Positions 1-64,000 of a stretch of DNA of 64,000 nt are shown here, piece by piece; positions within the stretch are counted from its first letter, which is position 1, and every line of letters begins with the position of its first letter. The notes under the pieces were generated by a model that worked only from the letters and a program-made list of their open reading frames with translations, made no database searches and had not been told where the DNA came from. Origin of the DNA: a virus; IMG/VR virus record IMGVR_UViG_3300027396_000021, positions 19,631 to 83,630 of that record; one strand, given 5' to 3'. The translations under genes were made by a program, and so were the position numbers.

Positions 1-2
1 AT

Positions 3-3000
3 AGAAAAGATAATACAGGAGATTACATTGGTAATATAAGATTATTCAGCAAAGATTCTTCTGTTGATTCTTGGACTATTATATCTCAACAATCTCCTTT
101 AGTTGACATAAGAAAAATTAATAGTGTTGAGTTATACGACAATATTAAAAATGTTAAAATACAGGATATAGATTTTATAGATCCTGCTAAAGGTAAAATC
201 CTTAATTTAGCAGAAGAAGAAATTAAATTTAAAACACCATACGACCCTGCGGTCTATACTGTAGGAACTGAAGACGTAGTAGTTGATAGTTCTATTAACT
301 GGCTAGAAAAAAATGTTGGACAGCTATGGTGGAATGTAGGTAATGCAAAATGGATGTATTCTGAAATTGGAGACATTTCCTACAGACAAGGTAATTGGAC
401 ACAACTAGTAACTGGCGCAAGTATTGATGTTTACGAATGGGTGGAAACTCCGTTGTTGCCTAGCGAGTGGGCTGCTTTAGCTGATACAAACGAAGGCCTA
501 GCAGTTGGAATTTCCGGCCAGCCATTATATCCTAATGATGATACCTATAGCACAAAACAATTTTATAATTCTATCAGTGGTCAAGTGAACAAGACTCTTT
601 ATTATTACTGGGTAAAGAATAAATCTACAGTTCCTTCTAATTTAAATTTTAGAAGAAAATCTTGCTCTGAAGTAGCTAGTTTGATATCAAACCCAGTAGG
701 AACTGGACTACCGTTTATAGCATTTGTTGATTCTGATAAATTTATAACCTATAATTTTGATTCTATTATTCAATCAGATACTGCATTGCTTAATATAAAA
801 TATAAGAACGAATTAGGTATATCAATCCCAGTACATAAAGAATATCAATTAATGACTGAAGGTATTGCTAGCAGCTTACCAACACCTAAACTTGAAAATA
901 AATGGATAGACAGTTTAGTTGGTTTTGATATTATCGGTAATAGAGTTCCTGATATCAACATTCCGGCAAAACAAAAATACGGAATAGATTTTAGACCTCG
1001 TCAAAGTATGTTTGTTAACAAAGATGCAGCATTAAAACTTGTTGTTAACAAAATAAATTCTGTATTGTTAAAACAACCGTTTGCAACTATTATTGATTTT
1101 ACAAATTTAAACTTAAAAGATTCAGCCCCTGCTGAAATCTTAAATCTATACGATGTTCAAGTTGACACTGAAATAGATTTGCAAAATGTAGGTACCATAA
1201 GAACCAAAAAAGCTGTGCTGTCTGCAAATATTGTAAACGGTGAATTAGACACTATTGATATTATAGATCCTGGTTTCGGTTATAAAGTAGTTCCTAATGT
1301 TGTTATTAATGGGGATGGCAAAGGTGCATCTGCAGAAGTAACTCTTGACAACCAAGGAAGAATTAGAACAGTAACAGTATTAACTAGAGGAAAAAAATAC
1401 AGTACAATTAATGCGTCTGTTCGTTATTTCTCTGTATTAGTAAACTCTGATTCTACTATTAACAATTTCTGGAGTATATATTCTTGGGACGATGTAAGAA
1501 AAACTTTCTTTAGAACTCAATCACAAGCATACGATACTACAAGATATTGGAGTTATATTGATTGGTGGAAATCTGGATACAATAACAAATCTAGAATTAC
1601 CAAAGAACTATTAAGCATACACGACGAAGTAATTTATAAAATTTCCGTCGGCGACCTGATAAGAGTTAAAGAATATGGATCAGGTGGATGGGCAGTATTT
1701 GAAAAGGTCTCAGATACAGGCAGTACTTTCTTAGACAGATTTGAATTAATTTCGAGAGAAAACGGAACTATAAAATTAAGTGACTCATTATACGACGCTT
1801 CAATCTTTGGAATTGGATTTGATAGATCGCAGGCGTATGATGATACAAATTACGATATTAACACATCTTTAGAATTAAGAAATATTTTAAAAGCTGTTAA
1901 AGAAGATATTTTCGTTGGCGATTTTAATATCGAATGGAACAATTTATTTTTTGCATCTATGAGATATGTGTTGTCTGAGCAACAATATGTTGACTGGATG
2001 TTTAAAACAAGTTTTGTAAATGCAACACACAACGTAGGAGCATTTAGTCAGCCAACTAACTATAAAAATGATAATTTATCAAGTTATCAAGAATATATTA
2101 ACGAAGTAAAACCTTTTAGAACTACTGTTAGAGAGTATGTTAGCCAATACACAACTCCTGAAAAATATGATTTATCTGTAGCAGACTTTGATTTAGAACC
2201 AACGTTTTCTGTTAAAGATGGAAAAGTTATTCCGATCAAACTTGATAATGATTTATTAAATGTTTATCCTTGGAAGTGGTGGTCTGATAATAACGGATAT
2301 TCGATTACAGATATACAAGTATACGATTCGGGAGAATTATACAAAACTCCACCTAAAGTATTAATTGAAGGATCTGGCACTGGCGCAACAGCACAGGCTT
2401 ATATTTCTAATGGTAAAGTATCCGGCATTGTAGTTCTTAATGCTGGCCAAGGATACTTGTCTGCTCCTACTGTTTCATTGGTTGGAGGAAATTCAGCCGG
2501 AGCTAGATCGGCCAAAGCAGTTGCAATCATTGGAAACAGTTTAATTAGATCACTTCATGTATCAGTTAAATTTGATAGGTTAACAACTTCTGGATTGTAT
2601 ACTAGTTTTTCACAATCTGAAAGATTTGTTGCAACAGGAACAACATCGGTGTTTAATTTATCTTACGCACCTTCCAGAGATAAAAATAAAATATCAGTTT
2701 ATAAAAATAATCAATTATTATTAAATTCTGATTACACAATTACATTATATTATTCAACAGTTCCTGGATTTAAGAGTCTACAAGGAAAATTAAATTTTGC
2801 AATAGCACCGTCTGCAGGAGATATTATAGTAGTAAACTACGATAAAAATATTGAATTGTTTGATGCTGTTAATAGAATTGAACAGAAGTATAATCCTAAG
2901 GCGGGAATGATAGGAAAGGATCTAGGACAGTTAATGACAGGTATTGACTTTGGAGGTGTTCAAATCCAAGGTACTACCTTTGATGTTACTGGTGGATGGG

Positions 3001-5684
3001 ACGCTCTGCCTTGGTTCACTGACAACTGGGATAGTGTTGAAGCAAATTCAGATTATTACCATGTCTGTGATGGAAGCACAACATATGTTACTTTACCGTA
3101 TGTTCCTGCAAACGGTCAAATTATTAACATCTACATAAAAAATTCAGTAACAGGAGAAATTATTAGAATTGACGATCCTAACTATACAGATGCTTGGGAT
3201 TCGTCGGTTGCAATTAATCCTAACGCACAAATGCCATCTTTTGTCGGCGACGGTAATACTTCAAATATTGAAATTGGAACGTATATTTCTACCAGTGCCG
3301 GAGACATTTTAATTTTCCGCCCAATTGAAAGTGACGGCTCTGTAACTATTACAGATGACAACTTACTAGATACAAAGGTTAGCGGAGGAACACTTTCTGC
3401 AATTGACGGAGCATATGTTACAGCCAATGGAGCAACGGTTGAAGAAATTATTATTAATGGTGGGTCGTTTATTAGCCCTGAACAGGTACCAGCACCAGAA
3501 GAAAATGTTCCCGGCCAAGTATTAGATAGCGTATCTATCAAAGTATACAATAATATAATTAATGGCTCTGCTCCGTTGCACACAAAATTAATTCGAAGCA
3601 CTGGAGTTGATACTAGTTTTAATATTGGTCAACCAGTGTTGCAAAATAGTTCAGTGATTGTTTATATTGATAAAATTAAACAAGTAATCAATATAGATTA
3701 TACACTTGATCTGATAAATCAGAAAGTTAATTTTGCATCAAGTCCACCAGCCGATTCCTTAGTTGAAATATTATCAATTGGATTGGGCGGTCTTGGAATT
3801 ATCGACTATCAAGAATTTATTGCTGACGGTAATACAAATTTATTTTTAACAAATGCAGATTACGATAATACTTCTAATGTTTATGTAACATTAAACGGTA
3901 GATTATTTGATACAGGATTTAAAAATAGCACAGGGATAATTGATACAAACGGAAAAACTTTAGTTGAGTTTGGATTTAATCCCGAAGCCGGTGATACAAT
4001 TAAGATTGTATGTTTATCAGCAACAACAGATATAGCACCTAGTGACTTATCTGTAATTAATATCAACACACAAACAGTTTATTTTGAAGGAAGTACACGA
4101 ACATTTGATATAGATGGATTTTTTGAATATTCTAGAGGAAGTTCGGGTAATGCTGTAATTGTTGAAGTTGACGGTCGAATCCTAAAAGGATCTGATACAA
4201 TTTATAGAACATACGACGGAACTAATAACGTTATTGTTCTAGGCCAGGATCCTTACGAAACTCCTGGAAGTATTTTGCCAAGCAACTTAAAAGTTTTTAT
4301 TAATGATGTATTAGTAGAGTTCATTACTAATTATGTATTTGATGGTCCAACAAAAGAATTAACAATATATCCTGATTCTTTAAACATTGGTGATATTATT
4401 AAAGTTGAAAATGACCTAAGACGAGAGTATACAATATCAGGAAATTCTGTTACGATATTAGACGATGTTTCGATGGTATCGGCAGACGAAACAGATAATG
4501 TTAAAATTGACATTACTTGGTTCAATGAATATCCTACTCTTGATATTGTTTCGGATGAAAAGACAGGAGGAAGAGTTAATATTCAATTATCTAGAATTCC
4601 TATTTCGTCTAGCTATGTATGGGTATACAAAAACGGAAATAGACTAATGTTAGATAAAGATTATTATGTTTCTTTACCAAGAGGAGCAATTTATCTAAAA
4701 GAAGATACAACCTCTGAAGATAAAATAAAAACAATTAGTTTTTCAAAATCTATTTTTAAATTACCAAGTGCATATGAAATTCACAAAGATATGCTCAACG
4801 TATATCACTTTAATAGATTCTCTTTAGATGACATTAAATTAGCATCTGATCTAAATTATTTTGATACTACAATTACTTTAAATGATGCATCGTCATTGGC
4901 TGATCCTGTTAGAAATAGAAATATTCCTGGAGTTGTTTGGATTTCCGGTGAAAGAATAGAGTATATGACTAAAACAGAAAATGTTTTAGGACAATTAAGA
5001 CGTGGTACACGAGGAACACCTATTGGAGAAAAATATTTAATTGATACTAAGGTAGCAGACGTTGGTTATAATGATATTATTCCTTACGAAGACACACAAG
5101 AAAGATATGATTTTTACAGTGATGGAAGTAGTTTATTAATAGGTCCTCTTGAATTTATTCCAACTAAATCTAATAAAAATAGATGGTACAATTCTAATTT
5201 TTACATAACTAAGGGCATCTATGATGAAAAAATTAAGTATGTAACCGGCAATGTTATACAGGTTGATGATAGTTTTTATACAAATATCAGACCTTGTATT
5301 AATATTAAACCTTTAGAATCTAACGATTGGGAAACTTACTGGGATTTAATTACAATTCCTACTAACTACGGACCTTGTGATACTATTGAAGTGTTTGCAG
5401 AGGGCCGAAGATTAGTAAAAGACCCGCAGGTTGTTTGGAGTGAAAATAACGGTATAGATGGATTTATTGTAACTGAAGCTGATTTTTCAGTTGACGGGTC
5501 ATCAAACTATCTACGCTTAACTAACCCGTTAAAAGCTGGAACACGTATAACTTTAATTAGAAGAACAGGAAAAACCTGGTACGATAGAAGCGAAACATCG
5601 GCAAGTTCGGGTGTTACTTTGTTGAATAACAACACTCCTGTAGCTAAATTCATAGCGCAGAAGACCACTTCTATACCTGAATAA
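3..5684 (+). CDS. Giant virion structural protein, 5' end cut by window edge
   Basis: The reading frame is open from base 3 to the stop at 5684 (about 1,893 codons seen), so the true start lies left of the window; an internal ATG at 354 is not the start. The protein is built of repeats. A Gly-rich unit (G-x-G-Y ... P-x-V-x-I-x-G-x-G-x-G-A) occurs at about 1261-1400 and 2311-2480. A beta-type unit (V-x-V-x-x-N-x-x-x-L ... D-Y-x ... I-x-F ... G-D-x-I-x-V) recurs at about 2690-2850, 3650-3780, 3880-4030, 4290-4420 and 4610-4750. The length, repeats and position just before the tail-fibre genes fit a baseplate- or tail-fibre-associated virion protein of T4-like marine phages. This is inferred from architecture; no catalytic motif is visible. 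Confidence 0.75.
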   Translation, partial: RKDNTGDYIGNIRLFSKDSSVDSWTIISQQSPLVDIRKINSVELYDNIKNVKIQDIDFIDPAKGKILNLAEEEIKFKTPYDPAVYTVGTEDVVVDSSINWLEKNVGQLWWNVGNAKWMYSEIGDISYRQGNWTQLVTGASIDVYEWVETPLLPSEWAALADTNEGLAVGISGQPLYPNDDTYSTKQFYNSISGQVNKTLYYYWVKNKSTVPSNLNFRRKSCSEVASLISNPVGTGLPFIAFVDSDKFITYNFDSIIQSDTALLNIKYKNELGISIPVHKEYQLMTEGIASSLPTPKLENKWIDSLVGFDIIGNRVPDINIPAKQKYGIDFRPRQSMFVNKDAALKLVVNKINSVLLKQPFATIIDFTNLNLKDSAPAEILNLYDVQVDTEIDLQNVGTIRTKKAVLSANIVNGELDTIDIIDPGFGYKVVPNVVINGDGKGASAEVTLDNQGRIRTVTVLTRGKKYSTINASVRYFSVLVNSDSTINNFWSIYSWDDVRKTFFRTQSQAYDTTRYWSYIDWWKSGYNNKSRITKELLSIHDEVIYKISVGDLIRVKEYGSGGWAVFEKVSDTGSTFLDRFELISRENGTIKLSDSLYDASIFGIGFDRSQAYDDTNYDINTSLELRNILKAVKEDIFVGDFNIEWNNLFFASMRYVLSEQQYVDWMFKTSFVNATHNVGAFSQPTNYKNDNLSSYQEYINEVKPFRTTVREYVSQYTTPEKYDLSVADFDLEPTFSVKDGKVIPIKLDNDLLNVYPWKWWSDNNGYSITDIQVYDSGELYKTPPKVLIEGSGTGATAQAYISNGKVSGIVVLNAGQGYLSAPTVSLVGGNSAGARSAKAVAIIGNSLIRSLHVSVKFDRLTTSGLYTSFSQSERFVATGTTSVFNLSYAPSRDKNKISVYKNNQLLLNSDYTITLYYSTVPGFKSLQGKLNFAIAPSAGDIIVVNYDKNIELFDAVNRIEQKYNPKAGMIGKDLGQLMTGIDFGGVQIQGTTFDVTGGWDALPWFTDNWDSVEANSDYYHVCDGSTTYVTLPYVPANGQIINIYIKNSVTGEIIRIDDPNYTDAWDSSVAINPNAQMPSFVGDGNTSNIEIGTYISTSAGDILIFRPIESDGSVTITDDNLLDTKVSGGTLSAIDGAYVTANGATVEEIIINGGSFISPEQVPAPEENVPGQVLDSVSIKVYNNIINGSAPLHTKLIRSTGVDTSFNIGQPVLQNSSVIVYIDKIKQVINIDYTLDLINQKVNFASSPPADSLVEILSIGLGGLGIIDYQEFIADGNTNLFLTNADYDNTSNVYVTLNGRLFDTGFKNSTGIIDTNGKTLVEFGFNPEAGDTIKIVCLSATTDIAPSDLSVININTQTVYFEGSTRTFDIDGFFEYSRGSSGNAVIVEVDGRILKGSDTIYRTYDGTNNVIVLGQDPYETPGSILPSNLKVFINDVLVEFITNYVFDGPTKELTIYPDSLNIGDIIKVENDLRREYTISGNSVTILDDVSMVSADETDNVKIDITWFNEYPTLDIVSDEKTGGRVNIQLSRIPISSSYVWVYKNGNRLMLDKDYYVSLPRGAIYLKEDTTSEDKIKTISFSKSIFKLPSAYEIHKDMLNVYHFNRFSLDDIKLASDLNYFDTTITLNDASSLADPVRNRNIPGVVWISGERIEYMTKTENVLGQLRRGTRGTPIGEKYLIDTKVADVGYNDIIPYEDTQERYDFYSDGSSLLIGPLEFIPTKSNKNRWYNSNFYITKGIYDEKIKYVTGNVIQVDDSFYTNIRPCINIKPLESNDWETYWDLITIPTNYGPCDTIEVFAEGRRLVKDPQVVWSENNGIDGFIVTEADFSVDGSSNYLRLTNPLKAGTRITLIRRTGKTWYDRSETSASSGVTLLNNNTPVAKFIAQKTTSIPE

Positions 5685-5687
5685 ATA
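5681..5687 (+). promoter_or_regulatory. T4-type late promoter (ATAAATA)
   Basis: ATAAATA overlaps the stop codon of the giant virion gene. T4-type late transcription starts about 6 nt downstream, near 5693, which would leave the first ATG (5689) out of the late message and favours the ATG at 5716. Confidence 0.55.
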
Positions 5688-5715
5688 TATGATGATGGAG
5701 TCAAACGAGAATAAA

Positions 5716-6363
5716 ATGTCGCAAAATCAAGAAAAAACTACACAGCCGCAGGAAAAACGCCCAAACGAAACGGGCGGATTCCATTTTGAAGGGCATATTA
5801 AAATCTTCGATCCCGAGACCAAAGAGGTGTTTATTGATAAACGCAACGCTATCCATTACGAAAATATGTCAGTTGCAATGGTACAATCGTTGTCAAATCA
5901 AGGTCAAGGAACAGTATATCAAATGGTGTTTGGAACAGGCGGAACAACAGTAGATCCAACAGGGTTAATAACATATCTAACTCCAAATACAACTGGTATT
6001 AATTCTAGCTTATATAACCAAACTTATTCAAAAATTGTTGATCAGAATTCGTCATCAAATACTGACCCGTTGAGAAATAAAATGGAAATTAGACATATCA
6101 GCGGAGCAACTTATAGCGACATTTTAATTAGTTGTTTATTAGACTACGGCGAGCCTTTAGATCAAGAAGCATTTGATAACTCTGTTGATATGAATGGAGA
6201 ATTTGTATTTGATGAACTGGGACTAATGAGCTACAACCCCAACGGAACAGGCAAATTGTTAACCCACGTAGTTTTCCACCCAGTTCAAAAATCGTTAAAC
6301 AGATTATTACAAATTGACTACACAATTCGTATACAAAGTTTAACTGGATTTACAGGAGCTTAA
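5716..6363 (+). CDS. Conserved phage virion protein (about 215 aa)
   Basis: A 215-residue protein with a polar Gln/Lys/Glu-rich start followed by a compact domain beginning G-F-H-F-E-G-H-I-K-I-F-D. Three ATGs at 5689-5697 could extend it by 7-9 residues, but the late promoter at 5681-5687 makes those unlikely. The ATG at 5716 has GAGA 5 nt upstream and GGAG at 5697-5700. No enzymatic motif is seen. It sits between the giant virion protein and the tail-fibre paralogues and is followed 3 nt later by the next gene, so a structural or tail-fibre-connector role is likely, but the function is not recognised. Confidence 0.7.
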   Translation: MSQNQEKTTQPQEKRPNETGGFHFEGHIKIFDPETKEVFIDKRNAIHYENMSVAMVQSLSNQGQGTVYQMVFGTGGTTVDPTGLITYLTPNTTGINSSLYNQTYSKIVDQNSSSNTDPLRNKMEIRHISGATYSDILISCLLDYGEPLDQEAFDNSVDMNGEFVFDELGLMSYNPNGTGKLLTHVVFHPVQKSLNRLLQIDYTIRIQSLTGFTGA

Positions 6364-6366
6364 TAA

Positions 6367-8478
6367 ATGCCATATATTGTTAATTTTACAGATAGTGCAA
6401 ATAAGACTCCTATAACAGTATTTGATAATACATCAAACACTGATACTAGTTTAACATTTCCAGGTAGAAACGTTACTGGGTACGGTCAGATTGTAGCCGA
6501 AAACTTTTTAGCATTATTAGAGAATTTTGCTTCAACAGACGAACCAATGAATCCTACAGAAGGACAACTTTGGTATAAGAGCGATGACGGAATTCTAATG
6601 ATGTGGGACAACACAAGTTGGAAAGCAGCATCGGGAATTCAAAAGGGAACAACAGAACCAGCAGTTGCAGAAAGCAAGGTTGGTGAATTATGGGTAGATA
6701 CAACTAATCAACAGCTTCGTATTTTTACAGGCACACGTTGGCTATTAGTTGGTCCTGCAGAAAGTTCTGTAGACGGTTTAAGATACGGACCAGTAGTTGA
6801 AAGTATTTCCGATTCGGATAACATCACTCGATATATTTTAACATTTTATATTGCAGATATTCCTGTAATTATTTTTTCTAAAGACAGTTTTACCCCAAAA
6901 GTTTTAATTACCGGATTTGATATTATTCGATCAGGTATGAATATTTCATTGCCAACAACAGACTCTGCAATAAATGAGTTTGTTGGAGGGTACCTTCCTA
7001 CTTTATATGGAACAGCTAAAAATGCAAATGCCTTAAACATTGGCGGCGTTGAAGTTGCTGCCGGAAAATTTTTAAGATCTAATACAGTTAATACTACTGA
7101 CTATGCGTTTAATATTAGAAATAATAACGGCTTAACCGTAGGTATTGACGGAACATTTAATATCGGAACTACTGCTACCACCGCTAAGATTTATAATTCG
7201 GCAGCAGGCAGTTCGATTGATATACAGACAAACAGAAATGGTATTCCTTCTACTATTCTTAAAGTAGTTGATAATACAGTTGGTATTAATCAAGCCAGTC
7301 CTACTGAAGCATTAGATGTTGACGGAAACATTAAACTTACTGGTTCTGTTATTGTAACAGATATTACAGCAAGTACAAATTTAAATAACGGAAGCATCAG
7401 GACCGCCGGCGGTGTAGCAATTTCTAAAAATCTTTTAGTTGGCGAGGGTGCTAGTATTGCTGGAGTATTAGAATCTAATACAATACAACCAAAAACAACT
7501 GATACCTTTAATCTAGGAACCGGATTAAAGAGATGGAATACAGTACAGGCTAAAACAATTATTGCAGATACCATTCAAGGCGTCCTTGATGGAAATATTA
7601 GTGGTAATTCTAACACAGCGACATCATTAAAAAATGTTACAACATTTCAGTTATCCGGAGACGTTGTTAGTCCTGCAATTCAGTTCGACGGGCAAACAGG
7701 AAGTTACACTAAGATTTTTAACACAACTCTTACTGCAAACATTATTTCTAGTAAGTCCGAACCATTTCCTAAAGTATCTAAAAAGACAGATTATGTATTA
7801 ACATATAGAGCAAGCGAATCTACAACTATATCGTCTGGTTTATTAAAACAAACAAGAGACACATTTGTTGGAGATATGGGTATTCCAATCGGTGGCATCA
7901 TTCCATATGCAGGCGCAACAGCACCTTATGGTTTTTTATTTTGTGATGGATCAGAAGTTGAAAGATCAAAATTTCCAGATCTATACGATGTAATTGGAAC
8001 AACATATAATGGTACAGGTTCGTTAACTGGAGTCAACACATTTAGAATTCCGGACCTAAGAGGAAGATTCCCGTTAGGTAAAGATAATATGGACAACGGA
8101 GGCACAGTTCCAATATCAACAGGTGGATATGTTGATGCAGGTGGCGGCACAGCAGGCAGAGTAACTGACACTAAGGCCCAGACTCTAGCAGGTACAGCCG
8201 GTCAAAGTTCTGTGACATTGACATTATCAAATTTACCAGAACACTCTCACTCTTTAAGTTCGTCAAGACAAGATTATAATGTTATTGCAGTCACAACTAC
8301 CATTGATCCGGATGCAGTTACTGGACCAGGTCCAACCGCTCCAGGTCAGGCACAATATTTAAAAGACTCCGGAGGAATTAAAAAACCAACTGGAACAACA
8401 TTAGGTACGGCTGTTGGTATTATGAATCCCTACTTGACTATTAATTATATTATTAGATCAGGTCCACCGTTATTCTAA
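6367..8478 (+). CDS. Tail fibre protein with C-terminal tail-collar domain
   Basis: A 703-aa protein, first of four tandem paralogues. Residues 1-140 form the shared module (V-N-x-x-x-x-x-x-T ... G-R-N-x-x-G-Y-G ... E-N-F-L-x-L-L-E-N-F ... G-Q-L-W-Y ... L-V-G-P). The middle is low-complexity beta fibre with many Asn-Gly and Thr. The C-terminus (from about residue 510) is a phage tail-collar domain: I-G-G-I-I-P-Y-A-G, G-F-L-F-C-D-G-S, F-R-I-P-D-L-R-G-R-F-P-L-G, then His-containing S-H-S. This family forms trimeric receptor-binding fibre tips in the virion. AGGAG lies 10 nt before the ATG. The collar domain here and in the third paralogue, but not the other two, suggests interchangeable tips. 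Confidence 0.85.
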   Translation: MPYIVNFTDSANKTPITVFDNTSNTDTSLTFPGRNVTGYGQIVAENFLALLENFASTDEPMNPTEGQLWYKSDDGILMMWDNTSWKAASGIQKGTTEPAVAESKVGELWVDTTNQQLRIFTGTRWLLVGPAESSVDGLRYGPVVESISDSDNITRYILTFYIADIPVIIFSKDSFTPKVLITGFDIIRSGMNISLPTTDSAINEFVGGYLPTLYGTAKNANALNIGGVEVAAGKFLRSNTVNTTDYAFNIRNNNGLTVGIDGTFNIGTTATTAKIYNSAAGSSIDIQTNRNGIPSTILKVVDNTVGINQASPTEALDVDGNIKLTGSVIVTDITASTNLNNGSIRTAGGVAISKNLLVGEGASIAGVLESNTIQPKTTDTFNLGTGLKRWNTVQAKTIIADTIQGVLDGNISGNSNTATSLKNVTTFQLSGDVVSPAIQFDGQTGSYTKIFNTTLTANIISSKSEPFPKVSKKTDYVLTYRASESTTISSGLLKQTRDTFVGDMGIPIGGIIPYAGATAPYGFLFCDGSEVERSKFPDLYDVIGTTYNGTGSLTGVNTFRIPDLRGRFPLGKDNMDNGGTVPISTGGYVDAGGGTAGRVTDTKAQTLAGTAGQSSVTLTLSNLPEHSHSLSSSRQDYNVIAVTTTIDPDAVTGPGPTAPGQAQYLKDSGGIKKPTGTTLGTAVGIMNPYLTINYIIRSGPPLF

Positions 8479-8493
8479 TTAGGTTAAAAAAAT

Positions 8494-10308
8494 ATGGCAT
8501 ATCAAATTAATAAAACAGACGGTACAATCGTAGCAACAGTAGCAGACGGTCAAATTGATGAATTATCAACTGACATAACTCTTATTGGAAAAAATTACAG
8601 CGGGTTTGGCGAAGCATTAAATGAAAACCTAATTAAAATATTAGAAAATTTTTCAAGTACTACTGCTCCAGAGCATCCTATTAAAGGCCAAGTATTGTAC
8701 GATTCTTCTGAAAATAAATTAAAAGTTTACAACGGATCGACATTTGTACCGGTAAGTTCTGCAACTATTTCAAATACACAACCAGATACACTAGCTAGCG
8801 GAGATTTATGGTTTGATAACATTGGCGGCCAATTATATTTTTATGACGGTACAAATCCTATTTTATTAGGCCCAGCATATTCAGCTTCACAAGGATTAAG
8901 CGGTTTAAAAGTTGATAGTATTCTCGATACTCTTAACCAAACTCGAGTTATTACATACTTGTATAATAACGGAATTTTATTAGGAATTTTTTCTAAAGAC
9001 AGTTTTACACCTAAAGCAGAGATTATTGGATATTCTGGTAGTATCGAACCAGGATTTAATGCAGGAACATTAGACGGATTAAAATTTAATGTAACTGTAA
9101 CAAATTCAGAACAACTTGGCGGAGCAGTAGCAACGACCTATGTTCGTAGAGATACATCAAATGCGATTAATGGACAACTACGAATTACCACAGACCAGGG
9201 TATAGTTATTGGATCAGCCGGTCAATCTAACTTGTATGTTACCAGCGGTGACATTTTTATGTCAAACGCTTCAACCGATAAGAATTTAATTCTTAACGTT
9301 CGAAAAGGCATTAACCAAGAAAACGCAGTTGTTATAGGATCATCTCAACGAACAATCGATCTATATTATGGATATGAAGATAGCCAAGTTAGAGTAGGTG
9401 GCGATTTAACCATTGTTGGAAATTTAGAAGTTCAGGGAACAACCACAACACTTAATACCAATGATTTAGTTGTAGAAGACAAAAACATAATCATTGCGAG
9501 TGTCACTAATCCAACAAATTCAACAGCCGACGGTGCTGGAATTACAATCAAAGGAACTACAGACAAAACAATTTCCTATTCTAACGCTGATAACTGGTTA
9601 GATGTGTCAGAAACACTTAACTTAGATTCTGGCAAGGCTCTTTATATTGGCGGCACCAAGGTTATTGATGGAAACAGTTTAGGCTCTAGTATTACTAGTA
9701 TTCCGGGTGTTAGTTCTTTTGGTACACAAACAGTAATTAACGTTGGTCCTGGAGCACCTCCGGTAGCTCAAATGAGATTAGAAAACCATAGAATATCTAC
9801 GGTTTCTAGTAATTATGACGTTGAAATATTCCCTGACGGTACTGGTAACGTTGTTTTAAATGATTCAGCTAGAATTACAAATCTTGTTGATCCTATTGAT
9901 CCGCAAGATGCAGCCACAAAAGAATATGTAGATAATACAATTGAAACAAGGCCGTTAGTTTTCAGTATGGATTTATCTGATGCTAAATCAAACACCTATA
10001 TTATTATTAATATATTAAATAATCTTGCTCCGCCGGCGGAATTTAGGTCTGGTACAGTGGCAAGAATATTATGTACAATTAATACTAATAACGCAGTTAC
10101 ATTGGATATCAATTCACTTCCTCCTACAGTTAATACTAACCCCTTCTTAACAGATTTAGGAGGCGCCACAGGCCAAGCTGTTACAGGAATAACTTTTCCA
10201 ACTGCTTCGATAACTGCCCAACCAATTGTAACAACTAGAATTATTAAAGAGTTTGTTTTAAACATTGGTGCTTGGATTTGGCAATCAGATACGTTATTAC
10301 CACCATAA
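8494..10308 (+). CDS. Tail fibre paralogue without collar domain
   Basis: A 604-aa protein sharing the N-terminal module of its neighbours (G-T-I-V-A-T-V-A-D-G, I-G-K-N-Y-S-G-F-G-E-A, E-N-F-S-S-T) over about 140 residues. The centre carries the motif T-T-L-N-T-N-D-L-V-V-E-D-K-N-I-I-I, common in phage fibre shafts, and D-P-I-D-P-Q-D-A-A-T-K-E-Y-V-D, a coiled-coil-like junction found in many fibres. The C-terminus lacks the collar motif and ends in a short beta-rich domain. It follows the preceding fibre gene by 15 nt with a weak AGG ribosome site. It probably forms another segment or alternative of the same tail fibre apparatus; receptor specificity cannot be read. Confidence 0.8.
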   Translation: MAYQINKTDGTIVATVADGQIDELSTDITLIGKNYSGFGEALNENLIKILENFSSTTAPEHPIKGQVLYDSSENKLKVYNGSTFVPVSSATISNTQPDTLASGDLWFDNIGGQLYFYDGTNPILLGPAYSASQGLSGLKVDSILDTLNQTRVITYLYNNGILLGIFSKDSFTPKAEIIGYSGSIEPGFNAGTLDGLKFNVTVTNSEQLGGAVATTYVRRDTSNAINGQLRITTDQGIVIGSAGQSNLYVTSGDIFMSNASTDKNLILNVRKGINQENAVVIGSSQRTIDLYYGYEDSQVRVGGDLTIVGNLEVQGTTTTLNTNDLVVEDKNIIIASVTNPTNSTADGAGITIKGTTDKTISYSNADNWLDVSETLNLDSGKALYIGGTKVIDGNSLGSSITSIPGVSSFGTQTVINVGPGAPPVAQMRLENHRISTVSSNYDVEIFPDGTGNVVLNDSARITNLVDPIDPQDAATKEYVDNTIETRPLVFSMDLSDAKSNTYIIINILNNLAPPAEFRSGTVARILCTINTNNAVTLDINSLPPTVNTNPFLTDLGGATGQAVTGITFPTASITAQPIVTTRIIKEFVLNIGAWIWQSDTLLPP

Positions 10309-10326
10309 TCAATCGGAGCGATATAA

Positions 10327-12735
10327 ATGTCTTACGTTATTAATAAATTTAACGGTGAACAACTAATAGTACTTGACGACGGTACTATAGACACCAGTAC
10401 CAGCATCAACTTAGTTGGAAGAAACTATGTTGGCTATGGTGAAGCACAAAATGAAAATTTTCTGTGGTTGCTAGAAAATTTTGCTAATAATAAACCACCA
10501 GCAAGGCCGTTAACCGGGCAATTATGGTTTGATACTTCGGCCAATTTAGTCAAAGTATATAATTTAGAAGAATGGGTTCCTGTAGGATCAGCAATTTTAA
10601 GCCAAGATGCTCCAACAACCACAATAGCCGGATCTTTTTGGTTGGACACAAATGCTAATCAATTAAAAGTGTATACTGGCTCCGAATGGCAATTAATAGG
10701 ACCAGAGGCGGTTAGAGGATTTGGATCGACTAAAGTTCGAGCAACTACACTAGATGATACTGTAGGAAATCAACGTCCTGTTCTTATATTTGAAACAGAT
10801 GATGTTCCTTTTGCAATATGTACAGCATCGGCGTTTACTATAAATCCTTATGCTGCAATAGATGGATTCGAAACTAATTTAACCGCTGGAATTAATTTAT
10901 CATCAGCATCAAAAATAAATGGAAATGTTACAGGTAATGCTGGAACAGCTGACGCATTAAAAACTAGTCGAAATATTAACGGAGTACCTTTTAACGGAAC
11001 TTCAAACGTAACTATTAAATCTTCTACAACACGTTCTTTGATTAGCGGATCATATATTGTAGGAAATGATTTTGACGGAGCTCAAGAAACTACTTGGTCA
11101 GTAGACGCATCATCTACTAATGCTATTGGAAAAATTGTAGCTCGTAACAGCGAAGGCGGGTTTTCAGCAGGTACAATTACGGCTACATTTGTAGGAAATT
11201 TAACTGGCAATGTAACTGCAACCAGCGGAACTAGTAGATTTAATATTATTGAAGCTAATTCTTTTGTTGGCGCAACACTTTCGGGAAATGCGGCAACAGC
11301 TACTCAACTAGCCAATGCAAGAAAAATTAACGGTGTTAACTTTGATGGTACAAGTGATATAACAATACCTGCACCTGCAGGTATATTAACAGGCAATACA
11401 CTGGCATCTAACGTATTAATGTCTAGTCTGACTTCTGTAGGAACTTTAACAGGGTTAAGTGTAGCAGATCTTGGAATAACTATAGGAAGTTCATCTCAAT
11501 TTAATTTGTTTGTTGACGATAGTGTTCCTACAATTAGATCTGAAACAGGAGCATTAAATTTTGATCTAGGCCCAACTGGACCTGACATAAAACTTGTTGA
11601 CACGTTAACATCGCTGTCATTAGGCGGCCCTAATTCTCCTGCACTAATAGGTGATAACATAACAAATTTAGGCATACCAAGTTACAAGTTTAACAATGTT
11701 TATGCTAATAATTTTAAAGGAAATGCAGATACTGCAACATTATCCTTAAGAGCAACTAATATTGTTGGCGGTGGCGCTGGCGCTCTAGTTATACAATCAG
11801 ATCAAGATACAACAACAACGTTGGGTTTAGGACCGGATGGATTTGTTCTGAGAGCTAGACCAGGAGGACCTCAGTGGGAACCGTCAATTGGAATAGAACC
11901 AATAACTGCTGGTAATCATATCACGATGATTAATACTGCTACTAGCGGTAGTTTAAGTTTATACGATTCATCACTTCCGGTTACTATTGGGATAGATGCT
12001 ACTCCAAACAATGTTCCTTTAACCGTTGCATCTCGAGATGTATATGGAAACATAGCTGCAAATTCATTTGTTGGCGGATTATTAGGAAATGTTATTGGTA
12101 ATGTTTCTGGAAATGCTGGAACAGTAACAAATGGTGTGTATACTACAGGAACTTATTCTAATCCAAGTTGGATTACTACGTTAGCAGGTTCAAAAGTTAC
12201 AAGCATTCCAAATTCATCCTTACAAAATCCATCGATTACTATTAATGGGTATACAGTTTCTCTTGGCGGTGCAGTTAATATTGCACTTGCAGGTATTCCG
12301 TCAGGGGGAATTATTATGTGGAACGGATTAGTAGTATCAATTCCCTCTGGTTGGGCGTTGTGTAACGGCTCCAACGGCACCCCAGATTTACGAGACCGTT
12401 TTATAGTAGGCGCAGGTTCAACCTATGCAGTCGGAGCAACAGGTGGTAGCAAAGATGCGATTGTAGTAAGCCACTCGCACTCGGCTTCAGTTAATGACCC
12501 AGGGCACTCGCACAGTAATGTAACGCAATATGGCAACCCAATAACTCGAATGGGATCTGGAACAGGAAGGCAAGCCGGTACATCTCCTGACTCGGCGTTA
12601 GGAAAATCTGATAACGGATCGAACACAGATAACGCTAGTACAGGTATTTCAGTAAGCATTAGCTCAACAGGATCTTCGGGCACTAACGCAAACTTACCTC
12701 CGTACTATGCACTTTGCTTCATTATGAAACTGTAA
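10327..12735 (+). CDS. Tail fibre protein with C-terminal tail-collar domain (third paralogue)
   Basis: An 802-aa protein with the shared N-terminal module (residues 1-140: V-N-K-F-N-G, V-G-R-N-Y-V-G-Y-G-E-A-Q-N-E-N-F, G-Q-L-W-F-D, L-I-G-P). A long central region repeats the A-R-K-I-N-G-V-x-F-x-G-T-S and G-N-V-T-G-N-A-G-T motifs typical of phage fibre shafts. The C-terminal 170 residues are a tail-collar domain (P-S-G-G-I-I-M-W-N-G, G-W-A-L-C-N-G-S, P-D-L-R-D-R-F-I-V-G-A-G) followed by a His-rich tip (S-H-S-H-S, G-H-S-H-S) of the kind that binds iron in trimeric T4-type fibre needles. GGAG lies 10 nt upstream of the ATG. Probably a receptor-binding fibre. Confidence 0.85.
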   Translation: MSYVINKFNGEQLIVLDDGTIDTSTSINLVGRNYVGYGEAQNENFLWLLENFANNKPPARPLTGQLWFDTSANLVKVYNLEEWVPVGSAILSQDAPTTTIAGSFWLDTNANQLKVYTGSEWQLIGPEAVRGFGSTKVRATTLDDTVGNQRPVLIFETDDVPFAICTASAFTINPYAAIDGFETNLTAGINLSSASKINGNVTGNAGTADALKTSRNINGVPFNGTSNVTIKSSTTRSLISGSYIVGNDFDGAQETTWSVDASSTNAIGKIVARNSEGGFSAGTITATFVGNLTGNVTATSGTSRFNIIEANSFVGATLSGNAATATQLANARKINGVNFDGTSDITIPAPAGILTGNTLASNVLMSSLTSVGTLTGLSVADLGITIGSSSQFNLFVDDSVPTIRSETGALNFDLGPTGPDIKLVDTLTSLSLGGPNSPALIGDNITNLGIPSYKFNNVYANNFKGNADTATLSLRATNIVGGGAGALVIQSDQDTTTTLGLGPDGFVLRARPGGPQWEPSIGIEPITAGNHITMINTATSGSLSLYDSSLPVTIGIDATPNNVPLTVASRDVYGNIAANSFVGGLLGNVIGNVSGNAGTVTNGVYTTGTYSNPSWITTLAGSKVTSIPNSSLQNPSITINGYTVSLGGAVNIALAGIPSGGIIMWNGLVVSIPSGWALCNGSNGTPDLRDRFIVGAGSTYAVGATGGSKDAIVVSHSHSASVNDPGHSHSNVTQYGNPITRMGSGTGRQAGTSPDSALGKSDNGSNTDNASTGISVSISSTGSSGTNANLPPYYALCFIMKL

Positions 12736-12737
12736 GA

Positions 12738-12780
12738 AGTTTAACTAATAAATATATAAACATTTTGGGACTATTAAACT
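12738..12780 (+). promoter_or_regulatory. Inverted repeat bracketing a late promoter and abutting a start codon
   Basis: AGTTTAA (12738-12744) and TTAAACT (12774-12780) are perfect 7-bp inverted arms with a 29-nt loop. The late promoter at 12748-12754 lies in the loop and the right arm touches the ATG at 12781. Only transcripts entering from upstream would carry both arms, so the start codon could be occluded in read-through mRNA and free in late mRNA. Confidence 0.4.
12748..12754 (+). promoter_or_regulatory. T4-type late promoter (ATAAATA)
   Basis: ATAAATA in the 45-nt gap before the fourth tail-fibre paralogue. Expected start near 12760 gives a leader of about 20 nt containing GGGA. Confidence 0.6.
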
Positions 12781-14589
12781 ATGGCATACGAAGTTAACAA
12801 ATTTAATGGAACGTTTTTAGTATCAGTTGCAGACGGTACAATTGATACAACTACAGATTTACGTTTCATTGGTAAAAATTACGCCGGGTACGGCGAAGTT
12901 CAAAACGAAAATTTCCTACATTTGCTAGAAAATTTTTCAAATACTACACCTCCACCGAAGTCTGTAACAGGTCAAATTTGGTATGATTCTCAAAATAAAA
13001 AATTAAAATTTTATGACGGGTCAAAATTTAAAGTTGCTAGCGGTGCAGAAGTTAGTTCTACAGCACCGTCTGGTTTAGCAACAGGTGATTTTTGGTGGGA
13101 TTCGTCAGCAAAACAGTTGTATGCCTATAACGGAACTGGATATACGTTAGTTGGTCCAGTGTCCAGCCCAGACCTAGGAACTTCAATTATAGCTGGTGAA
13201 GTTGTAAAAGGAACTATTTCGTCTGATATTGGACCTCATACAATATTAAAAGTAATTACAAATGATAAAGTTGTTGGTATTTTCAGTAGAACTGAATTTA
13301 CACTTGATAATGCACAAAATCCTATCGAAGATTTTACATATATTAAGAAAGGATTTACTCTAGCTAAATCACAAACAGGTGTTTCAACAGACGACTACGT
13401 TATGTGGGGCACAGCTCAAAATGCGAATCAGTTAGGCGGAGTCAATGCTGATCAGTATATTAGAGTTGGTGATAACGCATTTACATCTGAAGTAGCATTC
13501 AGCGATCCTGGATTTACAGTAGGCGATGCAACCGGCGGTGATCTAAGAATTCGTGTTGAAAACGGCGACGAAACTATTATTGAAAACCGGTTAGGAAATC
13601 CTATATATTTTAGAATTTCAGTAGTTCCAACAGTTGATGAAAGAGATGTTGCTGTGATAACATCAACAGGTATTGTGCCTGGAGATAACAGCACTTATTC
13701 GTTAGGCACTGACAGCAGTAAATGGGTCAACGTTTATTCTACTACATTTACCGGAAGTCTTGTTGGAAATGTTACTGGAAATTCAACAGGAACGCATACA
13801 GGAAGTGTTTTAGCCACCGACTCTACAGTATTAATAGACGGAACTACAAAACAGATTGGATACACTGGTGCAACCTTAGTAGGAACATTAACTGGTTCTG
13901 TAACAGGATCAGCATCGACCGCAACTAATGCTGGAAAATTAAATGACCTAGAAGCAACTAGTGATATTCCTGCAGGCGGCGTAGCATCTATCCCAATTAG
14001 AGATACAAGTGGTAACATTACTGCTAATCAATTTATTGGAACGTCTAATAATACAGATAAATTATTCCTTGACAAAACCAATGCAGTTACAGATCCTGCT
14101 TGGAGTGATTCAACAGAATCTACACAATATAGAACAGCAAGATTAACAGCAACTGCCTATTCTATTGCTGCTAGAGATTCTAGCGGAAATTTAACAGCAA
14201 ATATATTCAATGGTACAGCAACAGCAGCTAGATACGCTGACTTGGCAGAAAAATATCTAACAGATAAAGAATATGAACCAGGTACAGTTGTTATAGTAGG
14301 CGGAGAAAAAGAAGTTACAGCAGCAGATGTTAATACTCGTGCAATTGGTGTAGTTTCAACTAATCCTGCTTATATGATGAACAAAGATCTAGAAGGCGGA
14401 ACATATATTGCTCTAAAAGGTCGTGTTCCTTGCAAAGTTTACGGCGCAGTTAAAAAAGGAGATCGCTTAGTTGCAGGACCAGGCGGCGCAGCTATTGCTG
14501 CACACGGCAATTATGCTAATGTATTTGCTGTGGCATTGGAATCAAACGGTAACGATGGCGTTAAATTAATCGAAGCATTGGTGTTATAA
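12781..14589 (+). CDS. Tail fibre paralogue with possible self-cleaving chaperone-type C-terminus
   Basis: A 602-aa fourth paralogue with the shared N-terminal module (V-N-K-F-N-G-T-F, I-G-K-N-Y-A-G-Y-G-E-V-Q-N-E-N-F). The shaft has V-T-G-N-S-T-G-T-H-T-G-S repeats. The last 110 residues (A-R-Y-A-D-L-A-E-K-Y, Y-E-P-G-T-V-V-I-V-G-G, V-S-T-N-P-A-Y-M-M, G-R-V-P-C-K-V-Y-G, K-G-D-R-L-V-A) match the C-terminal domain found on T4-like fibre proteins and resemble peptidase-G2-type intramolecular chaperones; whether it cleaves itself cannot be told. It is preceded by its own late promoter, unlike the second and third paralogues, and followed after 1 nt by the next gene. Confidence 0.8.
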   Translation: MAYEVNKFNGTFLVSVADGTIDTTTDLRFIGKNYAGYGEVQNENFLHLLENFSNTTPPPKSVTGQIWYDSQNKKLKFYDGSKFKVASGAEVSSTAPSGLATGDFWWDSSAKQLYAYNGTGYTLVGPVSSPDLGTSIIAGEVVKGTISSDIGPHTILKVITNDKVVGIFSRTEFTLDNAQNPIEDFTYIKKGFTLAKSQTGVSTDDYVMWGTAQNANQLGGVNADQYIRVGDNAFTSEVAFSDPGFTVGDATGGDLRIRVENGDETIIENRLGNPIYFRISVVPTVDERDVAVITSTGIVPGDNSTYSLGTDSSKWVNVYSTTFTGSLVGNVTGNSTGTHTGSVLATDSTVLIDGTTKQIGYTGATLVGTLTGSVTGSASTATNAGKLNDLEATSDIPAGGVASIPIRDTSGNITANQFIGTSNNTDKLFLDKTNAVTDPAWSDSTESTQYRTARLTATAYSIAARDSSGNLTANIFNGTATAARYADLAEKYLTDKEYEPGTVVIVGGEKEVTAADVNTRAIGVVSTNPAYMMNKDLEGGTYIALKGRVPCKVYGAVKKGDRLVAGPGGAAIAAHGNYANVFAVALESNGNDGVKLIEALVL

Positions 14590-14590
14590 T

Positions 14591-15496
14591 ATGACTACAA
14601 ACGGATCAGATATCTTATCTTCTGATTATAATTCTATCAGAGCCAAAGCAGTATCGTTGTTAGGCACAGGTTCAGGGCAACGTGGATATAATCAGACGAT
14701 TCAATCGTCCGATGTGTTTGCAGGTAATCAAATCACTAAAGCCCAATGGGACGCATTGCGTTATGATATTGTTAATATTAAGTACCATCAGGATGGTGCT
14801 GTTCCTAACATAGTAACTATTAACTCCGGTGATTTAATTGGATACGGAGCATCTTATCCTAATAACAATTATGACACAATAATTAATTCTGCAGTAGAAA
14901 ATAAGTTTAATATTTCTCCAAGTACTTCCACAGTAACAACAAAAATAGGCCAAACAACAACATCGACTTGGTCTTCATCAGCCACAGTAACAGTTACAGT
15001 AACATTCTCCTCATCTGACGAAGCAAGATATTTCTTCAACAGTGGAGGAAAAATTAGAGTATCGTCGGCTTTTTCCGGAAATACATCAACATTACAAAAT
15101 GGAGCCTGGGCTTATTTGTTATTAACTGTAGGTACAGTATCGTTTGGAGCAAATACTCATCCAACATTAAATTATTACACTATGACTAATTCCTACCAAA
15201 CGGTTTTTAGTCAAGCTCAAAGTACACCGTATTCTGCAAATAATTACAGCATAGAAGTTAAAACAGACGTAGCTGATAATTCAGAAGGTACTGCAAAAAT
15301 ATTATATTTTAAAATAACATTAAATGACGGATATACCGATCCAAGTCCAGGAAATCCACCTCCTCCGGGCGATTCTGTTAGCGGGACACTTTCGGTTGCT
15401 ATTTCAGAATTAAAGGCTTCGGGAACACTATTACCAACCGGAAATTGGACAATAACTAGTCCTACATATTCAATTTCTAGTTATTCAGTTTATTAA
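14591..15496 (+). CDS. Virion-associated protein, tandem paralogue A
   Basis: A 301-aa protein starting right after the fibre gene's stop. It has an N-terminal helical part (D-Y-N-S-I-R-A-K-A, G-Y-N-Q-T-I-Q-S-S-D-V, W-D-A-L-R-Y-D-I-V-N), a Ser/Thr-rich beta region with A-R-Y-F-F-N-S-G-G-K-I-R-V-S, and a Pro-rich linker (P-S-P-G-N-P-P-P-P-G-D) before a short C-terminal beta domain. The F-F-N-S-G-G-K-I-R block is common in T4-like marine phage virion proteins. The next gene is a diverged copy. Probably a fibre- or baseplate-attached protein; the exact role is not recognised. No clear ribosome site is visible, so translation may be coupled to the gene before. Confidence 0.65.
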   Translation: MTTNGSDILSSDYNSIRAKAVSLLGTGSGQRGYNQTIQSSDVFAGNQITKAQWDALRYDIVNIKYHQDGAVPNIVTINSGDLIGYGASYPNNNYDTIINSAVENKFNISPSTSTVTTKIGQTTTSTWSSSATVTVTVTFSSSDEARYFFNSGGKIRVSSAFSGNTSTLQNGAWAYLLLTVGTVSFGANTHPTLNYYTMTNSYQTVFSQAQSTPYSANNYSIEVKTDVADNSEGTAKILYFKITLNDGYTDPSPGNPPPPGDSVSGTLSVAISELKASGTLLPTGNWTITSPTYSISSYSVY

Positions 15497-15512
15497 ATAA
15501 TTAAATAACGAC

Positions 15513-16433
15513 ATGGCTGTTAATGATCTAATTAAAGTTGCGGATTACAATTCTATTCGTGCAAAAGTGGCTCAGGTATTTGGGACCGGCTCAGTAACCT
15601 ACGGTTACGGACAAACATTACTAAGCAGCGATGTTTCAGTAAGCAGCAAAGTTACAATTAATGAATGGGCAAATTTAAAATATGATATAATAAATGCTTA
15701 TGTACATCAAAACGGAACACTTCCTACTATTTTAACAGTAAACGAGGGAGGTACTGTACGTTACAGTACAACAGATGCTCCAGTTACAACGTATGATACT
15801 CTTGCCACATCTATAGAAACTAATAGATTTTCAGTAGGAGCTGGTTTATCATTAGTTACCAGTACGGTGTCAACTTCTAGAAACGGATCCTGGAGCAATT
15901 CTGCAAAGGCAACTGTGCAATTTTATTGGGCCAATGCTACTCAAGCAAGACATTTTTTTAACAGTGGCGGAAAAATTCGAGTATCTGCTTCTTTAGGAAC
16001 AGACGGTACTGCATCTGCACAAAATCAAAAGTGGAGAGAATTACTAGCAGCAGTTGGTTCTAGAGATTTTGGCGGATCGACATCTACAACTCCGGCAAAC
16101 GGAGCAAGTTGGTACCAGTGTAATAATTCATTCCAAACATATTATAGTGCCAATGCTTCAAGTCCATACGGAAGCAATTCTATTCAATTAAAATCTAGAG
16201 TTGTTGATCAACCTTTGAATGTAAACGGACTTGCTGCGTCTGGCGAAATCGAAATAAATTTAGTTGACGCATACTCCGATCCAGGTTTTCCTCCACCAGG
16301 GGACTTAGTTGACGGAACAGTAACAATGAATGTTAGTGTAGTTTATCCAACCGGAATCCTTTACCCTTTAGGAACAGGCAATTTTACTGTTACAAATCCA
16401 ACGTTTAGTATTGGATCAATCACGTTCTCTTAA
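15513..16433 (+). CDS. Virion-associated protein, tandem paralogue B
   Basis: A 306-aa diverged copy of the preceding gene: the same order of blocks (A-D-Y-N-S-I-R-A-K-V, G-Y-G-Q-T-L-L-S-S-D-V, W-A-N-L-K-Y-D-I-I-N, A-R-H-F-F-N-S-G-G-K-I-R-V-S) and the same Pro-rich linker (P-G-F-P-P-P-G-D) near residue 265. The two copies differ most in the loops between these blocks, as expected for surface-exposed virion proteins under selection. It closes the plus-strand structural block; a run of seven Ts follows the stop but no hairpin precedes it. Function beyond a likely virion role is not recognised. Confidence 0.65.
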   Translation: MAVNDLIKVADYNSIRAKVAQVFGTGSVTYGYGQTLLSSDVSVSSKVTINEWANLKYDIINAYVHQNGTLPTILTVNEGGTVRYSTTDAPVTTYDTLATSIETNRFSVGAGLSLVTSTVSTSRNGSWSNSAKATVQFYWANATQARHFFNSGGKIRVSASLGTDGTASAQNQKWRELLAAVGSRDFGGSTSTTPANGASWYQCNNSFQTYYSANASSPYGSNSIQLKSRVVDQPLNVNGLAASGEIEINLVDAYSDPGFPPPGDLVDGTVTMNVSVVYPTGILYPLGTGNFTVTNPTFSIGSITFS

Positions 16434-16459
16434 TTTTTTTCTCCCTACAATCCCACAAC

Positions 16460-16466
16460 ATAAATA
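16460..16466 (+). promoter_or_regulatory. T4-type late promoter (ATAAATA) for the glycosyltransferase/radical SAM operon
   Basis: ATAAATA, preceded by C, 26 nt before the ATG at 16492. It overlaps the left half of the palindrome at 16463-16482. Expected start near 16472, the dyad centre. Confidence 0.65.
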
Positions 16467-16482
16467 ATGTGCGCACATTATT
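16463..16482 (+). promoter_or_regulatory. Perfect 20-bp palindrome overlapping the late promoter
   Basis: AATAATGTGC followed immediately by its reverse complement GCACATTATT. In RNA it gives an 8-bp stem with a GCGC loop, ending directly before the GGAG ribosome site (16483-16486). Late transcripts starting at about 16472 would lack the left half. It could also be a protein-binding dyad. Confidence 0.6.
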
Positions 16483-16491
16483 GGAGATTGT

Positions 16492-16839
16492 ATGGACGAC
16501 CTTTTGAAAAAATCGTTAGACTTTTCTAACTACCAACAAACTTTTTCAATTCAACGTAAAATCCTTAAAGAAAAAATTGAAGCCAAATTAACATACGGTG
16601 TTAATGGTGGAATATTTTATATTGATCAAACACTTCTAACTTTTGTTGAGATGCTTTGCAATAAAGGAAGGACAGATAGCATTATTCTAGATAAAAATAA
16701 CACACCGATTTTAATCGAAAGTTTAGAAGATTTTAAAAATGAAATTTTTAATAGATATTTTGAATCGTCAAATGAATATTATACGGCCTATCAAAATTTA
16801 AAGAAAAGCCGATCTGTTGAAAAATTATTAGAACAATGA
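16492..16839 (+). CDS. Conserved hypothetical protein heading the late sugar/radical SAM operon
   Basis: A 115-aa, mostly helical, charged protein with a central Y-G-V-N-G-G-I-F-Y-I-D block and a C-terminal E-Y-Y-T-A-Y-Q-N-L-K-K-S-R helix. No catalytic motif or membrane segment is visible and I do not recognise the family. It starts 5 nt after a GGAG site (16483-16486), right behind the late promoter and palindrome, and its stop overlaps the next start (ATGA), so it is translationally coupled to the glycosyltransferase-like gene. Being first in the operon suggests a small accessory or carrier role, but that is inference only. Confidence 0.6.
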   Translation: MDDLLKKSLDFSNYQQTFSIQRKILKEKIEAKLTYGVNGGIFYIDQTLLTFVEMLCNKGRTDSIILDKNNTPILIESLEDFKNEIFNRYFESSNEYYTAYQNLKKSRSVEKLLEQ

Positions 16840-17696
16840 ATACAGGTATTTTAATTTATGCTCACAATAATCGAACTCTCGATTACGCATTAATGTCTTT
16901 AATATCTGGAGGCCTTGCTAAAAAAAATTTAAATGTTCCTGTATCTTTAGTAACTGATCCTTCGACTGTTGAGTGGATGAAAGAATCAAACATATTTGAA
17001 AAAGCAATGTCAGTATTTGAAAATTTAATTATTATAGATAGACCGATTACAAACAATCAAAGAAAATTACACGACGGTGAGGAGTCTACAACTGTGCCGT
17101 TTATAAATTCTAATCGACATAGTGCCTGGGAATTAACACCTTACGATAGAACATTATTAATTGACAGTGATTATTTAATTTTTTCAGATCATCTAAACAA
17201 GTACTGGAATGTTGATTGCGATGTTATGATAGGTGAATCTATTAACGACATTTATAGTAATGATAGATTAGGTTATTTAGATAAACATATATCTGATACT
17301 GGAATTAAAATGTATTGGGCAACCACTGTAATGTTTACTAAGAATGAAAATTCTAAACTATTTTTTGATATGGTAGGTTTAATAAAAGAAAATTATGAAT
17401 ATTATTCAGACATTTTTGGATTTAATCCTACACAGTATAGAAATGATATTGCTTTCAGTATAGCAAAACACATATTAGACGGATTTGAACAATCCTCAGT
17501 CAACTCGCTTCCGCCAGTGTTAACAACATTAGACAAAGATATTTTGTACAGCGTAGACAATGACAAATTAAAATTTTTAATAAATTACAATCTTGACAGT
17601 AATTATTTTCCTTCGTCTGTGAGCAATATAGATATTCATATTATGAATAAACAAAGTATTATTAGGCACAAAGATAAATTATTGGATTTAATATGA
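16836..17696 (+). CDS. GT-A-type glycosyltransferase-like protein
   Basis: A 286-aa protein with a nucleotide-diphospho-sugar transferase-like layout: N-terminal strand (G-I-L-I-Y-A-H-N-N-R-T), W-E-L-T-P-Y-D-R-T-L-L-I-D-S-D-Y-L-I-F at about residues 98-116, where D-S-D is the expected metal-binding D-x-D motif, and a later region holding Y-R-N-D-I-A-F-S, resembling the acceptor-side N-D-x-A motif of GT8-like enzymes. No signal peptide, so it acts in the cytoplasm. It overlaps both neighbours by ATGA and is a distant paralogue of the next gene. Donor and acceptor are unknown; late expression beside fibre genes makes virion or host-surface glycosylation plausible. Confidence 0.6.
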   Translation: MNTGILIYAHNNRTLDYALMSLISGGLAKKNLNVPVSLVTDPSTVEWMKESNIFEKAMSVFENLIIIDRPITNNQRKLHDGEESTTVPFINSNRHSAWELTPYDRTLLIDSDYLIFSDHLNKYWNVDCDVMIGESINDIYSNDRLGYLDKHISDTGIKMYWATTVMFTKNENSKLFFDMVGLIKENYEYYSDIFGFNPTQYRNDIAFSIAKHILDGFEQSSVNSLPPVLTTLDKDILYSVDNDKLKFLINYNLDSNYFPSSVSNIDIHIMNKQSIIRHKDKLLDLI

Positions 17697-18532
17697 ATTT
17701 TGGATATTTGTTAATTGTTGCCGAAAACAAAACTGTAGATTATTTACAGTTGGCATATGCATTGGCACTTAGTATAAAAAACACACAAAAAGAAGGCTAT
17801 GATAAAGTTGCCATAGTCATTGACGACAAATCTAAATTAGACAAATTAAAAAGCTCTTGGGTATTTGATCACGTTATCGAATGGAGTCAAGAAACATTCT
17901 GGGATGGTAGAAGTTGGATGGATAAACTAACTCCATTTGACCATACGGTGTGTCTTGACGTCGATATGTTATTTTTTAGAGATTACAGCCACTGGATTGA
18001 TTATTTTGTTGAAAATTCTGAATTATATGTAGCTAATGACACGTATACATATCGTGGAGATTTAGTAACTAACGATTTTTATAGAAAAACTTTCACAAAA
18101 AATGATCTTCCAAATCTTTATTCTATGTGGACATTCTTTAAAAAAGATTCTAATTTAGCAGACGACTTTTTTAAGTTAGGTCGATATATAATTAAAAATC
18201 CAACTGAGTATTCTAATTTGTTTTTAACACAATATAAACCAAAGGTGTTAGGAACTGATGAAGCATTTGCCTTGTCTGCAAAAATTTTAGATATTGAGGC
18301 AGAAATAGCCTATAAATTAGAATTTCCTAAAATTGTACATATGAAGCCAATGATACAAAATTGGCCTTGGCCGTCTGACAAGTGGAGCAATCATATTGGA
18401 TTTTATTTGAATAAAAAAGGAAATTTAAAATTAGGAAATTTTCAACAACATAATATTGTTCATTATGTTGAAAAAGATAAAATTACAGAAGAAATAGTTA
18501 GCATTTTAGAGGAAATAGTATGGAAGAAATAG
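17693..18532 (+). CDS. GT8-like glycosyltransferase-like protein
   Basis: A 279-aa protein with the same fold plan as its upstream neighbour: G-Y-L-L-I-V-A-E-N-K at the start, L-T-P-F-D-H-T-V-C-L-D-V-D-M-L-F-F at about residues 80-96 with a D-V-D metal motif, G-T-D-E-A-F-A-L-S near residue 188 (the G-T-D-E/N-D-E signature before the acceptor site in GT-A enzymes), and a C-terminal H-x-K-P-x-x-x-x-W. It starts by ATGA overlap and ends overlapping the next gene by 13 nt. The motifs support a retaining-type, UDP-sugar-dependent enzyme, but activity is not proven by sequence; it could be a catalytically altered relative. Confidence 0.6.
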   Translation: MNFGYLLIVAENKTVDYLQLAYALALSIKNTQKEGYDKVAIVIDDKSKLDKLKSSWVFDHVIEWSQETFWDGRSWMDKLTPFDHTVCLDVDMLFFRDYSHWIDYFVENSELYVANDTYTYRGDLVTNDFYRKTFTKNDLPNLYSMWTFFKKDSNLADDFFKLGRYIIKNPTEYSNLFLTQYKPKVLGTDEAFALSAKILDIEAEIAYKLEFPKIVHMKPMIQNWPWPSDKWSNHIGFYLNKKGNLKLGNFQQHNIVHYVEKDKITEEIVSILEEIVWKK

Positions 18533-19143
18533 TAATTGATGATTTTGATGTATGGTTAGCTAATTTTAAAATTGCTGAAGTTAATTACGTTGCAGTCTTC
18601 GATCCTTTTTCCGGAAAAGTAATTTCCGTAGGGCCTGACACAGCATTTAAAGATGAAAAACATAAAGTAAACATTGACACCTTAATTGCTGAATCTATTA
18701 TTGATGGAAAATTGGGTATTGAAAAGTGTTTGGTTGATATTAACTCTAATGAATTTGAAATTTCTGAAATTCGTACATTAACAAAGTTAGACGATATTTT
18801 ACATAGAGTTGTTTCTTTAAAATATTCCGAAATAGAAAAACCAGATGTGTACATAACACACATAGCTGATAGCGGTGTTTTAATTATAGAGTTATCTGAA
18901 GAATTTGGCGGAACAAAAAAGGTAAACCAAGAAGTTAAAAAACGAAATTTTGTTTGGGACGGAGATACTGAGATGAAATTTTACATCACCGAATATAACG
19001 ATCCTAACTTGATTTTTGATACAATTTCTGTTAAAATTAATGAACTTATCGGAGATTCCAAGGTTATTAACGATATAGATTATAGTACGTTTAGCGTTTA
19101 TACAAGACGTCTGTTTAAAAATTATGTGATTGAATACAAATGA
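18520..19143 (+). CDS. Conserved hypothetical protein in the glycosyltransferase operon
   Basis: A 207-aa acidic protein with alternating strands and helices: W-L-A-N-F-K-I-A-E-V-N-Y-V-A-V-F-D-P near the start, a central T-H-I-A-D-S-G-V-L-I-I-E-L block and a C-terminal Y-S-T-F-S-V-Y-T-R-R. No catalytic motif, signal peptide or membrane segment is visible and the family is not recognised. The start overlaps the preceding gene by 13 nt (AGAGG lies 8 nt upstream) and the stop overlaps the next start (ATGA), so it is a coupled member of the operon between two glycosyltransferase-like genes. It may be a structural partner or acceptor protein; this is inference. Confidence 0.6.
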   Translation: MEEIVIDDFDVWLANFKIAEVNYVAVFDPFSGKVISVGPDTAFKDEKHKVNIDTLIAESIIDGKLGIEKCLVDINSNEFEISEIRTLTKLDDILHRVVSLKYSEIEKPDVYITHIADSGVLIIELSEEFGGTKKVNQEVKKRNFVWDGDTEMKFYITEYNDPNLIFDTISVKINELIGDSKVINDIDYSTFSVYTRRLFKNYVIEYK

Positions 19144-20039
19144 AAACTATAGAATTTGATGTTATCTTTTTAAGTTACGACGAACCCAATGCAGATTTAC
19201 ACTACGCTGATCTTTGTACCAAAGTGCCTTGGGCAAAACGTGTACACGGTGTTAAAGGCAGTGATCACGCACACAAAGCAGCAGCAGAACAAAGCGAAAC
19301 TGATTGGTTTATTACTGTTGATGCAGATAATATTGTAGATCCTAGATTCTTTAATATTGATTTAGATATGAGCGATCCAAAGATACAGGTCTATGGATGG
19401 TGCGGCCGCAACGTTATCAATGGCCTGCGTTACGGTAATGGTGGATTAAAAATCTGGAAAAAAGATTTTGTTCTTAATATGAAGACACACGAGAACTCGG
19501 ATAGTGATAGAGGACAAGTAGATTTTTGTTGGGAAGATGGTTATCGAAATTTTCCTTTAAGTTTTAGTGATAGCATTATAACTGGAAGTCCGTTCCAGGC
19601 CTGGAGAGCAGGATTTCGTGAAGGCGTAAAAATGACTCTCCTTGACGGTGTCAAAGTACCTCCTATGGAAATTAAACAACACATATGGTGGCACAATATT
19701 CATAGATTACGTATGTGGTCAACAGTTGGAGCTCACGAAGAACACGGTACTTATGCAGTATTAGGTGCTCGTATGGGAACCTGGATGACTAATTGTACAG
19801 ATTGGAATTATGTTGACGTTAGAGATTTTGAAATCCTAAGAGAAATATATGAAACAAAAGTTAATCATACCTTTGTAGAAGAAGATGCACAAGATTACGG
19901 AACTAAAATTAAACACGAATTAGGATTAGACTGGCCGTGGTTAGATGCACGTCAAAGCAAATATACATTAGATTTATACAATGAAACAATGAATCTAAAC
20001 GATACATATTTTAAGATGCCGGTACCTGCAAATGTATGA
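19140..20039 (+). CDS. GT2-like glycosyltransferase family protein
   Basis: A 299-aa protein beginning F-D-V-I-F-L-S-Y-D-E-P-N-A-D, followed by A-K-R-V-H-G-V-K-G-S-D-H-A-H-K-A-A-A and V-D-A-D-N-I-V near residues 59-65. The order (strand, nucleotide-binding loop, D-A-D metal motif) is that of GT-A inverting glycosyltransferases. The Y-G-N-G-G-L-K motif follows at about residue 98. The C-terminal domain of the next, 760-aa protein is clearly homologous over about 230 residues. Cytoplasmic, no membrane anchor. The donor and acceptor are unknown. Starts by ATGA overlap. The related family is widespread in marine T4-like phages. Confidence 0.6.
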   Translation: MKTIEFDVIFLSYDEPNADLHYADLCTKVPWAKRVHGVKGSDHAHKAAAEQSETDWFITVDADNIVDPRFFNIDLDMSDPKIQVYGWCGRNVINGLRYGNGGLKIWKKDFVLNMKTHENSDSDRGQVDFCWEDGYRNFPLSFSDSIITGSPFQAWRAGFREGVKMTLLDGVKVPPMEIKQHIWWHNIHRLRMWSTVGAHEEHGTYAVLGARMGTWMTNCTDWNYVDVRDFEILREIYETKVNHTFVEEDAQDYGTKIKHELGLDWPWLDARQSKYTLDLYNETMNLNDTYFKMPVPANV

Positions 20040-22314
20040 TATTTTTTATGTTTCTAAAACTGAAGGAAATGACGATACTTGGCTAAAAATAAAATCTAAG
20101 TATCCGTTATCTCAACGTTTGACAAACATAACAACATATGATCAGATTAAATCTAAATCTTTTACAAAAATGTTCTGGGTTATCTGGGACGATATAGATT
20201 TAGTAGATACGTTTAATTTAACAGAGTACAAAGCCACTAAGTGGGACGATATGTATGTTCACGTTTTTAAAAACAGTGAACACTATGATGGTATATGTTT
20301 GTTTCCTAAATCAACTACAATTTCTCAAAGAGAATTTGATAATAGATTTTTTACAGACAAAAAAGAAATAGATATAGTTGCCAGTGTTCCGTTAGGATAC
20401 GATAAATTTAATATTAATAATTACGATGATTATTTAAATGCTATTGAACATTCTAATACAGATATGTTTTGGGCAATTTGGCCTGACGTAAATGTCAAAA
20501 AAGATTTTAAATTTAATTATAAAGTTCCTAAGCATAATTCTAATATTGTCCATATTTTTAAAAATGGAGAATTTTTTGACGGCATTTGCTTATTTCCAAA
20601 AAATGTAAAAGTTTCTAAGAGAGAATTTTATCATAGATTTTTTGCAGATAAAAAAGAAATAGATATTGTTGCAAGTACACCGAAAAAATATAGTGTATAT
20701 TCTCCTAATACATTTGAAGAATATCAACAAATTAAAGATGATATGTTTTGGGTCGTATGGCCCGAGACTAAAATTATAAATGAATCGGTACTTGATTTAT
20801 ACTTTAGTCATCATAATACATATGATCGTAGAGAAAATCATATTTTTAAAAATTTATGTAATGATGTTGAGTCTTATATAAGCGGCATGGTTCTTTGCAG
20901 TAAGTATAAACAGATGTCCCCAACAGAGTTTGAAAGTCAATATGCCACTGATAAAAAAGAATATAATATTGTAGCAAGCAAATTTCAATATCCAGTATAC
21001 AATATATCAACATACGATCAATATTTAGAAATTGTTAAAAACGAAAAACAAAAAATGTTTTGGTGCATATGGCCTAACATTGAAATTTTAGATAATACTA
21101 TTTTTGATTTATATTTTGATCCTAACGACGGCAAATATGATCACGATAGAGAAGAAAATCATATGTTTAAAAATTTATGCAATGATAAAGAATCCTATTT
21201 AAATGGTCTTGTTCTATGTTCAACATCTAAAATTATTTCTCAAAGAGAATTTAATAGACGATATTTAATTGATAAAAAAGAACACAATCGTGTTGTTAGC
21301 CGATATAGATATAATAGATATACGTTAACTACCTATGATGAATATCAACAAATTATAGAAAAAGAAACTCAACCTTTGTTTTGGGGAATATGGCCAGAAA
21401 TTGATATAACTGACGAAACAGTTTTTGATTTATATTTTGATCCTAACGACGGCAAGTCCGATCACGATAGAAAAGAAAATCATATGTTCAAACATATGTT
21501 TAACGGTACAGAAATTTATATTAACGGGTTAGCATTATTTTCAAAGACAAAGGTTATAGGTCATCGAGAATTTAAACATCGATTTTTAATAGAAAGAAAA
21601 GAACACGATCGTTTAGTTTCTAAGCATCGATTATATGACGTTGTTTTTATCAGTTACAACGAACCTAATGCAGATGAAAATTATAATAGATTGCTGGTCA
21701 AGTGTCCTCGAGCAAAAAGAGTCCACGGTGTTAAAGGAATACATCAAGCGCATATTAAGGCAGCTGAAATGTGTAACACTGATATGATATGGATAGTTGA
21801 TGGCGATGCAATCATTGAAGATAATTTTAATTTTGATCTAACTATGTCTAGTTATGACATAGATTGTGTTCACGTGTGGCGTAGTAGAAACCCAATAAAC
21901 GATTTAGAATATGGTAACGGTGGTGTAAAATTATTACCAAGACTATTAACATTATCAATGGATGTAACAACTCCGGATATGACAACTTCTATATCTAAAA
22001 AATTTAAAGCTATGGATGATGTATCGAACATTAATTCGTTTAATACAGATGAGTTTGCAACCTGGAGATCAGCATTTAGAGAATGTTGTAAATTATCAAG
22101 TCGTGTAATTGAACGTCAATATGAAGATGAAACACAACAAAGATTAGATGCTTGGTGTTCATTAGGAATTGATAAACAATATGGCAAGTATGCAATTGCA
22201 GGTGCTATTGCAGGACGTAAGTACGGAGAAGAAAATAAAAACAATCCCGATGCATTAAGAAAAATTAATGACTTTGAATGGTTAAAGGAACAGTTTAGTG
22301 GAATACAACCGTAA
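20032..22314 (+). CDS. Repeat protein fused to a GT2-like domain
   Basis: A 760-aa protein made of five tandem units of about 100-115 residues (about 1-119, 120-213, 214-314, 315-421, 422-532), each with M-F-W-x-I-W-P/D near the middle, a later H-x-F-K-N and an R-E-F-x-x-R-F/Y-x-x-D-K-K-E end, followed by a C-terminal GT2-like domain (533-760) with Y-D-V-V-F-I-S-Y-N-E-P-N-A-D, V-H-G-V-K-G and V-D-G-D. The first residues of unit 1 (Y-D-I-F-Y-V-S) resemble the start of the GT domain. Units 4 and 5 are almost identical in DNA around 21100-21180 and 21420-21500, showing recent duplication. The repeats may bind a repetitive polymer or protein acceptor; that is inference. Confidence 0.6.
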   Translation: MYDIFYVSKTEGNDDTWLKIKSKYPLSQRLTNITTYDQIKSKSFTKMFWVIWDDIDLVDTFNLTEYKATKWDDMYVHVFKNSEHYDGICLFPKSTTISQREFDNRFFTDKKEIDIVASVPLGYDKFNINNYDDYLNAIEHSNTDMFWAIWPDVNVKKDFKFNYKVPKHNSNIVHIFKNGEFFDGICLFPKNVKVSKREFYHRFFADKKEIDIVASTPKKYSVYSPNTFEEYQQIKDDMFWVVWPETKIINESVLDLYFSHHNTYDRRENHIFKNLCNDVESYISGMVLCSKYKQMSPTEFESQYATDKKEYNIVASKFQYPVYNISTYDQYLEIVKNEKQKMFWCIWPNIEILDNTIFDLYFDPNDGKYDHDREENHMFKNLCNDKESYLNGLVLCSTSKIISQREFNRRYLIDKKEHNRVVSRYRYNRYTLTTYDEYQQIIEKETQPLFWGIWPEIDITDETVFDLYFDPNDGKSDHDRKENHMFKHMFNGTEIYINGLALFSKTKVIGHREFKHRFLIERKEHDRLVSKHRLYDVVFISYNEPNADENYNRLLVKCPRAKRVHGVKGIHQAHIKAAEMCNTDMIWIVDGDAIIEDNFNFDLTMSSYDIDCVHVWRSRNPINDLEYGNGGVKLLPRLLTLSMDVTTPDMTTSISKKFKAMDDVSNINSFNTDEFATWRSAFRECCKLSSRVIERQYEDETQQRLDAWCSLGIDKQYGKYAIAGAIAGRKYGEENKNNPDALRKINDFEWLKEQFSGIQP

Positions 22315-23731
22315 TATAAAAGGCAACGAGTTGAAAGAAATAAATGGCAAGTATGAATCTAGATACTTTGCCGACGCTGACTACGTTCAAAAAAAACTTA
22401 ATGAAGTAAGTCCTAGTTTTTGTTTGGCTAAATGGTATAATGTTAGTATACATATTCCTACAGGTAAGACACACAGTTGTTACCATCCTAGAGCACATCA
22501 AGTTCCATTAGAAGAAATACGTATTGATGTTAGTGCATTGCATAATACAAAGTATAAAAAAGAACAACGAAAGTTAATGTTAGAGGGAACTCGTCCTAAC
22601 GAATGCGAATTTTGTTGGCAAATTGAAGATAGTGGAACACAGTTAAGTGATCGTGCTTACCGTAGCAAGGATGTGTGGGAAGATGGTTTAATTGATGAAG
22701 CACAGTTAATAGGCTACTTGGGTAATTCTAATCCAAGATATGTCGAAGTTAATTTTAACCAAGCCTGTAATTTTAAATGTAGTTATTGCAGTCCTCATCT
22801 ATCTACTGCCTGGCATAAAGACGTTCAAGCAAATGGAGCATTTATTTTAAAGGATAGATGGCACAATGATATCAATTGGATGAAAAGTCTTAATATTGAT
22901 AATGGTCCTGATAATCCCTATTTGTTAGCATTCTGGGAATGGTTGCCTCAAATATACCCAACACTACATACTTTCCGTATGACTGGCGGCGAGCCGCTAA
23001 TGGACAAGAACACATTTCGTATGTTTGATTACGTTAAAGAACATCCTAAAAAAGATTTACATTTAAGTATAACTAGTAATTGTTGTCCACCTGGCGATCA
23101 GTGGAAAAAGTTTATGACAAGTCTTAAAGAAATTACTGATGCAAACGCCATTGATCATTTTATGTTATATTGTTCTTTAGATTCTTGGGGAGAACAAGCA
23201 GAATATATTCGCAACGGGATGGATTTTAATTTACTGTATAACAACGTATGTGATTATTTGCAAAATAGTGAAAAACATAGTTTAACATTTATTATTACTT
23301 TTAATGTGTTAAGTTATACAGGATTTTATAACTACATTGAAAATATTCTTAAATTGAGAAAACAATTTAATAAAGGTCGTCAATTAATTTGGTTTGATGT
23401 TCCTCAATTAATGGATCCTGATTTTTTAAATCCTAAATTAATGCCTGAACTAGTTTCTGAATTAGAGCGAACAATTGACTTTATGAAATACAATCCGGAA
23501 ACACGTTGGAATGAATTTAAAGGATTTAGTGATTTTGAAATCAGTAAAGTTCAACGATTAGTTGATTGGATTAAATCGAATACAGGATTTAATACAGAGA
23601 CAGCTAAAGAAAATTTTTATTTATTTTTTAGCCAGCACGACGAGCGAAGAGGTACAAATTTTTTAAATACATTTCCAGAACTAACTAATTTTTGGAAACA
23701 ATGCGAGGCAATATGCAAGAAAGTAGAGTGA
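22298..23731 (+). CDS. Twitch-type radical SAM protein 1
   Basis: A 477-aa protein with two Cys-rich parts. The N-terminal part (W-Y-N-V-S-I-H-I-P-T-G-K-T-H-S-C-Y-H-P ... C-E-F-C-W-Q) is the twitch-like auxiliary cluster region; the radical SAM core follows with C-N-F-K-C-S-Y-C at residues 157-164, M-T-G-G-E-P-L-M, and a C-terminal helical tail. Such enzymes cleave S-adenosylmethionine to start radical chemistry on peptide or sugar substrates; the substrate is unknown. The start is GTG with AAGGA 9 nt upstream, inside the end of the preceding gene. First of four radical SAM genes in a row; the second is a close paralogue. Confidence 0.8.
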   Translation: MEYNRNIKGNELKEINGKYESRYFADADYVQKKLNEVSPSFCLAKWYNVSIHIPTGKTHSCYHPRAHQVPLEEIRIDVSALHNTKYKKEQRKLMLEGTRPNECEFCWQIEDSGTQLSDRAYRSKDVWEDGLIDEAQLIGYLGNSNPRYVEVNFNQACNFKCSYCSPHLSTAWHKDVQANGAFILKDRWHNDINWMKSLNIDNGPDNPYLLAFWEWLPQIYPTLHTFRMTGGEPLMDKNTFRMFDYVKEHPKKDLHLSITSNCCPPGDQWKKFMTSLKEITDANAIDHFMLYCSLDSWGEQAEYIRNGMDFNLLYNNVCDYLQNSEKHSLTFIITFNVLSYTGFYNYIENILKLRKQFNKGRQLIWFDVPQLMDPDFLNPKLMPELVSELERTIDFMKYNPETRWNEFKGFSDFEISKVQRLVDWIKSNTGFNTETAKENFYLFFSQHDERRGTNFLNTFPELTNFWKQCEAICKKVE

Positions 23732-25074
23732 CATTTATTAAAAATGTTCGAGATAGATTAAACAAAGTAGGTGAAGGGTTTTGTGCAATGAAATGGTTGC
23801 ACCAAACTTTATATCTGCACACAGGCGATAACCATAGTTGTTATCATCCACGTCCACACCATATACCATTAGATGAAATAGCAATTGATCCTAGTGCATT
23901 ACATAATACAAAATGGAAAATGCAACAAAGAAAAACAATGTTAGAAGGTGGAAGACCGGAAGAATGTTACTATTGTTGGAACATAGAGGATCTACCAGGC
24001 GAACATATTAGTGATCGAATGATACATAGCTCTAGTGATTTTTCAGAACCATTGATAGAATCGTTAGCAGAATTGCCGTGGGATGCTCCTATCAATCCGC
24101 GGTATCTAGAGGTCAGCTTTGGTAACGGTTGTAACTATCGTTGCGGATATTGCTGTCCACAAGCTAGTACAATGTGGATGGAAGAAATTAAAAAACACGG
24201 CAATTACGACCTAACATATAATCAATACGGAATTGAATTTTTAGAACACGGAACATACTATGGACCTAAAGATGAAAATCCCTACATTGAAGCATTTTGG
24301 AAATGGTGGCCTAGTTTACGTAAAGACCTTCATACACTTCGTATTACTGGCGGAGAACCGTTAATGAATCCAGGAGCAATGAAATTTTTTGATTTGCTAG
24401 AAGATGAACCAGCCCCCCATTTAGAAATTACTCTAAACAGTAATTTAGGAGTTACCTTTGATAGAGTTGATAGATTAATTACTCGAGTTACTAGTTTAGT
24501 TAAACAAAAGAAAATTCGTAAATTTAGTTTTTTTACTAGTATTGATAGTTGGGGCGAACAAGCAGAATATATGCGCACAGGGTTAAAATGCGACCACTGG
24601 GAACGCAATATGATTGAAGTTATTAAAGCTGGTGCAACTGTTAATTTAATGTGTACCTATAATGTTTTATGTGTGACTAATTTTCAAAAGTTATTACATA
24701 AGGTAATTGAATGGCGTGAAAAGTTTGGATTTGAATCAGTATCCTTTGATACACCGTACCTAAAAGAACCTCCTCACTGGATGATTAACATACTTCCAAC
24801 AGAGTTTATTAAATATCAAGAAGAAACATTACAATTTATTTTAGATAATAAACAATGGTTCACAGATGTTGAGTATGAAAAAATGTTAAGGGTAACTGAT
24901 TATATGAAAGAGAACCCAGTTAGTCCTGAAAAAATAAAACAAGGTCAGAGAGATTTTTATTCATTTTTTACAGAAAACGATAAAAGATTAGGAACAAGTT
25001 TATTAAAAACATTTCCTGAATATACAGAATTCTACAATTACTGTAAAACAATTTATGACAACTATGATAACTGA
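23713..25074 (+). CDS. Twitch-type radical SAM protein 2
   Basis: A 453-aa close paralogue of the upstream gene: W-L-H-Q-T-L-Y-L-H-T-G-D-N-H-S-C-Y-H-P, then P-E-E-C-Y-Y-C-W-N, the radical SAM motif C-N-Y-R-C-G-Y-C at residues 140-147 and I-T-G-G-E-P-L-M. The ATG at 23713 is chosen because GAGG lies 5 nt upstream; an in-frame TTG at 23692 and ATG at 23701 would add a few residues. It overlaps the previous stop. Both paralogues keep every cluster cysteine, so both are probably active, perhaps on related sites of one substrate. Substrate unknown. Confidence 0.8.
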   Translation: MQESRVTFIKNVRDRLNKVGEGFCAMKWLHQTLYLHTGDNHSCYHPRPHHIPLDEIAIDPSALHNTKWKMQQRKTMLEGGRPEECYYCWNIEDLPGEHISDRMIHSSSDFSEPLIESLAELPWDAPINPRYLEVSFGNGCNYRCGYCCPQASTMWMEEIKKHGNYDLTYNQYGIEFLEHGTYYGPKDENPYIEAFWKWWPSLRKDLHTLRITGGEPLMNPGAMKFFDLLEDEPAPHLEITLNSNLGVTFDRVDRLITRVTSLVKQKKIRKFSFFTSIDSWGEQAEYMRTGLKCDHWERNMIEVIKAGATVNLMCTYNVLCVTNFQKLLHKVIEWREKFGFESVSFDTPYLKEPPHWMINILPTEFIKYQEETLQFILDNKQWFTDVEYEKMLRVTDYMKENPVSPEKIKQGQRDFYSFFTENDKRLGTSLLKTFPEYTEFYNYCKTIYDNYDN

Positions 25075-26287
25075 AAAAAATAAAAACTCTTGGTGTGTAA
25101 ATGCGTTTCACGCAATGAGTGCCAACAATGATGGCAGTACAAAAATGTGCTGTATGATTGTAGATTCTTATCAAAATTTAATGTTTTTTCCTAATAAATT
25201 AATGATTGGTAAAACATCTATCCAAGAAAATTTTAACAATAAAATAGCTGAAAAAATTAGAAATAATCTAGATAAAGGCGTTCGCGATCCGGCTTGTAAA
25301 TTTTGTTGGGAAGAAGAAGATGGCGGCAGAAAAAGCAAACGTCAACGAGATAATGATCGATACTTTCACGAAATAGAATGGCGCGATCGAACTCCCTATA
25401 CTGGCCTGGCAAAATTTGAATTAAATCTAGGAAACACCTGTAACATTAAATGCAGAACGTGCCATCCTTCTATTAGTTCTTTATGGATGAAAGAAGCCTA
25501 TGACTTAGATCATAGTAGCAAAATGTCTTATAAGGAATATAGCGAAGGGATGAAGAAATATCATCAACAATACGATGAAGACAGTCCATTTTGGGATGAC
25601 CTTGCTAATAATTTAGAAACAATAAAACAGTTTGATTTTTATGGCGGCGAACCGTTCCTGAGCAAGAAGATGTGGGAAATATTACGTATTTGTGTCGACA
25701 AGGGTTATGCAAAAGATATAGAGTTGCATTATAATACAAATGGAACCACCTGGCCAAAAGAAACAGAATTATGGCAGCATTTTAAATATATTAATCTAAG
25801 TTTTAGTATTGACGGAATTGGAGAACAATTCGAATATATGAGATTTCCAGCCAATTGGAATGAAGTTTGTATTAATATGCAACAGGCAAGATCTTATAAA
25901 GATACATACAAAAATATGTCCATTAGTTGGTGTATTACCTTAAGTTCTATTAACATATTTTACCTTCCTAACATTTTAAATGAATATTATAAATCTTACC
26001 CTGACCTAGGAGTTTATCTAAATTTAGTACACGGCCCAGAACATTTTAATATTGGTAAAATGCCAGACAATGTTAAAGAAGAAGTAATATCTAGATTAGA
26101 AAAAATTCCAAAAGAATACGTAAGTGCGTGGTATCAAATTCCTGGAATCATTGGATTTATTAAAAACGGTAAATTTAAAGATGCTGTTTGGCAAACATTT
26201 ATTTCAACAATAAAAAAACATGACCAGTACAGAAATCAAGAATTTTCAAAGGTATTTCCTGAGTATTCGAAAATAATAGGTATGTAA
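25055..26287 (+). CDS. Twitch-type radical SAM protein 3
   Basis: A 410-aa radical SAM protein, more distant from the two before it. The N-terminal auxiliary region has W-C-V-N-A-F-H-A-M-S and M-C-C-M followed by C-K-F-C-W-E-E-E; the core motif is C-N-I-K-C-R-T-C at residues 129-136, with F-Y-G-G-E-P-F-L after it. Two ATGs (25055, 25064) are possible; neither has a strong ribosome site, so coupling to the upstream gene, whose stop it overlaps, is likely. The M-C-C motif at the N-terminus is the part that in related families holds an extra 4Fe-4S cluster used for peptide modification. Substrate unknown. Confidence 0.8.
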   Translation: MTTMITEKNKNSWCVNAFHAMSANNDGSTKMCCMIVDSYQNLMFFPNKLMIGKTSIQENFNNKIAEKIRNNLDKGVRDPACKFCWEEEDGGRKSKRQRDNDRYFHEIEWRDRTPYTGLAKFELNLGNTCNIKCRTCHPSISSLWMKEAYDLDHSSKMSYKEYSEGMKKYHQQYDEDSPFWDDLANNLETIKQFDFYGGEPFLSKKMWEILRICVDKGYAKDIELHYNTNGTTWPKETELWQHFKYINLSFSIDGIGEQFEYMRFPANWNEVCINMQQARSYKDTYKNMSISWCITLSSINIFYLPNILNEYYKSYPDLGVYLNLVHGPEHFNIGKMPDNVKEEVISRLEKIPKEYVSAWYQIPGIIGFIKNGKFKDAVWQTFISTIKKHDQYRNQEFSKVFPEYSKIIGM

Positions 26288-26288
26288 T

Positions 26289-27542
26289 ATGAACTTTTGG
26301 AATTTTAATGAACTAACTCAGATGCACATAGAATTGACTAATGCTTGCAATGCTGCTTGTCCTATGTGCGTAAGATTTTATAATAATAGTCCTTTGACAC
26401 GGCCCGATCTAGAAATAGGTCAAATAACATTAGAACAATTTAAAAAATATTTTCCTCCTGAAATTATTCAACGTTGTAGTTTAATATTATTTTGTGGTGT
26501 ACACGGGGATCCTTGTGTTGCTAGAGATATGTACGAAATATGTGAATATATAGATTCTGTAAATCCTAATATTTCTGTTAGAGTCAACACAAATGGCGGA
26601 ATGCGCAGATCTATCTGGTGGGAAAAATTAGGAAAATTATTTTCTAAACATCCTTGGAGCAGTTCAAATTATTGGTCAGTTACATTTAGCATAGACGGTC
26701 TTGAAGATACTAATCACATTTATAGACGAAATGTTGATTGGAAAATTCTTATGGAAAATGCAGAATCGTTTATTAATGCTGGTGGTCCTGCTATATGGGA
26801 TTTCCTTATTTTTAAACACAACGAACATCAGATAATTGAAGCAAAACGTTTTTCTGAAAAGATGGGTTTTAAAGAGTTTGTTCCTAAAAAAGCACTAGGC
26901 GTTGACAACGGAACAGAGCTAGTACATTTGGTAGCTCTTAATAAAGAAGGAGAACTTGATTATACTATAGAAGCTCCTGTTGATCCAAAAAATAGAAATT
27001 TAGAAAATCCAACAGGTGTATCTCCAATAAAATATTATCCTTTTAAAATAGATAACTATCGATCATTAAAAGAAACAAAATCTACCGGTAAAGATTTTCA
27101 AAATCAAGTGTTAACTGTTTACGAAGATAAAATTTTAAAAACTGATAATACAAAATATGACGGGTGCAAAATTAATTGCAAATCAAAAGTTTGGACAAAT
27201 GGAAAAAAAGAAATATTTGTTGATAATTTTGGTCGAGTAATGCCTTGTTGTTATATTGGTACTCGATTAAATGGATTATATTCAGAAGCAGCAACATTGC
27301 AATTACATAAACATATGAATGATTACGGATGGGATAAGTTTGATCTAAATATTCATTCGTTAGAAGAAATTTTATCAAGTGGACATTTAGATCGTGTATT
27401 TGCAGATAGTTGGTCTAAGGACACTATTAAAGATGGAAAATTACTTTATTGCTCTGAAACCTGTGGCGTTCATAGCAGTATTGATAGAATTTTTACTCAC
27501 GAAATAATTAAAGAAAATCCAAGATGGGCAAAAACTGTATGA
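26289..27542 (+). CDS. Radical SAM/SPASM-type protein
   Basis: A 417-aa protein with the radical SAM motif at its very start, C-N-A-A-C-P-M-C at residues 20-27, C-G-V-H-G-D-P in place of the usual G-G-E-P, and a C-terminal Cys-rich region (C-K-I-N-C, then M-P-C-C-Y-I-G-T-R, later C-S-E-T-C) that fits a SPASM-like auxiliary-cluster domain. SPASM proteins modify peptides or alcohols; here the substrate is unknown. It differs in architecture from the three twitch-type proteins upstream (core first, auxiliary clusters last), so the operon holds two radical SAM subtypes. The stop overlaps the next start by ATGA. Confidence 0.75.
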   Translation: MNFWNFNELTQMHIELTNACNAACPMCVRFYNNSPLTRPDLEIGQITLEQFKKYFPPEIIQRCSLILFCGVHGDPCVARDMYEICEYIDSVNPNISVRVNTNGGMRRSIWWEKLGKLFSKHPWSSSNYWSVTFSIDGLEDTNHIYRRNVDWKILMENAESFINAGGPAIWDFLIFKHNEHQIIEAKRFSEKMGFKEFVPKKALGVDNGTELVHLVALNKEGELDYTIEAPVDPKNRNLENPTGVSPIKYYPFKIDNYRSLKETKSTGKDFQNQVLTVYEDKILKTDNTKYDGCKINCKSKVWTNGKKEIFVDNFGRVMPCCYIGTRLNGLYSEAATLQLHKHMNDYGWDKFDLNIHSLEEILSSGHLDRVFADSWSKDTIKDGKLLYCSETCGVHSSIDRIFTHEIIKENPRWAKTV

Positions 27543-29119
27543 GTTTAGAAATATTATATTCTGGTCAAGTTAGGTTTGCAGAAGCTGCTAAACGTCAAGC
27601 AGAATGTTTTAAAGATGTAAATCACAATAATATTTTTAGCGTACTTGATTATCTGCAAGATTCGCATTCATCTCTTTCATTAAAATCTACTCATATGATA
27701 GAGGAAGATAAAACTTTTGAATTTGCATTAGACCACTTAAAAAACAAATTAAAACCTACTGTTGTCGATGTCTACAATAGGAGTCATTTGGTAGAATGGT
27801 ATAAGTCTGCATACAAGGTCAGTGAAGAAGATAATTACAAAGTTTTTTATATTCAGCATATATATTCTTTTATACAAGGATTAAAAAAAACTAAATCCGA
27901 AGTTGTAATATCAATTACAACTGATTTAATAGTTGAAGGTGATATTAATGCATTTTTAAAAAATGTAACTCAAGATAAACCAAAAGTTTGGGTACATAGA
28001 CATTCAGATTTAATTACTCCTCACGTTATAGCTTTAAACAGGCCTGCAATAGATACTATATGCCAACGCGGAGATGAATTTTTAAATAATTTTTTTAATC
28101 TGTATTCTAACTCAGAATGGGAGAGATCGGAAAAAATATGGGAATTATTGTTTGAATTTTGTAATATTGAATTTAATAGTTTGTCAAATATATATCAATG
28201 TAAAATAAGACCTCTTATGACAATTAATGATGTAGACAAATCAATAAATCAATTGTCGATGATGTTTAAAAATTGGAGACAATACAAAGATATAAGCACA
28301 AATAGATCAAATTTTAAATTTGAAAAATCTAAAGTAACGAGAATTGTTGCATATGGTTGTAGTTATACAGCCGGAGATGAATTTTTAGATTATCAATTAA
28401 ATCCCGATGCAGAAAAAATTAAAAGAGAAAAAGGAATAGAAGCTTGGTTTAAAATAAAAGAATCTTATGATCCTTTATTAAGAAAAAAACTAATAGAAAA
28501 ACAAAAATTATTAGCTTGGCCTGCAATATTAGCAAATAAATTGCAGGTAGAATTATCTAATAGATCTGAAGGAGCAAATTCTCTTCCTAATATTTTGTAT
28601 CAAATTGAACATGATATTTCAGAAGGTCTAATATCTGATACTGATTTAGTCTTTGTAGGATTGACTTCTATTGAGCGTTCTATATATTTTGGCAAACAGA
28701 AATCAAAAGCGGTATTATTAAAAATGAAAGAGCAATTTCCTTTACACCTTCAAGATTATCAAGCGCCTATAATAGAATTTAAAAATGCTATGTATATGTT
28801 TTATTTCTATTATCTATGTTGGTCTCGATTAATACAAATATCAGAAAAAAATTTAAACAACAAACTGTTAATTGTTCCTTGCATAAACGACGGAGGTTAT
28901 AAACATTTTAAAGCTTCTTTTGAAGAGTATTTCAAAAAAGATATTGCTAGAATGCAACAAGAATGTTTATCACATCCTTCTTTTATTACAGATAAAAATC
29001 TCTATGATTTTGTAAATGATAAATCTACCGAAATTCACGGATGCGGACATCCTACTCAAATAGTACACAATAGATTTGTTGAGAATATTTTAAAAGTTTT
29101 AAAAGATTCCGTTAGTTGA
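27539..29119 (+). CDS. SGNH-hydrolase-like protein with N-terminal glycosyltransferase-like region
   Basis: A 526-aa protein; the ATG at 27539 forms an ATGA overlap with the previous stop and is preferred to an upstream TTG. Residues 1 to about 260 look like the GT-A-like proteins upstream but lack a clear D-x-D. The C-terminal half begins V-A-Y-G-C-S-Y-T-A-G-D-E, the phage-type SGNH block I motif with the nucleophile Ser, and ends G-H-P-T-Q-I-V-H-N-R-F, which supplies the catalytic His. SGNH enzymes remove or transfer acyl groups on sugars. Last gene of the operon; its 3' end carries half of a hairpin shared with the opposite strand. Confidence 0.6.
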   Translation: MSLEILYSGQVRFAEAAKRQAECFKDVNHNNIFSVLDYLQDSHSSLSLKSTHMIEEDKTFEFALDHLKNKLKPTVVDVYNRSHLVEWYKSAYKVSEEDNYKVFYIQHIYSFIQGLKKTKSEVVISITTDLIVEGDINAFLKNVTQDKPKVWVHRHSDLITPHVIALNRPAIDTICQRGDEFLNNFFNLYSNSEWERSEKIWELLFEFCNIEFNSLSNIYQCKIRPLMTINDVDKSINQLSMMFKNWRQYKDISTNRSNFKFEKSKVTRIVAYGCSYTAGDEFLDYQLNPDAEKIKREKGIEAWFKIKESYDPLLRKKLIEKQKLLAWPAILANKLQVELSNRSEGANSLPNILYQIEHDISEGLISDTDLVFVGLTSIERSIYFGKQKSKAVLLKMKEQFPLHLQDYQAPIIEFKNAMYMFYFYYLCWSRLIQISEKNLNNKLLIVPCINDGGYKHFKASFEEYFKKDIARMQQECLSHPSFITDKNLYDFVNDKSTEIHGCGHPTQIVHNRFVENILKVLKDSVS

Positions 29120-29404
29120 ATCTTTGATATCTTTTTTTAATTTATCGATATCGACTTTAAAATCTATTTTTTTAATTTCTTCTTTATATTCTTGCAGCGT
29201 ATTAATTAATGTGTCTGCAATTGATTCTGGAGTTTGTTTTACTAATTCTGTTTTAATGTCAATCTCCCATACTCTGCCATCGCTAAATTCTAGATGTATT
29301 AATTCTAGATAAGCGACTGGCATAGTATTCATATAGAGATCTTCAAAGACCTCTGGCCACTCTTTTATTAAGTGGCGTGGAGGCTTAAACAACGGATTAG
29401 GCAT
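29099..29404 (-). CDS. Conserved hypothetical protein (101 aa)
   Basis: A 101-aa protein with a folded N-terminal half (P-P-R-H-L-I-K-E-W-P-E-V-F-E-D-L-Y, H-L-E-F-S-D-G-R-V-W-E-I-D) and a C-terminal Lys-rich helix (K-L-K-K-D-I-K-D). No catalytic motif or membrane segment is seen; the family is not recognised. Its start overlaps the end of the upstream gene by 8 nt, so it is coupled to it. It is the last gene of the minus-strand late group that starts at 31264 and its tail overlaps the convergent operon. Confidence 0.6.
   Translation of the reverse strand: MPNPLFKPPRHLIKEWPEVFEDLYMNTMPVAYLELIHLEFSDGRVWEIDIKTELVKQTPESIADTLINTLQEYKEEIKKIDFKVDIDKLKKDIKDSTNGIF
29102..29125. terminator. Bidirectional terminator between convergent operons
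   Basis: Perfect 8-bp stem AAAGATTC/GAATCTTT with an 8-nt loop, followed on the plus strand by a T-rich tract (seven Ts at about 29131-29137) and on the minus strand by TTTTAAAA. It spans both stop codons (plus gene ends 29119, minus gene ends 29099). Confidence 0.6.
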
Positions 29405-30050
29405 CGGCTGATTCTTCTGCCTTCTTGACGGTTTTCTTAGTAGGCGGATCTAGTGAATCTGCTTCACGTCTTAATCTTGCTGCTTCTTTGTACATTGCAT
29501 CTGCCTGACTACGATAAGAACGAGCAATATCTTTATCAGTTAGTGCTTCGTTGGTGCTTGCCTGCGCTCTTAATGGTGCAGGAATATCAGGATCTACAAT
29601 AGGCTCAGATTCTTGTACTGTTTTAGTTGCGGTTTTTTCAGTTTTCTTAGGAGCACCCGAAACGAATGTATACAAATCGTCGATTGAACAATTCTTTTGT
29701 TCAGCAATTAAAACATTTAATTCAGACAACGCAATACTTGTTGTTGGAGTTGGAGTCATAACAACTGTATCTGTAGCAACCTTGTGTAAACGGTTATCTG
29801 CCTGCATTGCTTGTAGCATTGGGCGACCGTCTGGAAAACTACGCATAAACATAATTTCACCAAATTCAAAAGCATCCTGTGCCTGTGGAGTTTCAACAAC
29901 TTCCATAATAGCGTCGTGATAGCTGTCGGGTAAATTTGCCACAGGTAGTACTAATGCTGTGTTTGCTTCTCCGGGCAATGTTCTAAATACTACAAGAACC
30001 TTTGCACCAGTATTGGCCATTTTGCCAACGTGTTTATATGGACCTGCCAT
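29397..30050 (-). CDS. Conserved hypothetical phage protein (217 aa)
   Basis: A 217-aa protein. The N-terminal 125 residues form a compact domain (G-P-Y-K-H-V-G-K-M-A-N-T-G-A-K-V-L-V-V-F-R-T-L-P-G-E), then a Thr/Lys-rich linker, a short P-D-I-P-A-P-L-R-A-Q segment and a charged C-terminal helix (A-D-A-M-Y-K-E-A-A-R-L-R-R-E-A-D-S-L). The layout suggests a globular domain plus a coiled coil used for assembly. No enzyme motif. It lies 2 nt behind the preceding gene. Conserved-looking in T4-like marine phages but the function is not recognised; a late assembly or virion role is possible. Confidence 0.6.
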   Translation of the reverse strand: MAGPYKHVGKMANTGAKVLVVFRTLPGEANTALVLPVANLPDSYHDAIMEVVETPQAQDAFEFGEIMFMRSFPDGRPMLQAMQADNRLHKVATDTVVMTPTPTTSIALSELNVLIAEQKNCSIDDLYTFVSGAPKKTEKTATKTVQESEPIVDPDIPAPLRAQASTNEALTDKDIARSYRSQADAMYKEAARLRREADSLDPPTKKTVKKAEESADA

Positions 30051-30052
30051 GA

Positions 30053-30283
30053 TTAAGCCTCCTTTTTAGACACAGCTTCTAAGAAAGCATTCAGTTTGTT
30101 AAACACCTTACCAACTGCTTCTAATTCTGCTGCTTTGAACGCTCCTCTTGTTGTTGCAACTTCGATAATATTTTTTAACGCAGCTAGATCGCTGATATTT
30201 AAATCGGGACCTTGTGCTGGCTGTTGCACTGGCGCTGCCTCTGGAGCAGCTGGTGCTTCTTGTTTTTGAACTTCGTCTGTCAT
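30053..30283 (-). CDS. Small hypothetical protein with Ala/Pro-rich start (76 aa)
   Basis: A 76-aa protein: an Ala/Pro/Gln-rich flexible N-terminus (Q-E-A-P-A-A-P-E-A-A-P) followed by a helical domain (L-N-I-S-D-L-A-A-L-K-N-I-I-E-V-A-T-T-R-G-A-F-K). The ATG at 30283 is chosen because AAGGAG lies 6 nt upstream and it forms a TAATG overlap with the upstream stop. A small helical module of this kind is common in T4-like marine phages; its role is unknown. Confidence 0.65.
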   Translation of the reverse strand: MTDEVQKQEAPAAPEAAPVQQPAQGPDLNISDLAALKNIIEVATTRGAFKAAELEAVGKVFNKLNAFLEAVSKKEA

Positions 30284-30552
30284 TAGTTTCTCCTTAACAT
30301 TGGACACGCTAGAATAAAATAAGTTAATTCTTTTTGATCTTCAAATCCGATATAAAAAGTAGATCGTAAAGAACCGTTTTTATCAATTCCTGGTTGTTTA
30401 TTGATAAAATATCTACCCTTCAATTTTGTTTTGACCCAGTCTTCCAATCCACTAAAAAGTTCATTTTCTGTAACACTGATTTTTTTAAAATGCGGCGGCA
30501 CAATATGTACTTTTCTTTGTTTTAAAACGTCAATAGGATTAAGATCAAACAT
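30283..30552 (-). CDS. Small conserved hypothetical protein (89 aa)
   Basis: An 89-aa protein (M-F-D-L-N-P-I-D-V-L-K-Q-R-K-V-H-I-V-P-P-H-F) with a mixed alpha/beta composition and no recognised motif. It begins 8 nt behind a full-consensus late promoter (TATAAATA), so its late leader is only about 2-3 nt and no ribosome site is visible; translation is probably nearly leaderless or coupled when read through from upstream. Stop overlaps the next start (TAATG). Confidence 0.6.
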   Translation of the reverse strand: MFDLNPIDVLKQRKVHIVPPHFKKISVTENELFSGLEDWVKTKLKGRYFINKQPGIDKNGSLRSTFYIGFEDQKELTYFILACPMLRRN

Positions 30553-30560
30553 CGTGAAAA

Positions 30561-30568
30561 TATTTATA
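30561..30568 (-). promoter_or_regulatory. T4-type late promoter (TATAAATA, full consensus)
   Basis: On the minus strand the sequence reads TATAAATA, the exact T4 late consensus, 8 nt before the ATG at 30552. Confidence 0.65.
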
Positions 30569-30576
30569 AGTGTGAG

Positions 30577-30978
30577 TTATTCTGACACTGATTCTTGGCT
30601 AAGTCTTTTTGACAGGGCCTTGTTATGACCCATTTTTCGAATGTCTCCGGAAAATAGATATAGCTCAAAAGCAGATTTTTCTTTCATTACAATAATGTGT
30701 TTTTTGTTGATAAAAAATGGAGAATCTATAAAATTATCTAACCAAATAAGAACCTGCGGTGTGAAAGCAAATTCTTGAGGAAAGTCTATTTTGTATGTTT
30801 TTATTTTAGCATACTCTTCAATAAAATTCAAAGCCTGCTCAGTCAATCTTAAACCGCCAGAATTTTTTGAACGAATGTTCCACCACCAAACGGCCTTATA
30901 CTTTTTGATAGTATCTGGATCAGTTGCTAATCCTGCCGCCTCCAAGAATACCCGTGTATAGGTATCCTTAGTATCCAT
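30577..30978 (-). CDS. Conserved hypothetical protein (133 aa)
   Basis: A 133-aa protein with a Trp-rich N-terminal part (Y-K-A-V-W-W-W-N-I-R-S-K-N-S-G-G-L-R-L-T) and a basic middle (I-D-S-P-F-F-I-N-K-K-H-I-I-V-M). The block G-L-R-L-T-E-x-A-L-x-F looks like a small nucleic-acid-binding winged-helix-like segment, but this is weak. Homologues in T4-like marine phages are uncharacterised. It begins 1 nt behind the preceding stop and ends before the late promoter at 30561. Confidence 0.6.
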   Translation of the reverse strand: MDTKDTYTRVFLEAAGLATDPDTIKKYKAVWWWNIRSKNSGGLRLTEQALNFIEEYAKIKTYKIDFPQEFAFTPQVLIWLDNFIDSPFFINKKHIIVMKEKSAFELYLFSGDIRKMGHNKALSKRLSQESVSE

Positions 30979-30979
30979 A

Positions 30980-31264
30980 TTATTTTACCTCTTCACCGGT
31001 GGTAAGTTTATAAACTGCGAAGTCTGAAGTTTTAAAAAGTTTGTTTAATTTCTTTGCTAGGTTATATGCGTGACCAGGATTTGAAAATGATACTTTTTTA
31101 TATTTAGGTCCTGGATAACTAGCAACCAAACTTCCGCTCTTTAAATTAAAAGGCTGGCCTTTATAGAATACAGCCCAGATGGCTTCACTATCAAGTATTT
31201 GTTCAATTTTGAACGTTTCCTTGTTAGCGTATTCTAATAAGACAGTCGGTTTTGGTCTACTCAT
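30980..31264 (-). CDS. Small conserved hypothetical protein (94 aa)
   Basis: A 94-aa basic protein (K-P-T-V-L-L-E-Y-A-N-K-E-T-F-K-I-E-Q-I-L, then Y-P-G-P-K-Y-K-K-V-S-F-S-N-P-G-H-A) with no recognised motif; the beta-rich centre and basic C-terminus could suit nucleic-acid or subunit binding. It starts the late group 31264-29099. Its leader holds a late promoter and a 9-bp inverted repeat whose loop contains AGGAA and whose right arm ends one base before the ATG. Confidence 0.6.
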   Translation of the reverse strand: MSRPKPTVLLEYANKETFKIEQILDSEAIWAVFYKGQPFNLKSGSLVASYPGPKYKKVSFSNPGHAYNLAKKLNKLFKTSDFAVYKLTTGEEVK

Positions 31265-31265
31265 A

Positions 31266-31296
31266 ATATACGTGTTTCCTAATTAACCACGTATAT
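31266..31296 (-). promoter_or_regulatory. Inverted repeat between late promoter and start codon
   Basis: ATATACGTG and CACGTATAT (31266-31274 and 31288-31296) form a perfect 9-bp stem with a 13-nt loop. On the minus strand the 5' arm starts on the last base of the late promoter and the 3' arm ends one base before the ATG at 31264, with AGGAAA in the loop. A transcript starting at about 31290 would lack most of the 5' arm. Confidence 0.55.
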
Positions 31297-31303
31297 ATTT
31301 ATG
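31296..31303 (-). promoter_or_regulatory. T4-type late promoter (CATAAATA)
   Basis: Minus-strand CATAAATA, 31 nt before the ATG at 31264, same variant as at 16459-16466. Confidence 0.6.
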
Positions 31304-31307
31304 CCTT

Positions 31308-31556
31308 TTAAAATGTTCCACCATCAAACTTAACATCAATTTGGGTAGATGCTTGTTTGATTTCAGATAATAATTGGTGTATTTCAGTAACAGTTTTACC
31401 TAACTTTGATGTTAGGACGGCTAACTCAGAAGTAAGATCGCGAGCTTCTTGTATGGTAATTCTTATTTCTTTTTGCTGGCTTTTTTCAGCTATGGAAATT
31501 CGTTGAATTAACTTTTCAATAGTTGGTAGTGTAGTAGGAAGATTATTTTGAGACAT
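31308..31556 (-). CDS. Small coiled-coil protein (82 aa)
   Basis: An 82-aa protein that is almost wholly helical with heptad-like Leu/Ile spacing (I-E-K-L-I-Q-R-I-S-I-A-E-K ... L-T-S-E-L-A-V-L-T-S-K-L-G-K), ending in a short F-D-G-G-T-F strand. No catalytic motif. The start overlaps the end of the upstream gene by 14 nt (AGGTG lies 9 nt before the ATG). Function unknown; dimerisation or bridging is likely from the coiled coil. Confidence 0.6.
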   Translation of the reverse strand: MSQNNLPTTLPTIEKLIQRISIAEKSQQKEIRITIQEARDLTSELAVLTSKLGKTVTEIHQLLSEIKQASTQIDVKFDGGTF

Positions 31557-32019
31557 TAGACAACACCTGTTTCATTTCAATCTCAGTTTTAAAAGGTCCT
31601 TTAAAAGGATAACGTTCAAGAGTAATTTTTTTAGGACAAAAACTCTTAACCCATCCTTTATCAAATTTAATAGTGTAATATCCTGCACAATACAAACTTT
31701 TACTATCTCCACTCTTTGTAAATAGCGGAAGTTTTTTTCGAATATCAAACATAGCATTATGCGGTTCTGTACTTGTAGGATAACCGTGAACCTCATTAGG
31801 CAAGGCGTTGTGAGATTCTTTAACAATTTTAACTGTAAAGAATGTCTTACCAAATTCTTTTGTTAGACTTTCTTTTGTTTCGTAAATCTTTATTCCGGAT
31901 TCGTTACTCATTACATATCGATCGTCTTCGTTTTTTCTCAACGTCGCGACCTTTTCTCCGTCTTGTTCTACGATCCAAAATTTATCTGCAATGATGGCTT
32001 TAGCGTGTAACTCTGTCAT
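31543..32019 (-). CDS. Conserved hypothetical protein (158 aa)
   Basis: A 158-aa protein (M-T-E-L-H-A-K-A-I-I-A-D-K-F-W-I-V-E-Q-D-G-E-K-V-A-T-L) with a beta-rich first half and a C-terminal Y-Y-T-I-K-F-D-K-G-W block. The ATG at 32019 is preferred to an upstream in-frame ATG (32049) because GGAGG lies 6 nt before it. It is next to the 5' nuclease gene in the early block. Homologues of this layout occur in many T4-like marine phages but have no assigned role; a DNA-metabolism accessory function is only a guess from context. Confidence 0.65.
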   Translation of the reverse strand: MTELHAKAIIADKFWIVEQDGEKVATLRKNEDDRYVMSNESGIKIYETKESLTKEFGKTFFTVKIVKESHNALPNEVHGYPTSTEPHNAMFDIRKKLPLFTKSGDSKSLYCAGYYTIKFDKGWVKSFCPKKITLERYPFKGPFKTEIEMKQVLSNVSK

Positions 32020-32045
32020 AATTTCCTCCGTCAAACTATTTGTTA

Positions 32046-33056
32046 TCATAGGGACATTGTTTCTCTTTGATTACTACTGTATTTGGCATTTAATGGTTCT
32101 GCGTAAGACTGAGCCTGTTCTGAAATCTTTTTTAGATCCCAAGTATTACAGAATTTCATTAATCTAATACCGACTTGTGTAACATCCTTATTTGCAGAGA
32201 CGGCCTCTGCAATAGTTGTGGCAATAATTTCTTTAATATGGTCTGGTTGATGAGATAAGTCGATCAATCTGCGATTACGCTCGTAATCTTCTAATACACG
32301 ATGCTCTACACCTTCGTGGTCAGTCCATCTCTGAAGCATGAGATTGTTCCACGCAAATCCTTTGCTTTTACGATCTTCGAACGCTTCTGTAAGACCCACT
32401 TTGTTTTTTGTGCCTTTAGTACGCACACCTGGATACGCTGAGAAGACATTATCACTGGTATCACCACGCATACATTTTTCAAACAAGAGCCATTCTGGGT
32501 TGGGCGCCGCTTTTGGTTCTTTAGTTTTTTTGTCAATAATTGATTTGCCTTTGTCATCAAAGAATCCTTCGTGTGTAATAGTTGTTTCCATTACACCGTT
32601 ATATTGTTTCACATTGGGCGCAATTAACTGTGCAAAATCACTGTCTGTTGAAATGATCACGTGTTGATCCTGCGGATGACTTTGGATCCAGCCTGCAATA
32701 AGATCATCTGCTTCTAGTTGCGGATGTTGCATAACTGTGCAGTTAGTCTTATCTTTGATAAACTCTTTAAAGGTATCAAATGCTTCCCAAAACAGTTTAT
32801 CTTCTTCTTGCTCACGTTCGTTCAAGGCAGCACGGGTTTCTTGACGATTACGCTTATACGGAGCATAATAGTCTTTTCGCCAGCTGCGACCTTCTAAACA
32901 GAAGATAACGTGATGACCTTGGAATTGTTGCCACGCTTTACGGATTGAATTTAAAGTAATATGAAAAGCCATACCGAGTTTAATATCAGCATCGCCGTTG
33001 ATTACGTGTCGTGCGCGAAAAAAAGTATTCGCAGTATCAACTAAAATATAAGCCAT
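32046..33056 (-). CDS. rnh: RNase H / FEN-type 5'-3' exonuclease
   Basis: A 336-aa protein of the T4 RNase H/flap-nuclease family, which removes RNA primers and 5' flaps from lagging strands. Visible signatures: I-L-V-D-T-A-N at the N-terminus (first metal Asp), W-R-K-D-Y-Y-A-P-Y-K-R-N-R (arch with the conserved Y-K/R block), L-E-A-D-D-L-I-A-G (acidic metal pair), S-T-D-S-D-F-A-Q-L (second metal pair) and G-D-T-S-D-N-V (H3TH loop). All catalytic acids are present. Length is close to T4 RNase H (305 aa). Start overlaps the upstream stop (TAATG). It fits with polymerase and clamp genes in the same early block. Confidence 0.85.
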   Translation of the reverse strand: MAYILVDTANTFFRARHVINGDADIKLGMAFHITLNSIRKAWQQFQGHHVIFCLEGRSWRKDYYAPYKRNRQETRAALNEREQEEDKLFWEAFDTFKEFIKDKTNCTVMQHPQLEADDLIAGWIQSHPQDQHVIISTDSDFAQLIAPNVKQYNGVMETTITHEGFFDDKGKSIIDKKTKEPKAAPNPEWLLFEKCMRGDTSDNVFSAYPGVRTKGTKNKVGLTEAFEDRKSKGFAWNNLMLQRWTDHEGVEHRVLEDYERNRRLIDLSHQPDHIKEIIATTIAEAVSANKDVTQVGIRLMKFCNTWDLKKISEQAQSYAEPLNAKYSSNQRETMSL

Positions 33057-33493
33057 TAATTGTTCTTCTTTACGCTCTGTATGTCTATAACACCTGTATT
33101 AACAGGACCGCCGTAGTCGCCATCGACAACCACGTTTGCACAAAGTTCACGGAACCAACGATCTACGATTTCCTCGTCATTATCGCCATCGGCACCATAT
33201 CCTTCTTGCTTTAATTTTAACACAAAATGCTCGTTCCAGTCAAGCTCAAAAAAACCGTTGCGAATGTTATCTTGGTTAACGTGTGTATTTAGTACCCCCA
33301 CCCACGGTTCTTTTTTACGATTAGCACGTTCTTTTGGACTCAGTTTAGCCAATTCTTCAGCTTCCTTGGCCTTTTCTGCAGCCTCTGCAGCCTTTTCGGC
33401 AATTTCTTTAGATGCTTCAGCAGCCTTTACAGCAGCCTCTGCTTCTGCTTTGATTTTATCAATACCTAGTAATTTTTCAATAAATTTGTTCAT
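33056..33493 (-). CDS. Hypothetical protein with Ala/Lys/Glu coiled coil (145 aa)
   Basis: A 145-aa protein. Residues 10-50 are an Ala-Lys-Glu-rich helix (A-E-A-A-V-K-A-A-E-A-S-K-E-I-A) predicted as a coiled coil; residues 60-145 are a compact domain (E-P-W-V-G-V-L-N-T-H-V-N, G-F-F-E-L-D-W-N-E-H-F-V, D-E-E-I-V-D-R-W-F-R-E-L). The C-terminal domain is a known conserved block in T4-like marine phages with no assigned function. Starts by TAATG overlap and its own stop overlaps the nuclease start, so the two are probably co-translated. Confidence 0.65.
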   Translation of the reverse strand: MNKFIEKLLGIDKIKAEAEAAVKAAEASKEIAEKAAEAAEKAKEAEELAKLSPKERANRKKEPWVGVLNTHVNQDNIRNGFFELDWNEHFVLKLKQEGYGADGDNDEEIVDRWFRELCANVVVDGDYGGPVNTGVIDIQSVKKNN

Positions 33494-33666
33494 TAATTTT
33501 TACCCCATTGCACCTTAAGCCAAATTCTTTCCATTATATAATGTACCGCTGTTAGAATAATATGAATAAGAACAGCATCGCTTAACCCTGTCCAAATTGC
33601 AGTAATCAATAACGCAATAATTCTATAACTTACTGTCCGTACTACTGTTCTTGTTTTGGTCTCCAT
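33493..33666 (-). CDS. DUF2061 small membrane protein
   Basis: A 57-aa protein with two hydrophobic segments (R-I-I-A-L-L-I-T-A-I-W-T-G and D-A-V-L-I-H-I-I-L-T-A-V-H-Y) flanked by R-T-V-S-Y-R and E-R-I-W-L-K-V-Q-W-G, which is the DUF2061 pattern of small inner-membrane proteins. The ATG at 33666 overlaps the upstream queE stop (TGATG) and has GGGGA 7 nt before it; an in-frame GTG at 33678 is less likely. Biological role of the family is unknown. Confidence 0.75.
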   Translation of the reverse strand: METKTRTVVRTVSYRIIALLITAIWTGLSDAVLIHIILTAVHYIMERIWLKVQWGKN

Positions 33667-34526
33667 CAGGTTCCCCACTCGTTCTTGAAGAGAGGCACTT
33701 GTAGTCGATCACTGTACCGCCATCCTTTTCGCATTGCCATTTCTGCCACGTTACGATTGTTAAGGGTATACACGCTGTCAACTCCACCAACAGGCATAAT
33801 ATAAACAGGGCCCGTAAAACCTGCCTCGCGATATTCCTTAACAGCTCGTTCTGCATCTTTCAAATCCTCCTCAGAGGCTACTACAAATTTTAAGTATACA
33901 TAACCCCAGTTTTGATAATCACAAACTATTTCTGGACGAATAGCATCTTCCCACTTTTCTCCAGAGCAAGGTAATTTAGCACTAACACTAAATGTAATTT
34001 CTTTGTTGTAATCTGGATGAGGCATTGTCCATTCTAACAAATAATCTTTAAAACTTTCTGACAGTTCTTGGGTGCCGTTTGTTTCAAAGGTAATTTCTTT
34101 TAGACCTGTCATCTTGGGATGACGCAACAAGTCTGGATAGGCACGTTGCCAACCTAGCAAAGGTTCACCACCTGTGATAACTAGGTGTTCGTCCTGCCAT
34201 TCGTTGTGTGGAAGAATTTCCATAATGCGTTCAGCAATAGCATCGCTAGTTAGCATTGGACTTAGGTCTTTAAACTCTGGATGCCAACTAGCATAGCTAT
34301 CACAACCTGTAGATACCAACGGCAATGCTTCGTATTTTTCGTAAGGAGATCTCTTGTGTTGAATAACAATATCATCTGCCTCTGTGCTTAGTTCACCTCT
34401 AGGCATACCAAACCCGGCACACTTGAAGTTGCAACCAAATATACGTAAGAAAACAGAAGGCACACCCATATAGCGGCCTTCACCTTGAATGCTGTAAAAC
34501 AGCTCTGCGATTTTAATTTTACTCAT
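33666..34526 (-). CDS. queE: 7-carboxy-7-deazaguanine synthase (QueE), radical SAM
   Basis: A 286-aa QueE. It turns 6-carboxytetrahydropterin into 7-carboxy-7-deazaguanine, the third step to preQ0. Signs: F-Y-S-I-Q-G-E-G at residues 10-17, F-G-C-N-F-K-C at 30-36, T-G-G-E-P-L-L (SAM-binding) near 115 and F-E-T-N-G-T. The third cluster cysteine of the usual C-x3-C-x2-C is absent (A-G-F follows C36); C75 in S-T-G-C-D-S-Y is the likely ligand, as in insertion-type QueE enzymes. A perfect consensus sigma70 promoter ends 5 nt before the ATG and no ribosome site is visible. With folE, a queD-like gene and a dpdA-like gene in the window, it probably feeds phage DNA modification. Confidence 0.9.
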   Translation of the reverse strand: MSKIKIAELFYSIQGEGRYMGVPSVFLRIFGCNFKCAGFGMPRGELSTEADDIVIQHKRSPYEKYEALPLVSTGCDSYASWHPEFKDLSPMLTSDAIAERIMEILPHNEWQDEHLVITGGEPLLGWQRAYPDLLRHPKMTGLKEITFETNGTQELSESFKDYLLEWTMPHPDYNKEITFSVSAKLPCSGEKWEDAIRPEIVCDYQNWGYVYLKFVVASEEDLKDAERAVKEYREAGFTGPVYIMPVGGVDSVYTLNNRNVAEMAMRKGWRYSDRLQVPLFKNEWGT

Positions 34527-34737
34527 TGTTTATTATACCTTTTTTTACAAAATTTGTCAAGTCTTCTTTGATCAAACTCCAAGTGCCATCTTCGTTATCG
34601 ATCCAAATTAAATTATCGCCTTCTTTCCAACCTGCTTCTTTTAATAGGTCTGGAGGAAATGGTAATATACAATCTCCTGTTTCAGGATCTTCTTCAACAT
34701 TAAGGGTCCAACTTTTAGATTCTATTTTTTTCGTCAT
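34519..34737 (-). CDS. AbrB-like small protein (72 aa)
   Basis: A 72-aa protein with E-E-D-P-E-T-G-D-C-I-L-P-F-P-P-D-L-L-K-E-A-G-W-K-E-G-D-N-L-I-W, the pattern of a SpoVT/AbrB-type swapped-hairpin fold seen in many T4-like phages. In bacteria this fold binds DNA or acts as antitoxin; the phage version is uncharacterised. The promoter for queE lies inside its 3' end. Overlaps the next gene upstream by 23 nt. Confidence 0.6.
   Translation of the reverse strand: MTKKIESKSWTLNVEEDPETGDCILPFPPDLLKEAGWKEGDNLIWIDNEDGTWSLIKEDLTNFVKKGIINNE
34532..34560 (-). promoter_or_regulatory. Consensus sigma70 promoter for queE (TTGACA-17-TATAAT)
   Basis: Minus strand: TTGACA (34555-34560), 17-bp spacer, TATAAT (34532-34537), 12 of 12 consensus bases. 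It lies within the preceding gene. The predicted start falls on the ATG of queE (5 nt between -10 box and ATG). Confidence 0.8.
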
Positions 34738-34918
34738 TTTCTTTCTTCCAATGCTCGTAGTGTAATTTTCTACACTCTTCTTTAACTTTATTGGGAATAT
34801 CCGGATGCCATTCTGCCATTCCGCAATCGTATATTCTTGTTTGAGGTTGCTTAGAACCTACTAAAATTAAAATAAAAAATATAGCAAAAATTGAAACTAC
34901 AACAAGAATGTTTTTCAT
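34715..34918 (-). CDS. Small membrane-anchored protein (67 aa)
   Basis: A 67-aa protein with one N-terminal hydrophobic segment (I-L-V-V-V-S-I-F-A-I-F-F-I-L-I-L-V-G) and a charged tail with two Cys (Y-D-C-G-M-A-E-W-H-P, E-E-C-R-K-L-H-Y-E-H-W). The segment has no clear signal-peptidase site, so it is probably an N-in/C-out anchor with the tail in the periplasm. Start overlaps the upstream stop by ATGA. Role unknown. Confidence 0.6.
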   Translation of the reverse strand: MKNILVVVSIFAIFFILILVGSKQPQTRIYDCGMAEWHPDIPNKVKEECRKLHYEHWKKENDEKNRI

Positions 34919-35115
34919 ATGTATTCACTTACTAGTATCTTGCACATAAGTCCATCGTGTTCATTATGAAAATGAAATTTCATACATTCTGTACTAACTT
35001 CAGTTCTATATCTATCTCCTGGCAATCCAAATTTTTCTACAATAGTTGCAGTTACATTATTCCAAAATGGCATATTATTTGTTTTTTCGTTCCACGGAAC
35101 ATTAATGGTTACCAT
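34915..35115 (-). CDS. Small conserved hypothetical protein (66 aa)
   Basis: A 66-aa protein (T-I-N-V-P-W-N-E-K-T ... E-K-F-G-L-P-G-D-R-Y-R-T-E-V-S-T-E-C-M-K-F-H-F). The K-F-G-L-P-G-D-R-Y block followed by a beta hairpin is typical of a small conserved family in T4-like marine phages; function unknown. Overlaps the HIT-protein gene upstream by 7 nt and the next gene by ATGA. Confidence 0.65.
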   Translation of the reverse strand: MVTINVPWNEKTNNMPFWNNVTATIVEKFGLPGDRYRTEVSTECMKFHFHNEHDGLMCKILVSEYI

Positions 35116-35501
35116 TTACGATAGTTTCCTTTTTCTGGAATAACGTGACGAACACCTCCTGTGGGGTCTTCCATATCACCTTTACGTCTTGGAATAAGAT
35201 GAACGTGTGGCCAAGGAACTGTTTGTCCAGCAGCTGGGCCGTAATTCATACCTATGTTAAATCCGTCCCATTCGCCTTGTTGTACTCTCTTAATACCGTC
35301 TCTAACTGCATCTTCAAAACAATCCATTAGAACAGCAACGGTATTATATTTAGGTACAAATAAAAGATGACCCTCTGTTACCGGATAGATATCACGAAAT
35401 ACTTTTACGTGATAATCTTCTTCTATAAGTTCTGTCCACGGCGCTTTAGAATCTTCGATAAAACTAGGCTCGGCGGGAAATATTTTGTTTATATCGGTCA
35501 T
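35109..35501 (-). CDS. HIT-like nucleotide-binding protein
   Basis: A 130-aa protein of the histidine-triad superfamily: T-E-G-H-L-L-F-V-P-K at residues 42-51 (family G-H-x-L-x-x-P-K), G-Q-T-V-P-W-P-H-V-H-L-I-P at 92-104. The second and third histidines (H99, H101) are present, but the first of the H-x-H-x-H triad is Trp97. HIT proteins hydrolyse nucleotide phosphoramidates or dinucleoside polyphosphates; with the last two His kept, activity is plausible but changed. It sits in a small-gene early operon and overlaps both neighbours. Similar proteins occur in marine T4-like phages. Confidence 0.75.
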   Translation of the reverse strand: MTDINKIFPAEPSFIEDSKAPWTELIEEDYHVKVFRDIYPVTEGHLLFVPKYNTVAVLMDCFEDAVRDGIKRVQQGEWDGFNIGMNYGPAAGQTVPWPHVHLIPRRKGDMEDPTGGVRHVIPEKGNYRKW

Positions 35502-36088
35502 TTTTCTATAAGTTCCTTTATTATATTATATACAATTTTATTACCGTTGTCAGTATAATGATTTGTGTAACCTCTTTCTTTGCTCCAAAGAGTTGAAAAA
35601 TCTGTATGATATTTTTCTATGGCTAATTCGGCAGCAATCTCTAAATGCGAAATACTAATATATTTTGTTTTTATTAAATTGTTTATTTTGTCTCGAATTA
35701 AATTATAGATATCAATTTGATATTCGTCGTCGTAGTGATATCTAAAAAATAGTTTAGCTGACAATAGATTAAAGTTAAAAGGATTAAAATGATTTTCGAT
35801 ATCGTGATATATTAAGTCACAATTTTTTCTAAATCCTGATTTTTGTATAGGATGATTTTTTGTATGAACCCTGCTAGGACTTGTATGACTGACTATCACA
35901 ACATCAAATGATGTCGTGTTTACACTTTCTATTTGTTTTAGAATTTTGTATTCGCTTATTCCAGGTTCTGATAAATTAGTAACATCGTAATCTTTAGCCA
36001 ACAGATTAACCCAGCCTGTGTTTGAATCAGGCCAAACTGCTGAAAAACTATCTCCAGCAATTAATATTTTTTTAAACTGGTTAACCAT
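35498..36088 (-). CDS. SGNH-hydrolase-like protein (196 aa)
   Basis: A 196-aa protein starting I-L-I-A-G-D-S-F-S, the SGNH block I with the nucleophile Ser, then N-L-S-E-P-G-I-S (block II-like Gly) and V-V-I-V-S-H-T-S-P-S (block III-like). The final block D-x-x-H is not clear: Y-T-N-H-Y-T-D-N-G-N is the nearest. The family removes acetyl or acyl groups from sugars or lipids. Overlaps the next gene by ATGA and the upstream SGNH gene by about 28 nt, so the two are coupled. Confidence 0.6.
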   Translation of the reverse strand: MVNQFKKILIAGDSFSAVWPDSNTGWVNLLAKDYDVTNLSEPGISEYKILKQIESVNTTSFDVVIVSHTSPSRVHTKNHPIQKSGFRKNCDLIYHDIENHFNPFNFNLLSAKLFFRYHYDDEYQIDIYNLIRDKINNLIKTKYISISHLEIAAELAIEKYHTDFSTLWSKERGYTNHYTDNGNKIVYNIIKELIEK

Positions 36089-36888
36089 GGAATATAATGT
36101 TTGGCAACTAATTCGTGATAGCTAGTATTGTAGTGTTCTTTATCTTCAATAAGAAAATTTTCGTGATTAAACCCTAATTGCTTTGTAAATGATTGAACTG
36201 TTTTAGAAGCAATTCTAGTATTTTTAAGTTTTCCGTAATAGTCAAACTGCGTTGGAAATTTTAATCTATCTGTAAAATTAAACAGATGTAAAGGCACTCC
36301 GTGGTCTGCGCAGATATTATCCCAGGTGTAAACACAATTTAAAAATTCTCTTTTTTCTACATAGGTATTAAGTTCGAAAAACAATTTAACCTGCATATAT
36401 GTATGTTTTCGAAGATCCGGAACAATTAATCCATCAGTAGCACTAAATTCAACACCCGGATAATTTCCGTAATCGTCGTAAGTTGACTTGTTTAATAGCT
36501 GCATTGATTTTTCTCTAACAATTGCATCCATATATCTATGAATATTTTCATCGTCTGAATCGCACTTGAAAGTGAAATAATCAGATGGAATACAATCTTC
36601 TTTAGAAATATCGTCGTATGCTATAATGAATCTATTAAATGATGCTAGACAAATAAAGACCTCATCAATGTCATCGTACAAATTAAACATCGATATAAGC
36701 CAATCGGTATATAATCTGTTTGATGCACCAGACATAGCATAAACAATGACTGGCTTATTGTTTAATTTACTGTAAATTTCTGCATAGTTGTTATCGTTCC
36801 ATTGACTAAAACTGCCTACGCCTTTACTGTTCAAAACTGAAGTGTAGCCCATTGTGTGACTATCTCCAATGAATAAAGTTCTACCCAT
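36061..36888 (-). CDS. SGNH-hydrolase-like protein (275 aa)
   Basis: A 275-aa protein starting T-L-F-I-G-D-S-H-T-M-G-Y (block I, nucleophile Ser), then Y-A-M-S-G-A-S-N (Gly/Asn blocks II-III) and ending E-H-Y-N-T-S-Y-H-E-L-V-A-K-H-Y (candidate D/H block). The ATG at 36888 is chosen because AAGGGA lies 5 nt upstream and it overlaps the upstream stop (TGATG). It is a partner of the next, shorter SGNH gene; a third SGNH domain occurs at the end of the late operon (27539). Substrate unknown. Confidence 0.6.
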   Translation of the reverse strand: MGRTLFIGDSHTMGYTSVLNSKGVGSFSQWNDNNYAEIYSKLNNKPVIVYAMSGASNRLYTDWLISMFNLYDDIDEVFICLASFNRFIIAYDDISKEDCIPSDYFTFKCDSDDENIHRYMDAIVREKSMQLLNKSTYDDYGNYPGVEFSATDGLIVPDLRKHTYMQVKLFFELNTYVEKREFLNCVYTWDNICADHGVPLHLFNFTDRLKFPTQFDYYGKLKNTRIASKTVQSFTKQLGFNHENFLIEDKEHYNTSYHELVAKHYIPWLTSLKKY

Positions 36889-37109
36889 CAATATCCCTTA
36901 TTTTCTTTTGGTAGAGAATCTTCGCGAATAACAAATTCTCTCCCACCTAGGCTACCAACAAACGCTCTAGTATTCTCTTTATATACCATTTTAATTTTTA
37001 AAGTTTGAAAAGCAACTTCTAAAAATGCTTTAGGTTTGTAACCTAAAACGTGCATATCAAAATCTTTACCTGCATCTGTGCAATGTACCTTAACCTGTGC
37101 GTCGATCAT
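36888..37109 (-). CDS. Small conserved hypothetical protein (73 aa)
   Basis: A 73-aa protein (M-I-D-A-Q-V-K-V-H-C-T-D-A-G-K-D-F-D-M-H-V-L-G-Y-K-P-K-A-F-L-E-V-A-F). The ATG at 37109 forms an ATGA overlap with the upstream stop and is preferred to an in-frame upstream start (37145), which would lie inside the preceding gene. No known motif; mixed alpha/beta. Conserved-looking among T4-like phages, role unknown. Confidence 0.65.
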   Translation of the reverse strand: MIDAQVKVHCTDAGKDFDMHVLGYKPKAFLEVAFQTLKIKMVYKENTRAFVGSLGGREFVIREDSLPKENKGY

Positions 37110-37597
37110 TTTGCCCACCAATCTTCGTAAGGAAATTCTATCCAAACATCGTTTTCTGCCTTATTGACCTCAAATCCAACATAGTCCATTTTAACATTAC
37201 ACCCGCTGGCAAGATTATCTACAATTACAGCAAAGCGTACACTATTGTTCCAAATCATATCCCAACGCTCATCGTGAGGAAAGCAACTGCTACGCCAATC
37301 GTCCATAATCCAATTAAGTGTAGCACCGCTATCGTTAATATCGTCTACAATAAGAATCTGTTTACCTGCAAATGCATCATCAGCCATCCATAGATTGCTT
37401 TCACTTGCTGTATGATCACGTAGGCTTACATTGAGTGAGTGCATTGGCACATCTAACCAATGACTAATCATAACAGCAGGGAGCAAACCTCCCCGTGTAA
37501 GTCCTACAATGTAATCAGGTCGCCAAGTACCAAAGCTACGGCAAATTTTACTAACGTTTACTGTAAATTCATTAAAATTAATTATGTGCTTGTTCAT
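37106..37597 (-). CDS. Phosphoribosyltransferase
   Basis: A 163-aa type I phosphoribosyltransferase. The PRPP loop I-L-I-V-D-D-I-N-D-S-G-A-T at about residues 80-92 is complete (two acidic residues, then D-S-G-A-T), and Y-I-V-G-L-T-R-G-G-L-L-P-A at 30-42 is the PPi loop region. The enzyme joins a base to PRPP (purine or pyrimidine salvage), or acts on a related base. The acceptor loop does not reveal the base. It overlaps the next gene by ATGA and lies two genes from folE; a role in the modified-guanine pool is a possible but unproven reading. Confidence 0.8.
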   Translation of the reverse strand: MNKHIINFNEFTVNVSKICRSFGTWRPDYIVGLTRGGLLPAVMISHWLDVPMHSLNVSLRDHTASESNLWMADDAFAGKQILIVDDINDSGATLNWIMDDWRSSCFPHDERWDMIWNNSVRFAVIVDNLASGCNVKMDYVGFEVNKAENDVWIEFPYEDWWAK

Positions 37598-38015
37598 ATC
37601 GTGTTTTTAAATATTGTTCGTGTTGTACCCATTTACCGTTAACATCAAATCCCCATTCACGTTGTTTAGGGCCTGGCATAAAGATTGTCCAACATTCTAC
37701 GCCCGGTTCTAATTCTACACGATGAAAACTTTTTGCCTTACAAATTCTAAAGTGTCCAGGTCTTCTCCAAAAGCGACCTTCTGGAGTAGTTTCCCAATAA
37801 CCACCTTTTAGAATAAGTGTGGCATAAGGCCAGGGATGATCGTGAAGATCATCTGGATCACCTTTTAAAAACTTGTGTAGGAAAATGTTAAATGGAAAAC
37901 GGTCTCTATCTTTTAGAAATAGATAGTAGCGTTCTAAATATGGTTCGTCAGCTTCACGATCCATAACAATACGTTTACGACCCATACGTTCTAAGAGATT
38001 AAGAAACCATTTCAT
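37578..38015 (-). CDS. Cupin-fold protein
   Basis: A 145-aa protein with a cupin core: D-D-L-H-D-H-P-W-P-Y-A-T-L-I-L-K-G-G-Y-W-E, then R-P-G-H-F-R-I-C-K-A-K-S-F-H-R-V-E-L. Histidines in H-D-H and S-F-H-R fit the metal-binding cupin motifs 1 and 2. The ATG at 38015 makes an ATGA overlap with the upstream stop; an in-frame start at 38033 would lie inside it. Cupins include isomerases, dioxygenases and sugar-binding proteins; the substrate here is unknown. Confidence 0.7.
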   Translation of the reverse strand: MKWFLNLLERMGRKRIVMDREADEPYLERYYLFLKDRDRFPFNIFLHKFLKGDPDDLHDHPWPYATLILKGGYWETTPEGRFWRRPGHFRICKAKSFHRVELEPGVECWTIFMPGPKQREWGFDVNGKWVQHEQYLKTRYEQAHN

Positions 38016-38230
38016 ACACGATCCTTTAACCAAGCATCAACTGTTGCTTCTGCTTCTTCTTGGGTAACTGCATACGCATAAATCCAATAGCAATCGTCTT
38101 TGCCCTTAATATCAAAAGGTACAGGACCATTAAACAGAATGCCATCTTCTAGCATACGTTTTACTTCAAACTTCTTTAAATTTTTAGCACGATTAATTAA
38201 ATCGTTAGCCATATCTACGGAATTACTCAT
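38012..38230 (-). CDS. Small conserved hypothetical protein (72 aa)
   Basis: A 72-aa protein with a charged helical start (D-M-A-N-D-L-I-N-R-A-K-N-L-K-K-F-E-V-K-R) and a second half G-K-D-D-C-Y-W-I-Y-A-Y-A-V-T-Q-E-E-A-E. No known motif. It overlaps the stop of folE (ATGA) and the cupin start, so it is coupled on both sides. Role unknown. Confidence 0.6.
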   Translation of the reverse strand: MSNSVDMANDLINRAKNLKKFEVKRMLEDGILFNGPVPFDIKGKDDCYWIYAYAVTQEEAEATVDAWLKDRV

Positions 38231-38976
38231 CGCGGTGCAAACTCCTGTTGTAGTTTAATGTTATCAAAGAATTCCTTCTTTGTACCTGGATCATCTTTAA
38301 ACGCACCTTTCAATACTGTAGTCTGCGTTAAAGAACTATGTGCCATAATACCACGGTTTTCACAACAACCGTGAGTGGCTTGGATGTAAACACCGAGGTC
38401 GGATGCAGCAGTGGCACGTTCTATTTCTCTAGCAATATCGTTGGCTAGTTCTTCTTGTAAGGTACCGCGACGAGCGCACCACTGAGCAATACGAGTGTAC
38501 TTAGACAAACCAATAAGTTTTTGTGCGGCGATGATGCCAATGTAAGCGACACCACTAACGGGCTGATGATGATGACTGCACATAGAGCGCAACTCACTAC
38601 GTACCACCAACATACCTTCGTAGCGATCTTCTGAGTCATTTGGAAATGCTGTTGCGCTTGGTGATGGGTCATATCTACCTGCCATAATTTCGTTGAAGTA
38701 CATCTTAGCCAGTCGACGTGCTGTACCTTTTGAGTTAGGATCTGTTTCTCGATCGATTAGCAAACGATCAAGAACTAGTTCAAATGCTTCAGTTGCTTCT
38801 TCAATTAAGATTTCTTTATCTTCTTCGCTGACATAATCACTGATATTGTCACCAGCCCAAAAACGTTTGCCTTCGCGTTTCATTTTAAAGCGAAGATGAT
38901 CGCCTAAGTATGCTTCTTCATAGCCACCATCGCCTGCCATAGCGTCTAGTGCTGTTTCTTGTTTTTTTAATTTCAA
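38227..38976 (-). CDS. folE: GTP cyclohydrolase I (FolE)
   Basis: A 249-aa GTP cyclohydrolase I, which converts GTP to dihydroneopterin triphosphate, the first step of both folate and preQ0 synthesis. Zinc ligands are visible: C133 and H136 in M-C-S-H-H-H-Q-P, and C204 in T-H-G-C-C-E-N-R-G-I. The core E-L-R-S-M-C-S-H-H-H-Q-P-V-S-G and Q-E-E-L-A-N-D-I-A are typical. The start is TTG at 38976 with GGAG 9 nt upstream; the next in-frame ATG (38940) has no ribosome site. In this phage, with queE, a queD-like gene and a dpdA-like gene, it is more likely to serve 7-deazaguanine synthesis than folate. Confidence 0.92.
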   Translation of the reverse strand: MKLKKQETALDAMAGDGGYEEAYLGDHLRFKMKREGKRFWAGDNISDYVSEEDKEILIEEATEAFELVLDRLLIDRETDPNSKGTARRLAKMYFNEIMAGRYDPSPSATAFPNDSEDRYEGMLVVRSELRSMCSHHHQPVSGVAYIGIIAAQKLIGLSKYTRIAQWCARRGTLQEELANDIAREIERATAASDLGVYIQATHGCCENRGIMAHSSLTQTTVLKGAFKDDPGTKKEFFDNIKLQQEFAPR

Positions 38977-39015
38977 TTAAATTCTCCGAGTTAATGTCGT
39001 GGATGACATAATAAG

Positions 39016-40089
39016 TTATTTTAGCATCTCTAAGAGATTATCGCAACTAAAATAATTCTTAGTTAAACGATCTACCTGTTTATTTAGGCGAGGTAGATAG
39101 GATTCGTAATTTTCCATATAATGGACAATTCGATCTACTATTGCTCCTCTATGTGCCCTATAAGAATTAAAAGATTCTGTCCACTCTGAAGGATAAGAAA
39201 AATCTTTTAATGCCATTTCACTGTAACTGAGTCTGTCTGGAACCATAGGAATAGTTTTAGTAATAGCACCTTCGTACCAACTAATTCCAAGTGTTTCTTG
39301 TAGGTTAGCACTAAACACTAGTTTAGATTCGCCTAGCATATTATGATATTCGTTTTTTGTAAGTTGACGTTCTTGACAAACAATAAACTCATATTGAGGA
39401 AGTTGTTCTTTTAAGTCATAAAATATATCGACTTGTTTCTCTGGAGCAATACGATGCGGGAAAAGAATAATGTTTTTCTTTTCCATTTCGCTGTACATAC
39501 TTAAGGTATCTACCATATATTCCATTGGCCAACCTGTACGCATAATTTTATGTTTGGCAAACTCTCTAACAATGTTGGAGTTTTCATAACCTAACAGATT
39601 TTTACAGAACATTTCGATATGAAATTCTGTAGCGAACCAATTATAATCGATTGCGTGATAGAATGCTTTTTCTGAGTGTCTAACCCAAGGAGTGTCACCA
39701 ATAAGTCGACCTAAGAAATCTTGAGGATCATATGATCCGGCGTGCCACAATGCGTGAATTTTTACAGGAATCTGTAAAAGCTCACTCATATATTTTAAGT
39801 TTATGATGCCAGGGTGCCAAGCATCAGTAAAGATAAAGTGATCATTAGGAGCCACTGATCCATTGCAAAACAACCGACCCATTTGCTCAACTTGACTAGA
39901 CTTATATATATTGGTGCCACCAAAATTAAGAAAAGCGCCAGGAGTGGTTGCACTAGGAATATCCGTAGGGCCAGATATAATTTGAACATCGTGTCCTCTC
40001 TTTTTAAGAAGTGCAGGAAGGTGGGTTTTCCACTCGCCTGTGTAACGAGTTTCTACTGCCTCAAGGTCGACTAGGAAAACCCGTGCCAT
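39016..40089 (-). CDS. GT-B glycosyltransferase (GT4-like)
   Basis: A 357-aa protein; the ATG at 40089 (M-A-R-V-F-L-V-D-L) is the real start because the open frame upstream of it lies in the next gene. It begins with a strand and a Gly-rich turn (Y-T-G-E-W), has F-P-H-R-I-A-P-E-K-Q (nucleotide-sugar loop, like the R-x-x-x-E-K of GT4) around residue 240 and L-G-E-S-K-L-V-F-S-A-N-L-Q-E-T-L-G-I-S-W-Y-E-G (acidic E-x7-E acceptor region) near 280. This is an early gene, next to folE and the queD-like gene, in contrast to the late GT-A genes. Phage DNA glycosylation is possible but unproven; the acceptor is unknown. Confidence 0.75.
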   Translation of the reverse strand: MARVFLVDLEAVETRYTGEWKTHLPALLKKRGHDVQIISGPTDIPSATTPGAFLNFGGTNIYKSSQVEQMGRLFCNGSVAPNDHFIFTDAWHPGIINLKYMSELLQIPVKIHALWHAGSYDPQDFLGRLIGDTPWVRHSEKAFYHAIDYNWFATEFHIEMFCKNLLGYENSNIVREFAKHKIMRTGWPMEYMVDTLSMYSEMEKKNIILFPHRIAPEKQVDIFYDLKEQLPQYEFIVCQERQLTKNEYHNMLGESKLVFSANLQETLGISWYEGAITKTIPMVPDRLSYSEMALKDFSYPSEWTESFNSYRAHRGAIVDRIVHYMENYESYLPRLNKQVDRLTKNYFSCDNLLEMLK

Positions 40090-40090
40090 A

Positions 40091-40360
40091 TCAACGACCT
40101 CTGCGATCGTAGTTATTGTTTCGACCTTCGTAGTTATTACTACGACCTTCAAAACGTGGCTTATTACCTTGGTAAGGTCTACGAGGACGCTTACTTGCCA
40201 AGTAGGCTTGGTAATTTGCAGAATCTTTGCGATAAAGATCTGCAGGATTAAAATCACGCAACTCAAATCTGCAGAAATCGAGATACGCATCTAGGTCATC
40301 AAAGACCTTAACAACATCAGGACGACTTTCAAAGTAATCGATGTCCTTGTAGTTTTTCAT
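40091..40360 (-). CDS. Small protein with Arg/Asn-rich tail (89 aa)
   Basis: An 89-aa protein: an acidic helical N-terminus (D-Y-F-E-S-R-P-D-V-V-K-V-F-D-D-L-D-A-Y-L-D-F-C) followed by a disordered basic tail (R-P-R-R-P-Y-Q-G-N-K-P-R-F-E-G-R, then repeated N-N-Y-E/D-G/R-R). The tail resembles RGG/RNA-binding tails. It precedes the glycosyltransferase with a 1-nt gap. Function unknown; conserved in T4-like marine phages by its L-Y-R-K-D-S-A-N-Y-Q block. Confidence 0.65.
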   Translation of the reverse strand: MKNYKDIDYFESRPDVVKVFDDLDAYLDFCRFELRDFNPADLYRKDSANYQAYLASKRPRRPYQGNKPRFEGRSNNYEGRNNNYDRRGR

Positions 40361-40371
40361 CTTACTTTCCT

Positions 40372-40761
40372 TTAATATTTGATGAATGAACCATTTTCTC
40401 CGTCTTCGGAGACCTCAATCCAAACCTCGCGGCCTGGATACTTATTGGAGATAGCGTCATACAAATCGTCTGACATCATCTCGCAACTCTTAAAGTCTAA
40501 ACTAAGTGTAGCATCTTTATAAAGATTCTGCAACCATCGTTTAAACTGAATAAACTCAATATCGCGGTCATTATGTGTTACGCTAATCCAAACTTTAAAG
40601 TGAAAGATATGACGATGTGGATAGCCAAGGAAGCTAACATCATACTCGTCACCTGTAGCAAGGCTAGAATCTGTAAGAGCCGCTGGATATTTGTGCATAC
40701 CCTCTTTTTGAAATGTAACCCAAATCATTTTATTGGGTCTTTGGTCTTGCCTAATAATCAT
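40372..40761 (-). CDS. queD: QueD / 6-pyruvoyltetrahydropterin-synthase-like protein
   Basis: A 129-aa protein with the T-fold layout of QueD, which makes 6-carboxytetrahydropterin from FolE product. The zinc triad fits H23 (in E-G-M-H-K-Y) plus H49 and H51 (in G-Y-P-H-R-H-I-F-H-F). C-terminal I-E-V-S-E-D-G-E-N-G (residues 115-124) matches the E-x-x-x-G substrate-binding loop. I-E-F-I-Q-F-K-R-W equals the V-x-D-F-x-x-L-K block. The usual catalytic Cys near the first His is not seen, so assignment is by architecture and by context with folE and queE. Overlaps the upstream stop by ATGA. Confidence 0.6.
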   Translation of the reverse strand: MIIRQDQRPNKMIWVTFQKEGMHKYPAALTDSSLATGDEYDVSFLGYPHRHIFHFKVWISVTHNDRDIEFIQFKRWLQNLYKDATLSLDFKSCEMMSDDLYDAISNKYPGREVWIEVSEDGENGSFIKY

Positions 40762-40985
40762 ACTGATAACAGTCCTTTACACAATTCACCGACTTCCTCT
40801 TTAGTTAGATGAAAATTGTAGATACTTGTATCGTCAACATCACCGTCTTTATTTAGGCTTTCTTGAATAAAATTTACAGCATATAGACCTTTGGGTGCAA
40901 CGCACTCCCAAGATTCTACACGCATACGGAATCCAGAATTTTCTTTAATTGTAAATTCTTTAATTTTTAAATCAGGGTGTCTCAT
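40758..40985 (-). CDS. Small conserved hypothetical protein (75 aa)
   Basis: A 75-aa protein (R-H-P-D-L-K-I-K-E-F-T-I-K-E-N-S-G-F-R-M-R-V-E-S-W-E-C-V-A-P-K-G-L-Y-A-V-N-F), beta-rich, ending L-T-K-E-E-V-G-E-L-C-K-G-L-L. No known motif. Overlaps both neighbours by ATGA. Function unknown. Confidence 0.6.
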   Translation of the reverse strand: MRHPDLKIKEFTIKENSGFRMRVESWECVAPKGLYAVNFIQESLNKDGDVDDTSIYNFHLTKEEVGELCKGLLSV

Positions 40986-41335
40986 CTCATTGCCTCCATC
41001 ATAACAATTTTACTTAAGCGATCGCCTAGGTCTTCATTTTCAGTAACTACGTGCATAGTGTTATGATTGCGATCAGTCTTTCGATCGTAACCTCGAGTCT
41101 CTACAACGTACCCACCACTGGCTTTGTAAATCTGTAAACGAATACCGTCAGATTGAAGACGATCAGCTTCTACAGCCAAGGTTGGTACTGCATCCATATC
41201 GTCATTGTCGCTATTGAGCCAATTACGGATACGCTGTTTAAATGTAAGTTTCATTTCTTTCCTTTTTACTCTGCGAGCAGGGCGAATAGCTGATTGTTTA
41301 GCAGTCGCATAGTTTATTGCCTGTCCAGTACTCAT
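40982..41335 (-). CDS. Conserved hypothetical protein, two possible starts
   Basis: A 117-aa reading of a conserved family whose core starts M-K-L-T-F-K-Q-R-I-R-N-W-L-N at residue 28, followed by L-Q-S-D-G-I-R-L-Q-I-Y-K-A-S-G-G-Y-V-V-E-T-R-G-Y. The outer ATG (41335) makes an ATGA overlap with the upstream gene; the inner ATG (41254) has a strong site, AAGGAAAG, 5 nt before it. Both may be used, giving 117 and 90 aa products. No catalytic motif. Function unknown. Confidence 0.65.
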   Translation of the reverse strand: MSTGQAINYATAKQSAIRPARRVKRKEMKLTFKQRIRNWLNSDNDDMDAVPTLAVEADRLQSDGIRLQIYKASGGYVVETRGYDRKTDRNHNTMHVVTENEDLGDRLSKIVMMEAMR

Positions 41336-41865
41336 TTAATAATTTCATCCTTGCCATATTGATCCCAATCTGTGAAGCGATCTCTTCCCAGAAGGTCCTG
41401 TAGGTTATGGCACCATACCCCAGGGTTAGTTGCACAAAAATCTTTGTCGTCGATCTTTAGTGTAGCATTATAACCAAGTTGATTGATATAAGGTAATTTT
41501 ACACTAATCTGCGGAATAAATCTACGCTTTTCGGTTAAACCGCTCTCGAGCAATCCTTCCGTTTCCTTAACATCAAAGTCAAGCGTACACCAGAAACCGT
41601 CTTCTGCATCTAGACAAACGTAGATCATATCTTCCCACGGACGCCAAGTTTCTACATCATTAACGCCATTAGTTTGGAAACTTTGATTAGCACCAAAATA
41701 GATATGCTTGCAGTTATGATTACGTGCAAGTTCCATAATAACATATGGGTCGTGAACACCTACAACAAATAAGGTCTTCATTCCAAATGCAGGAGTGCGT
41801 TCAATCTCCACACCAGTGAAGAATGTAATACCTTCGCTGACTCCGTCTGTGTAATCACGCTTCAT
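41332..41865 (-). CDS. Conserved hypothetical protein (177 aa)
   Basis: A 177-aa protein (M-K-R-D-Y-T-D-G-V-S-E-G-I-T-F-F-T-G-V-E-I-E-R-T-P-A-F-G-M-K-T-L-F-V-V-G) with alternating strands and helices in its first 90 residues, resembling a small alpha/beta domain (V-V-G-V-H-D-P-Y-V-I-M-E-L-A-R-N-H-N). Conserved across T4-like marine phages but without assigned role. Overlaps upstream by ATGA and is near the QueD-like gene and DpdA-like gene; a link to DNA modification is possible only by context. Confidence 0.65.
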   Translation of the reverse strand: MKRDYTDGVSEGITFFTGVEIERTPAFGMKTLFVVGVHDPYVIMELARNHNCKHIYFGANQSFQTNGVNDVETWRPWEDMIYVCLDAEDGFWCTLDFDVKETEGLLESGLTEKRRFIPQISVKLPYINQLGYNATLKIDDKDFCATNPGVWCHNLQDLLGRDRFTDWDQYGKDEIIK

Positions 41866-42428
41866 TCATTTTCCTTAAAGTCAATAACATTGCCATCTTC
41901 GTCGGCTTGGATAATACGACGATAACCGTTTTCGCCTTCAATCACAATAGGACCCCAAATCCACATTTCGCTATCACTAGAAGACCAATCTCTGCTTTCT
42001 AGTGCATCGTAATAGCCATCTTCTTCCATTGCTTCTTCAATTTCTGCTTGCTCATCTTCGTCAATGTCATCTGGCCATTCTACGTCTGCCCAACAACCGT
42101 CAAAGGTTGATTCGAGCTCAACTTCTTCAATATTATTATAGTAGCAGTTGTTAATATCTATGCTGTCTTTAGATCCATCACCGCCTGGTACATAATCAAA
42201 CTCAAACTTTGGCGGGTTTCCATCGTTAGTATAAACAATCCAAGATCCTCCACGCCAACCAGTTTTGTGAATAATTTCTTGTCCGTCTTTAGTAAAGTGT
42301 TCGTGTTCTTCAATAGACTTTTTGTAGTATGTACTTACAGTCCAAGCGGTAAGTTCTTTCTTTTCTGTAGTTTCGTCGCTACTATATGATGGTGAGGTAT
42401 CGTCTGATGAAAAAGGCCAAGTTGCCAT
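41862..42428 (-). CDS. Acidic conserved hypothetical protein (188 aa)
   Basis: A 188-aa very acidic protein with a Ser/Asp/Glu-rich start, a G-W-R-G-G-S-W-I-V-Y-T core and an acidic middle (E-W-P-D-D-I-D-E-D-E-Q-A-E-I-E-E-A-M-E-E-D). Charge pattern and lack of motifs are consistent with DNA-mimic or binding-partner proteins, but no such function is shown. It has its own leader of about 40 nt from the consensus promoter 42476-42504, which lies inside the upstream small gene, and AAGGAAAA before its ATG. Confidence 0.65.
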   Translation of the reverse strand: MATWPFSSDDTSPSYSSDETTEKKELTAWTVSTYYKKSIEEHEHFTKDGQEIIHKTGWRGGSWIVYTNDGNPPKFEFDYVPGGDGSKDSIDINNCYYNNIEEVELESTFDGCWADVEWPDDIDEDEQAEIEEAMEEDGYYDALESRDWSSSDSEMWIWGPIVIEGENGYRRIIQADEDGNVIDFKENE

Positions 42429-42430
42429 AA

Positions 42431-42601
42431 TTATTTTTCCTTTTTAGCAAATAATCTTTTAATGGACTGAATTAAATTATAGTATCTAAAATGATAATTG
42501 TCAAGAAATGCTGAGCTCAAAAGAGGTTCTCTATGCGGACATCTTCCTTGATTCCAATCACAATTTGGTTGAATTTGTAAATTACAGGTTTGGCATTTCA
42601 T
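42431..42601 (-). CDS. Small zinc-binding-type protein (56 aa)
   Basis: A short gene missing from length-filtered ORF lists. It encodes 56 aa beginning M-K-C-Q-T-C-N-L-Q-I-Q-P-N-C-D-W-N-Q-G-R-C-P-H-R: four Cys and one His in a C-x2-C ... C-x6-C-x-H arrangement that fits a single zinc ribbon-like knuckle, then a helical basic tail. The ATG overlaps the stop of the upstream gene by ATGA. The same C-x2-C...D-W-x-Q-G-R-C-P-H pattern occurs in conserved small proteins of T4-like marine phages. Its 3' half doubles as a consensus sigma70 promoter for the next gene. Confidence 0.65.
   Translation of the reverse strand: MKCQTCNLQIQPNCDWNQGRCPHREPLLSSAFLDNYHFRYYNLIQSIKRLFAKKEK
42476..42504 (-). promoter_or_regulatory. 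Consensus sigma70 promoter inside the zinc-protein gene (TTGACA-17-TATAAT)
   Basis: Minus strand: TTGACA (42499-42504), 17-bp spacer, TATAAT (42476-42481), 12 of 12 consensus bases. Expected start near 42469, about 40 nt before the ATG at 42428. Confidence 0.78.
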
Positions 42602-42780
42602 TCTTCCAACCCCGCCTGTTTTGCCCTTAGCATTTCGATCTCATCTTTTAAAAAGAGTCGTTTCTTTTTAAGTTCGTGAATATTCTCTTCCCCAAATATT
42701 CCTGTTCTTTCCATATCGTCTACTTTTTTATCAAGCATACGATGTGCTTCTTCCAAGTGCTTAATTCTATTTTCGTACAT
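42598..42780 (-). CDS. DUF465/YdcH-like small coiled-coil protein (60 aa)
   Basis: A 60-aa helical hairpin: R-I-K-H-L-E-E-A-H-R-M-L-D-K-K-V-D-D-M-E-R, then E-L-K-K-K-R-L-F-L-K-D-E-I. The pattern (L-E-x-x-H-x-x-L-D-K-x-V, L-K-K-K-x-L-x-L-K-D-E-I) is that of DUF465/YdcH small proteins. The ATG at 42780 has GAGG 7 nt upstream and lies 1 nt behind the HNH gene's stop; a longer frame from 42849 is inside that gene and is rejected. Function unknown. Confidence 0.7.
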   Translation of the reverse strand: MYENRIKHLEEAHRMLDKKVDDMERTGIFGEENIHELKKKRLFLKDEIEMLRAKQAGLEE

Positions 42781-42781
42781 A

Positions 42782-43183
42782 TTAAACCTCTTCAAATAAA
42801 GTTGTGAACATCTTATTTGTATAAGAATATTTCTTTTTGTGATCTCCAAACATTTTACTTTTTTCGTTATGGCAATTTGCGCACAAGATTTTTAAATTGT
42901 CTGAAGATGTATTGCCTTTATCACCGTCGTGATGATCTATGGTAAGACTTCTATACGGATCTCTACAAAACCATCCAAGGTATCCTGATTGGTTTTCGCA
43001 TCCTTTTGATTGCATCCATTCGTCCACTTCAAACCTTAACACAGTTCTATGAAGATTGCAAAAAGTTTTCCATTTCCAGGTAGGTGTACCATCTTTTTTA
43101 ACATAACCTTTATGGTACCCTACTTGAGTATTGCAACCGGGTAAACTACATTTAGGAGCGTGATTCCTAGATAGAGATCGCAT
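42782..43183 (-). CDS. HNH endonuclease
   Basis: A 133-aa HNH nuclease: L-T-I-D-H-H-D-G-D-K-G-N-T-S-S-D-N-L-K-I-L-C-A-N-C-H-N-E-K-S near residues 80-110, with the first H in D-H-H, the central N and the final H of C-A-N-C-H. The N-terminal part has paired Cys (P-K-C-S-L-P-G-C, W-K-T-F-C-N-L-H) that may bind zinc. Many T4-like phages carry free-standing HNH proteins, some as homing endonucleases. It lies directly downstream of the DpdA-like gene and upstream of the small-gene cluster. Confidence 0.8.
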   Translation of the reverse strand: MRSLSRNHAPKCSLPGCNTQVGYHKGYVKKDGTPTWKWKTFCNLHRTVLRFEVDEWMQSKGCENQSGYLGWFCRDPYRSLTIDHHDGDKGNTSSDNLKILCANCHNEKSKMFGDHKKKYSYTNKMFTTLFEEV

Positions 43184-43191
43184 TTTAAGCC

Positions 43192-44748
43192 TTATTCAAC
43201 TTTTAAATTATCCAACTCTTCGTCTTCTCTGTCGTCAGTCCAAGGAACTTCAACAGTTCCATCTTCTTTGACTTCATCAAAAAGACTATCTACAATGTTA
43301 GTAACACCACCACGTAGACGAGCACCTTCTAAGTTTTGTAAAAATCCAAGACGTTCTGCTTCAGCAATCATTTCAAATGCTTCTTCTTTAGTCTTGAGTT
43401 CAAACAATTCTTCAACAAATCTATTAAAATACAGAATGTTGCGCGGTACCCATTCTGAGTATTCATCACTTTTATCTGCATCTTTAACCTTGCGCCAGTG
43501 TCTCCAATCTGGTCTGTGACTTGCATATTCAATATCTGCTAGATTATTAGATCTTTGAACAGCACGAATGTGACATTCAACATTATGACCCATCATTAGA
43601 GCATAGGCAAAACTATCCCAAGAAGTTTTACCTTCTTTACCAATCTTGTTTAACATTCCCGGTGCATAGTGGCAAATATCAGCGACTGTAAGTCTGCGAC
43701 CAAAATCGGATTCGAAAGGAAAAGGTATATCGTGCCGTCTGGCAAGACTCTTATTGTCCGGGGCTTTATCCATGATAACAGAGAATCGCTTATTGGTATG
43801 TTGGGCGTTAGTATATACCAATCCGTGAGCTGTTGCGATGAAAGGTGATGCGCAGTCAAAGGAAATTGTGAAGTTTTCATTTACGTGCTTTCTAATTTGA
43901 CGCTGAATGCTTGTTAGATAACAAGCCCAGTCCAACTGTGCAGTACCCAAGAAGTGCATCCAATCCTTGCCTTCTAGCATACCGTCAAACCGCATAGTAA
44001 TCAGTCTACGTAGTGTAATAGGCATCTTACACATATTAGCACCACCCATAGCCCATCCTTCTGCGGCTCTGTCTCCGTACTTGCTAGTATCGGAGTATTC
44101 TTTTACACCCTGGTACCACGCTTCTGCGTTTTCCCAGTTACTACCCTGTAAAACATTTAACAGTTTAGTACCGCCATCTTTTGCACCTAAACGATTTTGA
44201 ATAAAATATTCATTGTTAAATCTTGTTTTATCTAAACAATCTTGAAATGATTTTAAACCTGTCTTTGGACTATGAATATGGTCACAAGCCCAGGTCGGAA
44301 CGTCTAGCATCATTGACCAATCAGCAGTAACATCTAGCCAAGTTAAGATCTTTTCGCGAGTTTTATTTGCTTCTGAGCCTTCAAAATTTTGCCAGTCGAA
44401 CTTAATAACACCTTTACCGATCTGATAACCGCCTGAATCACCTAATATCATAGTAGCGTTACGATCACGTTGTTGAATCATAGATTCTTGTGTGATACTT
44501 TTATTAATGTCTAACTGTGCGTGACCTGCTGAATACAACGCATATTTGTAATAAAAATAGCCTTGCTCTGGATTCAAGAAGTTCATACCTTCAATGCCGC
44601 GATCAAATCCTTGAGGAACGCGATCGTCTGGAATAAATTTTTCTAAACGTTGTTTTGCAACGTATGTAGAATAGAAAGAACTAATAGCAGGTAAGTAAAC
44701 CGCATAGTCTTTCTGTAATGGTGTTAAATCAACTGGTTGTTGTTTCAT
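43192..44748 (-). CDS. dpdA: DpdA/TGT-like DNA guanine transglycosylase
   Basis: A 518-aa protein with the tRNA-guanine-transglycosylase barrel used by phage DpdA to insert 7-deazaguanines into DNA. Signs: I-L-G-D-S-G-G-Y-Q at residues 101-109 (D104, like the TGT general base in D-S-G-G-F-Q), L-L-N-V-L-Q-G near 196-202, E-G-W-A-M-G-G-A at 230-237, and I-S-F-D-C-A-S-P at 295-302 (D298, the expected nucleophile, like F-D-C of TGT). The C-x-C-x2-C zinc site of bacterial TGT is not seen. Overlaps the preceding gene by 20 nt and shares the window with folE, a queD-like gene and queE. Confidence 0.7.
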   Translation of the reverse strand: MKQQPVDLTPLQKDYAVYLPAISSFYSTYVAKQRLEKFIPDDRVPQGFDRGIEGMNFLNPEQGYFYYKYALYSAGHAQLDINKSITQESMIQQRDRNATMILGDSGGYQIGKGVIKFDWQNFEGSEANKTREKILTWLDVTADWSMMLDVPTWACDHIHSPKTGLKSFQDCLDKTRFNNEYFIQNRLGAKDGGTKLLNVLQGSNWENAEAWYQGVKEYSDTSKYGDRAAEGWAMGGANMCKMPITLRRLITMRFDGMLEGKDWMHFLGTAQLDWACYLTSIQRQIRKHVNENFTISFDCASPFIATAHGLVYTNAQHTNKRFSVIMDKAPDNKSLARRHDIPFPFESDFGRRLTVADICHYAPGMLNKIGKEGKTSWDSFAYALMMGHNVECHIRAVQRSNNLADIEYASHRPDWRHWRKVKDADKSDEYSEWVPRNILYFNRFVEELFELKTKEEAFEMIAEAERLGFLQNLEGARLRGGVTNIVDSLFDEVKEDGTVEVPWTDDREDEELDNLKVE

Positions 44749-45097
44749 AATCTCTCGCTAAATGTGCTGTAAGTTCTACTCTTGTCTTTGCCTGTTCTAA
44801 TTGGTCTAATGCAATGCGAACTGCTTCGTTAGTTGTTGCTAACTTGTACCATTCTTCTTCTTGCTTCATACGTTTAATAGCCCAGTCAATGGCTTTTTCT
44901 GCGTCATTATTTAGGCCTACGTTTGCAGACCCTGCATAAATCTTCATCCACGTATGGCCATCAAATACTTCCATATCGCTGCCGTTTAATCTCAACATAC
45001 CTTGAGAAGGATTTGACATATTAGATGACACATAGGGAAGCGAACTTCCCCCTGCGGCATACATATGTTTGCTGGAACTACTAACGTTATTAATCAT
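44729..45097 (-). CDS. Conserved hypothetical protein (122 aa)
   Basis: A 122-aa protein. The N-terminal part has G-G-S-S-L-P-Y-V-S-S-N ... G-M-L-R-L-N-G-S-D-M-E-V-F-D-G-H-T-W-M-K-I, which resembles the G-Q-L-W-Y-D...L-K-V-Y-D-G-S-x-W module of the tail-fibre N-termini, and the rest is a helical tail (A-I-D-W-A-I-K-R-M-K-Q-E-E-E-W). Placed between gp45 and the DpdA-like gene, with TAATG start overlap on gp45. A virion link through the shared module is possible; function unknown. Confidence 0.6.
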   Translation of the reverse strand: MINNVSSSSKHMYAAGGSSLPYVSSNMSNPSQGMLRLNGSDMEVFDGHTWMKIYAGSANVGLNNDAEKAIDWAIKRMKQEEEWYKLATTNEAVRIALDQLEQAKTRVELTAHLARDYETTTS

Positions 45098-45834
45098 TAG
45101 GCCGCCTGTGCTGGAATAATGTATTTGTATGTTGCCAATCCGCTGTCTAGAGTGATTTGGATAGCACCTTCATTTGACAAACTCATCTTTGTGTTGTTGA
45201 CATCGGCAATCTTAAGAATGCTCAAGATTGGAAGCACCGGCCAAGTCCAACCACGATCCAGTTTACCTGCAACGTTCTGTGCAAAAATAAACTCACCGCC
45301 GTGTGTGCTTGCATCACCAAAGATAAATTTCAAATTGCCACCGTCAGTTTTTGCAAGGAATGTTGGATGTTCGCTGTTAGCACCAGCTTGGAAATTAAAA
45401 CGCTGTACAGCAGCAACGGTTGGCTCTAGTTCAACATCCCACTTAACACCGCGGAACTTAACAGTCTTCATCTTTTCGTTGATGATTTCCTGATTCATAA
45501 AGCGATAGTCGTTGCGGAAATCGCCGTCTTTGTTTTCAAAGTGGATACCGACGGGGATAGTTTCACCATTACGTTCTGCTGATGTGATAGTAATTTTTGC
45601 ATCATCCTTGTATTCGCTGCCATCTAACAAATATTTCAACTTGTTAAGTTGCGGCATACCAAATACACCAATCATATCTGGATAAGGATTAGCAGTTTCT
45701 GCATCCATAATAACTGAACGGTCATCTGCCATTGAGTTAATTGTAGTCTTTTCTTCTGTGCCTGTAACTTTGACTGTGGTTAAAAAGCCTAGGTTTTGTG
45801 TATGTGACACAATGTCTTGTAAAATGTCTTTCAT
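45097..45834 (-). CDS. 45: Sliding clamp (gp45)
   Basis: A 245-aa homologue of T4 gp45 (228 aa), the trimeric DNA clamp that holds the polymerase and also activates late transcription. Blocks seen: I-G-V-F-G-M-P-Q-L-N-K-L-K-Y-L-L, F-I-F-G-D-A-S-T-H-G-G-E-F-I-F-A, and the C-terminal G-A-I-Q-I-T-L-D-S-G-L-A-T-Y-K-Y-I-I-P-A-Q. It lies immediately downstream of gp43 with its own sigma70 promoter (45859-45887) and a TGGAG ribosome site 9 nt before the ATG. Confidence 0.9.
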   Translation of the reverse strand: MKDILQDIVSHTQNLGFLTTVKVTGTEEKTTINSMADDRSVIMDAETANPYPDMIGVFGMPQLNKLKYLLDGSEYKDDAKITITSAERNGETIPVGIHFENKDGDFRNDYRFMNQEIINEKMKTVKFRGVKWDVELEPTVAAVQRFNFQAGANSEHPTFLAKTDGGNLKFIFGDASTHGGEFIFAQNVAGKLDRGWTWPVLPILSILKIADVNNTKMSLSNEGAIQITLDSGLATYKYIIPAQAA

Positions 45835-45858
45835 TTAGATATCTCCATGTATATTAAG

Positions 45859-45887
45859 ATTATATTTAGATCGTGAATAAAAATCAA
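45859..45887 (-). promoter_or_regulatory. Sigma70 promoter for the sliding clamp (TTGATT-17-TATAAT)
   Basis: Minus strand: TTGATT (45882-45887; 4 of 6 to consensus), 17-bp spacer, TATAAT (45859-45864). Leader about 20 nt with TGGAG before the ATG at 45834. Sits in the 61-nt gap between gp43 and gp45. Confidence 0.7.
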
Positions 45888-45895
45888 CCTTGAAA

Positions 45896-48565
45896 TCACT
45901 CAAAATCAAATAATTTGCTAAAGGTATTATCATTTCTAGTAGAACTGATATCCCATTCTAGTACTCCAATTAAGTTTTCTAATTTTTCATCGATAACAGT
46001 AGTTTCCATCAAACCGTCATCGAATGGTAAATCTTTAAACCATTGAGGTAAACGTAGTTCGTCTACAGGATATGCTACTGACGTATATCCCATAGGATTG
46101 TCTTTTAATTTGCAGACAATGACTTTTGCTCCGTCGACGATTTGCATTGAGTATTTGTCGTCGTAGAGGCGTTTGAGCGTATTCCAATTAAGGCTTGCTC
46201 TAACATGACCAGGCATATTTGCCTTGCCAGCTTTCTTCTCTTTACTGGCGTATTCTGTAATGTTGTTTGCACGTTTTGGTGATCCTTTCTCCCATCCTGG
46301 GCGTGTTTTAAAATCTGTTCTAAAGTCTGTAATAAACTCTAGTACTTCTTCTTGCGGAGCTCCATTAAGAACTTTTGTAAGTACGTCACTTAAAAAGTCT
46401 TGGATAACAACCGGGGTATCTGACCTTTTGAGGTCAAGCCCCATTGCTTTGATCTTGCCTGGCTTGCCATCGACGTCTGCCCGCTTTCCTTCTTTGTCGT
46501 AGTAGAGCACGGCATATCGTTTCTTTGTGATGAATAGTCCTTTGGAAGCAACAATCTCGCGACCTGCTTTGATGACCTCTCCTCGAGATTTTGGAACGTG
46601 GAAGGCATCTTGCATGAATTTGACGAAAGTACCATTTACAGTTTCTCCTATAGTGTCATAAAGTTCAACAACGTTTTCCTTATTCCAAGGAACAAGGCCC
46701 TTCTCAATGTCTTTCTTCAGCGTTGAATAAGCTGAAAAATAACAAGAGTCTGTGTCACCGTAGATCACTGATTTGCCAACGTGATCATATTCTCCGGTAA
46801 TAATTTCATTAACTTTACTTGCCATATGTTTGGCAATCTGACGTCCTGTAAGCGTAGTACTTTGACCAATTCTATTATCAAAGAAACGGCAACCTGGGTT
46901 AAGAATAGCACCGTACAAACTGTTTAGGTTAATCTTCTTAACTAGTTGTCGTTTATCCCAGTATTCTTCTTCAACAGTATTACCTGCCTTGATGCATTCT
47001 TTAAGTTTGGCCTGCATCTCTTTACGTTCTTTGTACCAACGTGCTAACAGACCTGGAATGATACCTTCTACTTCATAGGTAAAGATAGTTCCATTTGCTG
47101 AGATCATCCAAGGTTGGTTGCTTTCAAAGATTAAATCATAGATTTGTGCGGCCGACAGGGTATCACTACCGCCGCCTTCCCAGTCGATGGTAATTTCTCG
47201 ACCAACTTCTTTGTTCATAACAGAAGTATATTCTAATGATCCAAATATTCCTTCCCAAGCAGCAGCAAATGATTTACCCTTGCCCATTTCTGTTTCAAGA
47301 TGTGCTTTGGTACCATCTGCACGTAGTTGTCCTACAATAGTTTCCGGGCCCATATTCAGCGCACGAATCGCAGACGGATACAGTGAGTTAATATCTAATG
47401 AGCCAATCCACTCGTGGATGCCTTTCTTTGGATATGCAACATAAGCGCCAGCGGCCTGTGTGTCTCCTTGCTCCTCCATCTTTTTACGATTAGGAACAAT
47501 CATACCACGACGGTGAGCTTCATTAATAATGGCTTGTTCAGTTACGGCAACAGCACCCATTGTTGTCTGTAGCAGAACTGTGTTTTCGTGTGCAATCTTG
47601 TTGGACAGGTCTAGGAATTTTAGTTTCTTATCTAGTTTGTCAAGTAGTGCAGTATCTTGTCTGTTATATTCAATAAACTTTTTAAAGTCATTGTTATATA
47701 ATTGATCAAGCGTTCCCTCGTAGGCAACCTTCTTTTCACCAACTTCCATTTCACCGATGGCATCTAATCGATAGGTGTGTCTTTCTTCATATGTGTATTT
47801 TCGATATAATTCTAAATAGTCCATATGCACACGACCGATAAGATCATATGTAACAGCAGTCTTTCCGTACTTTTCGTATTCACGTTTCTTAGGATAACAA
47901 TCCCACAAACAGAAACGTTTAGTATCCTCTTTGCTTAGAACTTTAATAACACGATTTACAGTATACGGAATATCAAAACCTTCACTGTTCCAACCAGACA
48001 ACACATCAGCATCTTGAATAAGATCTAAAAATGTATCCAACATATCTGCTTCGTTGTCAAATAACATCGTGTTAGGAAATTCTTCGACAGCCTTTTGAGC
48101 TTCTTCCATTGACATTGTCTTTGGAGGAATAGCAAGACATACAAGTGTGTCCAACCATTGCAGGTGAACAGCAATTGCGGTAATTGGCATAAATGCATCA
48201 TCAGGCGAAGCGTAGCCACGTTCTGGATCAAAATCTACTTCAATATCGAAGTAGGCTGCATTTAGTTTCGGCGCATCAATGTTTAGATAATGATCTTCTA
48301 AACAACGAAAGATTGGATTAATATCTGATTCGTATAGTTTTTTGTTAGAATGAATTGCAAGTTCTTTGCGAAGTTCTTTTACATTCTTACAACTTACACG
48401 GCTTAGTGGTTCACCCTTGATAGATTGAAATTTACCTTTAGGGTCATAGTAATAGAAAAGATGTTTGGCAGGATAATCCTTAAAATGCCTTTCACCTTTA
48501 TCATTTCGCTCGACGACACGAATAGTATCGTCCTCGCGATCATAGAAAGCGTCAACGTAACTCAT
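45896..48565 (-). CDS. 43: Family-B DNA polymerase (gp43)
   Basis: An 889-aa T4-type replicative polymerase with proofreading exonuclease. Motifs: exonuclease F-D-I-E-V-D near residue 105; motif A L-D-I-N-S-L-Y-P-S near 390; motif B K-K-I-N-L-N-S-L-Y-G-A near 542; motif C Y-G-D-T-D-S at 602-607. All catalytic acids are present. The ATG at 48565 is chosen because AGGAG lies 4 nt upstream; an in-frame upstream start (48601) is rejected. The 75-nt leader contains a small hairpin (48576-48593) directly before the ribosome site. Gene order pol-clamp follows the T4 early block. Confidence 0.95.
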   Translation of the reverse strand: MSYVDAFYDREDDTIRVVERNDKGERHFKDYPAKHLFYYYDPKGKFQSIKGEPLSRVSCKNVKELRKELAIHSNKKLYESDINPIFRCLEDHYLNIDAPKLNAAYFDIEVDFDPERGYASPDDAFMPITAIAVHLQWLDTLVCLAIPPKTMSMEEAQKAVEEFPNTMLFDNEADMLDTFLDLIQDADVLSGWNSEGFDIPYTVNRVIKVLSKEDTKRFCLWDCYPKKREYEKYGKTAVTYDLIGRVHMDYLELYRKYTYEERHTYRLDAIGEMEVGEKKVAYEGTLDQLYNNDFKKFIEYNRQDTALLDKLDKKLKFLDLSNKIAHENTVLLQTTMGAVAVTEQAIINEAHRRGMIVPNRKKMEEQGDTQAAGAYVAYPKKGIHEWIGSLDINSLYPSAIRALNMGPETIVGQLRADGTKAHLETEMGKGKSFAAAWEGIFGSLEYTSVMNKEVGREITIDWEGGGSDTLSAAQIYDLIFESNQPWMISANGTIFTYEVEGIIPGLLARWYKERKEMQAKLKECIKAGNTVEEEYWDKRQLVKKINLNSLYGAILNPGCRFFDNRIGQSTTLTGRQIAKHMASKVNEIITGEYDHVGKSVIYGDTDSCYFSAYSTLKKDIEKGLVPWNKENVVELYDTIGETVNGTFVKFMQDAFHVPKSRGEVIKAGREIVASKGLFITKKRYAVLYYDKEGKRADVDGKPGKIKAMGLDLKRSDTPVVIQDFLSDVLTKVLNGAPQEEVLEFITDFRTDFKTRPGWEKGSPKRANNITEYASKEKKAGKANMPGHVRASLNWNTLKRLYDDKYSMQIVDGAKVIVCKLKDNPMGYTSVAYPVDELRLPQWFKDLPFDDGLMETTVIDEKLENLIGVLEWDISSTRNDNTFSKLFDFE

Positions 48566-48575
48566 TTTTCTCCTA

Positions 48576-48593
48576 TGCAATTTACGGCTTGCA
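48576..48593 (-). promoter_or_regulatory. Possible translational operator in the gp43 leader
   Basis: TGCAA and TTGCA (48589-48593 and 48576-48580 on the minus strand) form a 5-bp stem with an 8-nt loop (GCCGTAAA), ending one base before AGGAG. In T4 and RB69, gp43 represses its own mRNA through a hairpin of the same size next to the ribosome site; the loop sequence differs here. Confidence 0.4.
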
Positions 48594-48640
48594 AATACCA
48601 AAAATGCGGTTTATGGCCCAGCCTACCATCTATCTTATAT

Positions 48641-48931
48641 TTAACTAATTAGCATTCTTACCAGCCCAACACTATCAATGGTGGTGAGCAGGATGTAGTT
48701 AGCCAGCATCCCAAAAGATTTCCTAGTCCAAGCAGCCCAAGCATACATAGCACAACCAGTGATCCAAATAGGATATAAAGCAAGGAGTGGAGGATTGGGT
48801 ACTGTGACAGCCATTGTGATGCTACATCCAATTGAGATAGCCCAAGCAAGGAGCTCAATAATAAAACGTAAACGGTTAGATGCCCAATCATCTTTGATCC
48901 ATTGTATAGTTGGTTGAAAATATTCTATCAT
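48641..48931 (-). CDS. Small membrane protein, three TM segments (96 aa)
   Basis: A 96-aa protein with an N-terminal charged segment and three hydrophobic stretches (F-I-I-E-L-L-A-W-A-I-S-I-G-C-S-I-T, P-P-L-L-A-L-Y-P-I-W-I-T-G-C-A-M-Y-A-W-A-A-W, M-L-A-N-Y-I-L-L-T-T-I-D-S-V-G-L). It overlaps the next gene upstream by ATGA. A small inner-membrane protein in the polymerase operon, common in T4-like marine phages; role unknown. Confidence 0.7.
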   Translation of the reverse strand: MIEYFQPTIQWIKDDWASNRLRFIIELLAWAISIGCSITMAVTVPNPPLLALYPIWITGCAMYAWAAWTRKSFGMLANYILLTTIDSVGLVRMLIS

Positions 48932-49188
48932 TCGGGTAAACGTTTGGTAACGCCCAAAATCATTTCAATTTCATCCCACTCTTCTTCGTGAGACTTCCAA
49001 TTGTCTTTATGTGCAATCTTAATTGCTTTATTAATAATGCTAGGTTTAACTTGTAGCTCTTCTGCTACGGCCTTAACGGTTTCTTTTAGGCCTTCTTGGA
49101 GATCTTCAATTTCGCGCAATACATTTCCACCTTCGTTAATGAGACGCTCAAGTTTAGCCTTTTCTTCTGGACCGTACATTTTTGCCAT
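48928..49188 (-). CDS. dsbA: DsbA-like late-transcription DNA-binding protein
   Basis: An 86-aa protein whose layout matches T4 DsbA (89 aa), a double-strand DNA-binding protein that boosts late promoters: basic start M-A-K, a central helix L-K-E-T-V-K-A-V-A-E-E-L-Q-V-K-P-S-I-I-N-K-A-I-K and the end H-K-D-N-W-K-S-H-E-E-E-W-D-E-I-E. The H-K-D-N-R/W motif and length are the best indicators. The ATG at 49188 has AGGAG 7 nt upstream; an in-frame upstream start is rejected. It is the first gene of the operon driven by the promoter inside the terminator hairpin. Confidence 0.75.
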   Translation of the reverse strand: MAKMYGPEEKAKLERLINEGGNVLREIEDLQEGLKETVKAVAEELQVKPSIINKAIKIAHKDNWKSHEEEWDEIEMILGVTKRLPE

Positions 49189-49213
49189 AGTATTCTCCTG
49201 TATATAAAAGTAT

Positions 49214-49242
49214 ATTATATAGCCACAAAAAAAGCCAGTCAA
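49214..49242 (-). promoter_or_regulatory. Sigma70 promoter for dsbA/gp43 operon (TTGACT-17-TATAAT)
   Basis: Minus strand: TTGACT (49237-49242; 5 of 6), 17-bp spacer, TATAAT (49214-49219). The -35 box is in the hairpin of the terminator 49227-49258. Drives dsbA, a membrane protein, gp43 and probably gp45. Confidence 0.82.
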
Positions 49243-49258
49243 CCTATGACTGGCTTTT
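49227..49258 (-). terminator. Terminator ending the late operon (hairpin plus T7)
   Basis: Perfect 12-bp stem (AAAAGCCAGTCA / TGACTGGCTTTT) with a 5-nt loop and a T7 tract on the minus strand. It ends transcripts coming from 50155 and encloses the -35 of the next early promoter. Confidence 0.85.
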
Positions 49259-49276
49259 CTACACCTTTTGGTTAAA

Positions 49277-50155
49277 TTACTTTTGATCTTCGCTTAGTAC
49301 GTCATACATTTCAAATACGCCGCCGTTACGTTCGTAAATTAAACCTGCGTATAGATCTGCTTTCATACCTTCGCCTAGTTTAGCAACAGCAACACGTTGA
49401 GCCCAGTTGAACAATTCTGTATCAATTGCATCAATTTGTTGTTGACCGCCGCTTTCTTGAACCAACTGAACCATTTGCTTAAATGTTAGTTTTTGTTCTA
49501 CACTTTCAGCAACAACTTTCTTAGAAGTTTTAACAGATTCGTTTTTCTTGCCACCAAAGTATTTTGCCTGCTTGTCGCTCATACCTTTCTTGCCATCTTT
49601 CTTGTTACCGCCTTTTTCGGCAGCAGCTTTTTTCATTGGCTCTTTCTTGTCACCGTCTTTGTCAATGTCTAAGAAATCTGGCTTTGCACCTTCGTCCATT
49701 TTCTTTTCTTTCTTGGCTTTTTTATCTTCTTTATCAGACTTTTTAGCCTCAACCATTTTTAGGAATTTAGACTTAAATTGTTCTGGATCTACAGATTCTT
49801 TAGCAGACTTACGAGCTTTTTCTTTACGCTTCTTGTCGTCCTTGTCATCTGAACCTGGATCGTATTCAAACTTGTCACGAGTGTGTTTTACACCTGTTGC
49901 AGTTTTTGTTAAAGTACCTGTTGAAGTTTTCTTTGTATCGCCAGTTTTAGCATCAGCGTCAAAGCCTTCTTCAACTTCTTCTTTCTTTTCTTCTTTTGCT
50001 TTCTTTGCTTCAGCAATGTAAGAAGATTGTCCAGCTAAAACACGCAATTCTGCGTCTTCGTTTAACTGTACAGATTTTGGTAATTGAGGAGCAGCAGGAG
50101 TTTCGATCTTGCCGTCGATGCTCTCAATTTTAGTAATTAGTGATTTAAAGTCCAT
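49277..50155 (-). CDS. Lys/Glu-rich virion-internal-type protein with EF-hand-like motif
   Basis: A 292-aa very charged protein: folded ends (residues 1-60 and 225-292, the latter with L-T-F-K-Q-M-V-Q-L-V-Q-E-S) joined by a Lys/Glu/Asp-rich middle. The middle contains P-D-F-L-D-I-D-K-D-G-D-K-K-E-P-M (calcium-loop-like D-x-D-x-D-G) and M-S-D-K-Q-A-K-Y-F-G-G-K-K-N. Such proteins are typical of T4-like prohead/core or internal proteins. The start M-D-F-K-S-L-I-T-K-I-E is only weakly like a capsid-targeting peptide. Late promoter 50183-50190 and a bulged inverted repeat precede it. Confidence 0.65.
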   Translation of the reverse strand: MDFKSLITKIESIDGKIETPAAPQLPKSVQLNEDAELRVLAGQSSYIAEAKKAKEEKKEEVEEGFDADAKTGDTKKTSTGTLTKTATGVKHTRDKFEYDPGSDDKDDKKRKEKARKSAKESVDPEQFKSKFLKMVEAKKSDKEDKKAKKEKKMDEGAKPDFLDIDKDGDKKEPMKKAAAEKGGNKKDGKKGMSDKQAKYFGGKKNESVKTSKKVVAESVEQKLTFKQMVQLVQESGGQQQIDAIDTELFNWAQRVAVAKLGEGMKADLYAGLIYERNGGVFEMYDVLSEDQK

Positions 50156-50186
50156 AATAAAAGTCCTAAAAGGTGTATACTTTATT
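50156..50186 (-). promoter_or_regulatory. Bulged inverted repeat between late promoter and ATG
   Basis: On the minus strand AATAAAGT (50179-50186) pairs with ACTTTTATT (50156-50164; one extra T bulged). The 5' arm overlaps the end of the late promoter, the 3' arm abuts the ATG at 50155 and AGGA lies at the loop edge. A late start at about 50177 would lose the 5' arm. Confidence 0.4.
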
Positions 50187-50190
50187 TATC
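50183..50190 (-). promoter_or_regulatory. T4-type late promoter (GATAAATA)
   Basis: Minus-strand GATAAATA, 27 nt before the ATG at 50155. Confidence 0.6.
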
Positions 50191-50431
50191 TTTTAATGAA
50201 GTTGCCTTCGCCAAAGATATTAGTTTTCATATTTAATGCGTTATCTGTTGGCTTTTGTTTCTTGGGTTTAGGCTGCGGAGGAGCCTTTGTGCCAGATTTT
50301 CCCGGGCTACCAGTATAGCTTGTTTTTCCACGAGCTTTTCCTGGGCTAATATGCGGATTTGCAACGGTAGCAATATTACCTGCTGAAGTAGCACCTGCTG
50401 TGGCTGTTTCTAAAAGTTCACTTATTTTCAT
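50186..50431 (-). CDS. Small late protein with capsid-targeting-like N-terminus (81 aa)
   Basis: An 81-aa protein starting M-K-I-S-E-L-L-E-T-A, which resembles T4 capsid-targeting peptides and holds an L-x-E prohead-protease-type site (L-L-E). The remainder is Pro/Gly/Lys-rich and low in structure (S-P-G-K-A-R-G-K-T, P-P-Q-P-K-P-K-K-Q-K-P), with a G-E-G-N-F-I-K-R end. It fits a small internal head protein. A late promoter sits 5 nt before the ATG, so the late mRNA would be nearly leaderless. Confidence 0.6.
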   Translation of the reverse strand: MKISELLETATAGATSAGNIATVANPHISPGKARGKTSYTGSPGKSGTKAPPQPKPKKQKPTDNALNMKTNIFGEGNFIKR

Positions 50432-50436
50432 ATTAA

Positions 50437-50444
50437 TATTTATC
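50437..50444 (-). promoter_or_regulatory. T4-type late promoter (GATAAATA)
   Basis: Minus-strand GATAAATA separated from the ATG at 50431 by TTAAT; predicted start falls at the ATG. Confidence 0.55.
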
Positions 50445-51165
50445 GCATAGCTAGCTGGAATGCTTGATGTTTTTCTTTACGTTGATCTAGATGTTTCATT
50501 CCTGGATTAATTGGTTTAGTTACAGATTTTGTATCTTTAAAACTATCAACTTTATTAGCAACACGGGTTTTCCAATACCATACTGCAACTTTGGCAGCAA
50601 CTTCAGGTTTTTCTACAAGCTCTGGATGTTTTTCTAAAGGAAGACCTAGAGCTTCTCCGGCTTTTTTATAATTTTCTCGTCCAGTTAACTGAATATAACC
50701 ACGTCCCTTATATTTGGCACCGTCCCCTGCTTGTTTGTTTCCTAAAATTTTTGCCTTGCGAGGAGCGTATCTAGGATCGTATTTTTTAAAATCTAAAGAT
50801 CCACCAATTTCTTTCATATGTTTAAAGTCTAATGTTTCGTGAGCACATTGAGCTAGAAACGCAGCAAGCTCTGGCCCTTTTATACCTGCTTTCTCAGCAG
50901 CCTTTTTAAGGTACACTTCGTGCGGATTTCCTGTAACAGATTTAGCAACATCTTTTTTGCTAATTGTTTTTAACGGATCTACTTTTTTGGTATGTTGTTG
51001 TTTTGCCTGTTGTACAATTGCAGGTTTATCGTTTTGGTTTTTTACTTTGCCTGCCTCTGCACTAGGACTGTGCCCTAATGCGGCAGCACCTAAAGCAGCA
51101 CCGGCTACCCAGTCTTTCCAACCTTCCTCTAATTCTTGAGGAGTAATAAACTCTGCTGCTCTCAT
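50440..51165 (-). CDS. GH19-type endolysin with capsid-targeting-like N-terminus
   Basis: A 241-aa protein. The N-terminus [15 protein letters not shown] resembles T4 capsid-targeting peptides (E-F-I and an L-x-E site). A linker precedes a lysozyme-like GH19 domain: L-A-A-F-L-A-Q-C-A-H-E-T-L-D-F (catalytic Glu), then K-Y-K-G-R-G-Y-I-Q-L-T-G-R-E-N-Y. GH19 enzymes cut peptidoglycan. A second GH19 protein without this N-terminus sits in the lysis cassette (60013), so this one may be packaged and act at infection. Overlaps the next gene by 4 nt. Confidence 0.75.
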   Translation of the reverse strand: MRAAEFITPQELEEGWKDWVAGAALGAAALGHSPSAEAGKVKNQNDKPAIVQQAKQQHTKKVDPLKTISKKDVAKSVTGNPHEVYLKKAAEKAGIKGPELAAFLAQCAHETLDFKHMKEIGGSLDFKKYDPRYAPRKAKILGNKQAGDGAKYKGRGYIQLTGRENYKKAGEALGLPLEKHPELVEKPEVAAKVAVWYWKTRVANKVDSFKDTKSVTKPINPGMKHLDQRKEKHQAFQLAMR

Positions 51166-51356
51166 ACTTGACTAAAGGGATTAATTTTTTCGTCGGAGTC
51201 AATGCTTTGTTTTTCTGGATATACTAGATACGTGTCTACACCAGCAATACCTCCCATAAACATTCCTTCTTTCATTTTATGAATAGGATCGTTGGGATCT
51301 AAGACGCAGTCTTCTTCACTGGTTTGTACATTATATGTTACACGATATTGTTTCAT
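51162..51356 (-). CDS. Small hypothetical protein (64 aa)
   Basis: A 64-aa protein ([33 protein letters not shown]). No known motif. Coupled to both neighbours by ATGA overlaps. It lies between an A-type Fe-S carrier and an endolysin. Function unknown. Confidence 0.55.
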
Positions 51357-51676
51357 ACAGCAAAACTACTCCCACATCCACAGGTTGTTTGAGCATTTGG
51401 ATTTTTAATTACAAATTGACTGCCCATTAACTCTTCTTTATAATCTATGACAGCACCTTGTAGGTATTGCATACTCATAGAATCAACAAGAACTTTAAAA
51501 TTTTCTAAAGGAATTTCGAAATCATCTTCGTTTTGTTCCTCGTCAAATGTAAATCCATAACTGAAACCAGCACAGCCTCCGCCTTGTACAAAGGTTCGAA
51601 GAGCTAGTTTAGGATTGTTTTCATCAATCAATAAATCTACGATTTTACTTTTAGCTGATTCAGTTATCTCAATCAT
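51353..51676 (-). CDS. A-type iron-sulfur cluster carrier (IscA/ErpA-like)
   Basis: A 107-aa A-type carrier that passes Fe-S clusters to target enzymes. Three conserved cysteines are present: C35 in G-G-G-C-A-G-F and C99/C101 in [18 protein letters not shown] and [15 protein letters not shown] are family-typical. TAATG overlap with the upstream stop. It may support the four radical SAM proteins or QueE encoded here, or the host. This gene lies in a late group, unlike queE. Confidence 0.85.
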
Positions 51677-52269
51677 TATGCAGTAGCCTTTTCACCTGTT
51701 CTAGATACTTCCCATTTCTTGCCAGTCTGTGCAGTTTTCTTACGGCACATATCTTGTAATCTACGAAGCTGAGCCATTTCTCTGTAATCGTCGGCATATG
51801 TTCCTTGACCTTGAAATACTTTCCATTTCTTGCCGTTAATGTAGATAGCAAAGTTGTTTGGAGGTTCTGTATTACCTTCGTCCCAGTCGTCTTCTCTATT
51901 TCTACGTCCAAATCCGCTTACGCTACTATCATAGTCTCTTTGATAAGCATCACGTCCAAAACCTGCTTCTGCCATACCTTTTTGCTTTGCTTCTTTTTCT
52001 AGGTCTGCCTTGCGTTGAATAATGGCCTGTTTAATTTCAGGATCTTTTCCGGCAATTGGATCCATTTGTAGGTCTTGTAGGGCTTTGCGTTTTGCTTGAA
52101 GGTCATCTTTATTGCGAAGTTCAGTTTCATCGACTTTATTCTTGTGCTTAACATCACCTTGCTTTTGTGCTTTCTTTTTATCTTTGTGTGCGCCGGCACC
52201 GCTAGTTTTTTGATTCTTAGCTACAAAGTTTCTTGGTTTACTTGTTGGTATAATATCTTTTGCTCTCAT
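51676..52269 (-). CDS. Basic virion/internal-type protein (197 aa)
   Basis: A 197-aa basic protein with a disordered Lys-rich first half ([18 protein letters not shown]) containing helices, a middle [21 protein letters not shown], and a C-terminal folded block [20 protein letters not shown]. The start M-R-A-K-D-I-I resembles the other late proteins here but lacks a clear L-x-E site. Likely a head or internal protein; not certain. Confidence 0.6.
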
Positions 52270-53240
52270 GACGACCTCTTTTGTTTTGGACCCTTACGTT
52301 CCTTCCATTTTTTATCTGTCGAACACCAATAGCGTCCGTATCCTTCCTCAATGCTGTCAATCATAGGATCGATACCTCTACTACGTATTCCGCCTTTCTT
52401 ACGAATTTTTGCAAGCTCTTCTAAAGCATGACGAATTTGTTCAACATTCATTTTTAATTCATCAAATTGTCTTACCATAGTCTGCCATTCGCCTGGGCTA
52501 GCACCATCAACTCTACTGGCTAAATCTTTGATTTGACCCGCTGCTCTTAACATTCTATATTTAAGTTTAGCAGGATTAGCTTTGTTGTGACTATGAATCA
52601 TAGGATCCATTGGATCAGCAGGATCTAATTCGATAGGTGCTTCTGAAATACTTTCGGTAATTTTCATACCTTTACGAACAGCAACAAATAAAGGTTTAGC
52701 AAGTTCCCCTGCACCTGTTGCTTCTTTAAATCCTTCAAAATCGTTATTGGCAGCGGCAGCTCTTGCTCCACTGGCACTTACACCAGCAACGCCTTCTGCA
52801 CCATCTTCTCTATCTCCGCTTGATACAAAATCTAGAACATCAAATTTATAGAAACCGTGTGCTTTACCTTCAACACCGTTGTATCCTTCTAACAATTTTT
52901 TCATATCTTCTAAACGATCACTACCTGCAACAAACGTAGCTGCATTATAGCCGTTATCATAAAGATAAGAAGCAACTTTTACAACTGTATTAAGACCGGC
53001 ATTATCTACAACATCTTTAGCATATTCTGGAAACATTTCTTTAATAAACTTTATTTTAGTTCCATAATCTAAAGGATTCTTTTTAGCATCTTGACTTTGA
53101 CTAACAAATATCTGCATATCTCCGCCCTGGGCTTTCATAGTATCTAATACCTGCTTATGGCCAATGGTAGGTGGATTCATTCTGCCAAAGCAAAATGTAA
53201 CGTGTTTTGTTCCGCCTTCAAATAATTCAAACAATAACAT
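52266..53240 (-). CDS. Nucleotidyltransferase-like (NMNAT/cytidylyltransferase fold) late protein
   Basis: A 324-aa protein. The N-terminus M-L-L-F-E-L-F-E-G-G has a capsid-targeting look with an L-x-E site (L-F-E). A nucleotidyltransferase domain follows: C-F-G-R-M-N-P-P-T-I-G-H (G-R-x-N-P-P-T-x-G-H, with T/H-x-G-H catalytic motif) and a later V-S-A-S-G-A-R-A-A (like I-S-S-T-x-I-R). The C-terminal third is a separate region ending G-Y-G-R-Y-W-C-S-T-D-K-K-W-K. Such proteins occur in T4-like marine phages; substrate (NMN, choline-P, glycerol-P) is not identified. TAATG overlap upstream. Confidence 0.7.
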   Translation of the reverse strand: MLLFELFEGGTKHVTFCFGRMNPPTIGHKQVLDTMKAQGGDMQIFVSQSQDAKKNPLDYGTKIKFIKEMFPEYAKDVVDNAGLNTVVKVASYLYDNGYNAATFVAGSDRLEDMKKLLEGYNGVEGKAHGFYKFDVLDFVSSGDREDGAEGVAGVSASGARAAAANNDFEGFKEATGAGELAKPLFVAVRKGMKITESISEAPIELDPADPMDPMIHSHNKANPAKLKYRMLRAAGQIKDLASRVDGASPGEWQTMVRQFDELKMNVEQIRHALEELAKIRKKGGIRSRGIDPMIDSIEEGYGRYWCSTDKKWKERKGPKQKRSS

Positions 53241-53575
53241 TACTTGTAATCGCCTTTTTCTATATGTTTTTCTTGTTCATCTGCAATGCGTTTGGCAAGA
53301 TCGATTAATTTTTCTTTGGGGAATTTTTCTTCTTTATCTTTAATATCAAATTTATCGCAATAATGTCCTACTGCTGTTTCAATAGGTCTAATGTATATTT
53401 TAAATACGTGAGGATTACCCTTGTGTTCTCTATGTTTTTTAATGGCAGGGAAGAAGTGCTGATCTAAAATTCCTGTATCGTTGTCAATAAAGAACTTTAA
53501 ATCGTCTAACCAGTCAATATCTTGCTGGTCGTCTTTTGGTGCACCAATAGGGCTAAACATTTCTTTCAATAACAT
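53240..53575 (-). CDS. Conserved late protein with capsid-targeting-like N-terminus (111 aa)
   Basis: A 111-aa protein starting M-L-L-K-E-M-F-S-P-I-G-A-P-K, with L-K-E as a possible prohead-protease site. The rest (D-I-D-W-L-D-D-L-K-F-F-I-D-N-D-T-G-I-L-D-Q-H-F-F-P-A-I-K-K-H, then I-Y-I-R-P-I-E) is an alpha/beta domain conserved among T4-like marine phages without assigned role. Its leader carries a late promoter and an 8-bp inverted repeat whose right arm reaches into the ATG. Confidence 0.65.
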   Translation of the reverse strand: MLLKEMFSPIGAPKDDQQDIDWLDDLKFFIDNDTGILDQHFFPAIKKHREHKGNPHVFKIYIRPIETAVGHYCDKFDIKDKEEKFPKEKLIDLAKRIADEQEKHIEKGDYK

Positions 53576-53600
53576 AGTATCTTCCGTAAGATGATACTAT
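53574..53600 (-). promoter_or_regulatory. Inverted repeat covering the start codon, overlapping a late promoter
   Basis: ATAGTATC and GATACTAT (53593-53600 and 53574-53581 on the minus strand) form a perfect 8-bp stem with an 11-nt loop. The 5' arm starts on the last base of the late promoter; the 3' arm includes the first two bases of the ATG at 53575 and GGAAG lies at the loop edge. A late transcript starting near 53594 would keep at most about 2 nt of the 5' arm. Confidence 0.55.
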
Positions 53601-53607
53601 ATTTATC
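53600..53607 (-). promoter_or_regulatory. T4-type late promoter (GATAAATA)
   Basis: Minus-strand GATAAATA, 24 nt before the ATG at 53575; heads the late group 53575-49277. Confidence 0.65.
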
Positions 53608-53619
53608 GAAAGTTTACTG

Positions 53620-53994
53620 TTAGCAATTATAACGGACCGCAATAATTTGGCCGTCTTCGATGTGGTATTTTGCGCGAATAAACACAAATTTTCCGGTAAT
53701 ATTTGTGCTTCTATTAGAATTTGAGCTATCTAAATCAAACGTTTCTGTATGAACGTCAAACCAATCATTATCACCGGGGTGAAGTTCTAAAGTTGCTTGT
53801 AAAGCAATAGTACCTACAAATCCCTCAGTATGAAACAAGACAGTATGTATTCCGCTGCCGTTTTTATAATATCCTGCGCCTCTGCTTTTATCGGAATAAA
53901 ATACCGCATCTGCATCTGTGCCTGCATCATAATCTCTGTTATATGCAGAATGCACACTGATATTTTCTAATAAATTAAAGGTTTCAAAGCTCAT
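53620..53994 (-). CDS. Late beta-rich protein, possible virion component (124 aa)
   Basis: A 124-aa protein starting M-S-F-E-T-F-N-L-L-E-N-I-S, again E-[T]-F followed by L-L-E, like the capsid-targeting-like N-termini of neighbours. The body is beta-rich (D-S-N-T-like turns, T-V-L-F-H-T-E-G-F-V-G-T-I-A-L-Q-A-T-L-E-L-H-P-G-D-N-D-W-F-D), consistent with an immunoglobulin-like or lectin-like virion fold. The ATG at 53994 is preferred to the GTG three bases before. Function unknown. Confidence 0.6.
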   Translation of the reverse strand: MSFETFNLLENISVHSAYNRDYDAGTDADAVFYSDKSRGAGYYKNGSGIHTVLFHTEGFVGTIALQATLELHPGDNDWFDVHTETFDLDSSNSNRSTNITGKFVFIRAKYHIEDGQIIAVRYNC

Positions 53995-53997
53995 CAC

Positions 53998-54678
53998 TTA
54001 TTTATCGGAAATAACAAAGTTGTAGATTCGACCTACGACTTCCGAATTACGGAGTTTTAGCATCAGCAGAGTAGCTTCGTCTTCAACTAATACATACCTT
54101 CTATCCCAATTCCAGTCAGTGTTTAAAAACCAATTTTCTACAGCAGGTGTGCAAGTAACTTTACCATCTTGTTTCTTAAGCCAATCCAGATAACGTTGTT
54201 TTCCTTCTTTATCGCCTTTCATTTTGTGAGGTAATAGATATACTCTATAATTATACCTACCTTTGGGCAATTTATCTACAGTGATATAATTTTGATTAGA
54301 ATTTAATAGATCAATGCTAGAAGTACTAGGTTCAAACCGATGCCGTAAGATATATTCAAACGATGTAGAAATTAAATCATAAAAAGAATTGTCGTTAGTG
54401 TATACGTCAATCAGACCACTTTCTATTCTTAGGCTATATAGATCTGCGGTATATTTTTTTAAAAATTGAACAAACGGAAGAATAACATCTTTATTATGCC
54501 AAGCTCTTTGTTTAAAAGAAAAATGATTTGTGTCTGGATCTGGACCTAGACAAAATTGTTCTACTTCATCTAAATTTTTAGTTCTTAACAAGGCACAGCC
54601 TTCTATTGTAAAGCTGGCCTTGTATAACCATTTACCGTAAAATTTACGAGTTGTCTGTTTGGTCTTCTGTGATAGCAT
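53998..54678 (-). CDS. Conserved hypothetical protein (226 aa)
   Basis: A 226-aa protein (Q-T-T-R-K-F-Y-G-K-W-L-Y-K-A-S-F-T-I-E-G-C) with a mixed alpha/beta layout, a basic middle (Y-N-Y-R-V-Y-L-L-P-H-K-M-K-G-D-K-E-G-K-Q-R-Y) and the end E-A-T-L-L-M-L-K-L-R-N. Not recognised as an enzyme. The start lies inside the end of clpA (35 nt overlap), with no clear ribosome site, so translation is likely coupled to clpA. Related families occur in T4-like marine phages. Confidence 0.6.
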   Translation of the reverse strand: MLSQKTKQTTRKFYGKWLYKASFTIEGCALLRTKNLDEVEQFCLGPDPDTNHFSFKQRAWHNKDVILPFVQFLKKYTADLYSLRIESGLIDVYTNDNSFYDLISTSFEYILRHRFEPSTSSIDLLNSNQNYITVDKLPKGRYNYRVYLLPHKMKGDKEGKQRYLDWLKKQDGKVTCTPAVENWFLNTDWNWDRRYVLVEDEATLLMLKLRNSEVVGRIYNFVISDK

Positions 54679-57001
54679 CCGATTCTACCTTAGCTTCTTC
54701 AGCGGCCCGTTGTGCTCTGAGTGCTTTCTTTTCTTCTTTAGTTAATGGTTTAGGAATTTCTGCAACTGTAAAGTCTAGTTTATCATCAACAATATCTACA
54801 GTTACTCGACCACCATTAACTAGATCGCCAAACAGCACACGACGACTTAAAGGACTTTTAACTTCGTTATCGATAATACGAGCCAACGGGCGAGCACCCA
54901 TTTTCTTATCATAACCTTTATCTGCTAACCAACGAGTAGCTTTAGCTGTAAGAACAATTTCAATTCCTTTATCTTTAAGTTGACCGTTGAGATCGCCAAT
55001 AAATTTCTTGACAATTTGTTCAACAACTTTTTCGCTAAGTTTATTGAATTTAATTACAGCGTCAAGACGATTGCGGAATTCAGGAGCAAAGAATTTTTTA
55101 ATTGCTTTATCATCTTCGCCGTCGCGTTCTAGTTCGCCGAATCCAATGGTATTACGTTCGTTATCGGCAGCACCTAGGTTAGATGTCATAATAAGAATTG
55201 TATTTCGACCATCTGCTTGTTTACCATTTGATCCTGTAACAAACCCGTTATCCATAAAAGCAAGAAGAATGTTAGAAACATCTGGATGTGCTTTTTCGAT
55301 TTCGTCTAACAATAAAATAGAATTAGGTTGTTCTTGCAGTTTAGTAATTAACTGACCTGCGTTATCTTCGTAACCAACATACCCTGGAGGAGCACCAATT
55401 AACCGTGCAACACTATGCTTCTCTTGATATTCGCCCATATCGAAACGAATAAGTTGCATACCCATCTTGTCTGCAAGTTGTTTAGCAGTTTCTGTTTTAC
55501 CGCAACCTGTTGGGCCTAAGAATAAGAATGAACCAATTGGTTTGTTAGGTGCTTTCATACCTGCTTGTGCAACCATAACTTTGTCAAGCAATGTGTCAAC
55601 AGCTTTATCCTGACCGTAAACAACGGATTTCATTTGTGCATCTAATCCTGAAAGATTTTTGCTTTCTTTTTGTGCTACAGTCTCTAAAGGCATATTGATC
55701 ATCTTGCTAAGTTCGTATGTAACTTGTTCGATGTCAACAATTTGATCAATGCCGTCCATTGCTTCGTCGTCTTTAAGTTTGTAACGAGCCGCAGCACAGT
55801 CAATGATATCAATGGCCTTATCTGGAAGTTTCTTATCCGCCATATACTTGACAGATAATTTAACTGCTTGGTCAATAGCCGCATCACTAATTTTAACATT
55901 GTGATGTTGTTCATAATACTTTTTAAGACCTTTAAGAATCTTAATAGTGATTTCTGGAGTAGGTTCTTCAATACTTACACGCTGGAATCGACGCATTAGA
56001 GCACGATCGCTTTCGAAGTATTTTCGATATTCTTCCCAGGTAGTAGATGCAATAAGTTTGATAATACCTTTGGTAAGAATAGGCTTAAGCATATTGGCCA
56101 TATCGTTAGAACTTTGACTTGCAGCACCTGCACCGTTCATCATATGCGCTTCGTCGATAAAAAGAATAATTTTACCTTTCTTTTCAAGTGCTGATAAAAC
56201 TGCTTTTAATCGCTCTTCAAAATCACCACGATATTTACTGCCAGCAAGCAATGAACTAATATCAAGTGTATAAACTTGATGATCCTGAATGAATTTAGGG
56301 ACTTTCTTTTCAAAGATCTTACGTGCAAGTCCTTCTGCAATAGCAGTCTTACCTACACCTGGATCACCTACCATAAGAACGTTACTCTTATTACGTCGAG
56401 CTAGAACTAGTTGAATTTTTTCAATTTCATCATCACGACCAATAACAGGGTCAATCTTACGCTGCTTTGCTTTGAAGCTTAAATTTGTACAGAATTGATT
56501 TAAAATTCTATCTGCTTGATTTGTATTAACAACTTTATTTTCGCTCAATTCGACCTCTTCTTCCTGTACAAAATTTTCTTGGAAATATTTTACAAATTTT
56601 TCTTTAGTTACACCACCTTTTGTTAAGAAGTAAAAGGCAAAACTATTCTTTTCTGATAACACACTGATGATTACATCGGCCACTTCCATTCGTTGACGGC
56701 CGCTAAACAACACCTGTGTAAAACAACGATTAAGCACACGTTCCACACTATTAGTTTTCTTTGGCTTAATATTTGGATTTGAAATCTTGATATCGTTAAG
56801 ATTATTTTTTAGATAATGTTCAAGATTAGTTTTAATAAAAGTTGAATCTGCACCAAAACTTTCTATAAGTTTGAATGATTCATCGTCGTTCATAATACCA
56901 AAAACAATATGTTCGATGGTAATATATTCGTGACCTAAGTCTTTTGCAACTCTAATAGAGTCTTCAAAAATTTCTTGAAGTTGCTTACTTGGTTCGATCA
57001 T
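54644..57001 (-). CDS. clpA: ClpA-like AAA+ unfoldase
   Basis: A 785-aa ClpA-type protein (E. coli ClpA is 758 aa). N-domain (residues 1-145), first ATPase with Walker A G-D-P-G-V-G-K-T (212-219) and Walker B F-I-D-E-A-H, second ATPase with G-P-T-G-C-G-K-T (496-503) and L-L-D-E-I-E-K. The ClpP-docking loop is present (N-T-I-G-F at 617-621, matching the I-G-L/F tripeptide), so it can probably use host ClpP as the protease partner. No clpP is seen in the window. It is 3 nt downstream of dnaJ and shares its promoter. Confidence 0.92.
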   Translation of the reverse strand: MIEPSKQLQEIFEDSIRVAKDLGHEYITIEHIVFGIMNDDESFKLIESFGADSTFIKTNLEHYLKNNLNDIKISNPNIKPKKTNSVERVLNRCFTQVLFSGRQRMEVADVIISVLSEKNSFAFYFLTKGGVTKEKFVKYFQENFVQEEEVELSENKVVNTNQADRILNQFCTNLSFKAKQRKIDPVIGRDDEIEKIQLVLARRNKSNVLMVGDPGVGKTAIAEGLARKIFEKKVPKFIQDHQVYTLDISSLLAGSKYRGDFEERLKAVLSALEKKGKIILFIDEAHMMNGAGAASQSSNDMANMLKPILTKGIIKLIASTTWEEYRKYFESDRALMRRFQRVSIEEPTPEITIKILKGLKKYYEQHHNVKISDAAIDQAVKLSVKYMADKKLPDKAIDIIDCAAARYKLKDDEAMDGIDQIVDIEQVTYELSKMINMPLETVAQKESKNLSGLDAQMKSVVYGQDKAVDTLLDKVMVAQAGMKAPNKPIGSFLFLGPTGCGKTETAKQLADKMGMQLIRFDMGEYQEKHSVARLIGAPPGYVGYEDNAGQLITKLQEQPNSILLLDEIEKAHPDVSNILLAFMDNGFVTGSNGKQADGRNTILIMTSNLGAADNERNTIGFGELERDGEDDKAIKKFFAPEFRNRLDAVIKFNKLSEKVVEQIVKKFIGDLNGQLKDKGIEIVLTAKATRWLADKGYDKKMGARPLARIIDNEVKSPLSRRVLFGDLVNGGRVTVDIVDDKLDFTVAEIPKPLTKEEKKALRAQRAAEEAKVESDAITEDQTDNS

Positions 57002-57004
57002 TAT

Positions 57005-57856
57005 TTAGATTCCTTCTTTAAGTTGTTTAATCTGTTCGATTTGATTATTGTTTAAATTCTTAGGTATTAATACTTTAATTTTTAACATCAAATGACCTTT
57101 TTGTCTAGTCCTCATATTAGGAAGACCTTCTCCTGTTATCCGTAATGTTGTGTCTGGTTGTGTTCCTTGCGGAATGTTAATTGATAATTTTTTTAAATCT
57201 AACGTCGTTATCTCAACTGACGTTCCTAAAATTGCATCCCAAACAGATATTTCTTTTTCTAAAAATAGAGTTGCACCTTCTCGTCTAAAAATAGGATGGT
57301 CTGCAACAAATACATTTACTATAAGATCTCCGGGTCGAAGAGAAGGAATTGAACTGTCTCCCATACCTTCGTATCTAATTTGTTGACCGTGTTCTATTCC
57401 CTGAGGAATCTGAATGTTGATCATTTTAGGTTTTCCGCCCGGCATTGATAATTCGGCGGTAAAATCTTTACCGTTTAGGACATCTTCTAATGTCACGGTT
57501 ACGTTTATGTTTAGGGATTTGTTTTTCCTCATCGGTTGGCGACCAAAACCTCCAAACCCAAAATTACCAAACAAATCATTTATATCACCTGCACCAAAAT
57601 GGAACTCAAAAGGATTTCCTGGGCCGTGATGATGGAAACCTCCCATTCCTGGTTGTGCATTAGGATCTCCGCCCATATCGATAATCCGTTTTTTATCAGG
57701 ATCGCTTAATGTTTCGTAGGCAGTAGATATTTCTTTAAATTTATTTTGGTCACCACCGCGATCGGGATGATGCTTCATCGCAAGTTTACGATAAGCCTTT
57801 TTAATTTCGTCGTCAGAGGCACCTCTCTGTAAACCTAGTGTTGAGTAATAATCCAT
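57005..57856 (-). CDS. dnaJ: DnaJ/CbpA-like co-chaperone
   Basis: A 283-aa class-B J-protein: J-domain (residues 1-70) with H-P-D at 30-32, a Gly/Phe-rich linker (G-M-G-G-F-H-H-H-G-P-G), and two C-terminal substrate-binding domains (S-L-N-I-N-V-T-V-T-L-E-D). The Cys-rich zinc finger of DnaJ is absent, so it is CbpA-like. It stimulates Hsp70, here presumably host DnaK. The ATG at 57856 has no ribosome site; a consensus promoter places transcription start at the ATG itself, so it may be translated from a leaderless message. Followed by clpA. Confidence 0.9.
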   Translation of the reverse strand: MDYYSTLGLQRGASDDEIKKAYRKLAMKHHPDRGGDQNKFKEISTAYETLSDPDKKRIIDMGGDPNAQPGMGGFHHHGPGNPFEFHFGAGDINDLFGNFGFGGFGRQPMRKNKSLNINVTVTLEDVLNGKDFTAELSMPGGKPKMINIQIPQGIEHGQQIRYEGMGDSSIPSLRPGDLIVNVFVADHPIFRREGATLFLEKEISVWDAILGTSVEITTLDLKKLSINIPQGTQPDTTLRITGEGLPNMRTRQKGHLMLKIKVLIPKNLNNNQIEQIKQLKEGI

Positions 57857-57862
57857 AGTAAC

Positions 57863-57891
57863 ATTATACAATAAAAAAAGGACCACGTCAA
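57863..57891 (-). promoter_or_regulatory. Sigma70 promoter for dnaJ-clpA (TTGACG-17-TATAAT)
   Basis: Minus strand: TTGACG (57886-57891; 5 of 6), 17-bp spacer, TATAAT (57863-57868). The -35 box is in the loop of the terminator 57873-57902. Six bases separate the -10 box from the ATG. Confidence 0.82.
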
Positions 57892-57902
57892 GTAGTCCTT
57901 TT
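57873..57902 (-). terminator. Terminator ending the lysis operon (hairpin plus T7)
   Basis: Stem AAAAGGAC/GTCCTTTT (8 bp, 11-nt loop) followed on the minus strand by T7. It ends late transcripts from 61914-57930 and holds the -35 box of the dnaJ promoter in its loop. Confidence 0.8.
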
Positions 57903-57929
57903 ATTTAAGTAAGATTTACTGAGCTCAAA

Positions 57930-58133
57930 TTATTTTTTATCTGGCTTAGTTCCTTCAACTTTAGTGCCTTCTTTCTTTTCGTGTTTTTTCATAGTTTTGC
58001 ATTTTTCAACTTCTTTACCTGTTTTGGCATCTTTAGTTTTAATGCAAACTTTTTCTGCCTTAGCTGGCGCATCTGCTGCTACTGCTGTAAATGAAAATGT
58101 TGCTGTAATTATTAGTGCTAAAAGATTTTTCAT
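57930..58133 (-). CDS. Small secreted/periplasmic protein (67 aa)
   Basis: A 67-aa protein with a signal peptide (M-K-N-L-L-A-L-I-I-T-A-T-F-S-F-T-A-V-A-A, cleavage expected after A-V-A-A) and a short Lys-rich mature part (about 47 aa) with two Cys. Likely periplasmic; AGGAG lies 7 nt before the ATG. It is the last gene of the lysis operon before the terminator. Role in lysis is possible by position only. Confidence 0.6.
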   Translation of the reverse strand: MKNLLALIITATFSFTAVAADAPAKAEKVCIKTKDAKTGKEVEKCKTMKKHEKKEGTKVEGTKPDKK

Positions 58134-58145
58134 ATCTTTCTCCTT

Positions 58146-58682
58146 TTAAATTTCTGGTTGATCAGGTTGAACCGGCATTGGTTTACCTGAACTGCTGGTC
58201 ATTACTTGAGCCTTTGGCGCTCCAAATCCTGTACTGCTACCAAAGCCGCCTGCTGGTGCTGCTGGAGGTACGCTTCCAAAGCCGCTTGAGCTAAAGCCTC
58301 CTGTGGTGCTTGCTGCTCCGAAACCTGACGAAGCTGGTGCCTGGAAACTGCTCGGTCCTGCTGGAGGAGGGCTAAATGTTGTTGGTTGTTGTATTCCGCC
58401 ATTGTTTGCTCCATTTAATTTTTCTTGTGTACGACCAAATGCCGCAATACCTAATACCGCACCCATCGCGATATGGAATAAACCAGCACCTTGTAGTGTT
58501 AGTGGATTCCATTGTGTAATAGGACTATGTGTTAGAGTTTGTAACAAACTCCATAAGATTGGAAATACTACCATGTCCATCATACAGACAACCATATACA
58601 TCCAACCCATCATTGGACGCCACTTAGCATTCATCCAATCTTCTTTTTTCTTTTCGCTTTCGCTCTTTACTTCTTCTGTCAT
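58146..58682 (-). CDS. Three-TM holin-like protein
   Basis: A 178-aa protein with a charged N-terminal part (S-E-S-E-K-K-K-E-D-W-M-N-A-K-W-R-P-M-M-G-W-M), then hydrophobic segments M-Y-M-V-V-C-M-M-D-M-V-V-F-P-I-L-W and L-F-H-I-A-M-G-A-V-L-G-I-A-A-F-G, and a long Gly/Ser/Pro/Phe-rich tail. W-R-P-x-x-G-W-M and the layout fit the 3TM holin family known from gene-transfer agents and T4-like marine phages. It would form the membrane lesion that releases endolysin. GGAG lies 8 nt before the ATG. Placed with spanins and GH19 endolysin. Confidence 0.7.
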   Translation of the reverse strand: MTEEVKSESEKKKEDWMNAKWRPMMGWMYMVVCMMDMVVFPILWSLLQTLTHSPITQWNPLTLQGAGLFHIAMGAVLGIAAFGRTQEKLNGANNGGIQQPTTFSPPPAGPSSFQAPASSGFGAASTTGGFSSSGFGSVPPAAPAGGFGSSTGFGAPKAQVMTSSSGKPMPVQPDQPEI

Positions 58683-58700
58683 GTGTCGCTCCTATTCAAT

Positions 58701-59261
58701 TTAAAACCAAAGGAATAATCCGTTGGCTGATAACAATATACCCACTCCTGCTACTGCAAAACTACTCCAAAACATTGGCATACTAACAGCAAGAATACTT
58801 GCTGATAAAACAACAATGGCTAATTGATATGCAGTTGATGCATAACCAATCCACGGACTTGATTTTTTGGCGTGTTCGCGATCAGCTTCCATCTTACGAG
58901 CATTAACAGCAATTTCTTTCTTGTCGCTGTCCATACGTTCTGCTTCTGCCTTAAACTCTGCCTTTAGTTTAGGATCGCTGGTGGTCTTGCTGGCAATCTC
59001 ATAACTAACTAAACGATTATTCTTGGCCTGATATTGTGCCCAAGCATTGTTAGCACCTAGGGTATTGTTAAGAACTGTAGAACTTAACTTGCCACCATAC
59101 CAACTGTTAACTGCTAAGAATAAGGCAAATACGGAAATAACCATACCTGCTTTGTCTTTAATCTTTGCTTCTCTTTCGCTTCGAGAACCCGCCGCTGGCT
59201 TCGGCGCATCTTCCTTAGGTTCTTTATTAATCAATTTTAAAATTGAATCATGCAATGCCAT
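58701..59261 (-). CDS. DUF4337-like membrane protein in the lysis operon
   Basis: A 186-aa protein with three or four hydrophobic segments (G-M-V-I-S-V-F-A-L-F-L-A-V-N-S-W-Y; A-Y-Q-L-A-I-V-V-L-S-A-S-I-L-A-V-S-M; W-S-S-F-A-V-A-G-V-G-I-L-L-S-A). The middle (N-A-W-A-Q-Y-Q-A-K-N-N-R) matches the DUF4337 signature (W-x-x-Y-Q-A-K). Two topologies are possible. Role unknown; it is in the lysis operon between holin and o-spanin, so a membrane-linked lysis accessory is likely. AAGGAG lies 8 nt before the ATG. Confidence 0.65.
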   Translation of the reverse strand: MALHDSILKLINKEPKEDAPKPAAGSRSEREAKIKDKAGMVISVFALFLAVNSWYGGKLSSTVLNNTLGANNAWAQYQAKNNRLVSYEIASKTTSDPKLKAEFKAEAERMDSDKKEIAVNARKMEADREHAKKSSPWIGYASTAYQLAIVVLSASILAVSMPMFWSSFAVAGVGILLSANGLFLWF

Positions 59262-59289
59262 TTATACGCTCCTTGTAAATGTGCTATGT

Positions 59290-59550
59290 TTATTTAACAC
59301 TTTCTCTGATTTTCTTCTGTCCGTTATACCATTCAACCCAGTCATCTACTTTTGCTTTACAATCGTAATATTCTTTATAATTATCTGCAACAGTTTCAAC
59401 AATTGAACTTAATTTGTCGTTTTTAGGATCTACAGTTTTTAGATCTGGACAAGCAACTAACAAATCTTTAGGAACTTCCGGAAACGGCGGAATAGTCGTT
59501 AAACAACCTGTTAACAATACAGCAGGAATTAATAGTGCTAATCTTGTCAT
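59290..59550 (-). CDS. Outer-membrane spanin lipoprotein (Rz1-like)
   Basis: An 86-aa lipoprotein with signal peptide and lipobox L-L-T-G-C (Cys15), followed by a Pro-rich segment (P-P-F-P-E-V-P) and a helical coil. This is the o-spanin pattern, which sits in the outer membrane and joins the i-spanin to fuse both membranes at lysis. Its start overlaps the i-spanin's stop (ATGA), as in many separate-gene spanin pairs. Confidence 0.75.
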   Translation of the reverse strand: MTRLALLIPAVLLTGCLTTIPPFPEVPKDLLVACPDLKTVDPKNDKLSSIVETVADNYKEYYDCKAKVDDWVEWYNGQKKIRESVK

Positions 59551-60011
59551 TTCTTAGCCTCTGGATTAGTTGCTGCTTTGTTAATTATTTCATTAACCTT
59601 AGGGTCTAATTTACAATCTGCATTAATCTGACGTTCTACTTCTTTAATTTCAGTTTTAACAGTATTGTAATATTCTACACGAACTTTTTGTTTTTTCTTG
59701 CGTTCTTCTTCGAGTTTTTTGTTAAGATTATTAGACTGGTCTTCCATTAGAGCAACCTTGTCTTCTAATTCTTTAACTTTTGCTCTCCAAGATGCTTCGG
59801 TATCGTAGCCGCCCTTGAAGTAAACACCGCTAACTAAAAGGGCAACACTTATGATCTGAATCAATAAATGATAAGGAGCCAACGCTGGAAACCAGCGAAC
59901 GATCCGGTGTAGCAAAAAGAAACTTAATACTGTACCTATGATACCTGCCAACAATACTAAATGTATAGCATACATTAATACTGAATCAGGTATCCACGCA
60001 AGCAACCACAT
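59547..60011 (-). CDS. Inner-membrane spanin-like protein (Rz-like)
   Basis: A 154-aa protein with hydrophobic segments over the first 70 residues (V-L-M-Y-A-I-H-L-V-L-L-A-G-I-I-G-T-V-L-S-F-F; L-L-I-Q-I-I-S-V-A-L-L-V-S-G-V-Y-F) followed by a periplasmic coiled coil (A-K-V-K-E-L-E-D-K-V-A-L-M-E-D-Q-S-N-N-L) and an end A-D-C-K-L-D-P-K-V-N-E. The long coiled coil with a terminal C-x-L motif is typical of i-spanins; the extra transmembrane segments are unusual. It precedes the o-spanin and follows the endolysin. Confidence 0.65.
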   Translation of the reverse strand: MWLLAWIPDSVLMYAIHLVLLAGIIGTVLSFFLLHRIVRWFPALAPYHLLIQIISVALLVSGVYFKGGYDTEASWRAKVKELEDKVALMEDQSNNLNKKLEEERKKKQKVRVEYYNTVKTEIKEVERQINADCKLDPKVNEIINKAATNPEAKK

Positions 60012-60012
60012 A

Positions 60013-60648
60013 TTAGGCTCCTAATACGTGTAGTGCGTGGTTATAATGTTTAATACGATCTTCTAAACCAATAGTACCACCGTTGATACGCTTGGTTAAT
60101 GTTAGAATGTCACCTTTGTCTGCCCATTGATTTAGGTTGTTTGTTTCCCAGAACCAGCAAGCTGATTGCACAGCACCTTCGAATGTCTGTAGATATTCAC
60201 TGGCTTCTTCAACAGGAATATCTAACGACGCAGCAAACCAAGTATAGTTTTCTTTACCAGTTAACTGAATAAGGCCGCGACCACAATAACGGAAACCATC
60301 GCCGCTATGCTCATCACCGTTGCCCATACGATTTGCATAGATTCTATTAGCAATAGCTTCTTGCTTGTTGGGCAATGAAGCATATTGATTAGCAATGTCG
60401 TCATTCGGAAAATATTTAGGGAAAATCTTACGTAGACTCGGAGCACGATAATTTAAGTTTTCTTTTAAAACTTTGAAACCGCCTGATTCGTGAGCGCATT
60501 GTGCTACAAAAGCTGCTACACGCTGCGGAGTATTAATTTCGTAATCTGGAAGAATCTCGCATAGTGCATTATACCAATGATCTAGGTATTGATTACCGGG
60601 AATCATTTGTCCTAACTGTTCTTTTGTAAAATCAAACGTAAAACTCAT
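60013..60648 (-). CDS. GH19 endolysin of the lysis cassette
   Basis: A 211-aa GH19-type lysozyme, without an N-terminal targeting sequence: F-V-A-Q-C-A-H-E-S-G-G-F (catalytic Glu in H-E-S-G-G-F), Y-R-A-P-S-L-R-K-I-F-P-K-Y-F, then R-Y-C-G-R-G-L-I-Q-L-T-G-K-E-N-Y. Cuts peptidoglycan at lysis after release by the holin. AAGGA lies 8 nt before the ATG. Second GH19 enzyme of the window (the other, 50440, has a capsid-targeting-like start). Confidence 0.85.
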   Translation of the reverse strand: MSFTFDFTKEQLGQMIPGNQYLDHWYNALCEILPDYEINTPQRVAAFVAQCAHESGGFKVLKENLNYRAPSLRKIFPKYFPNDDIANQYASLPNKQEAIANRIYANRMGNGDEHSGDGFRYCGRGLIQLTGKENYTWFAASLDIPVEEASEYLQTFEGAVQSACWFWETNNLNQWADKGDILTLTKRINGGTIGLEDRIKHYNHALHVLGA

Positions 60649-60650
60649 TA

Positions 60651-61406
60651 TTATATCCTTTTCAATAACATAGAACGACTGCCGTTGTTAAAAACAAAAT
60701 TTTCTCCAACTTTATTAATGTTGTAGTCGCCTAATACTTTAGTTAGCCAAAACATCTCGCTAGTTGCTGCTTCGTCAACTGAATACCCGTCTTCAATGCC
60801 TTCTAAGATAGATTCGGTTGTACTGTCTTTAACAATCTGTAGTGTAATTTTATTATTGTAAGGTTTGTGAATAGTGATAACATCTCCATCTAATGTTAAA
60901 TCGTCCATTAATGTTTTTGTAAAGAACTGTTTAACATTTTCTGTTTGCATCTTATGCATAAACCCTTTATAATCATTAGGAGTATCTGGGATACGTTTTA
61001 ATGAATCGCCTGATACTTCGTGTACTTGATTATCTTTATAATATTTAAATTTAAAATTATCAATACCTGTTAGTCGTTGAACACCATAGGTTAAGTCCTT
61101 AATCTGTTCTGCTAGCTTTGGAGTACGACTAATTTCTACAAAGACTGAATACTCGCCACTATTGTCTTCACCAGAACTAACATCCGCGTCTAAAACAAAT
61201 GAATATCCTTTTTCAATGAACTCCATTAAGTCTTTTGCTGGACTTCTATCTTTTACTTTGAAACTAACAACACAGACGTCCTGATCTTCTCCCATTTTTG
61301 ATTTGAAGCTGTCTACTTCAAATGTGGGATGGATCATTTCTTGTAAATCTAAAGGACGAAGACCTTCATTAAGCTGCTGGTTGTTCTGCTGCTGGTTGTT
61401 CTGCAT
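60651..61406 (-). CDS. Conserved late protein (251 aa)
   Basis: A 251-aa protein starting with a short Gln/Asn-rich stretch (M-Q-N-N-Q-Q-Q-N-N-Q-Q), followed by an alpha/beta body (L-D-L-Q-E-M-I-H-P-T-F-E-V-D-S-F-K, V-V-S-F-K-V-K-D-R-S-P-A-K-D-L-M-E-F-I-E-K-G-Y). The ATG at 61406 has AGGAAA upstream and lies inside the end of the previous gene (38 nt overlap); longer in-frame extension is rejected. Conserved in T4-like marine phages next to the companion gene upstream; function unknown, a virion-associated role is likely from late expression. Confidence 0.6.
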   Translation of the reverse strand: MQNNQQQNNQQLNEGLRPLDLQEMIHPTFEVDSFKSKMGEDQDVCVVSFKVKDRSPAKDLMEFIEKGYSFVLDADVSSGEDNSGEYSVFVEISRTPKLAEQIKDLTYGVQRLTGIDNFKFKYYKDNQVHEVSGDSLKRIPDTPNDYKGFMHKMQTENVKQFFTKTLMDDLTLDGDVITIHKPYNNKITLQIVKDSTTESILEGIEDGYSVDEAATSEMFWLTKVLGDYNINKVGENFVFNNGSRSMLLKRI

Positions 61407-61914
61407 TTGCCATTTCCTGTGCTTGTTGTTCTGCTGGATCGATATGAGCATTAACGCCAGATGCGCTAACAATGTCTTCAATCTTATTCTTATCTAATTC
61501 TGTATAACCTCTATTAATATCAGACATTAATTTCTTAGGCATTTTAATTTTAATCATCCATACTGGATGACGATCTAGTTTACCTTTTCTTGTTCCTGGT
61601 CTAATATCATCGGGGTCTTTAATTTTTCTAACAGAAGATATTTCTGTTTCTGCAACCTGAACCTTGCAACCGTATTCTAACAAACGTTTTGCACCTTCGG
61701 GTTCCGGCATTTCATCTTTAGGCCACATAAAGGTACATTCTACAAAATAGCGACTTTCGTGAGGTCCGGATACTAATTCACCGTCGAGCCAGTTGTCAAA
61801 AACATATACATCTAGTTCGTCAATTACTCTCTCAAAATCTTTGAGTAGATTTAAACTATTGTTAGAACCGTAGATCTGTTCTATATTATTAATAATATCT
61901 TTAATATCGGCCAT
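61369..61914 (-). CDS. Conserved late protein (181 aa)
   Basis: A 181-aa protein with an alpha/beta core (I-N-N-I-E-Q-I-Y-G-S-N-N-S-L-N-L-L-K-D-F-E-R-V-I-D-E-L-D-V-Y-V-F-D-N-W-L-D-G-E) and an Ala/Gln/Glu-rich, disordered C-terminal tail. It heads the lysis operon: late promoter 61930-61937, GGAGAA 4 nt before the ATG. Its 3' end overlaps the start of the partner gene. No known function. Confidence 0.6.
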   Translation of the reverse strand: MADIKDIINNIEQIYGSNNSLNLLKDFERVIDELDVYVFDNWLDGELVSGPHESRYFVECTFMWPKDEMPEPEGAKRLLEYGCKVQVAETEISSVRKIKDPDDIRPGTRKGKLDRHPVWMIKIKMPKKLMSDINRGYTELDKNKIEDIVSASGVNAHIDPAEQQAQEMANAEQPAAEQPAA

Positions 61915-61953
61915 GATTTCTCCTACTTGTATTTATCGAGATAATTTAATCAT
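61913..61953 (-). promoter_or_regulatory. Weak inverted repeat bracketing a late promoter
   Basis: ATGATT (61948-61953 on the minus strand) and AATCAT (61913-61918) are 6-bp arms with a 29-nt loop; the 3' arm includes the first two bases of the ATG at 61914 and the late promoter lies in the loop. Short arms in AT-rich DNA: could be chance. Confidence 0.25.
61930..61937 (-). promoter_or_regulatory. T4-type late promoter for the lysis operon (GATAAATA)
   Basis: Minus-strand GATAAATA, 15 nt before the ATG at 61914 with GGAGAA between. Confidence 0.6.
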
Positions 61954-61999
61954 TACATATAACTTTTTCACGAAAATGTTAAATAAAAATGTGTTCGGT

Positions 62000-62028
62000 C
62001 ACGGACACTACGGTTTTTAGGGTCCGTG
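62000..62028 (+). other. Hairpin in the phoH leader
   Basis: CACGGAC/GTCCGTG, 7-bp perfect stem, 15-nt loop, in the 144-nt gap between divergent genes; 30 nt upstream of the phoH ATG. No consensus sigma70 or late promoter for phoH was found; the hairpin may be part of its leader or a transcript end for the opposite strand. Confidence 0.35.
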
Positions 62029-62058
62029 CCTAGCACTTAGAGGAGGGCTAACCTTAAT

Positions 62059-62808
62059 ATGAAGAGAAATAGAGCGCAAAAGCAGCAGCGTAACCAAGCA
62101 GATCAGTACGATCCACGCTTTGACAGTAATGTAATCAACATTGATCGCAGATTGAACGAAAAGCGCAAGCGAGTTCAAATTTATCCAAAAAATCTAAGTC
62201 AAGAGACTTATCTACTTAAACTAAACGATTCCCAGAAAAAGATTGTATTTGCTATCGGCCCAGCCGGTACAGGTAAAACTATGCTGGCCGTGCAGTGGGC
62301 AGTAGATCAGTTAAAATTTGGGCAAGCGGAAAAGATCATTATTACAAGACCTGCTGTATCAGTAGACGAGGAACATGGATTCCTCCCAGGAGACTTAAAT
62401 GAAAAAATGGCCCCCTGGACCAAGCCTATTTTTGATGTTTTTGCTGAAAACTTCAATGCTAAAGAAATTCAACATATGATCGAAGAGGGGGTGATAGAAA
62501 CCAGTCCTTTAGCATATATGAGAGGCAGAACATTCAAAAACGCAGTGGTAATTGCAGATGAAATGCAGAATGCAACACCTAGCCAGATGAAAATGTTGCT
62601 GACGAGATTAGGAACTGAGTCTAAAATGGTTGTAACTGGGGACTTGCAACAAGCAGACCGTCCTAGCAACAATGGTCTTTTAGAGTTTTTACAACTCTAT
62701 AATAATTTTAAAGACCATCGATACGTAGACCTAGTACAATTTGACGTACAGGATGTAGAACGCCACGAGGCGGTAAAGGAGATTTTATCTATATACGGTG
62801 ACTGTTAA
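62059..62808 (+). CDS. phoH: PhoH-like P-loop ATPase
   Basis: A 249-aa PhoH: A-I-G-P-A-G-T-G-K-T at residues 65-74 (Walker A), V-V-I-A-D-E-M-Q-N-A-T (Walker B with Q-N), V-V-T-G-D-L-Q-Q-A-D. PhoH is widespread in marine phages, often under phosphate-linked regulation in hosts; the biochemical role is an RNA-linked ATPase of unsettled function. Ribosome site GAGGAGGG 11 nt upstream. It is the only plus-strand gene between 29119 and the window end and converges with the gene downstream (4-nt overlap). Confidence 0.9.
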   Translation: MKRNRAQKQQRNQADQYDPRFDSNVINIDRRLNEKRKRVQIYPKNLSQETYLLKLNDSQKKIVFAIGPAGTGKTMLAVQWAVDQLKFGQAEKIIITRPAVSVDEEHGFLPGDLNEKMAPWTKPIFDVFAENFNAKEIQHMIEEGVIETSPLAYMRGRTFKNAVVIADEMQNATPSQMKMLLTRLGTESKMVVTGDLQQADRPSNNGLLEFLQLYNNFKDHRYVDLVQFDVQDVERHEAVKEILSIYGDC

Positions 62809-63047
62809 TCCTTAGGGAGATAGGGGGTCAACCGATCCCCTAGCATCCTCTTGTAAAATTCGAGCATATCGTCATATCCAGCATCTGGATTGAGCCCGTT
62901 TTTTACGCACTTCTTTTCCTTAAAGTCTAAGATGACTTTAGCGGTTTGTATGTGCTTCATTCTCAAATTATTTTTAAACTCTGTTACTTCGTCCCATAGG
63001 CCTGTGGGCTTACGAACATAGGTAACAATCATATAACGTTCACTCAT
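62805..63047 (-). CDS. Small conserved hypothetical protein (80 aa)
   Basis: An 80-aa protein (M-S-E-R-Y-M-I-V-T-Y-V-R-K-P-T-G-L-W-D-E-V-T-E-F-K-N-N-L) ending Y-D-D-M-L-E-F-Y-K-R-M-L-G-D-R-L. Conserved in T4-like marine phages; no motif. It overlaps the stop of phoH (convergent, 4 nt) and the start overlaps the deaminase by 8 nt. Confidence 0.65.
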   Translation of the reverse strand: MSERYMIVTYVRKPTGLWDEVTEFKNNLRMKHIQTAKVILDFKEKKCVKNGLNPDAGYDDMLEFYKRMLGDRLTPYLPKD

Positions 63048-63552
63048 CTAATTTCTCCACAACAATTCCGCTTTTTTCAAGGAATTTAATTCCTGTATCA
63101 TCTCGATAATTTTCTCCGTAGAACACTCGACTAATGCCGGACTGATAGATAAGTTTAGCACATTCTATACAGGGGCTGTGTGTAATAAAAATATCAGCAC
63201 CAAGACCGCTGTTATGTGATTTTGCTAACTTAGCAATGGCATTTGATTCGGCGTGTAATACTTCTGGTTTAGTTTTTAGACCAAAATGAACGTTACAACC
63301 TGCTTCTTCATTCCATTCTTCGTAGGGATACTTGGCAAGAAATTCATCTGGATCAAGCCATCCTCCTGCTCCGGAGTCATAATCTCTATATTCGCAGTTG
63401 TTTTCCCAACCTGCGGGCATACCGTTGTAACCATAGCTGATTACTGTGTCGTCTTTGACAATAACGGCGCCGACGTGAAGGCGTTGTGCGTGACTTAATT
63501 TTGCAACACGTTTTGCCCAGTCTTTATAAAGATCTTTAAATTTTTGTTTCAT
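63040..63552 (-). CDS. cd: dCMP deaminase
   Basis: A 170-aa zinc deaminase that converts dCMP to dUMP for thymidylate synthesis. Zinc/catalytic motifs H-A-E (H100, E102) and P-C-I-E-C (C128, C131) are intact. G-A-V-I-V-K-D-D-T-V-I-S-Y-G-Y-N-G at residues 28-44 is typical. Overlaps the gp44 gene (4 nt) and the small gene after it, forming an operon with the clamp loader. Confidence 0.92.
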   Translation of the reverse strand: MKQKFKDLYKDWAKRVAKLSHAQRLHVGAVIVKDDTVISYGYNGMPAGWENNCEYRDYDSGAGGWLDPDEFLAKYPYEEWNEEAGCNVHFGLKTKPEVLHAESNAIAKLAKSHNSGLGADIFITHSPCIECAKLIYQSGISRVFYGENYRDDTGIKFLEKSGIVVEKLDE

Positions 63553-64000
63553 AACAATTTAGCAAGTCTTACCAATGTAGCAGCAAGATTAATTTCCGGA
63601 TCTGCACAGATTGTATGATCTACAAGACCTTGTTTAATTAATAGAATTGCTTTGTCTTGATTATCTTCTGCTCCAAAGATATCTAAGTTGTCATAAAGCC
63701 AACGATATACTTCTTCCATTTCTTCTGCGCGAATCTTACCACAGAGCATCTTACGTGCTTCTGTGATCTTGCCAGCCTTAAACAAGGTAACCATATCAAA
63801 CTTCCAGTCTGCTTCGCCTTGATCGCCTTTGTTAGGAGCAGCTAGTTTGCCCTCATTAACATTTTGTTGTACTAGGTTAATACACTTACGAAGGTCTGGA
63901 TAAGTTACCTTTACGTAATTATCCAAGGTGTCAAGATCAAAGTCCACACCTTCATCGACGAGGATAGTAGCCACACGAGCAGTAAACTCTGTAATATCAG
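63549..64000 (-). CDS. 44: Clamp-loader subunit gp44, 5' end cut by window edge
   Basis: The frame is open to the right edge (base 64000); the GTG at 63974 is not the true start because the upstream codons continue D-I-T-E-F-T-A-R, matching T4 gp44's I-T-E-F-T-x-R block. The visible 150 aa cover the C-terminal domain (D-L-D-T-L-D-N-Y-V-K-V-T-Y-P-D-L-R-K-C-I-N, then D-P-E-I-N-L-A-A-T-L-V-R-L). gp44 with gp62 loads the gp45 clamp. Fits with gp45 and gp43 in the window. Confidence 0.85.
   Translation of the reverse strand, partial: DITEFTARVATILVDEGVDFDLDTLDNYVKVTYPDLRKCINLVQQNVNEGKLAAPNKGDQGEADWKFDMVTLFKAGKITEARKMLCGKIRAEEMEEVYRWLYDNLDIFGAEDNQDKAILLIKQGLVDHTICADPEINLAATLVRLAKLL

Follow-up and report, generated by a model that had tools for sequence, protein, structure and literature searches.

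Do inverted repeats that straddle the late promoters of a T4-like phage keep genes untranslated until those promoters are used? We investigated this question in a 64-kb window (the whole stretch of DNA analysed), which is part of an 83.6-kb contig of a T4-like phage.

Late promoters and inverted repeats

The window contains 11 copies of the octamer NATAAATA, and a start codon lies 1-31 nt downstream of 10 of them. A gp55-like late sigma factor is encoded on the same contig (E 9e-7), and a gp55-like protein was found in all four contigs examined; a search of these contigs for T4 gp45 returned no hit, a negative to which no weight is attached. Among the matches listed for the phage's DNA polymerase, the enzymes of Sinorhizobium phage Phosso and Agrobacterium phage Atu_ph07 come closest; megablast of window positions 10000-34000 against phage records and an Rfam search of the window returned no match. 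The phage belongs to a little-known T4-like group that is distant from T4 and abundant in the environment. The octamer is shared with the late promoters of T4-like cyanophages, as described in PMC2984593, but these phages form a different group.

T4 late RNA starts 6 nt after the octamer, and the same distance was assumed for this phage. Under the proposed mechanism, RNA entering from upstream would carry both arms of an inverted repeat straddling the late promoter and would fold, with the ribosome site and/or the start codon predicted to lie in or directly beside the stem. RNA from the gene's own promoter, starting ~6 nt after NATAAATA, would have lost the whole 5' arm or most of it and remain open, and translation would thus be tied to use of that promoter. 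Genes 16492, 31264 and 53575, each with the T4-type late promoter NATAAATA just 5' of the start codon, likely use this device, which operates in T4 genes e, soc, 49 and I-TevI: RNA from their own promoters would be translated and read-through RNA hidden.

The first-pass annotation had listed six inverted repeats at late promoters; all six can be read in the sequence, but only three exceed chance. Folding gave strong structures at three repeats (16440-16499, 31266-31296 and 53563-53612). At 12738-12780 and 50156-50186 the preferred fold differs from the arms originally named, and at 61913-61953, fairly described as a weak repeat, the named arms form weakly. Chance was assessed in this phage by shuffling the upstream bases with the promoter octamer held fixed, which yielded p values of 0.010 at 16459, 0.004 at 53607, 0.15 at 31303 and 0.905 at 12747, and z scores of +1.4 at 50190 and -1.5 at 61937. 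Dinucleotide shuffling yielded p values of 0.011 at 16459, 0.017 at 53607, 0.045 at 61937 and 0.89-0.90 at 12747, 31303 and 50190. This null barely alters the 5 nt after the octamer; at 31303 and 53607 the arm includes these bases, and the null therefore tests little there.

Among non-redundant relatives with the promoter, the mean z was -3.20 for gene 16492 (n=25) and -1.87 for gene 31264 (n=52), and it was +0.29 for gene 12781 (n=27), +0.75 for gene 50155 (n=17) and -0.32 for gene 61914 (n=28). Since MAFFT alignments misplace the 3' arms, pairs were counted by stem search, with shuffled leaders as the control. The pairing covaries at two of the three supported sites. All three place the 5' arm over the late promoter or before it, and the 3' arm at the start codon or ribosome site. 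In this they resemble T4 genes e, soc, 49 and I-TevI, a likeness that had been proposed for all six repeats and holds for these three. In some relatives (L028, L059, L080, L234 and L237) the 5' arm lies entirely upstream of the promoter, and a matching 3' arm pairs with it.

The hairpin at gene 16492

Gene 16492 (16492..16839, plus strand) encodes a 115-aa protein with a DUF4376-like predicted fold and opens a run of overlapping genes reaching ~29119. Its late promoter octamer CATAAATA is at 16459..16466 (plus strand), which places the predicted RNA start at ~16472. In 25 of the 29 non-redundant relatives the site carries either this octamer with any of the four bases in first position or NCTAAATA/GGTAAATA. 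The 20-nt inner palindrome annotated earlier at 16463-16482 is present, but an outer arm, TACAATC/GATTGTA, which pairs as far as the start codon, had been missed. The complete hairpin, 16440-16499, folds at -18.0 kcal. Its 5' strand (16440..16470) consists of outer arms upstream of the promoter (16440-16455) and an inner arm that overlaps it (16464-16470); its 3' strand (16475..16499) contains the inner arm (16475-16481) and, within the outer arms, GGAG (16483-16486) and the ATG at 16492.

Opening the region from the Shine-Dalgarno sequence (SD) to the AUG is predicted to cost 16.7 kcal in the read-through RNA of this phage versus 3.1 in its late RNA, and the medians among relatives are 12.6 versus 2.5. 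The z score was negative in 25 of 25 relatives, with p<0.05 in 19; with the dinucleotide null the mean z was -2.89 and p was at most 0.05 in 15 of the 25. Moving the RNA start to 4, 8 or 10 nt after the octamer gave mean z values of -3.2, -3.2 and -2.8. When arms were swapped among relatives, pairing with the own partner averaged -13.59 kcal versus -7.31 kcal with swapped partners (z -9.9), and none of 5000 permutations was as low. Chance complementarity in AT-rich leaders, which as far as tested does account for genes 12781, 50155 and 61914, the octamer of a 377-aa gene and most other late promoters, is refuted by the swap test at genes 16492 and 31264; with p 0.004 for the fold of gene 53575 in this phage, it is a very improbable explanation of the three supported sites.

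The repeats could instead be DNA operators, at which a bound protein represses transcription from the promoter, the way I-TevI represses its own late promoter in T4 (PMC2988022). The repeats overlap the promoter, and the one at 16459 is centred on the predicted RNA start. An operator would keep its letters, but among relatives the arms vary in sequence, in spacing and even in which side of the promoter they occupy, and the conserved protein-binding sequence expected of an operator was not found at these repeats. G-U pairs, which pair in RNA and not in DNA, are also common (13 and 18 at two positions of gene 31264). We consider repression by a bound protein unlikely and favour the translational switch.

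Tail-fibre-like genes precede gene 16492 and are presumably late themselves, so early silence is not an obvious need. A scan of 12500-17000 for sigma-70 patterns found them no richer than in shuffles. The protein had no Pfam or PHROG match, and PDB profile searches returned nine weak matches, the best to MutL (E 0.0087).

The hairpins at genes 31264 and 53575

Gene 31264 (30980..31264, minus strand) encodes a 94-aa protein with no assigned function and no match in PDB profile searches. Its late promoter octamer CATAAATA is at 31296..31303 (minus strand), with the RNA start predicted at ~31290, and the octamer or a variant is present in 52 of 53 non-redundant relatives. The 5' arm ATATACGTG (31288..31296), whose first base is common to the octamer, forms nine perfect pairs with the 3' arm CACGTATAT (31266..31274), which adjoins the start codon. 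This places the SD (AGGA, 31277-31280) within the loop and puts the AUG at the stem foot.

This site stands on conservation, because its own p value in this phage is 0.15 (0.89 with the dinucleotide null). A stem score of at least 15 was obtained in 47 of 52 relatives versus 3.7% of shuffled leaders, and compensatory changes were observed at one pair position (A-U 35, G-C 8, G-U 3, U-A 1) and at another (A-U 22, G-C 14). The orthologues in the isolates Phosso, PA5oct, Atu_ph07 and SCTP-2 showed no significant pairing (p 0.11-0.49). The median predicted cost of opening SD to AUG was 9.4 in read-through RNA versus 2.2 in late RNA. Early silence would suit this gene, which comes after a gene for a 5'-3' exonuclease in the same orientation.

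Gene 53575 (53240..53575, minus strand; 111 aa, no assigned function) has its octamer GATAAATA at 53600..53607 (minus strand), with the RNA start predicted at ~53594. The 5' strand of its hairpin (53593..53612) is made up of CTTTCGATAA (53612-53603), which takes in part of the octamer, and TATAGTATC (53601-53593); the 3' strand (53563..53581) is made up of GATACTATG, which contains the start codon, and TTATTGAAAG, which covers codons 2-5. The hairpin, 53563-53612, folds at -20.9 kcal with 10 + 9 + 3 = 22 pairs. Only 4 of 20 non-redundant orthologues have the promoter at that place. A similar hairpin precedes another gene, the MRDLL gene, with a stem score of at least 15 in 18 of 20 relatives versus 1.0% of shuffled leaders; its swap test was not significant (p 0.24). 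The proteins of genes 16492, 31264 and 53575 matched no named family in the searches made, and Foldseek against the PDB returned nothing at E<=0.001.

As modelled, the late RNA at 31303 and 53607 may retain some hairpin (-2.2 and -1.7 kcal). As another reading, the late mRNA itself could carry a 5'-terminal hairpin that stabilises it or helps its translation. The stem begins no more than 1-2 nt from the octamer at 31303 and in the MRDLL group, and an RNA start nearer to the octamer than that of T4 would retain most of it: the late leader of gene 31264 folds at a median of -4.8 kcal when its start is set 4 nt past the octamer. The mean z of this gene with starts 4, 8 and 10 nt after the octamer was -0.9, -2.3 and -2.2. 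Against such a role, gene 16492, and gene 31264 in L234 and L237, have the 5' arm placed within or before the octamer, so own-promoter RNA cannot contain it. A function within the late mRNA is accordingly improbable, and hiding of read-through RNA is preferred at these sites too.

Extent of the probable switch

The same test was applied to 22 T4 promoters as a positive control, and the five lowest z scores belonged to e, I-TevII, I-TevIII, 51 and 49. Gene 49 scored -2.2 and gene e -4.6 from its nearer promoter; the endonuclease leaders scored -3.0 (I-TevII), -2.8 (I-TevIII) and -2.21 (I-TevI). PMC3014915 describes, for T4 gene 49 and gene e (also soc), a helix that hides the SD and/or AUG and whose 5' strand overlaps the promoter or precedes it. 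Those leaders and the sites here both have the late promoter directly 5' of the ribosome site, but the genes and the phage lineage differ, the arms share no sequence, and the folds here are predicted. For T4 I-TevI, I-TevII, I-TevIII and segB and for Aeh1 mobE, PMC2988022 describes a helix on early or middle read-through RNA that is freed late. These are homing endonucleases, unlike the three proteins here, which match no named family.

It had been proposed that the phage uses the switch genome-wide. Three contigs were scanned for late promoters whose leader is at least 9 nt long: z fell below -2 at 4 of 39, compared with 10 of 110 control motifs. The genome-wide claim fails because hairpins are not enriched at these late promoters over control motifs and because three of the six sites lack conserved pairing. 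The repeat 12738-12780 at the promoter of gene 12781 (12747..12754, plus strand) is unsupported as a switch (p 0.905, mean z +0.29, n=27). At gene 50155 the octamer (50183..50190, minus strand) is present in 37 of 40 distinct leaders, and the repeat 50156-50186 is not conserved. At gene 61914 (promoter 61930..61937, minus strand) the weak pairing ATGATT/AATCAT plus TCTC/GAGA is present here and not conserved. A stem score of at least 15 was reached in 0 of 27, 0 of 17 and 0 of 28 relatives of genes 12781, 50155 and 61914, respectively. The median SD-to-AUG opening costs in read-through and late RNA were 4.2 and 2.2 for gene 12781 and 3.3 and 3.0 for gene 50155. A gain in opening cost alone is not specific, since 12 of 28 leaders at the unsupported gene 61914 also gain at least 3 kcal in read-through RNA.

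Outside the window, at contig position 2043, a further octamer precedes the 377-aa gene and was considered as a candidate. It gave z -3.3 only with the wrong start codon; with the conserved start codon the mean z was -0.60 (8 relatives) and the swap p was 0.70.

Many late promoters in this phage sit 4-5 nt before ATG, and leaderless late mRNAs are therefore predicted. Such an mRNA would start on the start codon, and in read-through RNA the octamer would occupy the place of the Shine-Dalgarno sequence. If true, this would be a class of T4-type late transcript that the 150 kb of T4 scanned did not show. We tentatively raise the possibility, which is rather doubtful, that translation tied to the own promoter is a wider principle of the group, achieved by straddling hairpins and by promoters 4-5 nt before the AUG.

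The hairpin is real and conserved at a few late genes, where it probably restricts translation to own-promoter RNA, and it is not genome-wide. The three sites show sparing, gene-by-gene use of the switch, a point relevant to why some late genes need it and others do not. Because some relatives have moved the 5' arm across the promoter with the pairing kept, the sites are natural tests of the mechanism. A translation switch long familiar from a few T4 genes is extended here to a distant lineage that is abundant in the environment and to gene families new to it, and covariation is the evidence that the pairing is selected.

Late promoters and their spacing from start codons

The window spans 19631-83630 of a virus contig 83,630 bases long. 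Among the encoded proteins are a DNA polymerase of family B, tail collar and fibre-like proteins, endolysins, DnaJ and a ClpA-like ATPase, a set that marks a large T4-like phage. Among the matches listed, the DNA polymerase had its nearest counterparts in Sinorhizobium phage Phosso and Agrobacterium phage Atu_ph07 (~50% identity). The contig encodes a protein resembling gp55, the T4 late sigma factor (E 9.0e-7, 32% over 95 residues), as do three further contigs searched (4/4 in all), and a gp23-like capsid protein was found on 3/4. Two endolysin-like genes were present in the one phage (50440-51165 and 60013-60648, both minus strand), and phrog_181 was the best match of both.

The octamer NATAAATA, which is the late promoter in T4-like cyanophages (PMC2984593), occurred 11 times in the window, and in 10 cases a start codon followed at 1-31 nt. 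Before gene 50155 (genes are named by start-codon position), it was retained in 37/40 distinct leaders from the relatives listed. Outside the window, at contig position 2043 (locus L002), a conserved TATAAT-like stretch lay ~25 nt 5' of the late octamer with a 377-aa gene downstream, an arrangement that suggests tandem early and late promoters.

The NATAAATA-to-ATG distance was bimodal, with peaks at 4-5 nt and ~22-29 nt. With orthologues counted, the 4-5 nt gap made up 82/286 distinct start/gap combinations for NATAAATA versus 83/1283 for twelve A/T isomers. Contig by contig, it was found at 2/13, 9/30 and 8/23 promoters of three scanned contigs (G001, G002 and G003, respectively). T4 promoters differ from this phage group in that 0/23 had a gap below 12 nt. 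The spacing supports an RNA start ~6 nt past the octamer, which matters because the switch model examined below rests on such a start. If late RNA starts where the T4 rule places it, a promoter with a 5-nt gap would give RNA beginning at the A of AUG, and late promoters 1-8 nt 5' of ATG, peaking at 4-5 nt over the relatives, predict leaderless late mRNAs. Judged from sequence, the window holds such promoters at 54006-53999, 50444-50437 and 30568-30561 on the minus strand and at 5680-5687 on the plus strand, and others occur in G002 and G003. A literature search on this class found nothing on T4-type late promoters, which is no proof of novelty. The octamers at 50444 and 54006 also contain the TAA stop codon of the upstream gene. 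By eye, apparent intrinsic terminators (GC stem plus T run) lie directly 5' of short-leader late promoters near 45511 and 224158 of G002.

Pairing across late promoters

The first-pass annotation had proposed six inverted repeats as T4-like switches, in which a hairpin in read-through RNA (entering from upstream) hides the SD and/or AUG, and late RNA begun at the gene's own promoter lacks the 5' arm and stays open. Relatives were the matches listed in IMG/VR scans (≤80 per scan), and leaders >85% identical were collapsed to one. Relatives without the octamer were left out (4/29 for 16492, 2/29 for 12781, 1/53 for 31264, 4/21 for 50155 and 0/28 for 61914). Read-through RNA was folded from 35 nt 5' of the octamer to 12 nt inside the gene, and pairing was measured as its energy minus the energies of the two segments that meet at the assumed RNA start (6 nt past the octamer). 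In the null, the octamer was fixed and upstream bases were shuffled. An alignment-free covariation (swap) test paired every upstream half with every downstream half. In T4, used as a positive control, z was -4.6 (nearer promoter) or -1.3 (farther) for gene e, -2.2 for gene 49, -1.6 or -3.7 for soc, according to the octamer chosen, and -2.2 for I-TevI. Among 22 T4 promoter-start pairs (150,000 of 168,903 bases), six had z of about -2 or lower, and the five lowest were e, I-TevII, I-TevIII, 51 and 49.

Gene 16492 gave a mean z of -3.20 among the relatives listed (negative in 25/25, p<0.05 in 19/25), and -2.89 with dinucleotide shuffles (negative in 23/25, p≤0.05 in 15/25). Own partners paired at -13.59 versus -7.31 kcal for swapped ones (z -9.9; 0/5000 permutations as low) and ranked first or second in 18/25. 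By eye, the arms co-vary (AATAATGT/ACATTATT in the window phage, AATAAACT/AGTTTATT in relative L020 and, flanking the promoter, TAATGTAC/GTACATTA in L080 and AACATAGC/GCTATGTT in L028). The inner palindrome noted previously was only part of the structure: an outer arm 5' of the promoter had been overlooked, and the hairpin in the window folds at -18.0 kcal. The octamer was absent in three or four distant relatives, three of which carry a TTGACA...TATACT-like promoter instead (by eye). The predicted fold of the protein (mean pLDDT 89) resembles phage DUF4376 proteins (Foldseek E 5e-4 to 8e-4, TM ~0.5-0.6), which often act in tail-fibre assembly; the best match was an unnamed protein (E 8e-7). 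Behind the gene, four adjacent genes of an AT-rich run (22298-27542 for the four, plus strand) match radical SAM proteins, three of them above the Pfam cut-off.

For gene 31264, the mean z was -1.87 (p≤0.05 in 23/52 relatives listed), and a stem scoring ≥15 began at the octamer end in 47/52 versus 3.7% of shuffled leaders. Pair types were A-U 35, G-C 8, G-U 3 and U-A 1 at one position and A-U 22 and G-C 14 at another. In the first 40 of the 52 relatives, own halves paired at -8.64 versus -7.46 kcal swapped (z -5.1), and the own partner ranked first or second in only 4/40 because the arms are mostly alike. In L234 and L237, the 5' arm has moved 5' of the promoter with the stem perfect (GTTAACTCCT/AGGAGTTAAC, SD covered, and ATGTGCGTATA/TATACGCACAT, respectively). 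Counting against pairing were the window phage alone (p 0.15) and the orthologues of four isolates (p 0.11-0.49, not significant).

The hairpin of gene 53575 in the window has 22 pairs, -20.9 kcal and the start codon within it (p 0.004). Only 4/20 non-redundant orthologues had the promoter (mean z -1.82, one with p<0.05). A like hairpin precedes a different gene in relatives, encoding proteins starting MRDLL (z negative in 20/20, mean -1.32, p<0.05 in 3), and stems scored ≥15 in 18/20 of these leaders versus 1.0% of shuffled ones. One pair varied as G-C 8, C-G 6 and U-A 3; the swap test was non-significant (p 0.24) because most of the arm is invariant.

Sites without excess pairing

The remaining three repeats showed neither excess pairing nor covariation among the relatives listed: mean z was +0.29 for gene 12781 (27 relatives, swap p 0.98), +0.75 for 50155 (17, p 0.98) and -0.32 for 61914 (28, p 0.17), with a stem score of 15 in 0/27, 0/17 and 0/28. 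Of the six proposed switches, those of 16492, 31264 and 53575 were supported. We scanned NATAAATA near open reading frames in G001 (the same phage or nearly), G002 (281,658 bases) and G003 (195,370 bases). Genome-wide use was not borne out, as z was below -2 at 4/39 promoters with leaders ≥9 nt versus 10/110 A/T isomer motifs, in a scan that overlooked NCTAAATA-form octamers and one or more true sites (gene 50155 in G001 among them). Over all loci, 208 pooled non-redundant sites gave a mean z of -0.66, but families through which the loci were fetched are over-represented in that pool. The promoter letters alone cannot distinguish the four supported or failed classes.

Start-site opening and the T4 device

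The predicted median cost of opening the SD-to-AUG region was 12.6 kcal in read-through versus 2.5 in late RNA for gene 16492, and 9.4 versus 2.2 for 31264. At the unsupported sites it was 4.2 versus 2.2 (12781), 3.3 versus 3.0 (50155) and 3.9 versus 0.8 (61914). The T4 device is described for e, soc, 49, I-TevI and other homing endonucleases, in accounts that place these late genes on long early or middle transcripts (PMC3014915, PMC2988022). Upstream of gene 31264, on its strand and separated from it by two small genes, is a gene for a 5'-3' exonuclease (PF02739, E 2.4e-20), a setting that agrees with the T4 pattern. The genes 5' of 16492 resemble tail-fibre genes, and the hairpin there may therefore insulate that gene from any upstream transcription, shielding it instead of timing its expression.
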